64,000 nucleotides of DNA from Tribonema minus (taxonomy: Eukaryota > Sar > Xanthophyceae > Tribonematales > Tribonemataceae), in contig JAFCMP010000024.1 of NCBI GenBank assembly GCA_017506865.1, forward strand, positions 1,178,001-1,242,000. The letters run 5' to 3'. Below, piece by piece: positions 1 to 64,000 of this stretch. Under the pieces are notes generated by a model that made no database searches, was not told the DNA's origin, and worked only from the letters and a program-made list of their open reading frames with translations. Position numbers and translations under genes: made by a program. Position 1 is the first letter of the stretch; each line of letters opens with the position of its first letter.

Positions 1-220
1 GCGCAAGTGCACACAGCGTTTTTGTTCTAGGCGCATTTGCGTTGACGCCGGCGGCTGTCTCTGTGGCCTCCGAGCCAGCGCGCGCGCGCTACCAACGGCA
101 GTGCGCGCCAGATCCGCCGCCAGCAACATCACACGACCAGCAGCGGCTGAACGTGTGTGCATACCCCATAACATACCAACATACCTACCTACCTCCCTGA
201 GAACACGCACGCGAACTCAC

Positions 221-3200
221 CAGAGCGCGACGGCGCCCGCCTGCGGCTCGGCGACGGCTCCACGCCCCCCTGCTCAGGCCCCGCAGCCGCAGCGCCCGCC
301 GCCGCCGCTGCGCGCTGCCGCCGCGCTGCCGCGGCGGCGGCGCTGCGCGCCTGCACCGCCGCTGCCGCCGCGTCGCGCGCAGCCTCCTCCTCGCCCTCCG
401 CCGCGCCCGCATCCGCCGCCGGCACCAGCGCATCAAGGATCTGCTGCATGGCCCACGCGCACAGCTGCGGGGTTGCGCCGCTGCTGCTGTCGCCGCTGCC
501 GCCGTCGCCGCCACTGCGGTGCCGCGGCGGCACTTGCAGCAGCACGGACAGGTCCGCTTGCGGCTCTTCGATGGCGGCGGGCGCGGCGGCGGCTGCGGCG
601 GCGGCGGCGGCGCTGTCCATAGGACGGTCCGCGAAGGCGGCAAAGATCTGCGAGGGCGCGTGTGATACTGTCAGTGCCGTACGCGTGCGGAGCGTGAGAC
701 GTGAGCAGCCTGCATATGTAAGCGAGTGGCACATCAGCAAGGAATGATAGAGCCTATGCGCGACACCTGAACACGGGCGCAGCGCTTAGCTTAGTGCAGA
801 TTGACGGCGACGGTGCAGTGCTAAGCCTCGGGCGACCCAAGTACAAAAACAGAGGCGACACAAGTGGGCGCCCAAAAGAGTTTGAAGGACGTGCGCACAG
901 CATCAACCCTCGCGGCATATTGACACTTGTGCCAATTTTCACGGCCGCGGAAACGATCAGGCCACGAAAAACAACAGCACGCCTATTTCACTGTTGATCT
1001 GCAACGACATGTGAATGAGGCTGGAAACATCCATTCGTCAGTGAGAGTTGCATGGACTGCCGCGTTTCTGATCTACTCGCTAATCGCACATCACAAGTGA
1101 CAACATCTGCTGCCTGCGCAGAAGCTGGCACGCCCACTGCGCCACATTCAATGAAATACTGCATGCGCTCGGTGCAAGGAGTGGCACGCATCATCGCTGC
1201 GCTGCGCATACCTGCTCGGCCCGCTGCTGCACGGCCGCGCATGCAGCCGCCACCGCATCCGCCGCGGCCGGCGGCGGCACCGCCGCTGCCGCCGCCGCTG
1301 CTGCTGATGGCGGCGGCGCCGCCGCCACTGCAGCACTCCTGTCAGTGTCTGCACCCCCCCTTCGCTCCCCCTCCTCCGCTCCTCCAAAGCCCCCTTCTTC
1401 CGCTTCCTCGAAGGCGCCGAAATCCCCCCAGTCATCGCCGCTGGCCGCACTCCGCGCGCCGGGCGTTGCTGGCGCATCAGGCTCCGTCGCTGCCGCCGCC
1501 TCAGTCGCAGCGTCTGCAGCGTCAAGCGGCGCTGCTGCTGCTGCTGCTGCGCCTGCCGCTGCGCCGTCCGTCGGCGCCGCATCGAAGTCGCCCCAATCGT
1601 CAGTGGCTGACATATCGGCGACAGCTAGCGGCGGCGGCGAAACGGGGCGGCGTGACTCGGCGGGCAGCGCCGGAGCCTCGCCAGTGAGTGCCGCCGCTAT
1701 TGCTGCCGACGGCGGCGGCGCCGATGCCGCCGCTGCGCTGGGCGGCGCCCCGTCAAACGCACCCCAGTCGCTGTCCTCCTGGCTGCTGCTGGAGGTGGCG
1801 GCAGCGGCAGCAGCAGCAGCGCCCATGCCGGCCTCTGCCGTTGGACCAGCAGCAGCGGGCGGCGATAGTGGCGCACTATCAGCAAACGGCGACAGGTGCG
1901 GCAATGCGTCATCAGAGAGTGCCGCCGAGTGAGACGCGGTTGCTCCCGCAGCCGCAGCGCCAGCAGGCGACGGGGACACTGCGCCAAAGTCTCCCCAGTC
2001 ATCATCCGCTGCACCTGCGCTGCCGTCCACAGCTCCCAATTCCGCAGCCTCCGCTGCCGCCGCCGCCACCGCAGCAGCAGCAGCAGCAGCAGCGCCGGCT
2101 TCCTCATCTGCACTAGCGGCTGCGACGGCAGTCACTGGACTTGGTGGTGCAACATCGCCGTCAGCAGAAGCGCTCCCGACCGCAGCCGCTGCTGCCGCCG
2201 CAGCATCAGGGCCGCCGCTGCCGCCGTGTCCATCACCTGCCGCTGCGGCGCCGAGCTGCTGCTCCGCATCTGCTGCGTGCCCTTCGCCAGCGCTGGCGAC
2301 CGCTTTTGCAGCGCCGATCGCGCTGGCGGCAGGCGACGTATGTTGGCGCGGCGACGGCGTGCCGCACTTCGGCACAGGAGTCACGCAGGGCGACGGCGGT
2401 GGTGAAGCGACGCGCTGGGGCCCCAGCCCTAACCCTAGGTTATCATTGAGAGGAGCCGCACGAAGGTCAGGTTGCAATTCCGTAGGAGCAGCAAAGTCCT
2501 GCCACTCGTCGCCGCTGCTGCCGTTCGCTGGAGTGCGCAGCTGCGGTGGCGGCGGGGGCGAGCTGGGAGGCTGCACGCTGAGCACTGCTGCAGCGGGCGC
2601 AGCAGCTGCCGCGGCCGCCGCGTCGTCGTGAGAATAAGTGTGCTCGCCGCCCGCCCCCCCTGGCAGCTCCGCGAGCGTGCGTACAGGCGACGGCGACAGC
2701 TCCCCAAGTCCTAGCTCGCCTGCTGCTGCCGGCGGCGGCAGCTGAAGTTGTGCTCCATCGAAATCCAGCCAGTCCTCATCGCCGACCGGACGTACTGACT
2801 CGAGCATCGGCGCCTGCTGATGTCGCGCATCGGAGTGTTCCAGCACTGCGCCTGCTCTAGCTTCGCCCGTGTCTGCTGCATCAGATGCACGTTGCCACCG
2901 GCCGCTGCTGCTGCCGCTTGCCTCTGCGCTGAGCGGACTTGGCAGCAGCGATGGCGGCGGCAGCGGCGGCGGCGGCTGCGCGTGTGACGCTTTGTCTGCC
3001 GCAGGCGCTGCGGTATCCTCAAAGTCCTGCCAGGCACCACCGCCGTGCGCGCGCACAACCGCACCGCCGGTCATGCCCGCCTCGCAGCTGCCACCGCCGT
3101 TGAGCCCACTGCTGCCGCTGCTGCTGCTGCCGTTCATTCGCTGCCGCGCCTCCGCGCCGTCGCTGGCGGTGCCTGCTTCGCTGTCGCCGTCTGCAGAGGC

Positions 3201-5162
3201 AATTGCGGCATCTGCAGCGTCGACGCCTGTCGCCGCAGCATCGCCGTCGTCCGACCACAGATCGCTCTCGTCGTCATCGCCAGCGGGGACTGTCGGTACG
3301 CCCGCCGCGCCGTCAACGCTCAGCTGAGGCATTGCCAACTGCCCGCCCTCCTGCCCAGCGTCAGCAGGGACCTCGGGCACGGTGCTGCTGGCATCCCGCA
3401 CGCCGCCGCCGCCGCCACCGGATACAGCGGCGCCGCCTGCTTCGGCTGCGCCTGTCAGCGGCGCATCAGGCACGTCGTCTGCGACCTGCGGTGCTGTGCT
3501 GAGTGCTTCGCGCTGCGCAGCTGCGTCACTGCTCGCTGAAAGGCCGAGCGGCATCGGCACTGGCGCCACTCCCCGCTCCTCCGCTGCTGCTGCTGCTGAT
3601 GCAACTGCGGCATCGTCAAACTCCGCAGCACCGGCGACGTACGACTCCTCACCAGGCGGCGACGCTGCATCTGAGGCGCCAGCAGCGGCCGCGGCAGCTG
3701 CGCCGGCAGCAGTGATGCCGCCGCCAGCAGCAGCACCGGGCAGGTGCGCAGGAACCGACACAGGCTCAGTGACGCCGGCGCCGTCCCCAGCGGCATCCAG
3801 CAAGCCATCCTCAGCTGCGTGCCGCGGCAATCCTGCGCTGACTGCCTCCGCCGCCGCAGGACTGTTGTCCAGTGCGCGCCTGGCATCGGCGGACGCGGGC
3901 GCGGCGCCGCTGATGGCGCCCGCGGCGGCGGACCAGTCGAAGTCGGCGCCGCCGCTATCGCCCGCCTCGCCGCCGTCACCTGCCTGCGCGGGGTCCGCGT
4001 CCGCGAGCATGTCCACCAGCGCGCGCAACCCGCCCCGCTCGTCGTCGCGCAGGCCGAAGTCGGAGGACCAGCTGCCGAGCAGCAGCGCGTCCTTGGGTTC
4101 CGGCAGGCGCGCGGCGGACGCGCGTCCGGCGAGCGCTGCTGCCGCCTGCGCGCGCTCTGCGGCAGCGGGGCGCGTGCCGTGCTGAAGGCGCGGCCGATGC
4201 ACGGTCTCGCCGTCGTCCTCGTCGTCTGTGACGTCCTCCACAACGACCATGTCCGTGTGCGGCAGATCCAGCGTGTCTCCGCCGTCTGACGCAGCCGCCG
4301 CTGCCGCTGCTGCTGCCGCTGCCGCTGCCGCTGTCGCTGTCGGCGGCGATGGTGGTGAGGGGGGCACGCCGTGATGATGTGGCATTGCGTATGTGTCAAC
4401 GTTCGGCAGCGAGCCTGGCGCTGCCACGCTGACTTCGTGCAGGTTTCCCCACACGTCTGCACTGGCAGCAGGGGCATGGCTGGGGACTGCTTGCATCACA
4501 GGTGCGCTGTCTGAGGCAGCGGCGTCAGCGTCCAGCGGCTGCGCCGCGCTGGTTGCAGCAGCAGCGCCCGTATCGTGCATGCCGCCAGCAGCGCCTTCGC
4601 TTGCGCCCGCCGAGTGCACTGCGGAAGGATCCACGGCCGAAGTGCCGTCATCGCGAAGCGGCGGTTGGCATGACGACGATGCTGAGGGAGGCTCAGAGCC
4701 GCCGTCGCCGCCCTCGCTGCTGCCGCCAAAAGACATCACCGCGCCGCTCAAGCTGCCTGCTGCTTTCACTGGCTCAGGGGCAGCGACATTTTGATGCATA
4801 TCCGCCCACGGAAGCGGCGCCGCAGCGGCAGCGCCACTGGTGCCGCTGTGGTCCTGCAGCAGCAGCTCCTCGAATGGGTCCGCCATCGTGCTGCTGCTCT
4901 GCACTCCAGTCATGGCGCCGCTGCTGCCGTTGCCGCTGCCAGCTGCCGTTTCCAGCAAGCTTCTCCACGACGGATCCAAAGCACTTTCGGCCTCCATCCC
5001 GAATGGGTTCTGCAAGGCCGCCGTGCTAGATACTGCATGGGATCCTTCACCTGGCAACCCGGACACGAGTCCAGCTGTTGCTGAAGCAGGGGCTGCTGGT
5101 GCTGTGGAATCATCATTAGTGGCGGAGAAGCCGCCCCAACCCTCTTCCTCTGCATCATCCAT
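221..5162 (-). CDS. Large acidic W-x-x-F repeat protein, aftiphilin-like clathrin-adaptor accessory candidate (3' end outside window)
   Basis: Exon 1 is 5162-1212 and exon 2 is 647-221; the donor GTATGC at 1211 and an acceptor CAG before 647 join in phase 0. Exon 2 ends at a GTGAGT donor at 220, so the protein continues beyond the left edge; about 1,459 residues are visible. It is mostly Ala/Ser/Gly/Asp low complexity. It carries eight acidic-flanked W-x-x-F motifs: WGGF near residue 9, then WQDF, WLDF, WQDF, WGDF, WGAF, WGDF and WGDF between about residues 710 and 1250. Clusters of such motifs bind the ear domains of AP-1/GGA and AP-2 adaptors in aftiphilin and related accessory proteins, so a role in clathrin-coated vesicle traffic is inferred. 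No folded domain is visible in exon 1. Exon 2 has a short non-repetitive stretch (ATPQLCAWAMQQILDALVP) followed by an Ala/Arg-rich, possibly coiled region. The start is the only early ATG and directly precedes the first motif. The family assignment rests on motifs only; the open frame itself is convincing. Confidence 0.6.
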
Positions 5163-5383
5163 GGCTGACCGAACGCTGAACTAGTTGGAGTTCCTTCCTT
5201 CCCATCGCTCCCTTAAAGCCATCAGAGCTGTGTCGGCACACCGCTAGCTGACGGCTACTCAAGGCAAGTCTGCAGATATAGGCCTACGAGTATCCAGATA
5301 TGTCAGAGCGACCATTACCGGCATGCTGCTGCACCAGTCCTTTGCAGTCACTAGGTTCCTAGGCAAATCATCAACACTTCAAC
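5163..5383. promoter_or_regulatory. Divergent intergenic region, probable shared promoter
   Basis: Only 221 bases separate the start codons of the W-x-x-F protein gene (leftward) and the DOT1-like methyltransferase gene (rightward). Both promoters and 5' UTRs must lie here or overlap the genes. I see no clear TATA box. Confidence 0.5.
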
Positions 5384-7150
5384 ATGAAGTTGAGTTTGGG
5401 CAGGCAACGTGTGCACTCATTTACTGAGAGTGCAGCTTTGATGCGCAATCTGCAGCAAGGTATTGGCAGAACAGCAGGAGCAGCCTCAGTCAGGTCCGTG
5501 CTCTCGTGCTCTCGTGCTCTCGGCCTCAGAGCGGAAACAGCGATGCCACTGCCGTGGTCAGACGTGCCTCAAGACGTCCTGGATCTCCTGCAGGACGCGT
5601 ACCAAGAAAACTTCACCAATCCGCAGCTGACACCCAATCATACCACAGCAGGGCACATGTCCCTGCTCGAAAAAGACCATGCGGCAGCCCTGAAAGCCGG
5701 CAGCAACCTGCAGTATGGAGAGCTGCTCCCAGGTGGAACAGCACGCGCGCTCGATGCCGCCATTCTGCATGCCGCTGATGCGAGCACTAAGCTAGAACTC
5801 GGCAGCGGCACTGGGAAATCCGCCCTGCAGGCCTTCTTGCAGTATACCAATCTGGCCGCTGTGGTTGGAGTCGAGCTGGCGCCGTCACGGCACGCGCTGG
5901 CGGAGGCGGCTGCTCTGCGCTTGGCAGCTGCGCACCCCGGACGGTTCCGTGTTGCGGAGCATGTGCCGGGACAGCGCATTACACTGGCAGAGCACCAGCT
6001 GGGGAGAGGAGCTAGCGGACAGCCGCGGTTACTTGTGCTACGCACAGGTACGTGCACTCAGCTCTCTTGTCTCAAGAGAGCACACCAAGCGTGTCATGGC
6101 ATGGGATATGTACTACAGTGCAGTGCACTAGTATTGATGGTACTACAGGCACTGCAGAATGACTCAGCATTGGTACTGGTGACACGTGAATGGGAGCTGA
6201 CGGTCGAACTACGCCGCAGCAGTCGAATCATCAACCTGACAGTGAGTGCAATCACATGGTGCTGCACCAGCCTCCGCAGCCCACAGGCTGCTTATAAACA
6301 TGCCGGACGCCACTCATGAGTCAGCCCTCAACAGCTCTGCGCTGCGGCTGACACAATCACGCGGCATCCGCACCCATCCTGTCGCATCACTCCGTCAGGA
6401 AACCTGCTGGACATGCCAACAGCAGAGCTACGCGCCGCTCAGGCCGTCATGCTGCAGGTGTGCCTTCCCGAGTCCCTCTGGCCGCAGCTCCACGCGTGCC
6501 TGCTGTCGCGCCTGTGCCCTGGCGCGCGCCTGCTGTCCTACAATTCGCCCGTTGACATGTGGCACGCACGCAGCGCTCAGCGTTGTGCCCTGCGCGCCAT
6601 GCAGACGGCCATGCTGAGCACCAGCTGGGCGCCGGTCAAGGGGCATCCGTTCTACTGCTGCTGTGTGACAATCGCTGGGGACTTGGCAGATGCGGCAGCG
6701 GGGGAGTCGGTGACGGCTCGTGAAACGCTGCAGATGGCGCAAGGGCGCTGCGGCAGCAGCGGGCTGGGCAGCCCGTTGGCGGGGGCAGGCAGCGCACCGC
6801 GCAACACGTCGAGCCTTTGTGGAGAATACGATGATGATGCCAACAACTGTTGTGGGCACGTCGGCGCACAACGTGTCAACAGCTGCAGCTGCGGCAGCGC
6901 TCCTGCGGACAGCGCTTTTGCCCCAGGCGATGCTGTGAGCGTCGGCTACGCCTTCTTTCCAACAGTGCAGTGGGAAGGCGTGGCGCAGTTTAACACATGG
7001 TATGATGGATGGGTGGCCAGGCACGCAGCGTACAATTGCGGCAGCGGCGGCGCAGCGGCGTACGACATCTTGTATTGCTATGGCGAGAGGGAGGACGGCG
7101 TCAGGGCAGTGCGCATCCGAGCTGGTGCGCATGCGCTACTGCCACTTTGA
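5384..7150 (+). CDS. DOT1-like class I SAM methyltransferase with C-terminal Tudor-like segment
   Basis: Two exons, 5384-6047 and 6399-7150, join in phase 1 (donor GTACGT at 6048, acceptor AG at 6397-6398) to give about 471 residues. The SAM-binding core reads YGELLPGG (about 111-118), then ELGSGTG followed by KSALQ (about 138-149), then VVGVE (about 160-164). This order matches DOT1-type methyltransferases, where an E-L turn precedes the GSG loop and the ribose-binding acidic residue ends 'GVE'. The second exon continues the fold with GNLLDMP and LCPGARLLSY. A Cys-rich, low-complexity linker follows. Residues about 398-462 look like a Tudor/SGF29-type beta barrel: GDAVSVGYAFF, WYDGWV, YDILYCYGEREDGV and a final IR. 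A chromatin methyltransferase with its own reader is inferred. Residues 1-53 are Arg/Ser-rich and could be an organelle presequence; an internal ATG at 5543 is an alternative start giving about 418 residues. The linker could hide an unspliced intron. Confidence 0.68.
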
Positions 7151-7723
7151 AGTCCGCCACCTGACAGACAAGGTGTCAGTAACTCAGAGGGTGAGTCAGG
7201 CGCGTTCTGTGTTCACATGGCGAGATAGAATTTTAAGTTGAAACTTACTCGAAGCTTCAAAACTTTCAATTGTCAGTCAAATTTGTGACTGTCATTATGC
7301 CCAGCTAGTATACTATTACTGGTCCGAGACAGTGCACTCTTGATCGCTCGAATACAGCAACTGTAACAGTTGCAGACACTGCATACCATTTGGTCACAAA
7401 TTCAAGTTGAATCTGCCAGTCTCATCGATTGCACACGTGTGCGTGCCCCGTGAAAGGGCTTTTCAACGTTCAGTTTAAAATGCATGGGCATGGCAGGAAA
7501 CAATTTCCCCAGACCTCGGACCCCCCCCGGGAGGGTCGTGTAAAGTAGACGTGCCGCTTTTCATAGATGACTGGCTGGCGTGTCAACGTTAGCAACATTT
7601 GAAGCTCTAGACAATTCAAGATGTCAGTAAGCAAGCCTTCGCAGGCCCATTATATTGCGGCACAGTACTGTACTGTGTCCTGTGTTGTTTGCTTGTCGCT
7701 TCAACTATGGTGTGTCCGTTCGC
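7151..7723 (+). other. Intergenic spacer with no recognised gene
   Basis: This 573-base stretch lies between the methyltransferase stop and the protease TATA box. It is more AT-rich than the flanking coding DNA, has a short C/G run near 7520-7533, and shows no credible open frame on either strand. It should hold the 3' UTR of the upstream gene. Confidence 0.5.
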
Positions 7724-7730
7724 TATAAAT
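7724..7730 (+). promoter_or_regulatory. TATA box of the subtilisin gene
   Basis: TATAAAT lies 96 bases upstream of the ATG at 7820. With the usual spacing of about 30 bases, transcription would start near 7755, leaving a 5' UTR of about 65 bases. It is the clearest core promoter in the window. Confidence 0.55.
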
Positions 7731-7819
7731 ATGGGCAAAACTAAATGCACGCTGATTTTCATACACCACTTTTCATACACCTCACTCAGCCTCATTCATT
7801 TCAACCCACTAGCGGCAAT

Positions 7820-10800
7820 ATGGTGCTGTTGGTGAAGCAGGCGTTCACCTTGACGCTCCTCGTGGCGCTTCATGCGGCGGCCGCAGACAACTACAGCATC
7901 CGCGCGGCCGGCCTAGCTTTCGGCGACGACCTGCAGTTCAAGGTGGGAAACAATAAAAACCGCACATCTGATTCATTTAACCGACAAGTCTTCAGCTCGC
8001 TTGGGCGCTCGCGATGGCGGTCCGACGCCATGCGGTGCGCACACGCGGTCCCATACTTAGCCTGGTAACTCTGTATCAGCAGCGTTGTCAGGTCCTGCAC
8101 CTGCCTGTGCCAGCGACTCGGATTAATTGACTTTAAGGCTGGCACTACTACTCTTAGACTATAGTACACTCATATTATAGTACACTCATTCTCTACATTG
8201 TGCCTGCCTACTGGTAAGTTGTCACAGTGGTCGTTCTGCACGGTACGTAATACAATACCTATCATGATGTCAAACTTGAAGTTCGCTGCTGCAGCAGCCT
8301 GCATCAACAGGAGCAACTCTGAATACAGGAACTGTTGCCGCGGCTACGGTAACCGAGTGCAGGCTGCTGCTCACTGACAGGCTGGAACAGGTGCTGCTGC
8401 ATGCTGTTTGTATGATCAGACTGCAGTAACGTAACTGTTACTGAGGTTTTTTGATTTTTTTTGTAAAGAACTCAAGCTTGAAGTTCCAAAAAAGTATGTG
8501 AAGGCTTTCACAGTTGATGACAGTCGCTGTTGCAGCCTGTCAGGGCCACAGTGAGTCTGATAACATCACATGTTAAACTTTGTAGTACTAGTAGTACATC
8601 TGATTCAGCGCATTATAAAATTACTGTAACTGTGGCTGTTGTAACTGCAATCATTATGTATAACTATGAATTTTACATGACATTGTCCAACTTTAAGTTA
8701 AACGTAAGGTTAAATAATAAACAGTATTACGTATTACTTTTAAATTAGTTTACTTATTATAACCATTTTAATCAATGAAAAACAATTTGTGGTGTATAGT
8801 GATTTATAACTTCCGATATTCAATGAAGCTACCAAATTGAACTTGAACTTGTCCGGACTCGAAACACATAACATCAAATTGAATGATACTGACATGTTGA
8901 ACGGCCCGGTGACCGTCACGGTGATACTGCGCTGCCAGGTTGCAAAAGCTGGCGCCAAGATCACGTCTGTCTTTCCCGACATCGGCATGGCCTTCGTGGA
9001 GACCACGGTGGCTGCTCCTGCATTCCAAGCAGCACTGCTGAAGATCTCTGGCATAGCCGCAGTCACGCCAGCGGCTTGGTGGCCGGCTGCCAACCCCGCA
9101 CGGGTCCTGCAAGACGACCTGAAGCCACAAATGCGGGCACTGGTCGAGGAAGCCTCAGGGAAATCAGGCAGCCTTTCAAGGCATCTCACAGGTCCCATCA
9201 CAATACCGCCCCAGGCAGTGCAGTGGAACATGCAGGCCATCAACGCGCCAGCCGCCTGGGCTGCTGGTTTCACAGGCGGGCCACGTACGGGCAAGAAGGC
9301 GGTGCGTCGTGCTCGCGTGGCCGTGCTCGACACAGGTACGTCCGACTGTCAGTGAGTCATTCACAACTGTTACAGTTAAACTTTGCAGTTATTGTAATTT
9401 CAGTCCACTTCGCATCGGAAATGACATCATGATTGTAAATGAAACGGCGTGTGTACTAGACTACTAGTAGTACAGTATAATGATATCATAATGGACCAGG
9501 TTATTTTAATCTTCTATCAAGATTAATAATATGCTGGTATGCAAAGTTTAGCTTAAAGTTTCAAATTGAACATCCAATTTTCATTTGAAGGACGGTCATG
9601 CTTTCGATGTGGTACTGGCTCCAGGACGGTCGCCTGTGATTTCAAGCCCTATTTTACCGAAGAGTCTGTCTTGGTTTAAAAATAGCACAAACGCATTGCC
9701 AAGTTGACCTTGAAGGACCTACTAGTAGTCTAGTATTGTGCATGGCACCACAGTCACTGTGACTATGATTATGATGTCATACTTTAAGTTAGTCTATTGG
9801 TTTGGCGGCTACATTATGTAGTCTATCCGTATCTTGTCACCTACTAGTAGAGCTTTTCAATCTTTTGATTCGCTTCAATTAGTATTACTAAATTATAATA
9901 ATGATAGTTATGCTTGGGACCGCACTGCGCAGGTTGAGCCTCAGGCTGTTCCAGAGGTACTACCAACTTGAAGTTGAATGGTATTTTTTACTTTAAGTCA
10001 CTTGCAAGTTACGGTAACCTTAGGTTACTTGAATGGCATCTGCATTGCGTCAGGTTGCCCATAGGTCACTGAGCGACTTGCTGCTTAGTATTACTAAGTA
10101 ATACTAGTTTAAAACTTAGTCTACTATAAAAACCACTTACTAATAGTAATAGTACGTAGTAGTCTCACTGATTTAGACTGCTATGGACCCTGGGCCATTG
10201 GCAGTTGACTCAAGCGGGCACCCATTGGCAGACTGAGTCCGGCTACTAGCACTTTCTCAGACTCGGTCTGCTCCTGAAGGACTTTTGGGAAACTGAAGGC
10301 AACAATTGACATCACGGTCGTGCTTTCACTGGCACTTTCAGATGGTCCAGGACAGACTGTCAGTATGTGTGACAGCAGCTGTTATTATAGTATTTTGAAG
10401 TTGAACTTTCACATCAAATGAGCCTAAGAGAGTAAATCATGATGTCGATTAAGAACTTGAAGTTTTGTATGAGCGTAACGATCACGAATACTACTAGTAG
10501 CCGACGGTATCTCATAGTCACGGTCACCGGAGGATCCCACTGCACGCAATGATCATCATGAATTACCAGATGCTGCCGGTTTAAAATGTGTGCGGCGGCC
10601 CTCCTCAGGCTGCTTTGGCAGCCGCAGTCACTGTGGCATCAGACTCTGCTGCAGCATCATGATGCTGTAGCCAAATCGACACAGCAGCCACTGCATCAGC
10701 ACTGGCAGGAGCATATCAGTCTGAGATTTCAATAGTATTATGCTGAAAAATACTTGCAGAAGTTCAAGTACTGCGGCGGCTGCAGTATGACCGTCAGTGA

Positions 10801-13800
10801 CTGCGATTATCAGATATATTATTAGTAATTTACGGTAACTGCGTGCAGGCATTGCTGCAGTACAACACAAATTTACTATCTTGATGTATTTCAATAGTAT
10901 TATGCTGAAAAACATGTTTTTAGAAGAAGTACTGCGGCGGCCTATTGGTAATATGACTGTTACAGTTACTGTAACAGGATAACGGTAACAGCGTGCAGGC
11001 ACAGTGACTGCTGCTGCTGCAGCAGTACAGTATCACTAACCTAGATTAATTACTTCCACTGGCAGATCGACAGTCACGTTTAATAATATCATGACTTTTT
11101 TCCTCAAAGTTTAACCAATTACAGCAAGACTTAGTGCCTATAGCCTAAGGTTACCGTACTAGCGACGCTAGCACATTCAATTTGTCAAGCCCCTGGAACA
11201 GCTGCAACAATTGCTGATTTTCTTTCACCTCGTTAACACTTGAAGTTCAAACCCTCAGGGCTTAGCCTAGTATACTAGTAGTCCATGACACTCACGGTGA
11301 CTGTACTGTAATATAGCCTAAGGATACTCACTGACTGTCTGGTATCATGCACCCACTGTTACAGTAGCAGTTGTGGGGATTCCGAATCAGTTTCTGCAGA
11401 AACTGTGACAGACTAGTCAACTGTCAGTGAGTCAATGACATGAAACTGAGATCTGATTGGCATTTTGAGGTCCACTGGCAGGACTCCGGACCTGCCAGTG
11501 GTTCAAATTGGATGACCATTCAATTTGGTGGTAACCTTCTCTTCTCACGATGTTATCAATTGCATGGCTGCAGGTTTCTTCACTGGCCATGAGTCCGTTG
11601 CACCCAACCTAAACCTGGCCCTGTCCAAGAGCTTCGTCAACATTGACGGCGAGCGCGACACCGTGGAGCACCTCACGAACCGCGGCACCTTCAGTCACGG
11701 TACGCACGTTGCTGGCATCATCGCTGGCGCTGACCTAGGGCCGGGGTCCCTGAAGGGTGTTGCCCCTGACGCCGAACTCGTGTTTGTCAAGGTGCTCTCC
11801 GACGTGCTGGGCTACGGCCTGGACGAGTGGGTCCTGAAGGGCATCATGTACGCTGCCGACCTCGGTGTAGACGTCATCAACATGAGCCTTGGGGATGGAG
11901 TGCTCTACAAGCGCGGCGCGCAGAACACCATCTCCACGGACTCGGCGAGCGTCAACCCCAGCCCGCAGAGCCTGAACGAGTACAGGATCATGTTCATCAG
12001 AGCTGCGCAGTACGCGGCGCAGAAGGGGGTGACCATTGTGGCGTCGGCGGGCAATGAGTACTTCAACTTTGATGGCGCGAAGGGCGCCTTCACCATGCCC
12101 GCCACCATACCCAAGGTCCTCACCATCTCAGCCACCGGCCCCATCAACTGGTTCAAGGAAGGCTGCGCCAGCGGCAACTGCGACCGTCCTAGCGTCTTCA
12201 CCAACTTTGGCGTCTCTGCTGTGACCGTGGCGGCTCCGGGGGGGGGGAGCAACTTCCCGGGGACGATTGCCCAGGGCGGTGACGGCAGGCCAGGTAATGC
12301 ATTGTACTTATTGATTGTGATAAATCCGTTCTCAAAAACAGTTACTATTAGTAGTTGATGAGCGCAGAAGCGCCTGTCAGTGAGATCTGTCCGCAATATA
12401 GTGTGTGCTGCTACAAACATATGGTGGGAGAGATGAATGGTCAGTACGGTGTATCCCAGGCTTCACGCTCCCCAGTAGCAACCGGCCTGTAGCCTACCAT
12501 TGCCGCCTACAACTGTGCCTTTCGTGCGGTTGATGACTCGTATGCAAGTGCCGAAAAACACTGAAAATAATTTTGTGCAAGCTGTTGCACAGCGGCAGCG
12601 CGCCTTCATGGTGAAGCATGCATTCTTGTTGCATCACATGAACTGCAGTAGCACGTCAACCAACAAGTGTCTGCAATATGATGATAGCCTTTTTTGTCAT
12701 ATTTCACGCTGCACAGTGTAGACGGCACTCGCAGAACAGAAGAGATTTTCCGCTAGCGTCATCGTGACCTCAGTGAGACAGAGTGAAAAACTGAAGTAAT
12801 TGTTGATTACGGTGTACTGCGGTATCATATGTTTTCTGTGTGCTGGCTCAAGATTTGTTGTATGTGGCCATGTTGTATCATGTGGCCTGTGCGACAGGAC
12901 AAACATGACGCCAACTTGCCAACTTGCCTTTTGTGTTTTGAACGCAGCCTGAATACGACCAGCTTCTGATCTTGATAATTGATGTCGGGTGCAGTGCATG
13001 CGCTGGCGGTAACATAGGGGCACACTGAAGGTGTCAGCATCAAGACATGGTCGTATTTTCCAAACACTCGTTATGCACTGACACATGGCACGACGTGTCG
13101 GCACCGCTGTCAAGTGGTTACCATCAGCTTACTGCCATTGACTTGTTGCAGCTTACTGCCATTGACTCGTTGCAAAACGACGCATTGCAGGCTCTGCACG
13201 CAGCGCCTGGCCCATGGGCAGTAGCAAAAGTCTTTTTGCAAATCGTTGTGTAGTCTTGTCTCTCTTTGTCGTCATGCAGTGCTTTAGACTGACACATGTC
13301 TACCCCTCCTCATGCCGCACTGTAGAGTGTGGGCATCAGACTGAGTGCGAGAGTCTTGCCCACCGCAAATTACACACTACAAGCCTGCACCCTCATACGA
13401 ATGCAATGTTGGTGACCTTCCTTTGTGCTTTGCATTCGTTGCATCGATACCTCGACACGCTCACTTTAGGTTAATGCACCAAGAGTTCTCATTCTCGTGG
13501 CCAACCTATTGCCCCCCTGCACCGCCCCCCCATGCCCCCCCCGCGCTGCATGCAGACCTGCCCCTGTCCGACATGGACTCCGAGTGCTCGTTGACGCTCT
13601 TTCATGGGCTGGCCCGGACGATCCCCTGCTTCGCGCTCGACTTCGTCCTCTCCGCGGCCCGGCCCGACAACGCCTACGGCTGGGCGGCAGGAACCAGCAT
13701 GGCCGCCCCGCACGTTGCGGGTCTGGCCGCCCTCATTGTCTCCGCCAGCGCCAAGCGCCCCTCCCCGACGCAGGTGCTCACGGCCCTCAAGCAGTGCACG

Positions 13801-13884
13801 GACGACCTGGGCAAGTCCGGCGCGGACCCGTACTACGGCGCTGGCCGCATCAACGCGGGCAAGATCGTCTCGCTGAAGCTCTGA
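7820..13884 (+). CDS. Secreted subtilisin-like serine protease (peptidase S8)
   Basis: Four exons: 7820-7942, 8939-9335, 11574-12293 and 13556-13884. All junctions are GT-AG and in phase, giving 522 residues. Residues 1-22 are a signal peptide (MVLLVKQAFTLTLLVALHAA). An I9-like prodomain follows, with AKITSVFPDIGMAFVETT. The catalytic triad is complete: Asp in VAVLDTG (about 172, split across the exon 2/3 junction), His in SHGTHVAG (about 215) and Ser in GTSMAAPHVAG (about 461). VASAGNE supplies the oxyanion-hole Asn. The layout fits proteinase K/subtilisin family enzymes that act outside the cell or in the secretory pathway. The mature enzyme should begin near the QWNMQAINAPAAW segment, where this family usually starts. 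The ATG at 7820 is preferred over one at 7745 because it opens directly into the signal peptide and lies a normal distance from the TATA box. The acceptor of exon 2 is set by phase; an earlier acceptor that adds residues to the prodomain cannot be excluded. The introns are AT-rich and long (996, 2238 and 1262 bases). Confidence 0.88.
9336..11573 (+). other. Long AT-rich intron 2 of the protease gene with recurring short palindromic motifs
   Basis: This 2.2-kb intron has no coding potential. Its composition differs sharply from the exons. It repeatedly carries ACTAGTAG-type palindromes (near 9461, 9720, 9842, 10492 and 11273) and CTTGAAGTT-type palindromic words (near 9968, 10452 and 11242). 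Similar words occur in intron 1 (near 8276, 8475 and 8587). Confidence 0.6.
10726..11033 (+). repeat. Diverged tandem repeat of about 162 bases (two copies) in protease intron 2
   Basis: Both copies open with ATTTCAATAGTATTATGCTG (at 10726 and 10888), share GTACTGCGGCGG about 60 bases in, and end with a GTGCAGGCA ... GCAGTAC segment. The interior has diverged, so the duplication is not recent. Confidence 0.75.
13125..13172 (+). repeat. 24-base tandem duplication in protease intron 3
   Basis: CAGCTTACTGCCATTGACT is present at 13125 and again at 13149, with one difference in the 24-base unit. It lies in an intron. Confidence 0.85.
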
Positions 13885-14836
13885 GTTGCGCTCTGCCTAC
13901 TGCAGTAGCGCACACTGATGCACCGAGGGCATCCGCAGTGCACCTGACCACGTGCAACTCAGCGTCGTCTTTGCCTCCTTCTGTATTCCGCATGTAGACA
14001 CCGTAGAGCCCGATATATCCACTCGAGAAGCAGCACACTGCTCGGGGCACTTGCACAACCCGCTGCAATGACCCAAGAAAATGCACGCATCGGCTGAACG
14101 ATTGATTGGTGACAATCGAGGTAGCACAGCAAAATTAAATCGTTGAGAGTGTTGGACATGAGCCTGTGCACACATGCCTTGCGCCATTAGCACTGTCTGC
14201 TGAAGAGTGAGTGTAAAACTAGTGTTTTCCCAACGCAGTTGCGTGTGCAGCAAGACTCATTGCACGATGGCGCGCCTGCACACTTCAAGTGCGGTTTGCA
14301 TCAATGCAGGGGCATTTACTGACGGTCAATGGCATCATTCTTTCTGCACTATCAAGCGCGCATGCTGCAGCATTCATCTTTGTCCGTGACACTTGTGCAA
14401 TACGACTTCGGATGTTACTGGCATGCCAACCACACTGCAGATGATCCCCATGCTTTTTGAATGTGTACTACAGTGCATGCAACATGTCTTTGATGTAGGA
14501 AACTAAATTTTGCACTGAATGCAGCATGAATTTTTGGCAATTCTGCTGGTGCTGAATTGCCTTCTTCTACAGCAGGCCGCCTGCACGCACGTATTACAGC
14601 GTTCACGCAATCGGCAGATGGCCGCATCTGCTGTGTCCCTGGAACGTGGCGTCGACGCCGCGCGATGCACTGCCTCTCACCCACACCAGCTCGGCTGGTT
14701 TCACGCGCGTGCTGCAGTCACCTGCGCTGCGCTGTGAGCGCGAATGCCGCTGCGCGCGGGCTGAGATATACTTGCGTACTGACATTCGCTAGCTGCATGC
14801 CCTAAGGCGCGGTAACGCGCAGCCCGTGGCGCTGCG
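13885..14836. other. Intergenic spacer with no recognised gene
   Basis: About 950 bases between the protease stop and the first proposed exon of the ankyrin gene. Open frames here are short and resemble nothing known. It should contain the protease 3' UTR and the ankyrin gene promoter. Confidence 0.45.
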
Positions 14837-17800
14837 ATGTGCCGTCGCTGTGGCAGCAAGCATGGCGACCGTGATGGCCAAGGGCCTTTGTGCACGTGCC
14901 AGAGTGATGGCACTGCAGCCCGGGCCGCTACTCCTGCTGGACGACCAGCAGGACAGGTACGTATGCACAGATGCGCGACAACCGTGCCCCACATACCCTG
15001 AAATTGCGCTCTGAAATTGCGCGGACTGAGACGCGCCTCCCGTGCCGCGCCCGCTGCAGAAGCACCAGAAACTTTGAATGCACTATGGCACCGTCGTTGA
15101 ACGCATCAGCCCTGTGCCCCAAAATGTTGGCAGCAGCAAACACTTGATTTTTTTTCCAAGCGCAGCGGGCGCGTTGATCCACGACATGGTGGTAGAGTTT
15201 GCAGTGTGCAAGGAGACCGCCATTGGGCCCGGGTCAGCAGCAGTCAGATTACCCCCGTTCGGAATAAACTTTGTAACGGCGCTGCTGGGGGAATCGAAGT
15301 TGCTTGTGATCTGACCAGGAACTCTGCAGATGATGTTACAGGTGCAGACCAACAATGCAACGATCAGAGCCGGCGTTTTCTTCTGCCACTGCTGCAATAA
15401 GCCAAACGCAGCAGCAGCAGACAAATGCATCACATGCGGGCGAGACCGGACCTGGCAGCCAACTCGAAATACGCCACTCTTCGGAGCGCACCTTAGCGCT
15501 ATGCGCCCAGAGCAAGCATTGAAGCTATTCAACCTCGGTAAGACCTGGCTGACGGCCTCAAGCGAGCTACATCGTACAGCTGACGCGCGCCGTGAAAGCG
15601 TTCTGGCGGCGCTCCGATGGTTGCACATGGGTTGAGGTGCACGCCGCAACGCCCGGCCATCAAGTTTGTGCGTGGAGCACGAGACCAGCAGAAAGCCCGA
15701 TTGCTCCTGTCTGGTAATCGACTTATTCTGAGAAACACATTCGAGAGTACGGAACTTGCATCCTCTGTTGTGCATCCAAGAGCCTTTCTAGTCGGAAATG
15801 AAGCAGGCATGACCTACACTAATTCGGAAGCTTGGTTGTGTGCATGTGCAGGAATTGATGGCAACGCCAGCGACCAGAAACTCTGGACACCGCTGGCGCA
15901 GGCGTGCCTGTGTGGCTCAGCAGATTTGACGCATGAGCTCCTGAACGCGGGGGCTGTGGTGGAGGCGTGCACAAAACAGGGCTGGCGACCACTGCACTTC
16001 GCGGCCTATTCGGGTTCGCTGCAGGTGGGCACATAACACTATGACCACTTGCTGCAAAGCATTTATCATGCATGGTCAACACACTACTCCGTGATGCACT
16101 GTGAAAATATAAATTGCAATGCGCGAGCCAATGCGACCAGCGAGCGCTGCCACAAACGCACAGGGTAAAAAAGAAAAGGCTTGCAATCACGTGCCACGGC
16201 GTGCTTACTTGAGTGCATTCTATGCCCGTTTTATGTATGTGGGCACCGCTGTCAAGTTCTGTTACGCTGGGCTGCCGGACAGTACCGGAATATATTTGCT
16301 CATTACTGCACACTCCATGCAGCACTCCCAAGCTGCATGTTTCCTTTCTTCAACTGGATGTGCCACTGATGATTGTCCATGGGAGAGTAATTGACAGCTA
16401 GCGGCAACTCACCTTGTAATGCGCAAGTAACGCAATGCTTCGCAACACTTTGTGAGTACAGCTGTATGGCAGCAATCTAACCAAGGCGACTTCTTTCACG
16501 CACAACCTTGATCATGGTGCTGCTGCTGTGTGGATGCTGGGCCAGCATGCACCATTGGGCGCTGTCGTGCAGCGAGTCATTGATGGTCAGCAGTGAGCAG
16601 CAGCGGTGCCCGGTTCCACCAACTCTGGCATTCAACACCCAAATCTTTTGTGCGCTTTACACTGCGGTCGCCTGTGGCAACCTCACTGGTCCATGTCGAC
16701 TGGAACCGTTGGAACTCAGGGAGTGTGTGGCATGTCATCGGCCTCTCAAGTATTTGATGTCTATTTCGAGATCAGATGCGCCCCTCAGCAATCACAGTCA
16801 TGGACTGAACGCCTGCAATCCACAGAGGGATGCCGTCGAGCTGGCAGGCACTCTCATGGCGTGCAGTGCTTTGAGTACCGTCCGCACTCATGATGTGTGC
16901 CCTACGCAGAGTGCAAATGTGCAGCAGCGCTCATACGCGGCCCACCCTCCCAAGGGCCATCCATGTACCACCACCCCAAGTCGCTGCGCCAAATGTCTTT
17001 TCGAGGCGTCTTGCAAAGGGTTGCGCTCCCCCCCACTACTGAATCATGAGCACACTGCATTTGTAGCCTTTTGCATGTGCCTCACACATTTTTGGTCTGT
17101 GACATGATGTGCGCAGTGCACGGAGCTGCTGCTGCGCGCGGGCGCGCGCCACGACCAGGTCACGGAGCCCGGCGGGCACACGCCGCTGCACGTGGCGTGC
17201 GGCTGCGCGCGTCCGCACGCTGAGGTACGCTTGAGCGCCGAGCATATGCGCAGGTCATTAAATGTGTCTACCCAGTTGCTGAGGGCATCATGTGTGTCCA
17301 TCCTCGCATTCAAGGTTCCACATTGGACTTGTGGACGTGTACTTGTCCGAAGGCGTGATGTCAATGTGGCAGCATCGATTCTAGCACCTAGGGGCAAGAG
17401 CACGTGATGTGATCCTCAGAGGTCATTATGGTGCACAAGGCGCTGATGACAGACCTTCAGAACCTTCATGATGCGGACCCTCTGCTCAAACATGCACCTC
17501 TACAATGCAGCGGTGAGCACAGGCTGTCCTGTGGAGTCCACTCTTTGCTGGCGCTCTCTAGAATGTATGTGGCGTCTGTGAGCTTGCAACTACTTGAAAA
17601 TATGACTTCTGCTGGCACATGTCACAGGCGTCCGGGGCCAGCGTGGCGGTAGCGACGGCGCTGCTGGCGGCGGGCGCAGACGCCCGTGCCGCAGATGCCG
17701 CGGGCCAGACCTGCCTGCACATGGCAGCGGCCAGGGGCGTCACAGGTGAGCTTCGGTGCAGGTGAAGTATTAAACAGGCACACATGCGGGCGGCCACCGC

Positions 17801-19854
17801 TGCATGTGCAGGCAACATGTTGTACAGTGCCGCAGGTGTGCCTGCCTGTATGTGCAAGTTGAATTCGCAGCTTCTGTTGGCGCCTGTGCAACTGCCTGCA
17901 GGCTTGCTGAGGCTGCTATGTTGCTTGCTCCTGAGGGTGAGTAGAGCGAGGGAACCCAGTGCCGCCTCTTGTGCTTGTTGATACAGACCCGTGTGGGGGT
18001 CCTAGTGCTTGGGAACTGCGATGACCCTGTTGCCAGTCAATCGATGCGTTGTGCGCGCAACTTGCTGTTGTGTGCTGTTCACACATCTCAAGATGCAGTA
18101 CTCGTCAGCAGACGTCACCAATGCCACTTCTGGCGCTACTCGGGGCGTTTGCCGCTGCAGAACTGGTGCGGGCGCTGATTACTCACGGCGCGCGGCCAGA
18201 TGCGCCAGATGCCGACGGCTGGCTGCCGCAGCAGGTGGCAGAGCTCAACGTGCGTGCCCTCAACTGTTGCTGTACTTGTAACCTCGGACCATGTGCTATA
18301 ATGCCGGTGTGTTCAGCTTTGGTGCTGAGGGTTGATCGGCATAATTTGCGGTGCCTCGCTGGCAGTGATTCAAAGATCAACATATGAGTAGAATACTGAT
18401 GGCTGTCTCCTGCGTTGTCGTGAGTTGCACAGGCTCACGTGCACACCTAGGTGCTGCCTGCTGTGCTGCGGAGATGCTGCCAGCGCGGATGCACTCATCT
18501 ACCGTATGATTGACAATGTACATCAAGGTCCCTCCATACTGCTCTCTTGCATTCACTGCTGCCACCCACCAGTAGGCGCTTTCAGAGCACTAGTGCTTGA
18601 AAGCACGTCATGTATGAAATCATGCACCAACGCCGACTTATTATTTTTAAAGCTGCGTATGATTTGCGACAGGTGTTGTCTGTGGAGGCCTCTGCCTATT
18701 TGGTACACAACACGGAACTCAAGTACCTGCACGGTGCCAATAAATTACTTGGCACAATATCCATCAGTTTGTACGTGGCTGTGCTACACGCTCCAGCGTT
18801 GAACAAAGTTCCCGCCACTCACATACATGCCATGATGCGCTCTGCAAGCCGGGTGGGTAATCAAATGGACGTGCCACACTCGGCGTGCACCAAAGAGTTA
18901 GGATTTCAACGCTGGGGCAGTCATCTCTGAGCATCAATAGGTAATTGTGCTGCCTCTGCATCGCAGACAGCAATGAGCACATCTTCGCCCAGTGCTGGGG
19001 CAGTACACCGTACCACAAGTCTACCAGCACCACGTGCAGCTGGAACCAGATCATCATATACTCGGATCAATTGCCTTTGCAGGCACGCACACTCCCCCCA
19101 CCCTGCACAGCGCCACCCCTTGCACAAAGCGTGCTTGATGTGACGGCTTTGTTGCGGCGCAGCGACAGGGTATTCGAAGTATGACGTGGTCCTTTTGCGC
19201 GTGTGCGACCACAGGGCCACACAGAGTCTGCGGAAGTGCTGGCCAAGGCGACACTGGATGCGCGACGCGCCATCAGGCTGCAACAAGAAGAGGAGGGGCG
19301 TGCAGAGGACACGCCGCTGTCCCGGCAGGTGGGCCAATGCTCGGCGCTCGTCGCATTGGATCTTCTTGAGGATACTACTTGCGCTGAGGCTTCTCTGCAT
19401 GGGTAACCTTGGCATGTGCATGCTTGGGGTGTGATGCAGTCGACAATGAATGCATACAGATTTTGATGCCGATTGTCAACTGCTGGGCGCCATATAGGCC
19501 CGGGCACCACCTATATGCCGATAACCTGACATACCTTCAAACATGTAGCCTGCGCATACGTGCGAAATAATTCAAGGTTTCCTGACTTCAACGTCCAGCG
19601 TACCTTGTCTGCACGTGATAGATAGCGCTGTGCCCCAACACTTGCAGCAACCCCCCCCTCAGCACCACAGCCATGCATGCACTCAACCCTGCACTCGTCC
19701 AGGCGCCCTGGCGGAGTGCGCTGTTCAGCTCCGTGTGCACAGACGTGCAGCGCGCAAGCAGCAGCTGTCACGGCGCGCCTCACGTGCACACCTACGGTGC
19801 CGACGCGGTGTACGCGGCGCTGATAGCGCGCTACCGCGACGAGGAGGTCAGCAG
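14837..19854 (+). CDS. RanBP2-type zinc finger and ankyrin-repeat protein
   Basis: Exons 15342-15537, 15852-16024, 17117-17224, 17628-17745, 18161-18249 and 19215-19328 join in matching phases. A first exon at 14837-14956 (MCRRCGSKHG, with a C-x2-C/C-x-C pair) and a last one at 19703-19854 are less certain. The second exon encodes C-x2-C-x10-C-x2-C with Asn at the RanBP2-type position (FCHCCNKPN ... CITCG), a fold that binds RNA or ubiquitin. Ankyrin repeats then run without a break across introns: WTPLAQACLCGSADLTHELL, RPLHFAAYSGSLQ with CTELLLRAGARHD, HTPLHVACGCARPHAE with TALLAAGADARAAD, TCLHMAAARGVT with ELVRALITHGARPDAPD, and a capping GHTESAEVLAKATLD. Each intron falls inside a repeat, so the continuity of the repeats strongly supports the model. 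The exon after 19328 is charged and amphipathic; its donor at 19855 has no confident partner, so the C-terminus is open. A scaffold or adaptor role is likely; the partner is unknown. Confidence 0.7.
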
Positions 19855-22172
19855 GTGGGTGAAGGTGAATTCGCCTTGTGGGCGCGAGCGCGTGCAGACA
19901 TATGCAGACATGGCGCGCGTGCTCTCGATGCATGAATCTGGTTGTGCACTGCCGTGCCTGTTGTCGTGTTTGTATGGAGGTGATAGCAGCTGTTTCCGAT
20001 GCTATATGCTGAGAGGTATTTCATCATTTGTGTATATCACACTACAACACATGCTGCTTCAAAGCACATACTTGCCAGTGCTTTTAAAGCGTATGTTTGT
20101 TCCCAATGTATATATCAGAGTGGTTGTTCCAATTGCACCTTGACCTACTAGTATGGTCATGATGGGTAACAAATGCGCGAATGCCCTGTACACAATGCAA
20201 CCTGTTCATGTAGTTGACCTATTAGTAGGCTGCACATTGAGTCACATATGCGGCGTGCGCAGTCCACTTGGAACAACTCAAATATTTCTTTAAGGGAACC
20301 ACACAGGGGGTCAGCGGAAGTATTGAAAACCATTGCACCTGCACTGAGTCATTCCACTGCATTCTGTACCAAGACGCTGAGCTATTTGCATTTTTTAACT
20401 TGGAACTTGAGGTGCCTCCTTACATTCTGAGGTATTTTAGAATGATCCTGATAGGCTGCAGTACCTTACAGGCACATGCAATTTTTCTGTTGCGGGTTGG
20501 TCAGCTGCAGTCCTGCCAGCATGAACTGTTGGTGAATCCAAAGTTCACCACCTGGTAGCGCTCATGACGCAGTGTGCAAAATTCAAGCTTGTCCGTTTCT
20601 TGCTGTGCATGTTTTGATTGTGCAGGCTGGTTGACAAAGCTGCTGCTTTGCGCGATCGTCCAGGCAGGGGCAAGCAATTTTAATTTTCCAGCAGTGGTGC
20701 CTGCATCTGTCTGAATGCAAGGGATGACATTCAAGCGCGATGCCTTGGAATTTTTTGCCAGCACAGACACCATGGCACAGCTGCAGCGTATCAAACTAGT
20801 TTGAATAGGCTGCGGTATGTTGAGTGCTGCAGAACATCAATGGCGGGCTTCTCACATGTATTGCAGCTGCAAGATTTCCACATTTTGAAAGCGCTTGAGG
20901 ACATGAATAGGAGTATGGCACAAATTGATATTTCTACAGGGATGCTAAAGTGTCGCGTGCTCACAATGCCCACTGCTACTATGTATATCCCAGTTGCGGA
21001 AAAGCAGCACAAGCTCACAGGTATACAGCAGTGGAATCGCCCTGCCAAGTACACTGTAACCAGTTGCCTGCCTTCCTGCTGAAGTTGCTGCAACTTTCCA
21101 CAATGTTGCTGCTATCATTCCTGTATGCAGTGGCCACGGCATTGCACTTAGAGGCTCGCTTCACATTCAGGCCGTAAGGTGTGCAGGAGGAGCACTCAAA
21201 GTCCCGTTCGCGTTGCACAGTTTGGCACTCCTGCAATAAACGTGGATGCAGCCAAATATGTTTGTTCACAGCACAGCAACATCAGAATTCGCAATGTCGC
21301 AATGATGTGAGATTGATGTGTGTGCACACATGCAATACAGAAGCGTTATGTATGTTACAGTGTAGTAGGACATTCAAGGCAGACTTTTATTGCTATGAAT
21401 GTGTTGATGCAAAACGACCAAAACTCAACAGAGTGCAAACAAGAGGCGTTTCATGCTATGATGTTTGTGCTGGAAAGTTTTTTGATCGGGGAATGAATGG
21501 CGCGCATGAAGCAATCACCAGCGCACTAGCGCGCAAATGCAGCAGCTGAGTACGGGTACCGTCTGTTGCTGTACACGGGTCTGCTTGGTACTCAAATATA
21601 TACACACGCATTGGTGGCACTGGTCGCTGTGACTTGGCGCTGTAAGGTCTATGAATGGCATGGCCGCACAAGCCCATGCAAATTTGCTGCAGAGCTCAAA
21701 ACGCTCCTCACCCATGTAGCTTAACTGGCAGTAGGGCCTGGGTGCCTCAGTCCCTGTCGGCATCAAGCGGACAACAACATGCCACGGGGGAAGTGAGGCG
21801 CACGGCACACTTGCAACTGCGCTCTTGAACTGGCTTAGTGGTACACTGGCACCTGTGCTCTTCAACTGGCGCAGCATTATGACCTCGCACAAGTACTGAA
21901 GTTCACAAAATCACTAGACAAGCGTAGACCTTGTCATGGCAGCTGGTGCGTTGAAACACAACACCACATAATCTGTTACTCCTGGTTTGCATCGATCATG
22001 TCTGACACGGCACCTGGAAGAGTTCTTCAAAGCCAGCGGCCGATCAGGTAGATTCCTCAACAACAACGAAATGCACAGCATTGCATTTTTGATGGCTAGC
22101 TGCGAACATGTGCTGACTGCACTGAAAAACGTCATGTAGGTCCACACGCTTGCAGCAGAACAAGTGGCGGTC
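19855..22172. other. 2.3-kb stretch with no recognised gene
   Basis: It holds the end of the ankyrin gene (possibly a short last exon near 20266) and the 3' UTR of the TMBIM-A gene, which ends at 22173 on the opposite strand. A Cys-rich frame at 21181-21549 (+) resembles no family and lacks supporting splice structure. I see no other coding. Confidence 0.4.
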
Positions 22173-25100
22173 TCACCTCCTGGATGTCAGCTGCAGGCTG
22201 TGATGGCAGAGGAGCAGCAATGGCACCAGCAACAGTAACAGCAGCGCACAGAAGCTGTGAGCTACACGTGGCACATACCTTGTGACTGATGCAACCGGCA
22301 CGGTGGTCATCGCAAGCGAGCATGGCCTCTGATGCGGGTGTCCGTGGCATGACGACTGCAGCGAGCGTGAAATTTATTTTCTCTCACCAATGGTACTACA
22401 AGTGCATGTGCGGTTGACGGGCGCTGCATGAAGCGACTGACAGGCAATGAGACAGACACGTGATGACGGTGGCATCAAGCTCGGTGACTGATTCACTGCT
22501 GCTGCTGATCCCTCAACTGTCAATGAAGGTGATCACAGCAGGACCACCTGTCAAGAAACTTTGCTCCTCTGATGATGATGATGTCTCCTATCTCGGCCGC
22601 TCTGCTGGGATGAAAGGGTAGTAAAGCTATACTGTATGACCAGCAAAGACGCATGATCAATTCTATTGCGATCGCTTCACGGCAATACAAACTTCTTCAT
22701 CATTCCAGGGTACACGCGCATCTTCAAACTTTTCGTATGTCCTAAACGCCAGATGCACATCCCACAACAACCGGTTCGAGCCAAATCAGCACAGCTACTT
22801 CTGATTTGAACGCACATGAAAAGGAACAGGTTGATGATGTCCAGGTACAGGGAGATGCATGCCAGGACCCAGTCGTCAGGGGACAGGCGATTCATGATGA
22901 GGCTCGTGTCGAACAGAATGTAGAGGGAGAAGATGATGGCGCCAATCAGGCTGTACCAGAAGCTGGGCTGCCACCCGAAGATGGAGATGACGAAGCTGCA
23001 CAAGGGCGGAGGCGGGAGCGCATAGGCACGCTTTGAGCAACGGCATGCACATGGCAGCAGCGACATGTACCATATAACAAGACTGCTTCCATCATACTTC
23101 GAAGTATCATGGTGTGAAAATATGCTACTGTACTACCTACTTTTCAGACATGAGAACTCAGCAAGATCTCAGATGCATAGTTGCACAAGAGGCTGTGTCG
23201 GCAGCAGTAGGCTGTGGGCAAAGGCTGAGCTGCCATGCACACATGGCAGCGTAAGAAGGCAGCATGAGAACAGGGGAACATGACAATACTTCAGCAGCCA
23301 CTACACACACAAGAACGTGGGCCGGGACAACAATGGGGACTGCACGCAGCTGTAAGCTGCAACTCACCCCCAGATCATCAGGATGAAGAGGGAGCCAAAC
23401 AGAGCGGCACCTGCAGACAAATACAGCAGCAGCACGTTGTCCTGATGAGAGCATGTCGCGACAATGTGTTGTGCTGATGAAAGCTGCGTTGTGGCGGGTC
23501 CCTGCCGTGAAGTTGCACTTGCGCTGTGGACACACTCTTAGCATGAAGAGCAGACAGATATGCAGGACCCATGGCGCTAAGCTGAGTGCACACAGCAATA
23601 CACAAATGGAAAGCGTACTTCACAATATATCAATGGAGAGCGTACTCTGAAGCATCTGCCAATGAAATTGATGGGTTTTCTACATGCAATGCATCAAAAA
23701 AATTCAAAGATCAAGACCCGCTCACGGGGTATTTCAAAGCATGAAACCGTCTGCATAAATCGCATCCAGCATGAAACGGCTCCTATGTGATGCCTGTTGC
23801 ATGCAGCAAGCGAGTTTCATGAGATCGATACAAAGGCAACTGAGCTGCCATGAACACAAATAGCTTAGACAGCCCAAAACACGTGCCTGCGCAAAGCACT
23901 GCATTGGCTACGTTTGATGATGCTTTCTGCTCAGATTTTGCGGCCGCACTGTGCGCATGCACAATCCATGGCATCAGTCTGCCTAACAAAGAGCTTATCC
24001 TGGCAATTTACATCTAGCGTCACTTACCCAAAAAGGAGAAGTCGATCTTGCTTTGAAACGTGAATAGCGTCAGGCCCGCAAAAATGGTCAGCGTCTGAAG
24101 GGCAACGGGAGTGTGCAAAACAGCAAGAGGAGGTGAGAAGCACCACACAAAGGCAAAGGATTGGTGGACTGTCAAGTAAAGGGCACGCGGAAGTCTAGCA
24201 AATACTTATATGTTCTTCTCACACAAGCTCGTGCACATCTGAGGTCATATACAACCCAGGGTCTATCTGGCGAACAGCCCTTTCTCGAACAGCTTCATTC
24301 AAAGAAAGTATTCCGCTTTGAAAGTGCCGATGAAGAAGCAACGCGTGTGGTGATGTCGAGTGAACTGCACCCTCTGCGGCAGCTAGACAAGTGAACGTGC
24401 ATTTTGTACTGCATGAGCTGTGGTGTTGTGCATTGCAAAAGGGGCATTCTTTAAATGGCATCACCAAGAAAAATCAAAACGCCTCAACCCCACCTTAAGG
24501 ACTTCATGGCATCTTGCTAACTTCGCACACCCCAACCTCGACGGGCACACAGTGCTACGTGGTGATTGATCTTTTGCGCAGTGAGCTCAAATTCAAACAG
24601 GAGTGGCACTAACAACAGCTGCGCCGCGGGCACTCTCACAACAACAGAAGAATATGCTGCTCTCAAGACGATGACGCGCTCCCGAGGCACTCTACTGTAC
24701 AGCATGGCTCTCGCAGTTCTCACCAGGAACAGGGCGTTCACGACAGCGCCGCCGGCGCCCGCGCTCGCGTACGAGGCGACCACCGTGCCCACTAGCACGC
24801 TCTCCATGAGCGTCCACGCGGTGAGCAGCACGATGTTGGTGGGGTGGACGTTCTGGTAGCAGAACATGAGGAACAGCACCGCGAGGCCGCTGCCACGTGC
24901 CAGAGGTGTATGCGCGTGAGGGTGATTGTCAGTCAGAAGGAGCATGTGCTAGAGACAGTGATAGCTATGTTGGCGGCAGCCGCTGTGAGATGAGCTGCGG
25001 AAGAGGGCAAATACAGCAGTGTTGGGCAGGACATGATGGCATGTGCCCATGCGAAGTTGCATGAATTTGAACATCAGCAGTTCGCAAAGGTCACGCTCCT

Positions 25101-27417
25101 ATGTACAGGTGAAGTGTCCGGCGTAGAAGCAGATGCATCAATGCAGGAGCATTTGCTTCCCTTTCCAGATTGAGATGTTTGATTGACATGGTGGCCAAAC
25201 AGTTCGTGCACAATGCGTACGCAAGTTGAACACTACAAGTACTGTGATGTGATTTTCGCCACGAACATATGCTGCTTCTTGGATACTCCAGTGCGCAGAC
25301 CTTCACACAAAGCGCGTACAGGCACAGACGTACCCGAACATGGACGTGTAGAACGGCCACATGTGACTGAGCATGTAGTTCCTCACGGGGTCCACAAAGG
25401 TGAAGATGGCGCACACGCCGCATGTCAGCATCAGCTGCAGCGACAGGACGGTGTACACCTGCAAAACGTCGCGCGCAATAACACGTGTCAATGATGTTAT
25501 ACACAGCAATGGGTGAACGCAGAGGTTCGACTGCCCGCGCCACGCTGTGGCAGATGAACACAGCCACCGAGGAAAGACTGAAGACGAGTACAAGGACGAT
25601 GCTGAAGTTCCTGTATGGGTGTTGACGCTGAAGATAGACTGTGAAATGAGTACAAGGATGATGGTGCAGGACATGGAGCACTGATGCAAATTTCCATGTA
25701 ATAGTGCATCCAGAAACTGTTGGGTGCACGGGCTACAACATGTATCTGCTTCATGGCACAAGAATTGCCATCAGCAGCTGCCGAGGTGCAGACACCACAA
25801 TACATTTTCAAGTTCATGCGCCGCATGGTAGAAAAGCGTTTTTGAATGCGCCCTTTATATATCAGTCTAATTTCCTCTGCAAGATCGGCGCAACACAATG
25901 CCAGCATGCAACAGGTTAGTCTAGCACCTGAAGGCAAGTGCAAAGTCAAGCTGTTCAACACGCGCGAGGCACAGCGGAACATGCCACGTGATAGCTGTTT
26001 GTCAAGTGCCCACAGCTAAGCAAGCAAGCAGTTGCAGCACCGACTTAATGAGCACTCGCAAAGCAGAGGCTCAAGCCAGGACAGCGAAAGTGCCATCTGC
26101 ATTTCATCTGCCCATCGCGGTTCAACATCTGCATTAAACTGTCCATTGCGGCTTAGAGAGGTTCGCCCTGAGCAACCATTCATCAGTTTTTTGAAGCTGA
26201 TTTCCAGTGGTCTCACCTTGCGGATAAATCCTGTGCACGTCCCCACAGCACAGAGAGGTACAGCGAGACGACGCACAGGCAGCAAGGTATCAGAGCATGT
26301 AGAGCGCTTGGAGAGTGATACAGTGTGCGCAAATGACATGTGTGGAACACATCATAGCGATAGAAAATTCTGCTTTTTCTTGAGTACTCCCTGATGATGC
26401 TGTGCAGAGCACTGAGGCCTCAGGATACGACGATGACCAGCATTTGCTGGCAACTGAAGTCCGCCAATGACACAACTGCACCTGTTGTCGCCAACGCAAT
26501 GTATCGGCTTGCCGGGGCAGCAGTGTTGATGGTGGTAAATGACATGGGTGTGTGTGCTGGTTGACACCATAACTGCAGTACTCATGGCATAGTTGCCATG
26601 TGCATGAGGGAAGCAGAGCAGCAGCAGGTGCAGCCGACTGCGCATCTAATGCTGACCAGGGAGACGTTCGGGGAACATATGTGCAGGTGCCTTCTGGGGT
26701 AATGTTGGTGCACTGAAAAGTACACGACAAACGTTGAATACGCCCCCTTGCACAAATGGTGATGGTGCAACAAACGGTGATGGTGCGTCATGACGGCGAG
26801 TTGGCATGTGGCTTATGCTGACATACACTCACCTCTCCGAAGTTCCTTCTCGCGATCAAATCCCGCCACATAGCCTGGTGCAGTGGGCAGCCCACTCTCC
26901 ACATCCTGATACTTGTATGCATACATGGCTTCGTCCTGAGGGGAGCAGACGAGGTGCAATGATCAATTTGAGGTGCACGGGGCACGAGATATTGACTGAT
27001 AGATAGTATCATTGCATTGCTTCATTGCATTGCTGGATGAGAATTGGACATGTCAGAGCGTCATCTGCCTTCAACTCCACTAGTACATTCAGTGAAAGGT
27101 AGAAGTAGAAGTACTCACCGTGTCAAAACCTGACGAACTAACTTCAAATGTTGAACCGTCCTTTCGTTCGAGACCGCTAGCGCTTGGGAAAAAGACTGTG
27201 GATCATCAAACCGGAAGCATGCTTAACCCACTGAGCCACGCCAGGCAGCACATCAAGGGCTGCCAGTGCCATGTCAGCACTTGCTCCACGTGATCAAGGT
27301 GGTGTACCAATGCTGAGCAAGAAGTGCACACCGGCTTGAAATCAATTGACGCACCTTGACCTGCGGACCACCAGCGGGCATCATTGGAGCCTTCATCTCC
27401 CCGTCCTCCTGTTCCAT
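22173..27417 (-). CDS. TMBIM/LFG family multi-pass membrane protein A (BAX inhibitor-1-like)
   Basis: Nine exons, all GT-AG and in phase: 27417-27355, 26935-26833, 26230-26217, 25458-25334, 24889-24724, 24094-24028, 23410-23368, 22995-22816 and 22197-22173. They give 261 residues, typical for the family. The N-terminus is hydrophilic (MEQEDGEMKAPMMPAGG, then YKYQDVESGL). The membrane region starts at GFIRKVYTVLSLQLMLTCGV and runs through about seven hydrophobic segments, with VDPVRNYM, HPTNIVLLTAWTLMESVLVG, FQSKIDFSFLG and LFDTSLIMNRLSPDDW as landmarks. It ends NLFLFILQLTSRR. This family forms Ca2+ leak channels in ER/Golgi membranes and modulates cell death and stress responses. Exon 3 is a 14-nt microexon encoding G-F-I-R-K. 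The paralogue B lies head to head at 31070-37593, with exon totals matching to the base over the membrane region. The start ATG is the first in frame and follows a stop-containing spacer. The last exon was chosen by phase, polypyrimidine tract and the family-typical tail. Confidence 0.9.
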
Positions 27418-28292
27418 CACCCGTGCAACCAACACACTTTAAAAAACTTACGAGAACCAAAACTTCAAGGACTGTTCTTCAGTAAAGTCGTGTTCCAGTT
27501 GTTCCGAGAGTTGACTGACAGGCGCACCTCTCACAAACGAAGACGGCCACCACAGCTGTTATTGATCACTAATTCAGCTCAGGAGACACTGAAGTGAAGC
27601 AAGCACATCAGCTTCCTATCCTCATCCTCGAGCACCAACAGCAACTTGAAGGTGAGTGCCTGAGCCGTCATGTGTGTGCGTGCGTGCATGCTTTTCAGTG
27701 CTTGACATGCTTTTCCACCCTGTTGTGCGGCTGCTCGCTGGGCTCTTGAGCTCACCTTGAGGTTCACGCGGCGTTCAGCAAGCCGCGATGCTGTTTGGAT
27801 CTTCCGAAAAGCGGAAAAGAACAGCGCATGTTGTGCAGCCCAGAGCATGACCTTCAATTCCTCTCCAGCGTTGTGTATGCCCAGTCTCTTGTAGGCTGCA
27901 CACCAGCAGAGCAGATCCCTGATGTGCCATGGGAGCTGATCATGCAGTCCACAAGGATCGCATGTTCCTCTCGACTTCGACTTGCAAGACTCCGTGAAGA
28001 AACATGACGAGAGCATGCAACTGACCTGCAGTGCGAAACAACAGCGCATAGGAGCAGTGCTGTTGGGATGTTGTCTTTTGGGCGTTGTCGCACCGGGAGC
28101 GCCGCCTGCAGAACGCACGTGCACCAACCTGCGCTGGCTTCAGCAATGTGTTTTCTGCGTCCTGCTGCGAAAACATCGCGCGGACGCGTTCAACATCTGA
28201 TGGCACCGGCTTCAGCAGTGCGCATAACATGTGATTTCTTTCTTTTTTGCTCGCTCTCCCGCTGCTCGCAGTAACTTCCAGGAGAACCAATC
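27418..28292. other. Divergent spacer between TMBIM-A and the small hydrophilic-protein gene
   Basis: These 875 bases separate two oppositely transcribed start codons, so both promoters are expected here. A frame at 27579-28127 (-) is open but shows no family resemblance, and I treat it as chance. Confidence 0.4.
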
Positions 28293-29505
28293 ATGCCGGA
28301 CAGCAGGGGAAACGAGGTGTTCATGCAGAAGAGTGGGTCGGGCAGGCCAATGAAGATGGGCGCATCCGACAAGATGGCCAAGGGCGGCATGAAGGGCAGG
28401 ATGGAGGATGCGCAGAGCCACCGCGCTGCAATTGGAAATTATGAGCAGGATAAGGTGCGTGTTTCCTGCAATGTGTCTTTCAGTGACTTTCCGTTTGAAG
28501 CGAATCAAGCTTGGCTGGTTCAATCCTTATTGGGAAGATGGCAATAAAGTTGCTACTCTCTACTCAAACAAATTTCAATCGGCAGTACACTGATGACGTG
28601 CGGCGCTCGAACAGGAAGCCGATGTGTGGCATATATAGGGAGGGGGTAACAAAACACCATGATGGTGCAGGGTTGCCAGTGTTAAATACCACCTTATGTA
28701 TGAGCAGAATGCCTGTACCTCATCTGATCCTCCAACATATGCAATCTTGTGTACTGTCATCACGTGTTTTTTTGCAGCCTTGCGTACATGACAATGACAA
28801 CAGACTATCAGGTGTGAAAGTGTGTTTGCGTGGATAATCCACCACCCTTTTCTCCAAAGAAATGCAGGAACCAATGTTGTGTGAACTGCAAGCCAGAACA
28901 CTACGTGCACTCCCTGCGCCTCCCGTCTTGTCGTCTCATTTTTGTATTCTCCACTGCAACACTCTTGTTTGAGAATCATGAGGTCTGCAAAGGTGACGCT
29001 ACATGCAGGGTGCATCCCGACCGCATGCTGCTTCCATCAACCCTAACGCCCTGCCTCCTCTCGCGCATCATATCTAATTGCCTGACCCCACTGTCCTCTG
29101 TGACATGAAGATCTACAGTACCATCTGGTTTTGTTGTTCGTAATTCAAGTTCAATGCCACACTGGATTTCTTATTCATAATCTAAGTTTAACACTAATTA
29201 TCAACGCCCCTATACTGACGTGCCCCACTAATCCTCTGTGACATTTCCCTCAGTTCGAGAAGGACAAGGTCGCCGAGCTGCTGCTCGCCGGCGGCCAGCC
29301 CGAGCCGCAGCTGCCCGCGCTGCACTCGTCGCTGGACGCGTCGAGCCAGGACGCGCGCGAGGAGCGTGGCCAGGAGCCGCGCCAGGTGGGCGGGGGGTCG
29401 GGGCACGCCTCCGCTGCGCCGTTTGAGACGGAGGCCACGCAGGTGGAGGTCAGCGGCCAGCAAGATGACGCGCATGCCGCTGGCGCCGCCGATCTGGAGG
29501 GCTGA
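28293..29505 (+). CDS. Small hydrophilic protein of unknown function
   Basis: Exons 28293-28454 and 29254-29505 join in phase 0 (donor GTGCGT at 28455, acceptor CAG ending 29253), giving 137 residues. The first exon is rich in Lys, Met and Gly (MPDSRGNEVFMQKSGSGRPM, then KMAKGGMKGRMEDA). The second is acidic and Gln/Ala-rich (FEKDKVAELLLAGG at its start, DAHAAGAADLEG at its end). There is no signal peptide or membrane segment. I do not recognise a family. The product is predicted to be largely disordered apart from a possible helix around the junction. It lies between the two divergent TMBIM paralogues. If intron 1 were retained, the frame would run on to a stop after about 30 more codons. 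Confidence 0.62.
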
Positions 29506-31069
29506 GCGCGGAGCGTGTGCTGAGCTGCAGCGTTTTCAGTAGGCAAAAAAGGGGTGTGTGGAGAGGGGGGGGGGGGGGGGAATGCGCTGTGGGCATGCCT
29601 GTGGCTCTCTGAGACATTAGCTAGGGTCTGATTTGTGTCAATGGGGGGTGTGGGGAGGGTAGGCAGCTTCGGCGTCACCTCACGAGGGCATTACCTCTCG
29701 AGCGCGCCACGCAGCGAGCAGCGTGTACACAAAAACGGTGATTTTGGAAGAATAGAGACCTGCAGGTGCATGCAATGTGACCATGAACAATTGGTGGTTG
29801 ACATGCAGTCTTGCCATGCAACAGAGTGCGTAGCAGTGGAGTAGGTTTGCTGATGCAGCGCTCTGCTGTGCAAGGCAGACTTGGCGTATTCGATGTCTGC
29901 GGCAGCATTGCTGTCAGCAATCACTGCAGAGCAATACATGCATCAATGCATACACAAAAGTGGTACTGTGTTTTTTCTTATTGTGCATGCCCAAGCACTT
30001 GATCTTGGTGCCTTGTGTTCTGAGTGCACTGTATTTGGCACCTCCAACAAACAATGTATGGTTTCTGCACTGTTCTGCATATTGTTGTAAGAAAGATTGT
30101 ACAACACAACTGCGTGCCATGCTGTGGTGGAGGGTTAGCTCCACTTTATTGCAGCTACTGAGTAATTGATCCTAATGTCAAAGTACTATGAGCCGGCACT
30201 CGTGACATTCTGACAGTGGCAAATGACGGCTCTGACCTTGTGTGGATCTACATGGAATCAAATGGCACCCCAGTTGTGAGGTGATATACTTCAATCACTA
30301 TCAGCATAAGATATTATATATCGGTAAATGGATTACACATTTAAGCCACTGCAGTGGCAAAGTGAGCTGTTCAGCAAAAGTGCAGTGGAGGCATCATGTA
30401 TGCAGAAAGACGTAGCGGCATTGGCCTTGCATCTCTTGGGCAGGTGGAGGTACACTGGCAGCACGCATTCAAAGTTGCGGCTGTCGTGGAGTGTTTGATG
30501 GAGCATTGGTGGCCAAGCGGCGGCTCATGAACACTTAGGCAAATAAAATATCATTTTGCATAGTCATGGTCATGCATGAGCACACTATTTTGACCGTTTT
30601 GGATCAGGAACATGTGCATGGTCGTTGTGAGCATGTTGCGTTTCAACACTGCCACCAATGTCAAATTATCACTTCCCTGTCATCTCTGGATTCGGACGGG
30701 CGATTGCACTCTGGTGGCCCATGGGTATGGTGCATGCAGAATCTTGCTTTTTGATGCAGTACTCCTGTCGCAGACGGAAGGGGGTCATTGGTGCACAAAA
30801 CAGTGTGTGACATTGCTGAGGTTGGTCACACTCATGTCAAACTTTAGCCTCATAATGCCAGGCTTCTACTGTGCTCAGGTACAACCACAACGGTATAATT
30901 TGTCTGCAGAAGATCCAAGTTTGCAACTTCAAATGTGAGGTTTTTGCAACTTCAAATGTGCTCTCTCGGTTCTTCTCACCTCTCACGGTGCGGTCAAGGG
31001 TCGCCACGCAGGTGTGCGTCGGGTGCGCGTGCAGCAGCAGGACAGCAATCCTGGTGCACGTGATTCAGG
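29506..31069. other. Intergenic spacer with no recognised gene
   Basis: About 1.56 kb between the small hydrophilic-protein gene and TMBIM-B. It contains a G homopolymer run near 29565-29580 and no credible coding. It should contain the 3' UTR of the first gene and the promoter of the second. Confidence 0.45.
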
Positions 31070-34000
31070 ATGCCGGTGTTGAGGCCAGAAGACCTCGGTC
31101 CCGACGGGAACCCCATCAGAGCGGACAATGGCAAACCAGCTGTTGCTAATCCAGGAGCACCAGACGCTTATGCTTATGGCTATCCACAGCAGCTGGAAGC
31201 TCCGTACAAGGTGCGCATTACTGTCAATGCTCTTCTGCAGCGATTACTTCATGTTCCTTTTTCTTTTTCCGAAAAAAGCCAAGTCGCGAATTTGAGCTTG
31301 CTAATCGTGCTGTGCGGTGCCTGGCAACATTGTTAGGACGTTCCTGCATTGCGCAACACGTCAAAACTGCTCGGGGCAGCTGAGTGTTGGGCTGTTATAG
31401 CTCCTGCTCTCATTTTCCATGTAAGAACTCCAGTAGTTGCAGCAATGCATTTCTGCGTGGCCTGCAACCATCATGCAACATTGTAGCATTAGATGCGTGA
31501 GCGTAAAGACACCTGTCGCATGCGAAGCCCAGCTCGCATCCCGCACCAGCAGCACTGAAGGGTGCTTGCTGAATGTCGGCGCTAGCATCCTTCACCGCTG
31601 TTCAGACAGTTCCTACATATCATGGCCCGCGACCTTGCGGCGACATAGCAGCATCGTACTGCTGCATGTGACAAGCTATATCATGTGGACTCTATGGTCG
31701 TAATTTGCGCCACGTGGCAGCGCTGGTCGACGTCTGCACGTCGCTCATAGCTCAGACCTGATCGCCTGTGTAGACTGCATGCCATTGGCACAGGGTCAAA
31801 GCTTGGTGTCTGTGTCTGAGCACAGGCGACGTGGCGCATCTGTGAATGTGCGCTGAGGTGCACCGCCAACGCATTTCGGACTGTCCTCTTGCGCCGCTCA
31901 AATCACAGCAGATGCTCGCCCGATGCTAGCACAACGAACCCTGCCGATGGGGGCCCTCACTCGCCTTTCTGAGACTTGCGCAACTAGACTACAGTAGTAC
32001 AAGAAGGCACAGCAACAAGTTACACAGTACGCGCGCCCAGCACCAAACCTCCGCCGCTGGTACAAGAACGCGCAGCAACACACCACATCGCTTACACTCG
32101 GCGCCACACCTGCGCCTGCGCACGCTCCGGGTGATCCCCCCCCTCCCCCCCCCCGTCTCTTTCCCGCGCATGCTTGCTCTGCTCAGGCACAAACCGCTAC
32201 TGTGGCGCCAGCGTATGCGACCCAGGAGTACGCCAACCAGGCGTATGCGGGCACCTACACGCAGGGCGACATAGAGTCGGGCACGGTGCCGCCGCAGAAC
32301 ACGGCAGCCGCGGCCGGCCTCGACCCTGCCATCGCGCGCAAAATACGCCACGGTGAGTGAGTACTGCATGGGGTCAGGATTAGGGTTAGGGTTAGGTTGA
32401 GTGAGCGGACCCGCTCAGTGCGCAGAACATACGGCATGGTGAGTGAGCACTGCATGCGCGCGCGCGCTGGCGTGGTGCTAGGAAGAGGCCGATGGCGCGC
32501 CTGGGACAACAGCAATCGCTACTGCAACAAGCGGACGAGGGTCGTGTAGCTGAAGTCTACTTCAACGGAAGAATGGTTTGCATGCGTACAGCGTACGACG
32601 GCACCACACGCACAGTGCGCCATCTTCATTCTCCTGTGTGCTTGTTTACGGTGTGGTTCAAAACTACTCTTTATTGACCCCCAGATGTTTTTGTCGCACT
32701 CGCTGTTGAGCACTTGTTGCGGAGCACCACCGGGGGCGCTGGCGAATCTGACGACAAGTATTGACACTGAGATTGGCAATGTCGTGGAGTGTTTGAAGAA
32801 ATCACGCTTCTCCAGCCTTTCCAGCGCATCGGACTCATTGGATGTTGTCGCATGTGCTCGCACTTGTCTATGCTGCCACACATCATCAGCATGTCGTCAA
32901 TTCAACCCTCCGCGCTGCGCGTGCTCCCCGCGGCCCCCTCTCTCCCGCGCGGCAGGGTTCCTGCGCAAGGTGTACTGCATACTGATGCTGCAGCTGGCGC
33001 TGACGTGCGGCGTGTGCGCCGTCTTCATGTTTGTCGACCCCGTGCGCAACTACATGCTCGACAACTGGTGGCCGTTCTGGGTCGCCTTCATTGTGTGAGT
33101 GGCCCTGGCCGTGCGCAGTGGTGGTCGGCTTCCAGGGCGCTGCTGCGCGCGACACGGCTTTGTAACTGTCACTTTGTAACTGTTGTTTTGGAAACATCGG
33201 CTGTGGATGAGTAGGACATGCAGGCAGGCGGAGGGGGCTTGCGCACTCTTATTGAGTCATGCTGCAGTTGACCACGGAAGCGAGTGCGCAGGTGCAAGTC
33301 ACAAGCGGTGGTCGTTTTGACCCCCTGTGTCCGATGTGCTTGTTTCAGTACGCTGCTGTCCTTGGCCGAATCAGTGGCTCACAATTCAGTGCGGAATAAA
33401 GAAGGTCTCTCTGGAATTGGGTTACTGATGGGCGGTACAGCGGCTCACAGTGACGGCGTCTTGGTGATTGCGTATTGGTCTGGATCAATCACACGTGTAG
33501 CACTCAATGCATGGCACTATCACATGGCCGAAGGCAGGGTGGTGGTGAGGTTGACACTCAGTCGCTGCCACCAAGTAGCGTAGTGGTGTGTGCCCCCATC
33601 AAGATGTTTTCCATCAGTAAAGTGTACGGTGGCAAGAAGCACTTGTAGTGATCCTGCTCAAACCATGCCGCACTTATTCTGGCCAAGAAAGCCACCCTCT
33701 CGGTTTCACAAGGCACCGTGATTGCATGCGCCACACCCCACACAACGCGTACATCTATGCCACGCGCGCATGACAACATGGCGCAGCAGCAGCGCGCATG
33801 CAGCAGCAAGCTACCATCCGCACCGCCGCACTGTGCGCGTATCGCCACGCAGCGCCACGAAACCGCCTGTTCAAGTTCACGCAACTGCCGCTTTCTCACG
33901 TATCTCGTGCGCCCGCACCCCGCCCGCCGTGCCGCCGCAGCAGCCTGGTCCTCCTGTGCGGGATGTTTGCCAACCGCCACGAAACTGACTGTCGAAGTTT

Positions 34001-37000
34001 GCGCAACTGCCATTTTCTCACGTACTTTTGCGCGTGTCTTTCGCATGCGCCCTGCTTCGCCGCGCCGCAGGGGCCTGGTCCTCCTGTGCGGCATGTTCGC
34101 CAAGCGCAAGTCGCACCCCGCGAACCTCGTGCTGCTCACGGCCTTCACGCTCACGCAGTCGGTGATCGTTGGCACCACGTGCGCCGCGTTCGCCAGCTAC
34201 GACGCGGGGCAGTCGGTCGTCACCGCGCTCTTCATCGTGAGTCAACGCCGCCCGTGCGTGCATGTGTGAAGAAGCGACGCGCAGATGCCGAGCGTAGTGT
34301 ATGAGCGGCGCGCAGGTGCCGAAAGCGGTACATGTATGCACCAGCAGCACGCACCAACAGCTGCAGACTTGGCATGCGGCGCTTGAAGTGTTTGGATCGG
34401 GGTCTCTGTGCGTACTCATGTCACAAAAGTATATGGGTCGTCAAGTCGCAAGTCGTCACCGCGCTCTTCACCGTGAGTCGCCGCCGCCCCGCCGCGCGTG
34501 CCCGCATGTGTGCAGCGCCTGTGCCCGCATGTGTGCAGCGCCTGTGCCCGCTTGTGTGTGAAGGAGCGATGCGCAGATGTGGCACATAGAACACGCAGCA
34601 GCGCGCACTCTCACCTGCAGACGTGGCATGCGGCGCTCGAAGCGTGTAAATTGGGTTCTCTCCGTGTACTCATGTCACGAGAGTACGTTGTCGTCAAGTC
34701 GTGAGTCGAGGTCTTTGTCCGTCCGCCGCGTGCGCGCACCTTTGCAACAGCAGCAGTGCTCGAAAGGACTGCAGTGGTGTGCAAAGCGCGGTTTACAGAT
34801 GCAGTGGGCTGCTGGCCAAATGCTTTGCGCAGAAAGCCTGCAAGCCAAAAGGACAACCGAGTCACTTGCGAAATTCCCCCGTCCTCCCTCCCCCTTTCTC
34901 CGCGCAGACCATGGCTGTCTTTGGTGCCCTGACGCTCTTTACTCTTCAAACAAAGATTGACTTCTCATTCATGGGCGCTGGATTGGGATGTGCGCTCCTG
35001 ATGCTGCTCCTCTGGGGGTGAGTAAATGAGTAGAGTCGGAGTTTCTGTTAGGAGCAGGATCAACGTGCAGGCATTGCATGTACGCATTGCCCGTCTTTTC
35101 CGCTTGCACCTGTCATGGCGTCGTGTGTGCCCCTGTTTGCTCTCCACTGATCGCATGCTGGAAGAACTGCTGTGAGGCAAGCCGTGCCGCAAGGTCGCTT
35201 GTTCTCGCATGAACGAGCGTGAAAAGTCGAAGCTCTGGCAGATGGTCACGAAACACCATGCTTGCGTTCAGCGCATTTTGCATGGCCTTCTCCGTGTTTA
35301 AATGCCCCTGGTCTGCGCTTGAGGATTTGTTGCAGCACATCAGTCGCTCACTATCCTCGCCATGTGGTTGTTGTGCCTACTTGAGCATTGCGCAGCTGTA
35401 CGTCTTGCAACGCAGCATCACCCGCACCACCACCTGAACTTGCAGCTCAAGGCTAAAAGACACTGTACCCCCTGCGCGCGCCGCCGTGCCTGGCGCTGCA
35501 GGCTCATCGCAGCAATCTTTGGGCTTAAAGGGGGTTTTGTTTACGGTGAGTGACTGGCAGTGACGTGTTACTTCTTGTGCTTTGAAATAGATGTACTTTT
35601 TATTCATTCTCGCTCAGGGCGCGAAAAAGCCCAGATGATTGGCATCTAGCTGTAAGGAATCTACATGTCGTATGAGTGTTGTACTTTTTATTAATTCTCG
35701 CTCAGGGCGCAAAAAAGCCCAGATGATTGGCATCTAGCTGTAAAGAATCTACATGTCGTATGACAGTCTGAAAGTGTCGCAACGGCAACCACTCAAACGC
35801 CGCCGCCGCCAAATGGCATCTCGGGGTCCTCCCCTACGTCCTCCTCCATGTGCCCCCCCCCCCCCTGGATTCTGCCATGTGTGTCATGACACGGCCAGAG
35901 TACGCCATGTGGAGCGCTGCCGACAGTGCTTTTACATGGGGATCTGATGGCCGCGACCTCACATGTATGTATCGATCTATACATGAATTACATACGCCTA
36001 TGTAATTGCGCCACGCTCGCATCCCTGCTCTCAACGTGACATGCGAAGCGAACACTCGTTGGCAAGTTTGCCTGCAAGTAAGGCACGCGTTCAACCTTCT
36101 TGAAGAGCACGACTTGCACGACTGGTAGCTCTCTGCATACGAAAATGGCGCAAGTACGTACGCATTGCGTGTGGCAAATCGCTGGTGATATGTTTGCATC
36201 CCACATCTTTCGTAGGTATACATTTAGAAGTATTATAATCAAATGTACACCACATACACAAAGTACATGAACGTCCGCTGCCCACTCCACTGGTATCTCA
36301 TAATGCTCGCTCCTGAGAGCGCTTTGCTTGCCACTGATTAGCCGAGGTAGAATCATGCATACATTAGGCAAAGTACCTCAGGGCTAGTTTTGTCAACGCA
36401 AGCAACGCTGATGTGTCTGCAGTGGGACAGCCCCAGCATTCCGTGTGTTGCGTCTTGTGTTTCTTCCGTTGCAACAATGCTGATCAAAGCATCATTGCTT
36501 GCTTTCAGGATGCCCCTGATGCACAAAGCCGGTGCGGCACTAATGCTGTAGTGTCAATGGCCTTTTCGCGCCTGAAGTTGGCAAAGCGCATGTTGCAGCT
36601 GTGCAGGCTCCGCAGCCCCCATACCTCGAAATACGTTTAAAAGCACCTAACATCTGTGCAATACGCGGTGTTGGTGACTTCTTTGCGCATCTGCAGCGCT
36701 GATTGGCAGCATCATCTTTTCACTGTATATCCTGTACCACACGTCGGTCATCATGCACAAGCTGCCGCCGGATGAGTACATCCTGGCGGTTATCATGCTC
36801 TACCTGGACTTCCTCAACCTCTTCCAGTTCATGTGAGTGCGCCGTTTCGCGAATCTGGTCATGCGCCCTACGCACGCGCTCAAAAGCAGTGGGCATAGTG
36901 AGCTGTGCGGTCAGATGCGGGCGTTTCCTCCTCTCTGAAGGCTGCGTTGCGAGCATTCTACTGTCCAAGGATGCAGCGGCGGAGTAGGTGCCGTGCTCCG

Positions 37001-37593
37001 TCCACAACTTTCCAATTTCATTCAGTTCATGTAGTAGTGCCCAGCCGATCTCTCTCAGTGTATGGGGTATGCTTCAGGGGCAGCGCCGCACAGTGGGACC
37101 AGCTACTCGGATGCAGATATGCATGCAGGGAGTTCCGCACATGGTCGTGGGCAAGCGCGCAGCAAAATGCTCAAGAGGACTTGTTCAGCGCGCGCCGCGC
37201 CGGCAAGTAACGTACAAGGGGTCCTGTACGAAAACTCTGCCACAAACTGAGCATTGCAGTGACCATCTTTAAGGACTCAGCAGCTAGACATGCTGTGTTC
37301 TGCGCCACATCTACCGTGCCCCTGTGCTCCATGAGTGTCCATGCCTGAAGTCAGCCAGGGACTAGGTTTCGGCTACATGCCTACAGGACTAAAGCATCCT
37401 GACAGCGCGCGTGCCATGGCCAGACATTCACCTGTTGAGCCTTGCACTTTGCAGTATGGTTTATGCACTTCGACGCATTCCTTCAGGTGCTACAATTGCG
37501 CCTCTGTGTGTCTGAAGCCATGACCTCTCACGCGACCGCCGCCGCTCGACGCCGTTTTGCCGCCGCAGACTCATGGCGGGCAGCAGCCGCTGA
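31070..37593 (+). CDS. TMBIM/LFG family multi-pass membrane protein B (BAX inhibitor-1-like)
   Basis: Eight exons, all GT-AG and in phase: 31070-31210, 32187-32352, 32956-33094, 34071-34236, 34908-35017, 35502-35545, 36697-36832 and 37569-37593, giving 308 residues. The N-terminal 100 residues are Pro/Ala/Tyr/Gln-rich and hydrophilic (DAYAYGYPQQLEAPY, EYANQAYAGTYTQGDIE), as in animal lifeguard proteins. The membrane region runs GFLRKVYCILMLQLALTCGV, VDPVRNYMLDNWWPF, HPANLVLLTAFTLTQSVIVG, LQTKIDFSFMG and LYHTSVIMHKLPPDEY, and ends NLFQFILMAGSSR. This is the full family architecture, with about seven membrane segments. The family acts in ER/Golgi Ca2+ handling and cell-death control. Compared with paralogue A, exon 3 (139 nt) equals A exons 3+4, exon 5 (110 nt) equals A exons 6+7, and exons 6+7 (180 nt) equal A exon 8. 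Exons 2 and 4 have tandem edge copies in the flanking introns. Confidence 0.9.
32335..32460 (+). repeat. Tandem copy of the TMBIM-B exon 2 3' edge and donor
   Basis: The real edge reads CGCCACG, then GTGAGTGAGTACTGCATG (donor at 32353). A copy 86 bases downstream reads CGGCATG, then GTGAGTGAGCACTGCATG (donor-like GT at 32439), preceded by the related CGCAGAACATA. The copy keeps a strong donor. Confidence 0.7.
32379..32398 (+). repeat. Interstitial telomere-type TTAGGG repeats
   Basis: About three units of TTAGGG, the last one shortened, lie in TMBIM-B intron 2, inside the duplicated unit that carries the exon 2 donor copy. Confidence 0.8.
33815..34110 (+). repeat. Tandem copies of the TMBIM-B exon 4 acceptor and exon start
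   Basis: The real acceptor is at 34069-34070, followed by GGCCTGGTCCTCCTGTGCGG. A copy about 130 bases upstream (AG at 33939-33940) is followed by AGCCTGGTCCTCCTGTGCGG and the same downstream exon words. A third, more decayed copy of the region after the exon start lies near 33830-33900. The intervening CGCAACTGCC ... TTCTCACGTA segment is repeated too, so the unit spans intron end plus exon start. Confidence 0.8.
34205..34720 (+). repeat. Three tandem copies of the TMBIM-B exon 4 3' edge and donor
   Basis: The real edge CACCGCGCTCTTCATC has its donor GTGAGTC at 34237. A second copy, CACCGCGCTCTTCACC with GTGAGTC, has its GT at 34473. A third shortened copy, AAGTC with GTGAGTC, has its GT at 34701. 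Units are about 230 bases and include the shared intron words GCAGATG, GGCATGCGGCGCT and ACTCATGTCAC. Confidence 0.82.
35594..35763 (+). repeat. Near-perfect 88-base tandem repeat in TMBIM-B intron 6
   Basis: TACTTTTTATTCATTCTCGC at 35594 recurs at 35682 with one change in that stretch. About 82 bases match with only a few substitutions, including CCCAGATGATTGGCATCTAG in both. The high identity marks it as young. Confidence 0.88.
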
Positions 37594-39990
37594 TGCGCGT
37601 GCTGCCACTCTCTTGCTGCGCTGCGCGTCAACGCGGTTCTGCAAGCCTCACAAGGACAAGGCGCGGCGCGCACCCCCACAGGGGCCGCTGCTTCCACTGA
37701 CACCAATTTTGCTAGAAAAAGGGCGAGCCTTTCTTTTTTTTCTATACAAAAGTGTGGCATGCTACATGCCGTAATGCGTGGCCAATTTCGCTGCCGCCAG
37801 GTGCGACGGTGTTGCCGAATGCGCGCCTTGCCTCGGTGGCGCACCGAAGGCTCTGCAGAGGCATCTGGTGTTTGCGCTGTGAGCGCGAGCACGCCACGCG
37901 CAAGGATTGTGGGGCCACGTGGCGGTGTGCTGGGTTGAGATTGAGTGCAAGTACCGTGGCACAACGGGGGGCTCGGGGGGGGCACATGCTTGGCTGGGTG
38001 ATCAACGATCACTGCACATCAGGTCACGATAATGTACTGGTGCGCCGGCATTGATGCTGTGTGTCCAATGTCTGCTTGCTGCGGATGATGCCAAGCGCCC
38101 AGCCTGCAGTGCGCTTCGGATCTCTTTTTTAATCGTAGAGATAATCTAGCAGTAGATGCGCGAGGTCCGTTGGCGCTGCACAGCCCCGTGTCGTCCGCAG
38201 ATGCATGCGTCCAACTGGGTGCCCAGATGCTTTGAGAATAAACTCTTCAAAAACACAATTACATGCATTTATAAATATTTGCACTTTAGAAAGAGCATCG
38301 ACCGTGTGTTGGAGGATCGTGTCCACTTTAGGTGCGCGCACACCGAAGCTGCACAAGACGGGGAGGGGGGGGGGGCACAGTGCACCCGCCAAGTGGCACT
38401 GTGCCACTCCAATCCACAGTGCTCCGTTGCAAGATTACTGTACACTTTTGCCATTTTCCTGTGACATTTTGCAAGTTGCAATACACTGTGCAATAGAAGG
38501 TTGTGACCTGCTGCATGGCATCAGCCGTTTACGACGATCGGCACTGCTTCCAGACAACTCTTTTACTGCCGTGCGCACTGCACAGCGCCATCAGGTCGCA
38601 TGTACATTCACACCTCTGCATGGCCTGCCGACTGTGACGTGATGATGTCAGCAGCGCATGCGCAGTGCCGCAGCCCGAAACAGCCCACCAACCGCCAGAA
38701 CTGGCAGGTTCACAATGAGACTCCGCAGCTGTTCAGTTTGAGACCCAACTTATGTCAAATATTCGGATCCTCTCCTGCAGCATTTTCCTTCTCATGTTCT
38801 GGCACCTTCTGGCGTTTGCACTGCACTGCACTGCACGCGGTGCTCACGTTCCTGACACATGTTGAGCGCGAGGTCTGCTGAGCATCCGCCACACCGTCTC
38901 GCAGCAGGCGCAGCTCTCCATGGACTCATTCGTCGCCACACAGTGGAGCGACAGCTGCAGCAAGCTATGCACTTCGAAGTAGGTATTTTGGATGTACGCA
39001 TCGCGATGCACGCTCAACGAGGTATGCATGTATTGTGGATGCACTACGATTGCGCACCCACTGTCAGTGCTCAACTGGTGCGCTCAACTCACGCGGAATC
39101 TTCCCTGCCTGCCCATGCCTGATATAGAACGGCACATTCATTTCAACGGTGGTGCGGGACGGCGGCGGTGGCAGGGCGCAGCTGCGGAGCGCTGCGGCGA
39201 GAATGCCACTGCTCCTCAATGCCGTGCGCTTGCTTCACCTCAAGCTGTCGCGCCTGATGTAGTCAGCCACCGCGGTACACGTGTCTCCCTCGTCGTCCTG
39301 TCGCGCTCGCGCACCGCTCGCCAAACTTTGTCCGGCTCGCGACAAAGCCTAGTAGTGTCCGGCTTGGGGAGGCCCCCAACGCCCGCTGCGAAGCAGCAGG
39401 CTTCCGGGGGGGTCACGGGGGTCACCTAGCATTTCAGGCTGAGTTTCAGGCCAGAGTTCCTTGGCCCCTGGTGGAGCGCCATGACGTAACCTGCGGTGCT
39501 CTGCGCATGGTCCCCGCGCGTTGCGGACGCTCCGCGGCTGCCGCCGCAGAGGCGCTGCCGTCATGAGCGCGGCGAGTCAACTTGAAGTGTGCTGCGGCGC
39601 CGCTAACACACACTGCCGCGCCGTGTGCGCACATGGAGCGCGCAGCACGTGTTTATAACTGTTAGTAGCAGTGTATGTAGATGCGGTACGAAAAGTGCAT
39701 CGCCGTGTAAACTTGTAAAACCTGTAACTGGCGTGTGAAACTGAGTTGACTGGGAGTCATAAGTCAGGACATACACGTCGACAACATCACATCACCGCTG
39801 CTAGCGACTGCGGCAACGCTGTGCGGGTGCGACAACACGCCGCGCGTGCACGACATGTGCTACAGTGGTACAGAGACTGCCATCAATGCGTAGGCTTGAT
39901 AAGTGTGATAACAGTGTCGCTGCCAGACTTGGGGCAACAGGGTCATGATGGTCTGTAGAAAAATGAAGACCTACCAGGGTATGGTGAACT
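37594..39990. other. 2.4-kb gene-poor region
   Basis: It follows the TMBIM-B stop. Open frames are present on both strands in the GC-rich parts (37460-38012 and 39140-39640), but none has a recognisable domain, start context or splice partner. I make no gene call. Confidence 0.4.
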
Positions 39991-40064
39991 TCACACTCAC
40001 AGGAATTGAACCTGCGTCTCCAGCGCATGTCTGCGCTGGTGTGCTTCCATTGCACCACGGTGTG
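39991..40064 (-). tRNA. tRNA-like element, probably degenerate
   Basis: On the minus strand a good A box (TGGTGCAATGG) and B box (GGTTCAATTCC) sit at tRNA spacing. The D arm (GTGC/GCAC) and T arm (GCAGG/CCTGT) pair fully. The acceptor pairs at five of seven positions (5' CACACCG with 3' GAGTGTG). The anticodon arm is abnormal: CCAGC/GCTGG closes a 10-base loop, or a 7-bp stem closes a 6-base loop, with no T at position 33. No anticodon can be read. It may be a tRNA pseudogene, the head of a tRNA-derived SINE, or an unusual gene. Confidence 0.4.
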
Positions 40065-40407
40065 TGATGATGATACAAGCTAACGACATATTGCATGAGC
40101 TTGTCAGAGCTAGTCGGATTTACTACAGATGAAGAATGAGCTCTTGTCGTGTTTAGAGTAAACACATAGGTAAAGTCTCTCTTCGTGGTCCTGAACCGGT
40201 AAGGCTCAGTGCCGAGCCCCCGCACCACAACAAGGTGGAGACCGCTTTCGCGGGGGAACTACCTACACAGGCGAAACCGCCGTAACGCAGCACGCCAAGC
40301 AATAAGAAGCCTGCACACCTCGAATCCCGGCACAATCTGCAAGACTTGCTTGCAGCCACCTCGCTCACAAGCAAGCAGATTGGTCTGAGATTCGCATGTA
40401 CGCAGCC

Positions 40408-40450
40408 TTACTGCTGCTCGACGTACCACGGCCAGACAAAGAACATGCTG
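40408..40450 (-). CDS. Candidate terminal exon encoding SMFFVWPWYVEQQ
   Basis: A minus-strand acceptor CAG (comp. 40451-40453) is followed by one base and then S-M-F-F-V-W-P-W-Y-V-E-Q-Q and a stop. Its phase (one leading base) fits the open donor at 43101 of the mitochondrial-presequence gene upstream, which ends in phase 2. The peptide looks like the C-terminus of a small membrane subunit. The link spans 2.65 kb and is a guess. Confidence 0.25.
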
Positions 40451-40919
40451 CTGAACACAGGCACGGTCAAGGAAGAGAGGGGGGGCACTCCCCCATCTCC
40501 TCCAGAGAGCAGCGTACCCATCGGCGGCTGAGTACCCTCCTGCGCTTATTACTGATTTAAAGCGCCAACCTTAATTTGGTGCCAGCCGGACGCGATGCCT
40601 GGGCCCAAACTTACGTTGGTGACCTCCAAGCATGCGCCCGCCCTAGACCAAAGTGCGCCTACGCCACCAGGGACGGCCTGGGCACCGCAGTTAATGACTG
40701 CATTATTGCCCAAAGAAAGCAGAAATGCTTCCTTGCGATCAGGCTGCCGGGCTGCTTTTCGCCGCCAGCAGTGATGTGCCGGTGCCTCGCAGCGCCAGCC
40801 AGGCACTCACAGACTGCCATCGGCCTCGTTGCAGGACGCGGGATGCAAGATGAGGCTCCTGGTGGTCGCTGGCGTTCGTCGTGGAGTGAGCAAGCACACC
40901 TCGATGCATTACTCGATTT

Positions 40920-41990
40920 CATACTCGCTCCCCCGCTCACCCGTCGAATGAACGTTACTGTTCCTGAAACCGCGAAATCGAAAAATTTGAAATGGTGCTG
41001 ATCTGTGGCGGAGGTTCTATGTTTGGATTCAGTTTTTTAGAGCGCAGCTGCAGGCTGCGGCCTTGTGTTTGGAACTCATATGGCTGACAAGCGTCAGAAC
41101 ATGCAACAGGTCGCACTTGGCCACAAGGCGTGTGCACGCGTGTGTTTGGTCGCAAAAATCTGATACGAAAATGCTCGGTGGTAGTATGTGAAGATGTGTG
41201 ATGTGGGATGAGTGAGATGCTATGTTGAAGCTGACTTTTGGTGAGCAGTTGAGAAACAGAGAGAGGTAGAGAGAGAGAGACAAGTTAGGGATCACCTGTG
41301 TTAATGTTGATGGTCCTCACAGCTAGCTGCACAGTCCAATGCTTGGGTGGGGGGCTTCCCTCAGTCTTGCTCCAGCAATTCCAGGAGAGAAGTGTGACAC
41401 TCTCAATCTCTGGCCAGCTAGGGCCTAGGGTTAGAACTACAAATGTGAAGTTGCATACAAACACCTAGAGACATCATATAGGAAGCCCTGGTACCTAGAA
41501 CTCTCTGATGGCATGTCACCCTTTCAGCCAGGTGCACATACCCAAAGCCGTAACACAAAAAGTGCGCACGTGGCGCAACTTAACCCTGTTGCATGTCACC
41601 TACTCCTGGCCCAGATTGTACAAACAGATAGTTGAAACAATGGTGCGTTGCTCGATTACTCACTCACTCGCCAGACGTTACATTCCGAAACCGGAAAACG
41701 AAAACTTTGAATCCTCGCCAAATACCGTGCAATCTGCTGATCTGTGGCATCTGTTCAGAATTTTGACCGCAGTATTTCGCATCGCAACTGAAGAGTGTGG
41801 CCTTGTGTTTATTTATCATATGGCAAGCTCAGGCCATGCAACAAGTCGCACTCGGCCGCACAAGCTGTGTGGCCACGTGTGTGAGGTCTCGAAAGGGCGC
41901 ACATGGCGTACCGTACTCTAACCCTTTCTTGTCACCTACCCCTAGCTCATATTGTACTCGCACATAGTTGTTGGGAAACCGTCGTTGACA
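40920..41990 (+). repeat. Diverged dispersed/tandem repeat family
   Basis: Segments near 40930-41160 and 41650-41900 share ordered blocks: GTTAC-TTCC-GAAACCG, CTGATCTGTGG, GGCCTTGTGTTT, TCATATGGC, CATGCAACA-GTCGCACT and GTGTG near the end. A second pair, 41560-41640 and 41895-41970, shares CGCAC-TGGCG, TAACCCT, GTCACCTAC and ATTGTAC. The copies are old. A related word, CTCTAGGTGAC preceded by AAAAGATC, occurs at 42069 and again near 63777 at the right edge. Confidence 0.55.
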
Positions 41991-42795
41991 ACAACCTTGC
42001 CATCCACCACGTGGGCTTTTAGCGCAGTAAGCGAGAACTAATGAATGCACATACTCATGAAAACGAATCAAAAGATCGCAGAGCTCTAGGTGACAAGAAA
42101 TGGTTAGCCGCAAGTGCCTTCCACCAGTAACCTTGGTCGCCGCTGCTGCAGCATTTGGCCACGAGTCAAATTAATAGTTGAAGTATGAATGCTGTGCATC
42201 ACGGCTCGACACTGCTGTTCTTTACATCGCAGCAGCAACATTGCTGATGCTGTCTGAAATGGTTTCCCCTTTTTCGGATGGGACGAGATGACATCCAAGT
42301 CATCTGTGCGAACAGGAGGGATCCTCCTGCAGTTGCCGTGTTCCCACTCGCGTCCCATCAAACAGAGTATCTTATGCTTCACAATATGGCGACCATGTGT
42401 TGCGCATACGCCTACAGCCTTGCAACAAAGCTCTGTTCACGCGGTAACCCTACGTATCGGTTATGGCTGGCCTGTTTGCAGTCCGCTTCCCACAATGCTG
42501 GCTCGCCATGCATGATTGCCAGGGCCAGTAGCGATTGCATACCTCCGCAACACTGAATATGCACACAGCACTGCATATGCACAATCCTTATGACAAGCAG
42601 GCTCCTGCGCACTGCACCGTCAACAACACAGGGCAAAGAAGAGCGCGCTCGTGCGCTGCACAGAGTCTAGAAAAAATAACATGTATTTAGACACCGCGGC
42701 TTTTGCCATACATATGTACATCTCACTCACCACATCACTTGCGCGCATGACGCGGGCGCGCGCTGGAAAAGCGGCGCCCTCTCACAAAACTGCTG

Positions 42796-42887
42796 TTACT
42801 GCTGCTCCTTTTGCTTGCAGTGCTGGTACTGGGCCTGATAAAGCTCCTGTCTGCTGCCGAGCACCGTCTCAATCCGCAAGGCAGCGG
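42796..42887 (-). CDS. Candidate exon ending ELYQAQYQHCKQKEQQ
   Basis: Behind an acceptor CAG (comp. 42888-42890) a minus-strand frame reads ALRIETVLGSRQELYQAQYQ, HCKQKEQQ and stop. The codon choice looks real, but its phase does not fit the donor of the nearest upstream exon, so it is either part of another gene, needs a different acceptor, or is chance. Confidence 0.25.
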
Positions 42888-43097
42888 CTGGAGCGCGGGT
42901 GTCGGCCGCAGTGACTTGCCACAAAAAATTGCAATTCGAGTTGAAAGATATGCCAGCAGTGCAAGCGCTTGGGCTGCAATGCTCCCGCAGAATCTGTTTC
43001 TCATCTGTTTCTTGGTCCTCCCCCCCCCCCTCCTGCCCCACGCCCCTGCCCCCCCCTTTGAACACCGTGCTGCCATGACTGCCGCCGGCGCGAGCTC

Positions 43098-44674
43098 TTA
43101 CGTCTTCCAGCCCTTGTCGCGCTGGTGGGACATGTACGAAACGTAGTCGCCCCAGATCTGCGCCGATGCGAAAGCATACATGGAGCAGAGCGGAGGTCGT
43201 CAGGTAGGTGATTTGCGTGCCGCATGAAGGCGGATGTGGTGCGACAGGAGTGCGCGCATCTTCGACTATACAGGGTACAAAGGCTGTGTAGATCGAGCGG
43301 CACAGCAGAGCCCGCGCACCCCCTCACGCGCTTGCAGCAGCGGGCGGAAGCACCTCATGAGGTGCGGAAGTGCTGTGGCAGATGCGCCGGTGAACGCTGG
43401 CAGCAGCAGATTTGCTCTCAGATCTGATCATAATGTTGATTGTGATTGCTTGGATCAGGTCTGGTCATGATCTTGATCATGCTTGCTTGGAGGCAAATTT
43501 TGAGTGCAGTGGCTCCTGCGCTGGCGTCGCAAAGAGTGATCAATGAAAAACAGGCGCCCTCAAGCAGCGCCCATGCTCTCAACACAACCCACTCGCCCCA
43601 AACTGGCACGCCTGCTGTCATCATGTCTCATCACTTCTGTCGTTCCTCACATCCGCGGATGCCATTCAAAGCGGGAGAAAACTAGCTGTCTGCTGTTTTG
43701 AAAAACATCAAATCACGCGAGATTGACAATTCTGCCTGTTCTTTTGTAGCTTGCAACAGTGAAATTGGCACGAGTGCGATGCTGTGATAGTCTTAGTGAT
43801 CACTATTGCTTTATCTGAACTTGAATGCGGCCACGACTGACGGTTTTGTTGTGCACTGCCACAGCAGCAGCACTATCGTTTAAAAAAGTCAAAAGAATCA
43901 GGCTGTGAAAACGAAAAGTGACCCTGGTGCTGTTTGCGCTTTGGGTGTTCAAGCAAGGCTTTCACATAGACTTGTATAATTCTCAATTGTAAGAGCAGGT
44001 GCGCCTTGTCAAAACACTCGCGATGCAGGCAGAGCAACTGAGCTCTTGCATTATCCGCTCGTTTACGATGATCACCGATTAATTGATTTTTTGACGACAA
44101 CCGTTGGTGAACGTGATGACTGTAACCTGTCGAGTTGATTTTTCTGGCCTTCAGATATTATATATAACACGCGTGCAGTGAGCACCAACAGCAAGAATGG
44201 CGACGAGAGCGGAAAAAAATGAGCGTACGAGTAACATCAGAATCAACCCAGCCACCGCATCATTCCACGTGCCAGTTGACGTAATGACACTCTAGCGTTG
44301 CAGCGAGCTGGCGCAGCCAGGCATTCTGTGCCTTGCTACTTAGAAGTGTCTCAATGCTGCTGACCATTCGTGAATGGCTGACGCGACGACTGCCAGAAAC
44401 ATGGACTCACCGCATTGTAGTCAACTGATGTGTCCAGTGCCTCCGTTGCGGGCTTGGACGCTACAGGACCCCCCAGTACATGCTGCTGACCGCCAGCTCC
44501 TTCCTCCGCCGCAGCAGCGGTAGCAGGCTCCGCAGCAGCGGGGCTCCCTTGTGTCGACGAAAGAGCTGGAGCTCCTGGGAGAGGTGTGGCGGACAAGTAC
44601 CGCACCGGTGCCAGCTGCTGCAGTGACGAAGGCGCGCCGGATGGCCGCAACCGACTTGCTGCTGCCCTGAGCAT
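43098..44674 (-). CDS. Small protein with mitochondrial-type presequence, function unknown
   Basis: Exon 1 (44674-44411, 88 codons) starts MLRAAASRLRPSGAPSSLQQ, then LAPVRYLSATP. It is Arg/Ala/Ser-rich without acidic residues and has an R-x-Y-L-S motif typical of matrix-processing sites, so import into mitochondria is likely. A Pro/Ala/Glu-rich linker follows, ending TSVDYNA at a GTGAGT donor. Exon 2 begins at 43157 in phase 0: IWGDYVSYMSHQRDKGWKT. It then either stops (TAA at 43098) or splices at GTAAGA (43101) to a later exon; a phase-compatible candidate lies at 40408-40450. With the stop used, the protein has 107 residues. The size and presequence would suit a respiratory-complex or import accessory subunit, but I do not recognise the family. 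An upstream in-frame ATG at 44707 would add 11 residues and weaken the presequence. Confidence 0.5.
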
Positions 44675-45271
44675 CGTGTCTCTGCCTCGCTGTTCGTGTG
44701 TGTGCACTCAAAAATAAAAACTCAATGACTTTTTTTTTCACCCCGCGCGGATGCTCGCCGCGCCGCGAGTGAGACGCTGAGGTGTTGTCTCCTTTTTTGC
44801 AGTTGCAAAGGTGACGTGTGACCGATGCTAATGCAAACTGCTTGTCTGATGACGAGGCGGCAGGGAGCGTGCCAACATTACATTATAGAAGCCATGTAAT
44901 GAAGAAGCCGATCGACCGTTACCAGCGGTTGACTGAGAGCGGCGCAATGTGTTGGTCATGAATGCCTACTACAAGAGGTCAAAGTGGTGTCAACGAGCTG
45001 AACATACCTACAGCAGACACTCATGACATGACGCCGTGCTGATGGCATGCATGACGATGCACGCATGGAGACGCCATGACGCAGCTCAGACAAAGGAGGG
45101 TTGGATTCACCCCATGACTGGGGGATCTGTGATCATTTGCAAAGTAGCAGGCATGCACACATTTTTACATCTTGTAGCGCGTCACCGCTGGCGACCTGCC
45201 AACTCGGCTATATCATCGAACGATATACGGACTACTTCTCCGCTGCTGCTGCTGCTGCTGCTGCCGCTGCG
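44675..45271. other. Divergent spacer with no recognised gene
   Basis: It lies between the start codons of the mitochondrial-type gene (leftward) and the 90-residue gene (rightward). There are T runs near 44730 and 44795 and a GCT repeat at 45241-45266 just upstream of the right-hand ATG. Promoters of both genes are expected here. Confidence 0.4.
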
Positions 45272-45665
45272 ATGTCTGCTGCTGAGTTGCACTTCTGCAA
45301 TGCCCTCAGGCAGCTCGGCCTTGGACCTGCACCAGGCAGATCACAACAGACGAGGTGGCTCAATGAGCACATGGGAGGTCCCTGCGCTGGGCCCTGCACA
45401 GAGTTGTTGCTGTATATGTATGTGTGACAATTTGAAGCTGTCATTCAGGCACACACACATTCACAGCGGTTTTGCTCATGTACATGAACACTGTATGGCG
45501 TGCTGACGCCAGGTGCGTGAGAGACACCACGAATGCAGTAGGGCCGCTGCTCATGAGGTCACAATGCTCTTTGACGTGCTTGACTTGATGCTTGTGAACC
45601 ACCGCTACCTGTTCCGCAAACGATCGCATGAGGAGCGGCATATAAAAGCAATACGACTACTTTGA
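45272..45665 (+). CDS. 90-residue two-exon protein of unknown function
   Basis: Exon 1 (45272-45417) and exon 2 (45539-45665) join in phase 2 (donor GTATGT, acceptor ATGCAG) across a 121-base intron. The protein begins MSAAELHFCNALRQLGLGPA and ends with a coherent amphipathic, basic stretch: EVTMLFDVLDLMLVNHRYLF, then RKRSHEERHIKAIRLL. There is no signal peptide or membrane span. It is probably an all-helical small protein, of the size of LYR-type or complex-assembly factors, but no signature is present. An Ala run encoded just upstream of the ATG could extend the protein if a distant start is used. Confidence 0.5.
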
Positions 45666-47137
45666 AGCATGAGAGCCAGCAAGGACGGTGGTGGGGACCC
45701 TGCATGGCAACTGCAGAGGCAGGCTGTTCTGCCGCGCGGGAAAATTGCGACTTCCCTATAATGGCCAGAGCGAATTCAAGGTGACACAACTGGGCAATGG
45801 GCGCGCGTTATTGCAATGCACTGCTGGCAAGGGCAGACTTGATGGCATGCAAGTGGAAGCAGTGCTCGCATCTTGCAAACTTCAGGTCTTGCTAATATGA
45901 TTATGGCAATACCTGTGATCTGACGCCATGCCTTTTGCCAGCAAGACGCCTCTGCGAGGCAGCAGCAAGCAACAATTGCCGCAACGCACAACACGCTGAG
46001 TTGAGTGTCATAGTTCTTGAAGCATATGCTTTTCTGAGGTGCTTCGTTCACGCTGAAGTACTTGAGCTTAGACCCGTTCTGTACAGCCAGTTCTGCGCGT
46101 GAACTCTGGCGTGAATTTGAAAGCGCGTTCTGTACAGCGCCATAATCTTCACATGCGTGGCCAACGCAACGTCTCGTAGCGCTAGCGACCAGCGCAGGTA
46201 CAGCCCGTGAGCAGACCGCTCGTGGCGCAGGCAGCAGCAGCTCGGTATCTAGTAGTCATGGCGCAGCACAGCCACTCTCGCCATGCCTCGGCGTGCTGAG
46301 TGACGCATGGCCAGCGACCCTCGTCACAAGCTGCGCGCAATCTGATTGGCGTTATTCCGCTTCATTCACTTAGTTGTTCTTCACGGCCCTCCAAAGGGCG
46401 CTGTGAATCCATCAGCAATATGCCACAACATTCACGCGTTTTCCATCCATATTAACGCATATTCACGCAAGAGGCGGCTGTACAGGACGACCCTTAGATG
46501 TGGTGCGTGTGCTGTCTGCAGTTGCAGCTTGGGCACCACAGCAAGTGTGCATTCACTACTGTACTGTGAGTAATTACGGCGGGTGGACGTGCGTGGCGAG
46601 CTTCGAGATCCAATGAGTACGTCCACACCAGGATGGTTACTTCTAATGCATGCCTTCCAGCAGCGCAGTCAACCACTTAGCACGGCACAAAAGCAATTGA
46701 ACACGGATGCGCTCTAGCGGCGGTCTGCAAGCCCTGGCGCGCAGAGACACACACACAAGGCCCTGATTGACGGCGCCTGCAGTCGATGGCCCACTGCGCA
46801 GTTGAGACGTGCCATGCTGCCTACCTCAGCACGCGCACACTGGGGCCGTCATTAAAATTACCATACACGCACACAGCCGCGCTCGTGCGTCTCACAGCGT
46901 ACTACACTTGCCCACGCCTTTCAGCATGCGCGCACGCGCGCCACCGTTGGTGTCAGCAGCATCGAACGAACACACACACACACGCACACACACACGCACA
47001 CACACACACACACACACACACGCCTGTCTCACAGCACGCTGCACCAGCTTGCGCCCCTCCGTGCACGTTGCGCGCGTGCAGGGTGAGAATCGAGGTCAAC
47101 AAACACACACTGAGGGCAGGCTGCGCGCGCGTCTCAC
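45666..47137. other. Region expected to contain the 3' end of the GPKOW gene
   Basis: The last firm GPKOW exon ends in phase 2 at 47138, so at least one more minus-strand exon should lie here. One phase-compatible candidate runs from about 46749 to 46668 (reads ERIRVQLLLCRAKW before a stop), but it lacks independent support. Nothing else is recognised. Confidence 0.3.
46970..47021. repeat. (CA)n microsatellite
   Basis: About 25 CA dinucleotides interrupted by a few G substitutions. It lies just downstream of the last firm GPKOW exon. Confidence 0.9.
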
Positions 47138-50100
47138 CGCTGCGACGCCCACTTGCCGCGCACCACGACCACCGCGCCGCCGCGGGCGGGGAGCACCGTC
47201 TCCAGGTCATCCTGCATTGCGGCGGCACCAAGATCAACATTGCAATCGTGTCAAAGGCCAGACGAAGCAGGCGATGAGCACAGGGTTCACGCCTCATTGC
47301 TGCCGTGATTCAGTGACGGAATACATGCTCACGCAGTCTGCAGACTCGCCTGCCCAACGTCCCGCAGCAGCGCGCCGGAGTCCATGCGCACGTCCGTTAC
47401 GCGCGCGTCGCCGCTGACGTTGAGCGACACGCCCTTCTTGCAGTAGTGCTGCGCGTCTGCGCCCTTCTGCCGCGGCCATGGGGGAGGGGAGGGGGGGGAG
47501 GGGAGGAGGGGAAGGGGGGGCGAAGGGGTGTCAGAAGTACAACTGCGCATGCGCCGCATTGGATCCTGCTGTAAGGGGTGTGTGTGTGTGTGCGCGACGG
47601 AGTGTCAGTAAAACAATTGCGCATGCGCCGCATTGAATGCTGCCGTACTCGGCTGTGGGCGCTACAAGGTATGCACGAGCTTCACGTGGGCTTCAGGTAC
47701 TGGGGCTGGTTCAGCTCGATGCACCAGCGAGTAACCTTCGCCTCAGCGACGCTGTCGTGGCAGCGGCACGCAAGGTGGCCAGCTCCGCTCGCGCCTGCTG
47801 TGCTCAGCTCAGCCTGCAACCCAAGTGATTCCCCTGCAGCGCAACAGGTGAGCGGCCTGGGCACCCCCCCTGCCTGATCAGCTGATCCACCACAACATTG
47901 TGTCCCCAGACCCGGGCACCCAAGCTTAAGCAAGGGGGGGCTGCCCATACCATGTGCTGCCGCGGTGTGCACCGTTTGCGAAGTCCCATGTGTGCGCGTG
48001 GAACGATGAAGGTTCAAAGTTGAAGAACCACATGCGCGTCGGCTGGCCACTTGTCAGATTGCACTTCAAGTGCACGCACCTGAAACTGCCGGCCGACGAG
48101 CCGCACGCGTATCGACTCCAGCAGCCACCCCCCGTGCGCCACGCGCGCCGCCGCCGCAGGCGCTCCGCCGCCGCCGCCGCCGTCGCTGCCCCTGCTCGGC
48201 GACCGACTGTCCCCCCTGCTCCTCTTCTTCTTCTTGTGCTTGTGCTTCTTGTCCTTGGCGTCGGCTGAGGTGTGCTGTTCAGCGCCCCTGTCAGCTGAGC
48301 GTTGGCGCTTCGAGGTAGGCTTGGGCGCGCCCCGTACCACCGTGAAGGGCTTGAGCGCCAGCTCGTCTTCTGGGACCTGGGGGGGGGGGAAGGAGGAGGG
48401 GGGGGGGGGGGTATGTAGGGTACGCAGTCGGTCAGCGCGACACTCCGGGAGGGGGGTGGGGGGCCAGCGGGAGGGTGAGGGGGGTAATTGTCACGTAAGC
48501 TTGTAGCACATGTGTCCAGGCGCTTCTTCAGCAGACAACAATGACCATATGCAGATCAAGTGCAGTCAGTGTGCTGGTGTTTCCAAGGAGTCGTCACTGG
48601 TATACATGATCTGCGCCCTCTTTCGGCGTTGCACGGCGGCGCGCAGCCGCGCATCACCCCGGAACAGGGGCGCTGCGAACGCGCGCATCCTCTGCCTGCG
48701 CGTCTGGTCGTACGGCACACTCTTCGCCACCGCCGCCGCCTGGGCCAATCTTCATTCTGAGCATCATCGCGTGCAGGAGTGCTACTACCTACTGTAGGCA
48801 CGGCGGCTTGCGCGCGCCCCGTGTGCCCGGGGATGGGGCGGGGTGACAGGATGCAACCGCCGTGGGCGCGTGACCGATCAGCTTACCCAGGGATCTGTCT
48901 AAGCCGACAAACTGCGCGGGTTGACGCGCACGATCACCACGGTCGCGCATCCGCGGACTGCACGCAGGCGTATGCATGTAGGTATACGCAGCGATTGCCG
49001 AGAACGCGCACGGACAGACCCCCCGCCCTCTGGCCGCGTCTCGCCCCGCAATTTTCGTGCGCAGCTGAAGCGAGAGCGCGTCTGCTGCTGCTGCCCGTCC
49101 AGCGCGCATAGCATTTGAGTACCGTGTACATATACATACATAATCTGAACACGGCTGCCTCGTTCAGCAGCATCTCCTGTGCGGCTGAACCGAGCGTGAC
49201 CCGCCTGCTGCGAGCTCACCGAGCGCGCAGAGCGACTGACGCACTACCGATCGCTCACGCGTCCCAGACAGCTGCAGCTGAAGCCAGAGCGCACATGCCG
49301 TTCGTCTGGAACATGCGGCGTATGAATGATGCGTACCACTCACCAGTTGCACATCTGTTCTGGCCAGTACAGCAAGCGCGTACTAAGTGCCTGATGCGTC
49401 ACCAGTTATGAACTGCTGCAGCTGAACCCAGAGCGCGTCAGCTGCTCATTGAGCTTGCCTCGTGTGACTAATGCGTACGTACTCACCAGTTGCATGTCCG
49501 TTCTGGACACGGCTTCCTCGGCGCCGCCCTGCTCGAGGCGCACCATTATCTTGCCCAGGCCCGGGACCTGCGTGCACGAGGGTGCCGGGATTACAAAGCG
49601 GTAAGGAAGCGGCTGCAGACGCCAGACATGCTACATAAATGCAGCTGTGACACTGTCAATGTAATCGTCGATAGCTTCTTTCACGAGCAGTGAGCAGGTC
49701 ACAACATGCACGCTCCCCTGCGGCTTGAGCACCGTCGCGCGCCGACGCTTCACGTTCAGACGTGCCTTACTGAAGGTTCATCACCTGTGCAGATATTGTA
49801 CATGAAAGTGCAAGTATAAATGATCACTCACCCCCTGTGTTTTGAGCACCATGGCGCGCCGCCGCGTCGCCGTCAGCTCCACCACCTGGCCGACAGTCAG
49901 CCGCGCCGCGGCAGCGCTCGCCGCCGCCGCCTTGGCCGCCCACGCCGCCTGCAGCATGGAAAAATTCAGGTCGCAATGCGATGAATGGCGCGCTCCAAGA
50001 GCAGAGGATGCGCAGTACACAATACACCCTAGGAGTTCAGCCGCAGTACACAGCTGCGGTGTCACCCCCGCAGCGAAACGTGCGGCGCAGGCGCGCCTCT

Positions 50101-53100
50101 GCTCTCGAAGCGCAAGGCGAAGCAAGCGCGCTGCTGTGAGATCCACGACACGCGCCAGCCTTCCTCAACGTGTGCCAGGGCGACCGCTACCAGTTCCACC
50201 GGCTGCGCCGCTCCAAGCTCTCGCACATGATGGTCAGCGCTGCGCGCTTTCAAACAGCTACTTAGCGCTGCAACACTCACCCGCAGCTCCTCGTCTCTGG
50301 CGTTGGCTTTCTCCCCCGGCTTGCGCTTGCGCGGGCGGTCGCCGTGTTTCTCCTCGGGCGGTTTGGGCGCCGCGCCGAGGCCGAGGCGGTGGTGGCGCGG
50401 CTCAGCAGTGCCCAGCCTGTGGGGGGGGGGGGGGTACAGAGATCAGCACTTGTTTGCGATCAAAAGAATTGAAGTACCTGAAATTGAACAGGAGCAGAAA
50501 GATATGTGTGCCTCACAGGGATGAATTGTGCAAATTTTGCAGCATGTGTATAGGCGCTTGCTGTGTGCGAGTTGCAACATTAGGCACGCAGGACGTGTGA
50601 TTCCAGCATTTGTCACTGAGAATGGCATACGCCGAGAAACTCTGCAGCAGCAGTGTGCTTGCGGGTGAAGCCACCCATACAGGTACTGCAACTCTGACGC
50701 TCACAGGCTTGCCGTCACCCTCGTCTCGGTGCAGCAAGTTTGCAGCACACTTCAAACGACGCTTTCCACTCCATGACACGCACGGCCCTCAATTCTGGTC
50801 TTAGAAGCATGTGCAGCATACTCCAGACAAAGTAGTTCCGCCATGCGCACTTCAAACCAGTAGGTATGCCTGCTAGATACAGTACTCACGGGTTGGCGTC
50901 GCCCTGTTTGTCCTCCGGCGCGGGCCCCGCCCAGCCCATGCCGCAGCATGACCACACAGCACACTTCGGACAAGCATTCCGCCCCCTTCTCAAGCACTCG
51001 CGTGCAGCATACTTCATAGTACCTCATACCAGCATAACCATAAGGCACACTTCAAACGAGCAACCAACTATCTTCAACACTCACGGGTTGGCGTTGCCCT
51101 CTTTGTCCTCCGGCGCGGGCCCCGCCCAGCCCATGCCGCGCAGCAGCGCCGCGCCAAACTCCTCCACCGGCACGTGCCTGCGCCCCAAGCGAGAATGACA
51201 GCACCGCGACTCCGTAAGCTATTTATTGGCGTCGATGTCGGTCTCAAGCGAAAAGGACAGCACCGCAAATCCGTCAAGCGTTGGTCGGCGTCGATGCCAG
51301 CGGGCCGCAGCAACTTGCTTGCCTCTTGTGGCCATTGTAATTAGGTACTTGTTTTAGCCCGCTTCTGTGCGCGGGCGACCACGCAAGCGAAACACCGTAA
51401 GACGTCGCCCTTGACGCCCGCGCCGCTGCTTGTGGAACTGCCGACCTGTCCATGCAGGGTTCGCGTTGAATACACCACTGCGCGCTGAGCAACAGCGACA
51501 GCGCCGCAACTCCGTCAGTTGACTGTCGCCGTCGACGCCAGCGCGCTGCAGCAACTTTATCATTTCCAGTTGCCGTCGTGACAGCATGTTGTACCGCGCT
51601 TCCGTGCGCGGGCGACCATGCAAGCGACACACCTAAGGATGTTGCTCTCGACGTCACGCCGCTCGCTTGCTTGCTCGTGGAACTGCCATTCGACGGCGGT
51701 CGTCATGCTCTACAGTGAAACCCTAAATTAAGCAGGGCAAGCTGCGGTGAATGCTGCAGGGGTGTAGACGGCAATGGTGTTAGGTGTGGAGGGCACGAGG
51801 CCATAACCTACGGTCAATCACTGACAGGCAGACTTTGATGTAGGTCATGCACCACCAGTGCCAATTCAGCAAGCATGCAACACCCAGGACATCGCAGTCA
51901 AGCACAGGCAGTGCATTGTGTACTGTTTCAAACGTTGATGCAAATTTGTCTTAAGCATCACGAGGCACAAATTCATGTATGCGAAAGCATTGATGGCGGT
52001 GCAGAGACTGAGCCATCTGTTGCACTGTATTGGTATTGTCCAGCGGTGTCACATGCCCTGCATAACCTACTTGTCTACCAGAAAGGTGATACATTTACAC
52101 CATAGGCAAATACATGCATATGCATACTACTAGTATACTATAGCCATCCACTGGCAAATATGTGAGCTCCGACAGTTCAGGGGGACATGGTTCAAGGACC
52201 GTATGATGATCATCAACGCTGAAGACTCAGCCTGGTGGCATAACAGCACTCGATGTGCGTTGTCGGTAGGCATTGTATGGACCTATGCATTCGCTACAGA
52301 TGAAACCTGCAGGACGAACGAATTTCAAAGAAGCATTGGTGTTCATAGCTTGCCGGCGCTGGTCATAGGTCTGCTGCGGCCAACCTTCACATCACACGTG
52401 GCAAGACTTGACTTCGTAGGAATACAAATGGTCATAGAACTCATTTGCCAACCCTAGAACTTGAGGACTCTCGAGCAAATTTGCATGTGGTGGCAGCCCA
52501 TCCGGTGATCCTCCTGTAGCTGATTGCCCATGTGGCAACTGCACATGTGCAGTTTGAGGCTCCGCACGTGAAATCACCAGGACCGAATGCATCCTTGGGT
52601 GAAGGAATTCACTGACGAAATCATGTCATCTATGTTGCAATGACTTGCAATGGTTGCAGCTCTTTAATTGGATTGCCTCTCGCGTTCAGCCGCCACCCTC
52701 TGTGCGCGTTGGTCCAGAGAAGCATGTTAACTCTACGCTCGAGCAGCCACGCTGGCACGACCTGCAGTGAGTCGCTGCTCACGTTGCTGTGGTGTCTGTC
52801 GCGCAAGAGCATCAGACTGCCTAGCACGACGCGCAGCGAGACGTTGCTCTGGTATTTCTCGCACAGACCGCCTCGGTCAACAGCAGACCATTGCTCACGT
52901 TGCGCTGTTGTCTCTCACATAGGCTGCCTAGCATGGTCAACAGCAAGCCCGTTCCTCACTCTGCTATTGCGGTGGACACGACTAGCCACTCTTAGCACCT
53001 CTTCGCTTGCGACCTTGCTGCTCTGATGCGACGGCCGATTGAGTGCTACTGCTGCACGCTGCGGCTGCTGTTACTGCTGCCGCCACTCTCGCCGACACTG

Positions 53101-55174
53101 CGCCTGGCCTCGCTCCTTCTTCTTTCTCCGACACTGCGCCCTCGCTCGCGTCGTGTCGTCGCGCTTCAGTTTCGTTTCAAAGTTCATCTTTTTCGCACAG
53201 CACACAGACTTGAACTGTAAACACCATCCCTTAGCCCTCGTACGAAGTAGAAGGCGTGCGCACGGCGCGCGCTCGCTTGCGCTCACTCGCGGACCGTTGA
53301 CGCCCACCGACAATACAGCAACCCTTGAGCCGCCGCATCGTGTGGTCAACTGCAACAGGCGACGCACCTGTACACGTCGCTCTTCGCGTCGATATCGGCG
53401 GCCCTGATGGCCAGGTCGTGCTTGAGCTTAGCGCCGTCGCCGCCCGCCACCTCGTTGAGCCCCGGAATCATCGCCGCCTCCAGGATGCCGCGTTTGCGCG
53501 CACCGGCCGCCTGCTCCGCGGCAACCTACATACATAGATGCATACCCAGCGCACGCACAACAAGACGATGACGCTGTCAGCGCGGCCTGCAGAGCTGACA
53601 GGGTCAGGTGCATCCCTGGGGAAAGTGTATGTACAGGCATGTCCGCCCCAGGCACCAGAAGGAGGTGTCCACACTCACGCTGGACTGGACATGCTGCAGG
53701 CAGTCTCTCAGCGCACAGGCTGCGCCCTCGCGTTGTGGCAGGCGCACCTGCGTCGCGTTGCGGTTGAGCACTTCCTTCTGTCGTCATCTACCGTTTGCGC
53801 CTGCGCAATGCTATCCTGGCACCCATGTGACATCTAGCAAAGCCCATCCACATCAGACCGGTGACCTTCCGCAATCGCTCCTCGCGTGCATCGCATTCGC
53901 AACGTTGGCGTCACATCACAGCCAAAGCGCGGCCGTTCTGCACTTCGGCCGGCGTCCACTGATGCCACGCAACCGTACTGATGCTGCTGATAAAATCTGA
54001 TCAGACAGGCAAGGCACACCATAGTGTCCACCTTCATCGCAATGACTCTGTGGGAGTCAAGACCACGCCATTCACCTTCATCGCAATGACTCCGCTGGGG
54101 TCAAGACCGTACCACGGAGTCAAGACCATACTATTCACCTTCATCGCAATGACGCTGTCGGAGTCAACACCTTGTCACTCACCTTCATCGCAATGACTCG
54201 GTCGGAGTCGAGTCCCAGCCCCGCGTCCGTGCCCCTGCTGTTACGCTGTAACTGCCGCCGCTCCTCGTCCGCCTCCCTCACCAGCTCCTCCGCAGCCAGC
54301 TCATCGAGGCTCTTCTCTTTCGCGCCTGCGAGTGCCATCAACATGTGCAGTGACAAAATTGTGCAGCCTTAAGGCACATAAATCACCATCAACAGCCACA
54401 TCGTCCGCTCTGGCTCATCAATGCCTCCTCCTGACGACCGCGCTGCATAGCTTAGCTTCAGGCAACGCCTGAGCAGCCGCCGCTGCACGGCACGCATTGA
54501 ATGCGGCCCTGCTTGTCAGGCGCTTAGCGACCTGAGCCTACATGGTTGCGTCATCACGTCGGCTTGCCGCTGCTGACGGAAGTGAGGCTCAACCAGTGTC
54601 GCATGACTGCTATGCTTGCTCAACAACGCATGCCATAAAACAACAGTCAAGCTAGCTGCGCACACCCCATTCGTTGACGACGTCGGAGCGAATGCCATCA
54701 TTGTTTATGACACCAGAAACAATCACCGACGTGTGCTACTGCTAGACCATGATTGCATGAGAACGGATTCAAGATGACATGCCTGCTGCGCTCACCTTTG
54801 GGTGCAGAACCGCCGTTTGCCTTGCTGCCTGCGGCACCACCAGCAGCAGCAGCGCCAGCAGCAGCTGTCGCAGGCTCTTCCGCCCAGGCATTGACTGCCA
54901 GAGGGATCACCAGCGGCCCAGCTTTTTGCTGTTCCTCCAAACTTTGCACAGCTCCCTCCGCCAGCGACTCGATGAACTCCTTCTTGGAAGGTGCTGCTTC
55001 GCCGTCGCTGTCGTCGTGGTGATCAATGAGCATCCCAGCTGATGGCCTCGATGTTGGCGCTGCTGTTGCGCTGTTGCGCTTGGCACCTTTCTTGCTCCCA
55101 CCTCCAAGGGACATGCTGAAAGAGGGCTTGCCAGCCTTGGAGTGCCCATTGCTGCTGCTGCTGTGCCAATCCAT
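47138..55174 (-). CDS. GPKOW: GPKOW/MOS2/Spp2-type spliceosomal G-patch and KOW protein (C-terminus not resolved)
   Basis: Eleven phase-consistent exons: 55174-54796, 54325-54183, 53777-53679, 53525-53368, 51177-51085, 50416-50281, 49948-49832, 49567-49487, 48376-48080, 47466-47350 and 47211-47138, about 565 residues so far. The N-terminus has the family motif FSMSLGGGSKK, then KKEFIESLAEG and PLVIPLAVNAWAEE. The G-patch follows as VPVEEFGAALLRGMGWAGPA, with the usual RLGLGAAPKPP after it. KOW1 is LTVGQVVELTATRRRAMVLK with VPGLGKIMVRLEQ. A Lys/Arg-rich linker (KDKKHKHKKKKRSRGDSRS) precedes KOW2: WLLESIRVRLVGRQF, KKGVSLNVSGDARVTDVRMD, then DDLETVLPARGGAVVVVRGK. In yeast, Spp2 activates the helicase Prp2 through its G-patch; GPKOW and MOS2 are the homologues. 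Intron 10 uses a GC donor (CAG/GCGAGT at 47349), chosen because it rejoins the conserved DVGQ-DDLETVLP. Exons 2 and 5 have tandem copies of their donor edges in the next intron. The start is the ATG at 55174; an upstream TTG frame extends it but is not a start. Confidence 0.88.
50883..51160 (-). repeat. Tandem copy of the GPKOW G-patch exon 3' half and donor
   Basis: The exon end (51150-51085: GCATGGGCTGGGCGGGGCCC, ending GCCAACCC before GTGAGTG) is repeated 194 bases further along the intron at about 50955-50888, again ending GCCAACCC before GTGAGTA. The copy keeps the G-patch coding words and a good donor. Some intron words after the donor (ACTTCAAAC, GCAGCATACT) are also shared. Confidence 0.85.
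51186..51640 (-). repeat. Nested tandem repeats in GPKOW intron 4
   Basis: A unit of about 57 bases containing GACAGCACCGC and GGCGTCGATG repeats near 51190 and 51250. A larger unit with AGCAACTT, CCGTGCGCGGGCGACCA-GCAAGCGA and CAACTCCGTCA recurs at about 245-base spacing (near 51300 and 51545). They lie directly upstream of the G-patch exon. Confidence 0.65.
52735..52960. repeat. Tandem repeat of about 90 bases in GPKOW intron 4
   Basis: Three diverged units share GCTCACGTTGC or AGACGTTGCTC, TGTCTCTC-type words and GACTGCCTAGCA or GGCTGCCTAGCA. No coding is visible. Confidence 0.6.
54020..54215 (-). repeat. Four tandem copies of the GPKOW exon 2 3' edge and donor
   Basis: The exon edge GAGTCATTGCGATGAAG next to its donor GTGAGTG (GT at 54182) is followed in the intron by three copies of the same edge, with GT at 54138, 54075 and 54031. 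The copies read GTGAATA, GTGAATG and GTGGACA after the AAG, so the exon words are kept better than the donor. Confidence 0.9.
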
Positions 55175-55434
55175 GTTCGATGCAAATGAATGATCCAATC
55201 AGTGCAACACAGTTGTTAGCAGTGCTTAGCACGCTCCTCCCACGAACAACCGCGCTGCAACGGCCTTGTGAGGATCGGATTTTTGTGCGTTGAAGTTATC
55301 AGCATTGAAGTTATTAACAGTGCCTTCCAGGAATCTGAAAATGTAACGTCGAAAAACGGGAAAGAAAGGCTTCTTTGTTGATTCGGTCGTGTGCTTGACG
55401 CAACGGATGGATCTGCCAGAGGCTGCTGCTCAGG
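55175..55434. promoter_or_regulatory. Divergent intergenic region, probable shared promoter
   Basis: Only 260 bases lie between the GPKOW start (leftward) and the WW-LRR gene start (rightward). A bidirectional promoter is likely. No clear TATA box is visible. Confidence 0.5.
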
Positions 55435-58400
55435 ATGGCCTTGGTGCCGGCTTTGTGGAATGGACAGTACATCATCAAGCAGCTTGATGAGGTGACAGGT
55501 GAGTTGACAAATGTTGCGAATTGCGCACCTCATGCTTCCTGCGCGCGAACACGGGGTCCACAATGCCGCTTGCGCTGCTGCTCTGACAGGCTACTTCTAC
55601 TACACCAACCAGAACACAGGGGAGGTCTACTGGGACAAGCCTGCTGGCGTCGATGTGGTCCTGCGCTCGGCTGAACCGCCGCCAGAGGAGCTGGAGGAGA
55701 AATGCAGGCAAGCCAAAGCCTGTTGCAGCTAGCGATGCGTTGAGTTGAACTGATAATAACAAATAATAACCTGGTTTGCGATGAAAGTGTCTTGTCTCGC
55801 AATATTGCTTCACATTTTATTGGTCAGGGGATAGACACATTGGCGACCTGCGGATGAGTGCCCCTGATGTAGACTGCAGCAAAATCGGCCTGCATTCCTT
55901 ACTGGCTGGTGCATGGCACTGGGTTGCACATTTGAAGCGCGCTCACCCCAGTTGCCTCCCTTGCTGAGCATTGATGGCGCACCGCACACAGTCTCAACGC
56001 CTCCCTCGCCTGCGACAGGCAGCGCGAGCGCGCCGCGGCGGAGCGGAAAGAGCGGCAGGAGCTGATCGAGAAGCAGCTGGCGCTGAGGCGGAAGGCTGCA
56101 GCGGAGAGAGATGCCGCGGCAAACAGTTCTGAGCACGCGCGCGTGGACGAGCTGTGGCGCGTCGCGGAGGAGCATGCTCTGCGCAGGAAGGGGCACTTCA
56201 GCCTGTGCTGGCACAGGTGCGCGCCTCGCGTAGCTCCGTAGCTCCGTTGCTTTCAATTTACAGAAAATTTGAGTCTTTGATTTTGGTTGCTAGGACTGCT
56301 GGGGTATCCAGTCCCATAAGCTGCTTTAGCCTTTCGTCGTGCTGATACCTCATTCCATCGTGCAGAGTCTTGGGATGTAGGTGTAAATGTTTCTTGACAG
56401 TACTCCTGATCTGACACATACCAGCTCCCTTCTTATGCTGATGTTTTCAAGTACTCGACGCACGCAGTATATGTGTGTGTGCGCGATGCGTGACGCGTCC
56501 GGTTCTGTGCTTGCGGACGCCACATGATTTGCGCGTTGGCGGTGCTGTCGTCGCTTCTGAAGTCTTGGAACCTGTGCAAGGCTTAACTGTCCTCCTTCAC
56601 TGACTCTCCTGCTGAGAGCTGTGACGCGCGCCTGTGTCGTGCCGCTGGCTTCTGTGCGCAGTGTGCACGCGGCTGCACTGCTCACGCCCCCCCTTCACGG
56701 CTGCTGGCAGGCACTGCCCCCGGGCATGCGCAAGCACCCCCTGCGGGCCGAGTTCCGCCCTCTGGTCACCCCTTACATGTCTCAGGCCGCCGAGCGCATT
56801 TGCGTCACGACTACTGTAGCGTGAAAATCTCTCCTGGCTGCTGGCTGCTCAGCGCAGCAGAGCCGTCCACCGTTCCCAACCTTGTCTTCACCCACCGCAT
56901 GCGCGCACCACATGCGCCGATCGCGCTGCACTGGTAGCCGTTCGCGCGCCGCTACCTCCGTCATCACGCAGGAGCGCTCAGCCACCACCAGTGCTCAGCG
57001 TCTACCGGTCGCCACATTCTCTCATTCTGTCCCGCACGCGCTCGCGCCAGGCTCGGCGCCGTCTCGCTGCGCCTGTGGACATACCACGCGCGCCGCCCCG
57101 CTGCGCCGCTGCTGGCGTCGATAGCGCTTCGCCATCACCAGCACTCAGCACTCACTGCTCGCCGCATTCTCGCACGCGCGCGCGCGCCAGGCTCGGCGCC
57201 GTCTCGCCGCGCCTGTGGACGTACCACGAGCGCCACGGCCCCGCCGCGCCGCCGCTGGTGTCCATAGCGCTGGTGGGCCAGGCGCTCGAGCGCGTGCCGC
57301 CGGAGCTGGTGTCGGGCCGGCACGCAGTGGCAGCGCTCACCAGCCTGAGCCTCGCGGCGAACGCGCTCACGGCGCTGCCGGACGAGATCTGCGGCTTGGC
57401 GGCGCTGCGCGAGCTCAACCTGCTGGGGAACGCGCTGCGGGAGCTGCCGGCGCGCATAGGTCGGTGCCGCGCTGCCGGTCCTAGTGGCAGTTGTACTTGC
57501 CAATGCGCCTTCTGCTTGGCGCGTAGGTCAGCGCGCACTGTTGCTGGGGTAGACTGCGCAGGGGCGGTCGGCTGTGGCTTCCGCAGTTCTGCAGACAAAG
57601 GCTTGGGGGCGCGAGGCTGTGCTGGAGAGTGCGCTGCTGGAGCTGCCGGCGCGCATAGGTCGGTGCCGTGTCGCCGGCTCATGTGACAGGCACACAGCGT
57701 CTGGCTAGCGCACCGAGCGCTGACATTTGGCCTTCGCTGGGTGCTCCACCGCAGCTGCCCAAAGCAGAGCATCGACAGTCCGCACGCAGCGTTGAGCGTC
57801 CATGCGCAGCAGCAGGTCAGCGCAGCACACGCTGCTTGCGTGCGCCCTTGCACCGTGCCCCACTGGCAAAGCTGCGTGCTGGCAGTCCGCGCGCGCCACC
57901 AGCCTGACGTCCGTACTACTCAGGGGTGGCGCGCGGCTGGTCACAGACCTCCTTCCCCGCATCCCTCACTGCAGAACACTAACCGCTGTTCATCATCCCT
58001 CCGCAGCACAGTGGGGCTACATGCGGCAGGGAAGCCGATCTGCTTATTCAAACGGCTGCTGCTGCAGCGCACCCACAATTCACACCGGGCATCCACATAC
58101 CCCCCCCCCCCCGCCAGGCCTATAGTGCCCAAGGACTGACACTGTGCACATGCATATGCCACCCCCCCCATCCCTCCATCCCCCCAGGCGCCCTGGCGCA
58201 GCTGCGCAGGCTCGAGCTCGCCGGCAACAAGCTGGAGGCGCTGCCGCCGAGCTTTGGCAACCTGACGCGGCTCAAGCGCATAGTGCTCGACTGCAACCGC
58301 CTGCGCGCGCTGCCCGAGACGCTCGGCACGCTGCGCTGCACACACCTCAGCCTCAACTTCAACAGGTATTTGCTTCTCACTTGAAGCGGGAGCAGCACAG

Positions 58401-60400
58401 CAGCGGCTATGGGCGCTGGCACGCGCGCGGCGGGGGATACTCTCAATAGTAGCGATTGAAGTTTATTTGAAGTCTCATTTGAAGTAGGGGAGGTCAGGCG
58501 GCGTGGGTGCTGGCATGCGTGTGGCGGCGGCACGTTTGAATAGAAGGCAGTGGGTCATTTGAAGTAGCGTCCGAGCAAGAACTTCAAGGCAGGGGCAGCC
58601 ACAGCTCCAGCAACATCGGCCTCTGACCCCGCGAAATGCTGTGCTATCGCTCCGCACTCTGCGTCACATGCTGCAGCCTGAATGTGGCGGTCATCCTGTC
58701 TGTTGCTGCACCGTATGGTCAGGCAACACAGATCAGATCCTCCGGAAACCTAAACCCTGCGTGCACATGTGCCCGTTTTTGCCCTGATACGTGCCTGGAA
58801 CGTCAGCTCCATTTCCGAGCACTGCCATTTTCAAGAGCTGCCGTACCTGAGTGCTGCCGCTGGAGAGCGCCACCGACGCGCCGGCTGCTGCGAGGGCATC
58901 ACGCGCCGGCACCCACCCGCCGCCAACACACTCAGAAACTAGGCACTCCTGCCATTTCCAGCGCACTGCTGGCACACGCGTGCCTGAGTGCTGCCGCTGC
59001 TGCGTGTCGATGACGTGTCGTGCTCCGGCTTGCACACGTCGTGCACCCGGTCGTCCTCGGCGACACCCTTCCGCTCTTGCGCTCGTCATGACACGATACA
59101 GCAGCGACCTCATCAACCTGAACATGCGTCTTCAGCAGCTGAACGGACGACCGCCGTGCGCGGCGCGCGCCGCGGCGCTTCCGCAGGCTGGGCGCGCTGC
59201 TGTGCCACGCCAAGGACGCCAACACACACATTTCCGAGTGCTAGCACTTCTGGGGGCCGCTGACGCGTTCCGCTCCAGCCTGCACAATGCTACATTCGAT
59301 CATCCTCGCCGAAAGCGATTTTGTTCTCGCAGTCGTCACAAGTTGACGGCGACCCTGATACCCACTTCTCGCATCGCGCAACATCAGAGCGTACGCACGC
59401 CGCGCCGCGCCGCTCCCGCACGCAGGCTCGGCGCGCTGCCGCGCTGCGTCAAGGACATGCCGCGGCTGCGCACGCTGCGCATCGACGGCAACGGCCTGCG
59501 CGCGCTGCCGCGCGCGATCGCCGCGTCGCCGAGAATAGTGTTGTTCTCGCAGTCATCGCAAGCTGACAGCGATCCCGATACTCAGTACGTGCGCCGCGAC
59601 ACTTCTGCGCGCAGGCTCGGCGCGCTGCCGCGCTGCGTCAAGGACATGCCGCGATTGCGCGCGCTGCGCGTCGACGGCAACGGCCTGCGCGCGCTGCCGG
59701 GCGAGATCGGCGCGGCGCCGCGCCTCGCGACGCTGAGCGCGTGCGGCAACCGCATCACGCAGCTGCCCGACTCGCTGTGCGCGCTCGCGGCGCTGCGGCG
59801 CCTGTGGCTCGACCACAACTTCCTCGCGAGCCTGCCAAGCGACTTTCACCGCCTCGAGGCGCTCGAGGAGCTGCGGCTCGAGGTGAGAGCGATCGATTGA
59901 GCGCTGCTGCTGCTTGTTTGCGTGGCGCCGGTTGGCGTGCGTCTGTGGGGCGGCAGCGCGCCGCGCGTGTGCCCAGACAGACGGCTGCAACGTGGCGGTT
60001 GTAGAGAAGGCCGGGGGGTGTCAGCGAAGGGGGCGTCGCGCGCCCCACCGTGCTTATGCGCCAGTCTGGGACGAACGTGCAGTCTATGTCAGCTTTGATG
60101 GAAGTGCACGCAAACATGCAAAATTGAATGCTTCATCGTCGTTTCCCGAGCGCCCGCGTCCGCGCGTCACCAGGTGACGCTCCGCACAATGTCAGCGCTC
60201 AACCTTTTCATCGCTCATCGACGTTACGCGTGCCGCTTGCCGCCGCCGCCGCCGCCGCCGCGCAGGGCAACCGGCACATGGTGTACCCGGGACCGGAGAC
60301 GGTGGCGGCCGGCGTCGCCGCTGTGCGCGCGTGGTGCCGGCGCCGCTTCAACGACCGCGTCCATGCGAGGCGCCACACCATCGTGCTCACCGTGCAGGTG

Positions 60401-60457
<57 letters not shown>

Positions 60458-61374
60458 TGCCGCCGCTGCCGCCGCTGAGACGCGCCGCTGAGACGTGCCG
60501 CTGTGACGTGCCGCTGAGACGTGAGATGTGGTGCTGGAAGCGATGGTGGAACACTGCTCAGGAGCACGCACAGACGTTGCGTAGATGTTGTCATCGCGCT
60601 CTGGTGCTGAGTGGCAGGTGCAGGCCGTTGCTACAATCAGTTGCGTGCGCTGGTGCCGTTGCCACGACGCTCAGTGCACGGCGCACAAAGGTCGCCCGCG
60701 CCGCTGACTACGAGCACGCGCGCCGGTGCACCGCCGTGGCTGACCGAACACTGCGTTGTTCACATGTGCTTGTGGGATTAGACAGCAAGGAGCCCAGTGC
60801 CAACGGGCGATGTGCGTTACTGTGAAAGGTGCAGCTGTTTGCGGGCTATTGGTGTGCATCGCGCTGCGGAACGGGCGGCTCAAGGGAGGCTTGTGGTGAC
60901 GGTTGCGCACGCGCTTTGCTTCCGAACGGACGCATGCGCTCTATGGGTCGGGCGCGCACCACATGGCCCCTGCAGATACCTCTGGGGGTAACTGGCCGCA
61001 GCGTGCAGAATGATAGAGTGACTTTGCGCAGCAAACTATCAACGAAACGGAAAGGCAGCATGCAGGGTGCCTCGTACAGCCAAGTACACCCGCGGCGCGC
61101 ACCGGTGCGGGCGCCGCCTTCCCGCGCGCAGTGTGAGCATTCGCTCAGTCATTCAATGCGCCCGTCGCCGCTGCCGCCCGTCCGCAGGACGCGCTGCAGC
61201 AGCTCGCAGAGAGCGGCCTCGCGAGCGCCGCGCACTTCGAGCCCGATGTGCGCGTTCTGCCCAGCGGCGCCATCAACATGTCCGCGGCGGCGGCGGCGGC
61301 GGCGGCAGGGGCGACGCCGCCGCCGACGGCGCCCAGCAGCGCCAACGAACAGCAGCGCTCCACGCGACGCGGCA

Positions 61375-61416
<42 letters not shown>

Positions 61417-63681
61417 GCGGTGCCAAGAGGAGTTCGAAGCAGAAGGGCGGGGATAGGGTGGCGACGGCGGACGCCGCGGCTGCGGCGGCGGCGGCCGTGA
61501 ACAAGGCGGGCGACCTGTACTACGCGCTCGTGTGGGACAAGCTGTGGGAGGAGATGCTGCCCGCGCTGGAGAGGCGCTGGGGGGAGGGGGGCGGCGACAC
61601 GAGGTCCGCGGCGCGTTTTGTGTTCCGCGTGCGCGCGACTGAGCACTGGCTTTTGCTGTGCGCTGTTTCAGAGTATGTTTGAGTTGAGGTGGTGGCGAGC
61701 GCTGGCGTGGTGGCCCAGCTGATCTTGCTGGCCTTGCGCTATGGTGGGCGGCTTCGGAGTGACTGACCCAGCTAGGGGCAGTCCACGCCGCCGCTGAACA
61801 TTATCGCAATGATGGGTCACGGCCTGCCTGACCAGCATCACGCATGCAGGCCACGTGTGGCCACCTTGCATACATGCGCTTCCCACATCACACGCTTATA
61901 ATACTTTGAAGTACACAAATCGCGATGCCTCCCCCCCCCCCTTCTCCTCATGTTCATCCAACGCCCCCCCCCCTCTCTGCCTGCCATTGCAGGGGCCACG
62001 TGACGACGTTTCCGTACACGCGCGATGAAGTGGAGGCAGTGCTCAAGGAGTACAGGGACCCCCTGGGCAGGGTCATGCGCACGCAGGCCGTCATGTTCAT
62101 GCGCTGCGCGTGCGTCAACCCGCAGACAGGTGCGGCGCGCGCTCGTTTGCGACTTCGCAATCTGCTGAGTTCGCAATTTTGCTGGTCCACATCAGTTACT
62201 GCACAGGGAGCAGATACGCCAACGCGGTTTGTAGTCTGAGCGGTCATCCTAAGAAGGGTGTGTACTGGTCAGAAGCGCAGCAGAAGCAGGACCATCTCCG
62301 TCAAGAGAAGGCGACATCCTGCCGGTACTACAGTTATGCTCTGATCCGATGCGTTCAACCGTGCATCAGAGGTCTCCTGGACCGCTCATTCATGACGGAA
62401 ATGACAGGGCAGGCGCCGAAGGGTGATGCTGAACCGCTGCTGTTACAGCAATTCGAAGGCCACAACATGAGCCCATGGCCCGTGAACACTCGAATCCATA
62501 CGCACCACGCGCATGCTGCAGCGGGCGCGCGTCGCAAGCAGCCCCCCCAATCTGACGCTCAGCATAAGTGAGTTCCACCGGTCGTACATGCGTAATCTCC
62601 GCGCTGTCGTCTGAAGACATGCATTGTGACACGGTCCATCGCGGGCCAGCGGAGAGTGTGCACTCTGCTGTAAGGGCAATCTGAAAGCTCCAAAATGTGT
62701 TGTGGCCCTGATATGCGTGCCAACTACACGCATGCAGCAGGGCACACACATTGCAGCCTCCCCCCCCTAAGCCCCCATTCCAGCCAGGATGGTGCGCTCT
62801 TCTGACGGCCGTGTGATTGAGTGCATTTGCGCGTGTGCGCAGGCCGCCGCAGAGTATGCGTGCCGCCGCGGCCGGGGTGGATGTGCGAGCGGCAGGCAAC
62901 GCTCATCCGCCGCACCATAGTCCTCGAGAGGGAGCAGATGGAGCGCCAGCGCGCGCGCCAGGCAAGTGCCCCCCCCCTCAGCAAACCCTAGTGACGGTAG
63001 CCCTACGTGACAGAGAAGGACAGCGCGTTAAGCGACTGACGTGTTGGCATGAGAGCCTACTGTAGACTTTGGCGTATCTCCAAGAGTGTTTCCTCATGCT
63101 ACTGTGATGCACGGTAGCAATGTGTTTTCCTGCACGAAGGTGATGCAGTGACGACTGTATGGATCCGTGCAGTGATGAGAGTGGCTTTCATACAAAACTT
63201 TGACCTGTACTTAGACACAAGGTGGCTAATTTTACTGGTATCTTGAAAAATAAGGTACCTTCAAGTACTTTTTCGCCCTTCAGTATGCAACGGGGGCCAG
63301 GCTCGTTTAACTGACGTCCAGAGGGTCCATGGAGCGAGCCTCCCAATTCTATGCACGCCGTGTAACAATAATTCATACTAAACGGCACCACCGTCCAGTT
63401 GTACGTCTTTTACAAACGATCCATCGGCTCTGCACAGCAACGTTCGACCCTCCTTGTTGTTATCGCATGCAAAAGTTAGGTTGTGCACTTTTGCGTGAAT
63501 GTTGACCTCGAGTGGGGGGGTCACAGAGACTCACATGGAGACTCACGACTCCTGACTCTTGCATTGCTGTCTCCCGTTGACCTTCCAGGAGGAGCGGGAC
63601 ATTGAGTTCCGCGTGCAGCTGGCGCGCAAGGTGGTCAAGGAGTACTCGGAGAGCGAGGAGGGGCGGCTACACTACCAGGAG
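55435..63681 (+). CDS. WW-like, coiled-coil and leucine-rich-repeat protein (3' end outside window)
   Basis: Twelve phase-consistent exons: 55435-55498, 55590-55707, 56019-56216, 56662-56778, 57191-57459, 58188-58365, 59615-59882, 60266-60397, 61188-61603, 61993-62129, 62843-62961 and 63589-63681, about 703 residues and continuing. Residues about 15-40 form a WW-like module (GYFYYTNQNTGEVYWDKPAG) whose first Trp position is unclear. A charged coiled coil follows (RERAAAERKERQELIEKQLA). At least seven leucine-rich repeats come next: ALTSLSLAANALTALPDEIC, ALRELNLLGNALRELPARI, LRRLELAGNKLEALPPSFGN, LKRIVLDCNRLRALPETLG, LRALRVDGNGLRALPGEIGA, LATLSACGNRITQLPDSLCA and LRRLWLDHNFLASLPSDFHR. The cap is MVYPGPETVAAGVAAVRAWC. 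Ala/Gly low complexity and a second charged helix end the visible part. Introns 2 and 11 have GC donors (AG/GCAAGC and CAG/GCAAGT). The donors at 56779, 57460 and 61604 are weak GTC types set by phase and homology. A scaffold role is inferred. Exon 4 and the exon 9/10 junction are least sure. Confidence 0.8.
56965..57280 (+). repeat. Tandem copies of the WW-LRR exon 5 acceptor and exon start
   Basis: The real acceptor at 57189-57190 is followed by GCTCGGCGCCGTCTCGCCGC and CCTGTGGACGTACCACG. A copy 140 bases upstream (AG at 57049-57050) is followed by GCTCGGCGCCGTCTCGCTGC and CCTGTGGACATACCACG. The intron words CACCAG-GCTCAGC and CGC-ACATTCTC are repeated with it. Confidence 0.88.
57619..57680 (+). 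repeat. Tandem copy of the WW-LRR exon 5 3' edge and donor
   Basis: The real exon end, GAGCTGCCGGCGCGCATAG with GTCGGTGCCG (GT at 57460), recurs 199 bases downstream with GT at 57659, preceded by the related GTGCTGGAGAGTGCGCTGCT. The unusual GTCGGT donor is identical in both. Confidence 0.88.
59175..59760 (+). repeat. Three tandem copies of the WW-LRR exon 7 acceptor and exon start
   Basis: The real acceptor AG at 59613-59614 precedes GCTCGGCGCGCTGCCGCGCT. A second copy has AG at 59423-59424 and the same 20 bases, continuing for about 100 bases of LRR coding. A third, decayed copy has AG at 59185-59186, then GCTGGGCGCGCTGCTGTGCC. The second copy also carries the intron words TTGTTCTCGCAGTC and GACGGCGACCC that precede the real exon. 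Confidence 0.9.
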
Positions 63682-64000
63682 GTATGCCAGTGTGATACGT
63701 ACCTACGTACGTGCGCGCATACATGCACACCGTAATGTACATAGACAATGACTGTACAAATTTATGAAAACGGTGCAAAAGATCAAAGAACTCTAGGTGA
63801 CATCTATACTCCTACTTCAAAGTAGCATGTACATATGCCTCCAAGTGGACCATAGTTCGGACGTACAGTATGTATGTATTGTCTGTATCACATGCACACA
63901 TGCCACGCATGTCCATTTGCATGATTGAATGAAATCCACTCTTGAAGTAGCAGGCATGTACTTTTATTATATTCCACTTGTGCTTATAGTTCTTGAAGCT
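63682..64000 (+). other. Start of the next WW-LRR intron
   Basis: The donor GTATGC at 63682 opens an intron that runs to the window edge. It is AT-rich and contains ACGTAC- and ATGTAC-type words and the AAAAGATC-CTCTAGGTGAC word also seen near 42069. No exon is visible. Confidence 0.5.

Follow-up and report, generated by a model that had tools for sequence, protein, structure and literature searches.

Introners and introner-like elements are related sequences dispersed across many introns of one genome. In whole-exon tandem duplication, including that of mutually exclusive exons, the copy is a whole exon with both of its splice sites. Minisatellites and other short tandem duplications arise from paired nicks or end joining, and to our knowledge show no preference for the 3′ ends of exons. 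Local tandem duplication that includes exon sequence and splice sites was described by Hellsten et al. 2011, as cited in PMC3443670 and PMC4974935. In the potato RdRp gene, according to the relevant passages of PMC4974935, a tandem duplication spanning an intron–exon structure produced a new intron in a single event.

In the sample of Tribonema minus analysed here, the end of the preceding exon recurs as a local copy in decay in about one quarter of the examined introns, and the start of the following exon is copied less often. As with introners, one kind of event affects many introns of one genome; unlike introners, the copies form no sequence family and match only their own neighbouring exon. 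Exon sequence is repeated in the neighbouring intron as in whole-exon duplication, but it is the edge that is copied and not the exon, and no open alternative exon results. With minisatellites and short tandem duplications the copies share their direct orientation, local placement and length of tens to hundreds of nucleotides. Tandem duplication involving exon and splice sites, tolerated as splicing hides it, is common to the system of Hellsten et al. as cited, whereas here existing edges are copied within existing introns. Like the potato duplication as it is summarized, the unit unites intron and exon and inherits its splicing signals from the parental structure; here, however, events were numerous, affected many introns and lay mostly on the donor side. 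An intron start resembling the next exon start, or an intron end resembling the previous exon end, either of which would mark a new intron, was found in 0/117 and 0/117 introns, respectively. In the open-licence literature, judged by titles and abstract openings, no description of exon ends copied into introns was found.

Exon-edge copies in the window

The sample comprised 344 kb of the 158-Mb genome (0.22%, one genome) on six contigs, with 117 introns, and exons were predicted from the sequence throughout. As a control, the exon caller returned 21 exons on the reversed sequence of contigs C2 and C24 compared with 97 on the real sequence. De novo gene models obtained by dynamic programming were discarded, as they contained excess exons or antisense frames. 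Among the best 120 of 7997 matches to a methionine synthase fragment, most of them unnamed, the named eukaryotes included the diatoms Conticribra and Seminavis (65%), Symbiodinium (64%) and Aureococcus (57% and 49%).

The window is the whole 64,000-nt stretch of DNA. The original prediction listed eight exon edges in three unrelated genes (TMBIM-B, GPKOW and WW-LRR) as being copied into adjacent introns. It gave no coordinates per edge; the listed exon numbers were assigned to positions in this analysis. Direct repeats, each uniting exon edge, splice site and intron, were present at all eight. A strict self-comparison of the window yielded 17 local repeat pairs and recovered seven of these edges; for the remaining one, at the TMBIM-B donor after 32352, a looser cut-off was required. 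The features are as follows.

32334..32370, forward strand: TMBIM-B, end of the first called exon (donor after 32352) and start of the intron, source of the next copy
32420..32456, forward strand: TMBIM-B, copy of the first called exon end and donor (offset 86 nt; 37 columns, 84%)
33853..33977, forward strand: TMBIM-B, intronic copy of intron end and exon start (74%; source 33975-34107, exon start 34071)
34216..34455, forward strand: TMBIM-B, exon end (donor after 34236) and intron start, tandem unit 1 (70% to unit 2)
34452..34708, forward strand: TMBIM-B, tandem unit 2 of the donor after 34236 (offset 236 nt, 70%; 20/21 exonic bases identical)
35592..35763, forward strand: TMBIM-B intron, young tandem pair with an 88-nt unit (96%), crossing no exon edge
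49268..49509, reverse strand: GPKOW, exon end and donor at 49486, source (49412-49509) and copy (49268-49366), 75%
49715..49759, reverse strand: GPKOW, copy of the exon end before the donor at 49831 (35/45 exonic bases; GT lost; coordinates calculated from the offset)
50884..50944, reverse strand: GPKOW, copy of the end and donor (at 51085) of exon 51085-51177 (source 51079-51139, 97%; flanking intron weakly similar, z 2.4)
51256..51669, reverse strand: GPKOW, intron repeat pair classed as internal (51256-51432 and 51497-51669, 74%)
54018..54215, reverse strand: GPKOW, array with copies of the end and donor (at 54183) of exon 54183-54325 (82-89%)
56973..57271, forward strand: WW-LRR, exon 5 start and upstream intron in two units (56973-57128 and 57123-57271, 78%); the exon caller chose the opposite strand here
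57421..57677, forward strand: WW-LRR, exon 5 end and donor with its copy (57421-57478 and 57620-57677, 88%)
59164..59720, forward strand: WW-LRR, exon 7 start and upstream intron in up to three units (59164, 59402, 59591; 59402-59531 and 59591-59720, 90%; further piece 59164-59217 and 59588-59645, 78%)

The GPKOW donors at 49486 and 49831 were copied in addition to the edges originally listed. Nearly all listed pairs are 67-98% identical rather than perfect matches, so that assembly error or mis-joined reads, for which no supporting sign was found, can hardly account for the copies in general; across the six contigs, the copies are mostly diverged and of graded ages.

Frequency, orientation and extent of the copies

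The terminal 50 nt of the preceding exon were copied in 27 of the 117 introns and the initial 50 nt of the following exon in 10, with both edges copied in four (donor versus acceptor, McNemar p = 0.0023). When introns were swapped for introns from another contig, preceding ends and following starts were each matched in 0/117. The copies were local and direct. In the orientation and location controls on the 117 introns, 29 matches were obtained in the own intron, one in its reverse complement and none in the shuffled own intron, and the preceding exon end was present in 0/84 next introns of the same gene. One edge pattern, searched across the whole assembly, occurred at two places, both at its own locus. 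In 314 kb, 265 direct local repeat pairs were found versus seven inverted ones, and the quartiles of the best-pair offset of the arrays were 99, 150 and 195 nt.

Comparison of splice junctions with neighbouring introns also gave matches in excess of chance. At a score of 36 or more, 58 of the 338 junction-centred 80-nt windows had a junction-spanning match within the next 600 nt of intron, compared with 0/338 for shuffled targets. Corresponding matches were seen for 109/2083 noncoding windows near exons (0/2083 with shuffled targets) and 17/198 windows in exon middles.

Copying was claimed to recur in unrelated genes, and it does so well outside the 27-kb interval in which it was noticed: 24 donor and nine acceptor cases were found in 106 introns elsewhere. 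The interval itself, thought to be strikingly dense, is ordinary in this respect, with three donor and one acceptor case in 11 introns. The signal was uneven, which weakens the case for a general process: by contig, exon 3′ ends were copied in 10/16 (C2), 6/7 (C5), 1/10 (C3) and 9/59 (C24) introns. Within C24 alone the donor bias was not significant (6 donor versus 3 acceptor of 64, p = 0.51). Protein repeats in exons of C3-C5 (ankyrin-like, MORN-like and others, labelled by eye from the translations) were considered as the cause and rejected, since 22 donor versus 8 acceptor cases persisted in 99 introns without C3 and C5.

The sources lay chiefly within 60 nt of the exon's 3′ end, and the majority of copies extended to the splice site. 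Copy frequency was 27/130 for the last 40 nt of the exon, 9/130 at 40-80 nt and 0/110 at 100-140 nt from its 3′ end. Whole-exon copies were not evident: copying had faded by about 60-80 nt from the edge; a few short called exons did lie wholly inside copies.

Exon edges compared with intron interiors

Local duplications do not disregard gene structure. Exon 3′ ends were copied in 27/106 cases versus 7/156 donor-side interior windows, and acceptor-side edges in 11/106 versus 11/159 acceptor-side interior windows. The excess over interiors was four- to sixfold on the donor side and 1.5- to 1.8-fold on the acceptor side. This mainly donor-side character was not part of the original prediction. 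In windows of intron only, where exon conservation is unable to aid detection, 11.3% were copied near edges versus 4.8% in interiors (88 paired introns; 0/20000 sign flips as large). Donor and acceptor sides did not differ significantly in these windows (13/106 versus 9/97, 14/112 versus 8/109 and 13/105 versus 7/101). Arrays crossed an exon edge in 43 of 63 cases versus 21.9 (sd 3.3) expected from random placement, a null that is too simple, being unweighted for detectability. The idea that duplications are commoner at exon edges than in interiors was borne out.

Potentially, duplication is uniform and edges are merely conspicuous, owing to the conserved copy, the purging of exonic duplications, or missed exons or faster-evolving introns in the comparison set. 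The exonic parts of the pairs were indeed better conserved than the intronic parts (91.8% versus 81.7% identical; higher in 25/27 alignments). With a twofold detectability weight, our own estimate, about 32/63 edge-crossing arrays would be expected against the 43 seen, and the acceptor-side frequencies roughly match simulation. Simulated uniform duplication with conserved exons, however, gave edge frequencies of 0.6 to 1.1 times those of interiors in four settings, and so failed to yield the donor-side excess. The intron-only windows, free of this bias, were still copied about twice as often near edges, and the donor edge differs from the acceptor edge within the same introns. Uniform duplication is regarded as doubtful.

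The structure of the donor cases bears on another possibility, in which the exon end and donor serve as a template in repair, or via a transcription or splicing intermediate, and are deposited nearby in the intron without tandem duplication. Homology beyond the splice site was absent (z 2 or less) in 12 of the 27 donor cases, a lack not expected from plain tandem duplication. Their exonic divergence resembled that of the clear tandem cases: by codon position it was 0.052, 0.073 and 0.163 for the 16 cases with z of 4 or less and 0.052, 0.059 and 0.173 for the 11 clear tandem cases. The donor bias (27 versus 10 of 117 introns) and exonic extents centred on about 45 nt (43 copies) also fit such copying. 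Those 11, on the other hand, are clearly tandem units with homologous intron flanks (z above 4). The array at 37328 on C1 can be read as tandem with deletions, and large indels could mask others. Templated insertion at breaks also predicts inverted copies, of which one was found in 117 introns, and no consistent bases were found at the exonic breakpoints. TTAGGG-like tracts, considered as scars of break repair, had duplicated flanks at 6/37 loci versus 138/1720 random sites, too weak a signal to use. Non-tandem copying anchored on donors is considered unlikely. The same holds for its transcription- or splicing-linked form, an improbable one in which copying would begin at donor sites and some 45 nt from the exon end, together with intron sequence of variable length, would be deposited within a few hundred nucleotides downstream, so that introns would continually gain relics of the preceding exon.

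Based on these data, the best explanation, with about an even chance of being correct, was postulated to be a local process of direct duplication whose products are concentrated at exon 3′ ends, through either mutation or retention, and persist as decaying relics. Duplications in direct orientation, offset by about 70 to 340 nt, would often arise locally in the genome, and they would strike, or be retained, most often across the exon 3′ end and its donor site. A new donor-side copy would fall in the intron immediately downstream. Splicing would continue with the exon-proximal donor, leaving the protein unaltered and thus allowing the copy to decay freely. When an exon 5′ edge is duplicated, the copy would sit upstream of the true acceptor, where erroneous use is likelier, and fewer such copies would therefore be retained. 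We infer that this order of splice sites accounts for the difference between donor and acceptor sides, and that the excess is, at least in part, mutational. If the donor-side excess is mutational, gene structure or splicing would be tied to the sites of DNA duplication, and introns would receive ready-made second splice sites. From such sites introns could grow, splice sites shift and new introns be born, and several stages of decay are seen here within one genome.

Decay, splice-site survival and coding potential

The copies decay close to neutrally. Mismatch at codon positions 1, 2 and 3 was 0.078, 0.054 and 0.173; an unconstrained copy beside a constrained exon is expected to give about 0.09, 0.09 and up to 0.17, using alignable intron flanks alone as the neutral yardstick, and position 2 falls below neutral. 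Translation of the copies as exons was suspected from the third-position excess and was not adopted: constraint on the exon alone largely explains it, although a remainder persists. Changes private to one copy numbered 44, 32 and 64 by codon position, an uneven spread (p = 0.0037). Since constraint acts on the exon and not on its intronic copy, every array has a clock of its own, by which rates of duplication and decay in introns could be measured.

A regulated system of competing splice sites had also been proposed. In a functional reading of this kind, copies would be retained to compete with the true site, to serve as its backup or to yield transcripts bound for destruction as a means of regulation. 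Copies that reach the junction retained GT in 36/43 and AG in 13/16 cases, and AGGT, a form that could in principle act as both acceptor and donor, occurred at 19/36 intact donor copies; the low mismatch at codon position 2 is also in its favour. This survival, however, equals the roughly 83% expected without selection, and single copies were often altered at codon positions 1 and 2. Distances from donor to copy left remainders of 0, 1 and 2 modulo 3 in 13, 8 and 15 cases, with no bias to multiples of three. Use of the copy donor would meet an in-frame stop in 35/36 cases; this scarcity of open frames (1/36) is probably an artefact, because the exon caller extends exons through open copies. 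At equal distances, frames were open at 616/3190 positions in introns without donor copies and 59/1042 in introns with them. A regulatory role is accordingly judged very improbable.

Net intron expansion was likewise not supported. The median length was 757 nt for the 33 introns with copies versus 810 nt for the 84 without (p = 0.92), and lengthening by copies was discarded. These findings suggest that introns are being reshaped in an unusual and apparently function-free way. The copies retain exon words and splice sites and may be called as exons, a hazard for annotation. In WW-LRR, positions 59426 to 59882 form an open frame, and the exon caller therefore fused one unit into the exon.

Local repeats and exon calls

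The window (C24:1178001-1242000, on the source contig C24) was extended by 50 kb to the left and 30 kb to the right, and 40 kb was added from each of five other contigs of the same assembly (C1 to C5). Including the window, the sample came to 344 kb, or 0.22% of the assembly (158.18 Mb, 554 contigs); before the 30-kb right flank was included it was 314 kb. Spliced genes mark the source as clearly eukaryotic.

Eight exon edges of three unrelated genes, TMBIM-B, GPKOW and WW-LRR, had been predicted to be copied into the adjacent introns. In a strict self-comparison of the window, seven of the eight were found among 17 local pairs, and the remaining one, the TMBIM-B donor after 32352, was recovered at a looser cut-off, the matching to the predicted edges being our own. 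By eye, the TMBIM-B exon end with its donor after 36832 (36815-36850) also showed a weak copy about 200 nt downstream (about 37005-37040), absent from the computed lists. Unlike TMBIM-B, a second TMBIM gene had no local repeat pairs within its span in the strict self-comparison:
22816-25458, minus strand: second TMBIM gene, called exons 22816-22995, 24724-24889 and 25334-25458

Pairs within 4 kb in the first 314 kb were 265 direct versus 7 inverted, some being repeats inside exons. The 344 kb contained 117 repeat clusters spanning 12.5% of the bases, with quartiles of the best-pair offset at 99, 150 and 195 nt. The region of the original prediction samples a state that is genome-wide. Large in-exon arrays (L011-L022), two of them ankyrin-like by our reading, were located as follows:
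C3 about 8117-9046, C4 20266-21547, C5 28177-29348 of the joined stretches: tandem arrays with 102- to 157-nt units

Only confident internal exons, defined by a codon model with a strong acceptor and donor, were called, giving 172 in the first 314 kb and 187 in the full 344 kb. On the reversed sequences of C2 and C24, 21 exons were called versus 97 on the real ones, so perhaps one-fifth of the called exons are false. Most TMBIM-B and GPKOW exons were recovered, as were 16 methionine synthase exons on C2, whose domains were confirmed by Pfam; WW-LRR exon 5 was called on the wrong strand, and a copy was fused into WW-LRR exon 7. Pfam also gave partial support to the gene names, with Bax1-I in TMBIM-B, G-patch_2 in GPKOW and leucine-rich repeats in WW-LRR. 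One single long exon had a very high coding score:
1212-4181, minus strand: called exon of 2970 nt

Copies of exon edges in introns

Consecutive same-strand exons defined 123 candidate introns, 117 of at least 300 nt. Within 400 nt and at a score of at least 36, copies of the final 50 nt of the exon before the intron were present in 27 of the 117 and copies of the initial 50 nt of the exon after it in 10; four introns had both. When the entire intron was searched, the numbers were 29 and 10, and the reverse complement gave 1 and 0. Swapped introns from another contig gave none of either kind (117 introns), and no preceding exon end was found in its own intron after shuffling (0/117) or one intron further along the gene (0/84). 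The signal was uneven between contigs, exon 3' ends being copied in 10/16 introns of C2, 6/18 of C1, 6/7 of C5, 1/10 of C3 and 9/59 of C24.

For the dependence on distance, 40-nt windows stopping 0, 20, 40, 60, 80, 100 and 120 nt short of the exon end were scanned. Exon 3' ends matched the downstream intron in 27, 20, 9, 7 and 4 of 130, 0 of 110 and 2 of 96 cases, and exon 5' ends the upstream intron in 15, 12, 5, 5 and 4 of 130, 3 of 110 and 2 of 96. Against the wrong-side intron, the counts (1, 2, 3, 2 and 3 of 130, 6 of 110, 9 of 96; second series 0, 1, 1, 2 and 8 of 130, 7 of 110, 10 of 96) climbed as the window approached the opposite exon edge. The source of the copies is close to the exon edge, and the exonic extents of donor-side copies bunched around 45 nt.

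Within the same introns, donor copies outnumbered acceptor copies (McNemar p = 0.0023, all 117), also in phase-compatible introns only (p = 0.0025), outside the originally predicted interval (p = 0.0041) and without C3 and C5 (p = 0.0043). On C24 alone the bias was not significant (6 vs 3, p = 0.51), and intron-only windows near donors and near acceptors did not differ significantly. A copied donor falls after the true donor and a copied acceptor before the true acceptor, which would offer a selective reason for the bias.

Edge excess and ease of detection

In edge-crossing pairs, identity was 91.8% over the exonic part versus 81.7% over the intronic part, with the exonic value ahead in 25 of 27 alignments. 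This better conservation reflects constraint on the exon and is enough by itself to make edges easier to detect. Intron-only windows were nevertheless copied further into the intron at 11.3% near edges versus 4.8% in interiors (88 paired introns; 0 of 20000 sign flips gave as large a difference), and 2.7% of 3402 noncoding windows far from called exons had a copy. In simulations next to a constrained exon, with tandem duplications placed uniformly and with substitutions, indels and deletions, edge frequencies under four settings were 0.110, 0.096, 0.084 and 0.047, versus interior frequencies of 0.100-0.109, 0.110-0.126, 0.097-0.098 and 0.057-0.074. The observed exon 3' ends (27/106 vs 4/86 and 3/70 in donor-side interior windows) were four- to sixfold above interiors, depending on the baseline, and the exon 5' ends (11/106 vs 6/88 and 5/71 in acceptor-side interior windows) 1.5- to 1.8-fold. 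Of 63 intronic arrays, 28 lay over a donor, 14 over an acceptor, 1 over both and 20 over neither; random placement without detectability weight gave 21.9 (sd 3.3) edge-crossing arrays, and a twofold weight, our own estimate, about 32.

Decay of copies and comparison with known systems

Exon-copy mismatch at codon positions 1, 2 and 3 was 0.078, 0.054 and 0.173 (44 junctions). The third-position value equalled the level that intronic pairs reach over two lineages (0.173), and the first two were below the one-lineage value of 0.09. At 21 edges with at least two copies, copy-private changes were uneven (44, 32 and 64 by codon position; p = 0.0037), and the exon differed from all copies at 2, 1 and 17 sites. 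Staggered copying, with the exon meanwhile changing at third positions, would produce such a surplus among copy-private changes; weak constraint on some copies may also account for it. Among junction-reaching copies (53 donor-side and 16 acceptor-side copies were found), GT was retained in 36/43 and AG in 13/16. Use of the copy donor would keep the frame open in 1 of 36, a count biased downward by the exon caller. The best interpretation of the copies is that they are relics.

At WW-LRR exon 7, an open frame runs from an intronic copy through a spacer into the exon (59426-59882; the offset of 189 nt is divisible by 3), and the leucine-rich pattern is regular starting at the later acceptor. If the copy acceptor were used, the copy could extend the protein by one repeat.

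No copied sequence could be recognised past the splice site (z of 2 or less) in 12 of 27 donor cases, and their exonic divergence was similar to that of 11 clear tandem cases. Together with the extents of about 45 nt, these cases would be compatible with a donor-anchored form of copying distinct from plain tandem duplication. The signature of new introns, with the intron start resembling the next exon start or the intron end the previous exon end, was seen in 0 of 117, and the copies tested here as neither introners nor whole-exon duplications. We class exon-edge copying with local tandem duplication, as a variant distinguished by clustering at exon 3' ends; searches of open-licence papers, judged from titles and abstract starts, turned up no report of such copying.

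Short, dispersed interstitial TTAGGG tracts were present at 37 loci of the 344-kb sample and at 32379-32397 of the window, the latter adjoining the first TMBIM-B copy; 31 of 129 TTAGGG words lay inside repeat clusters (12.5% of bases). TTAGGGTTAGGG occurred at 25 places on both strands of the 344-kb sample. Rfam gave no family at threshold anywhere in the window, and one tRNA-like gene was noted:
39991-40064, minus strand: tRNA-like gene with an unusual anticodon reading
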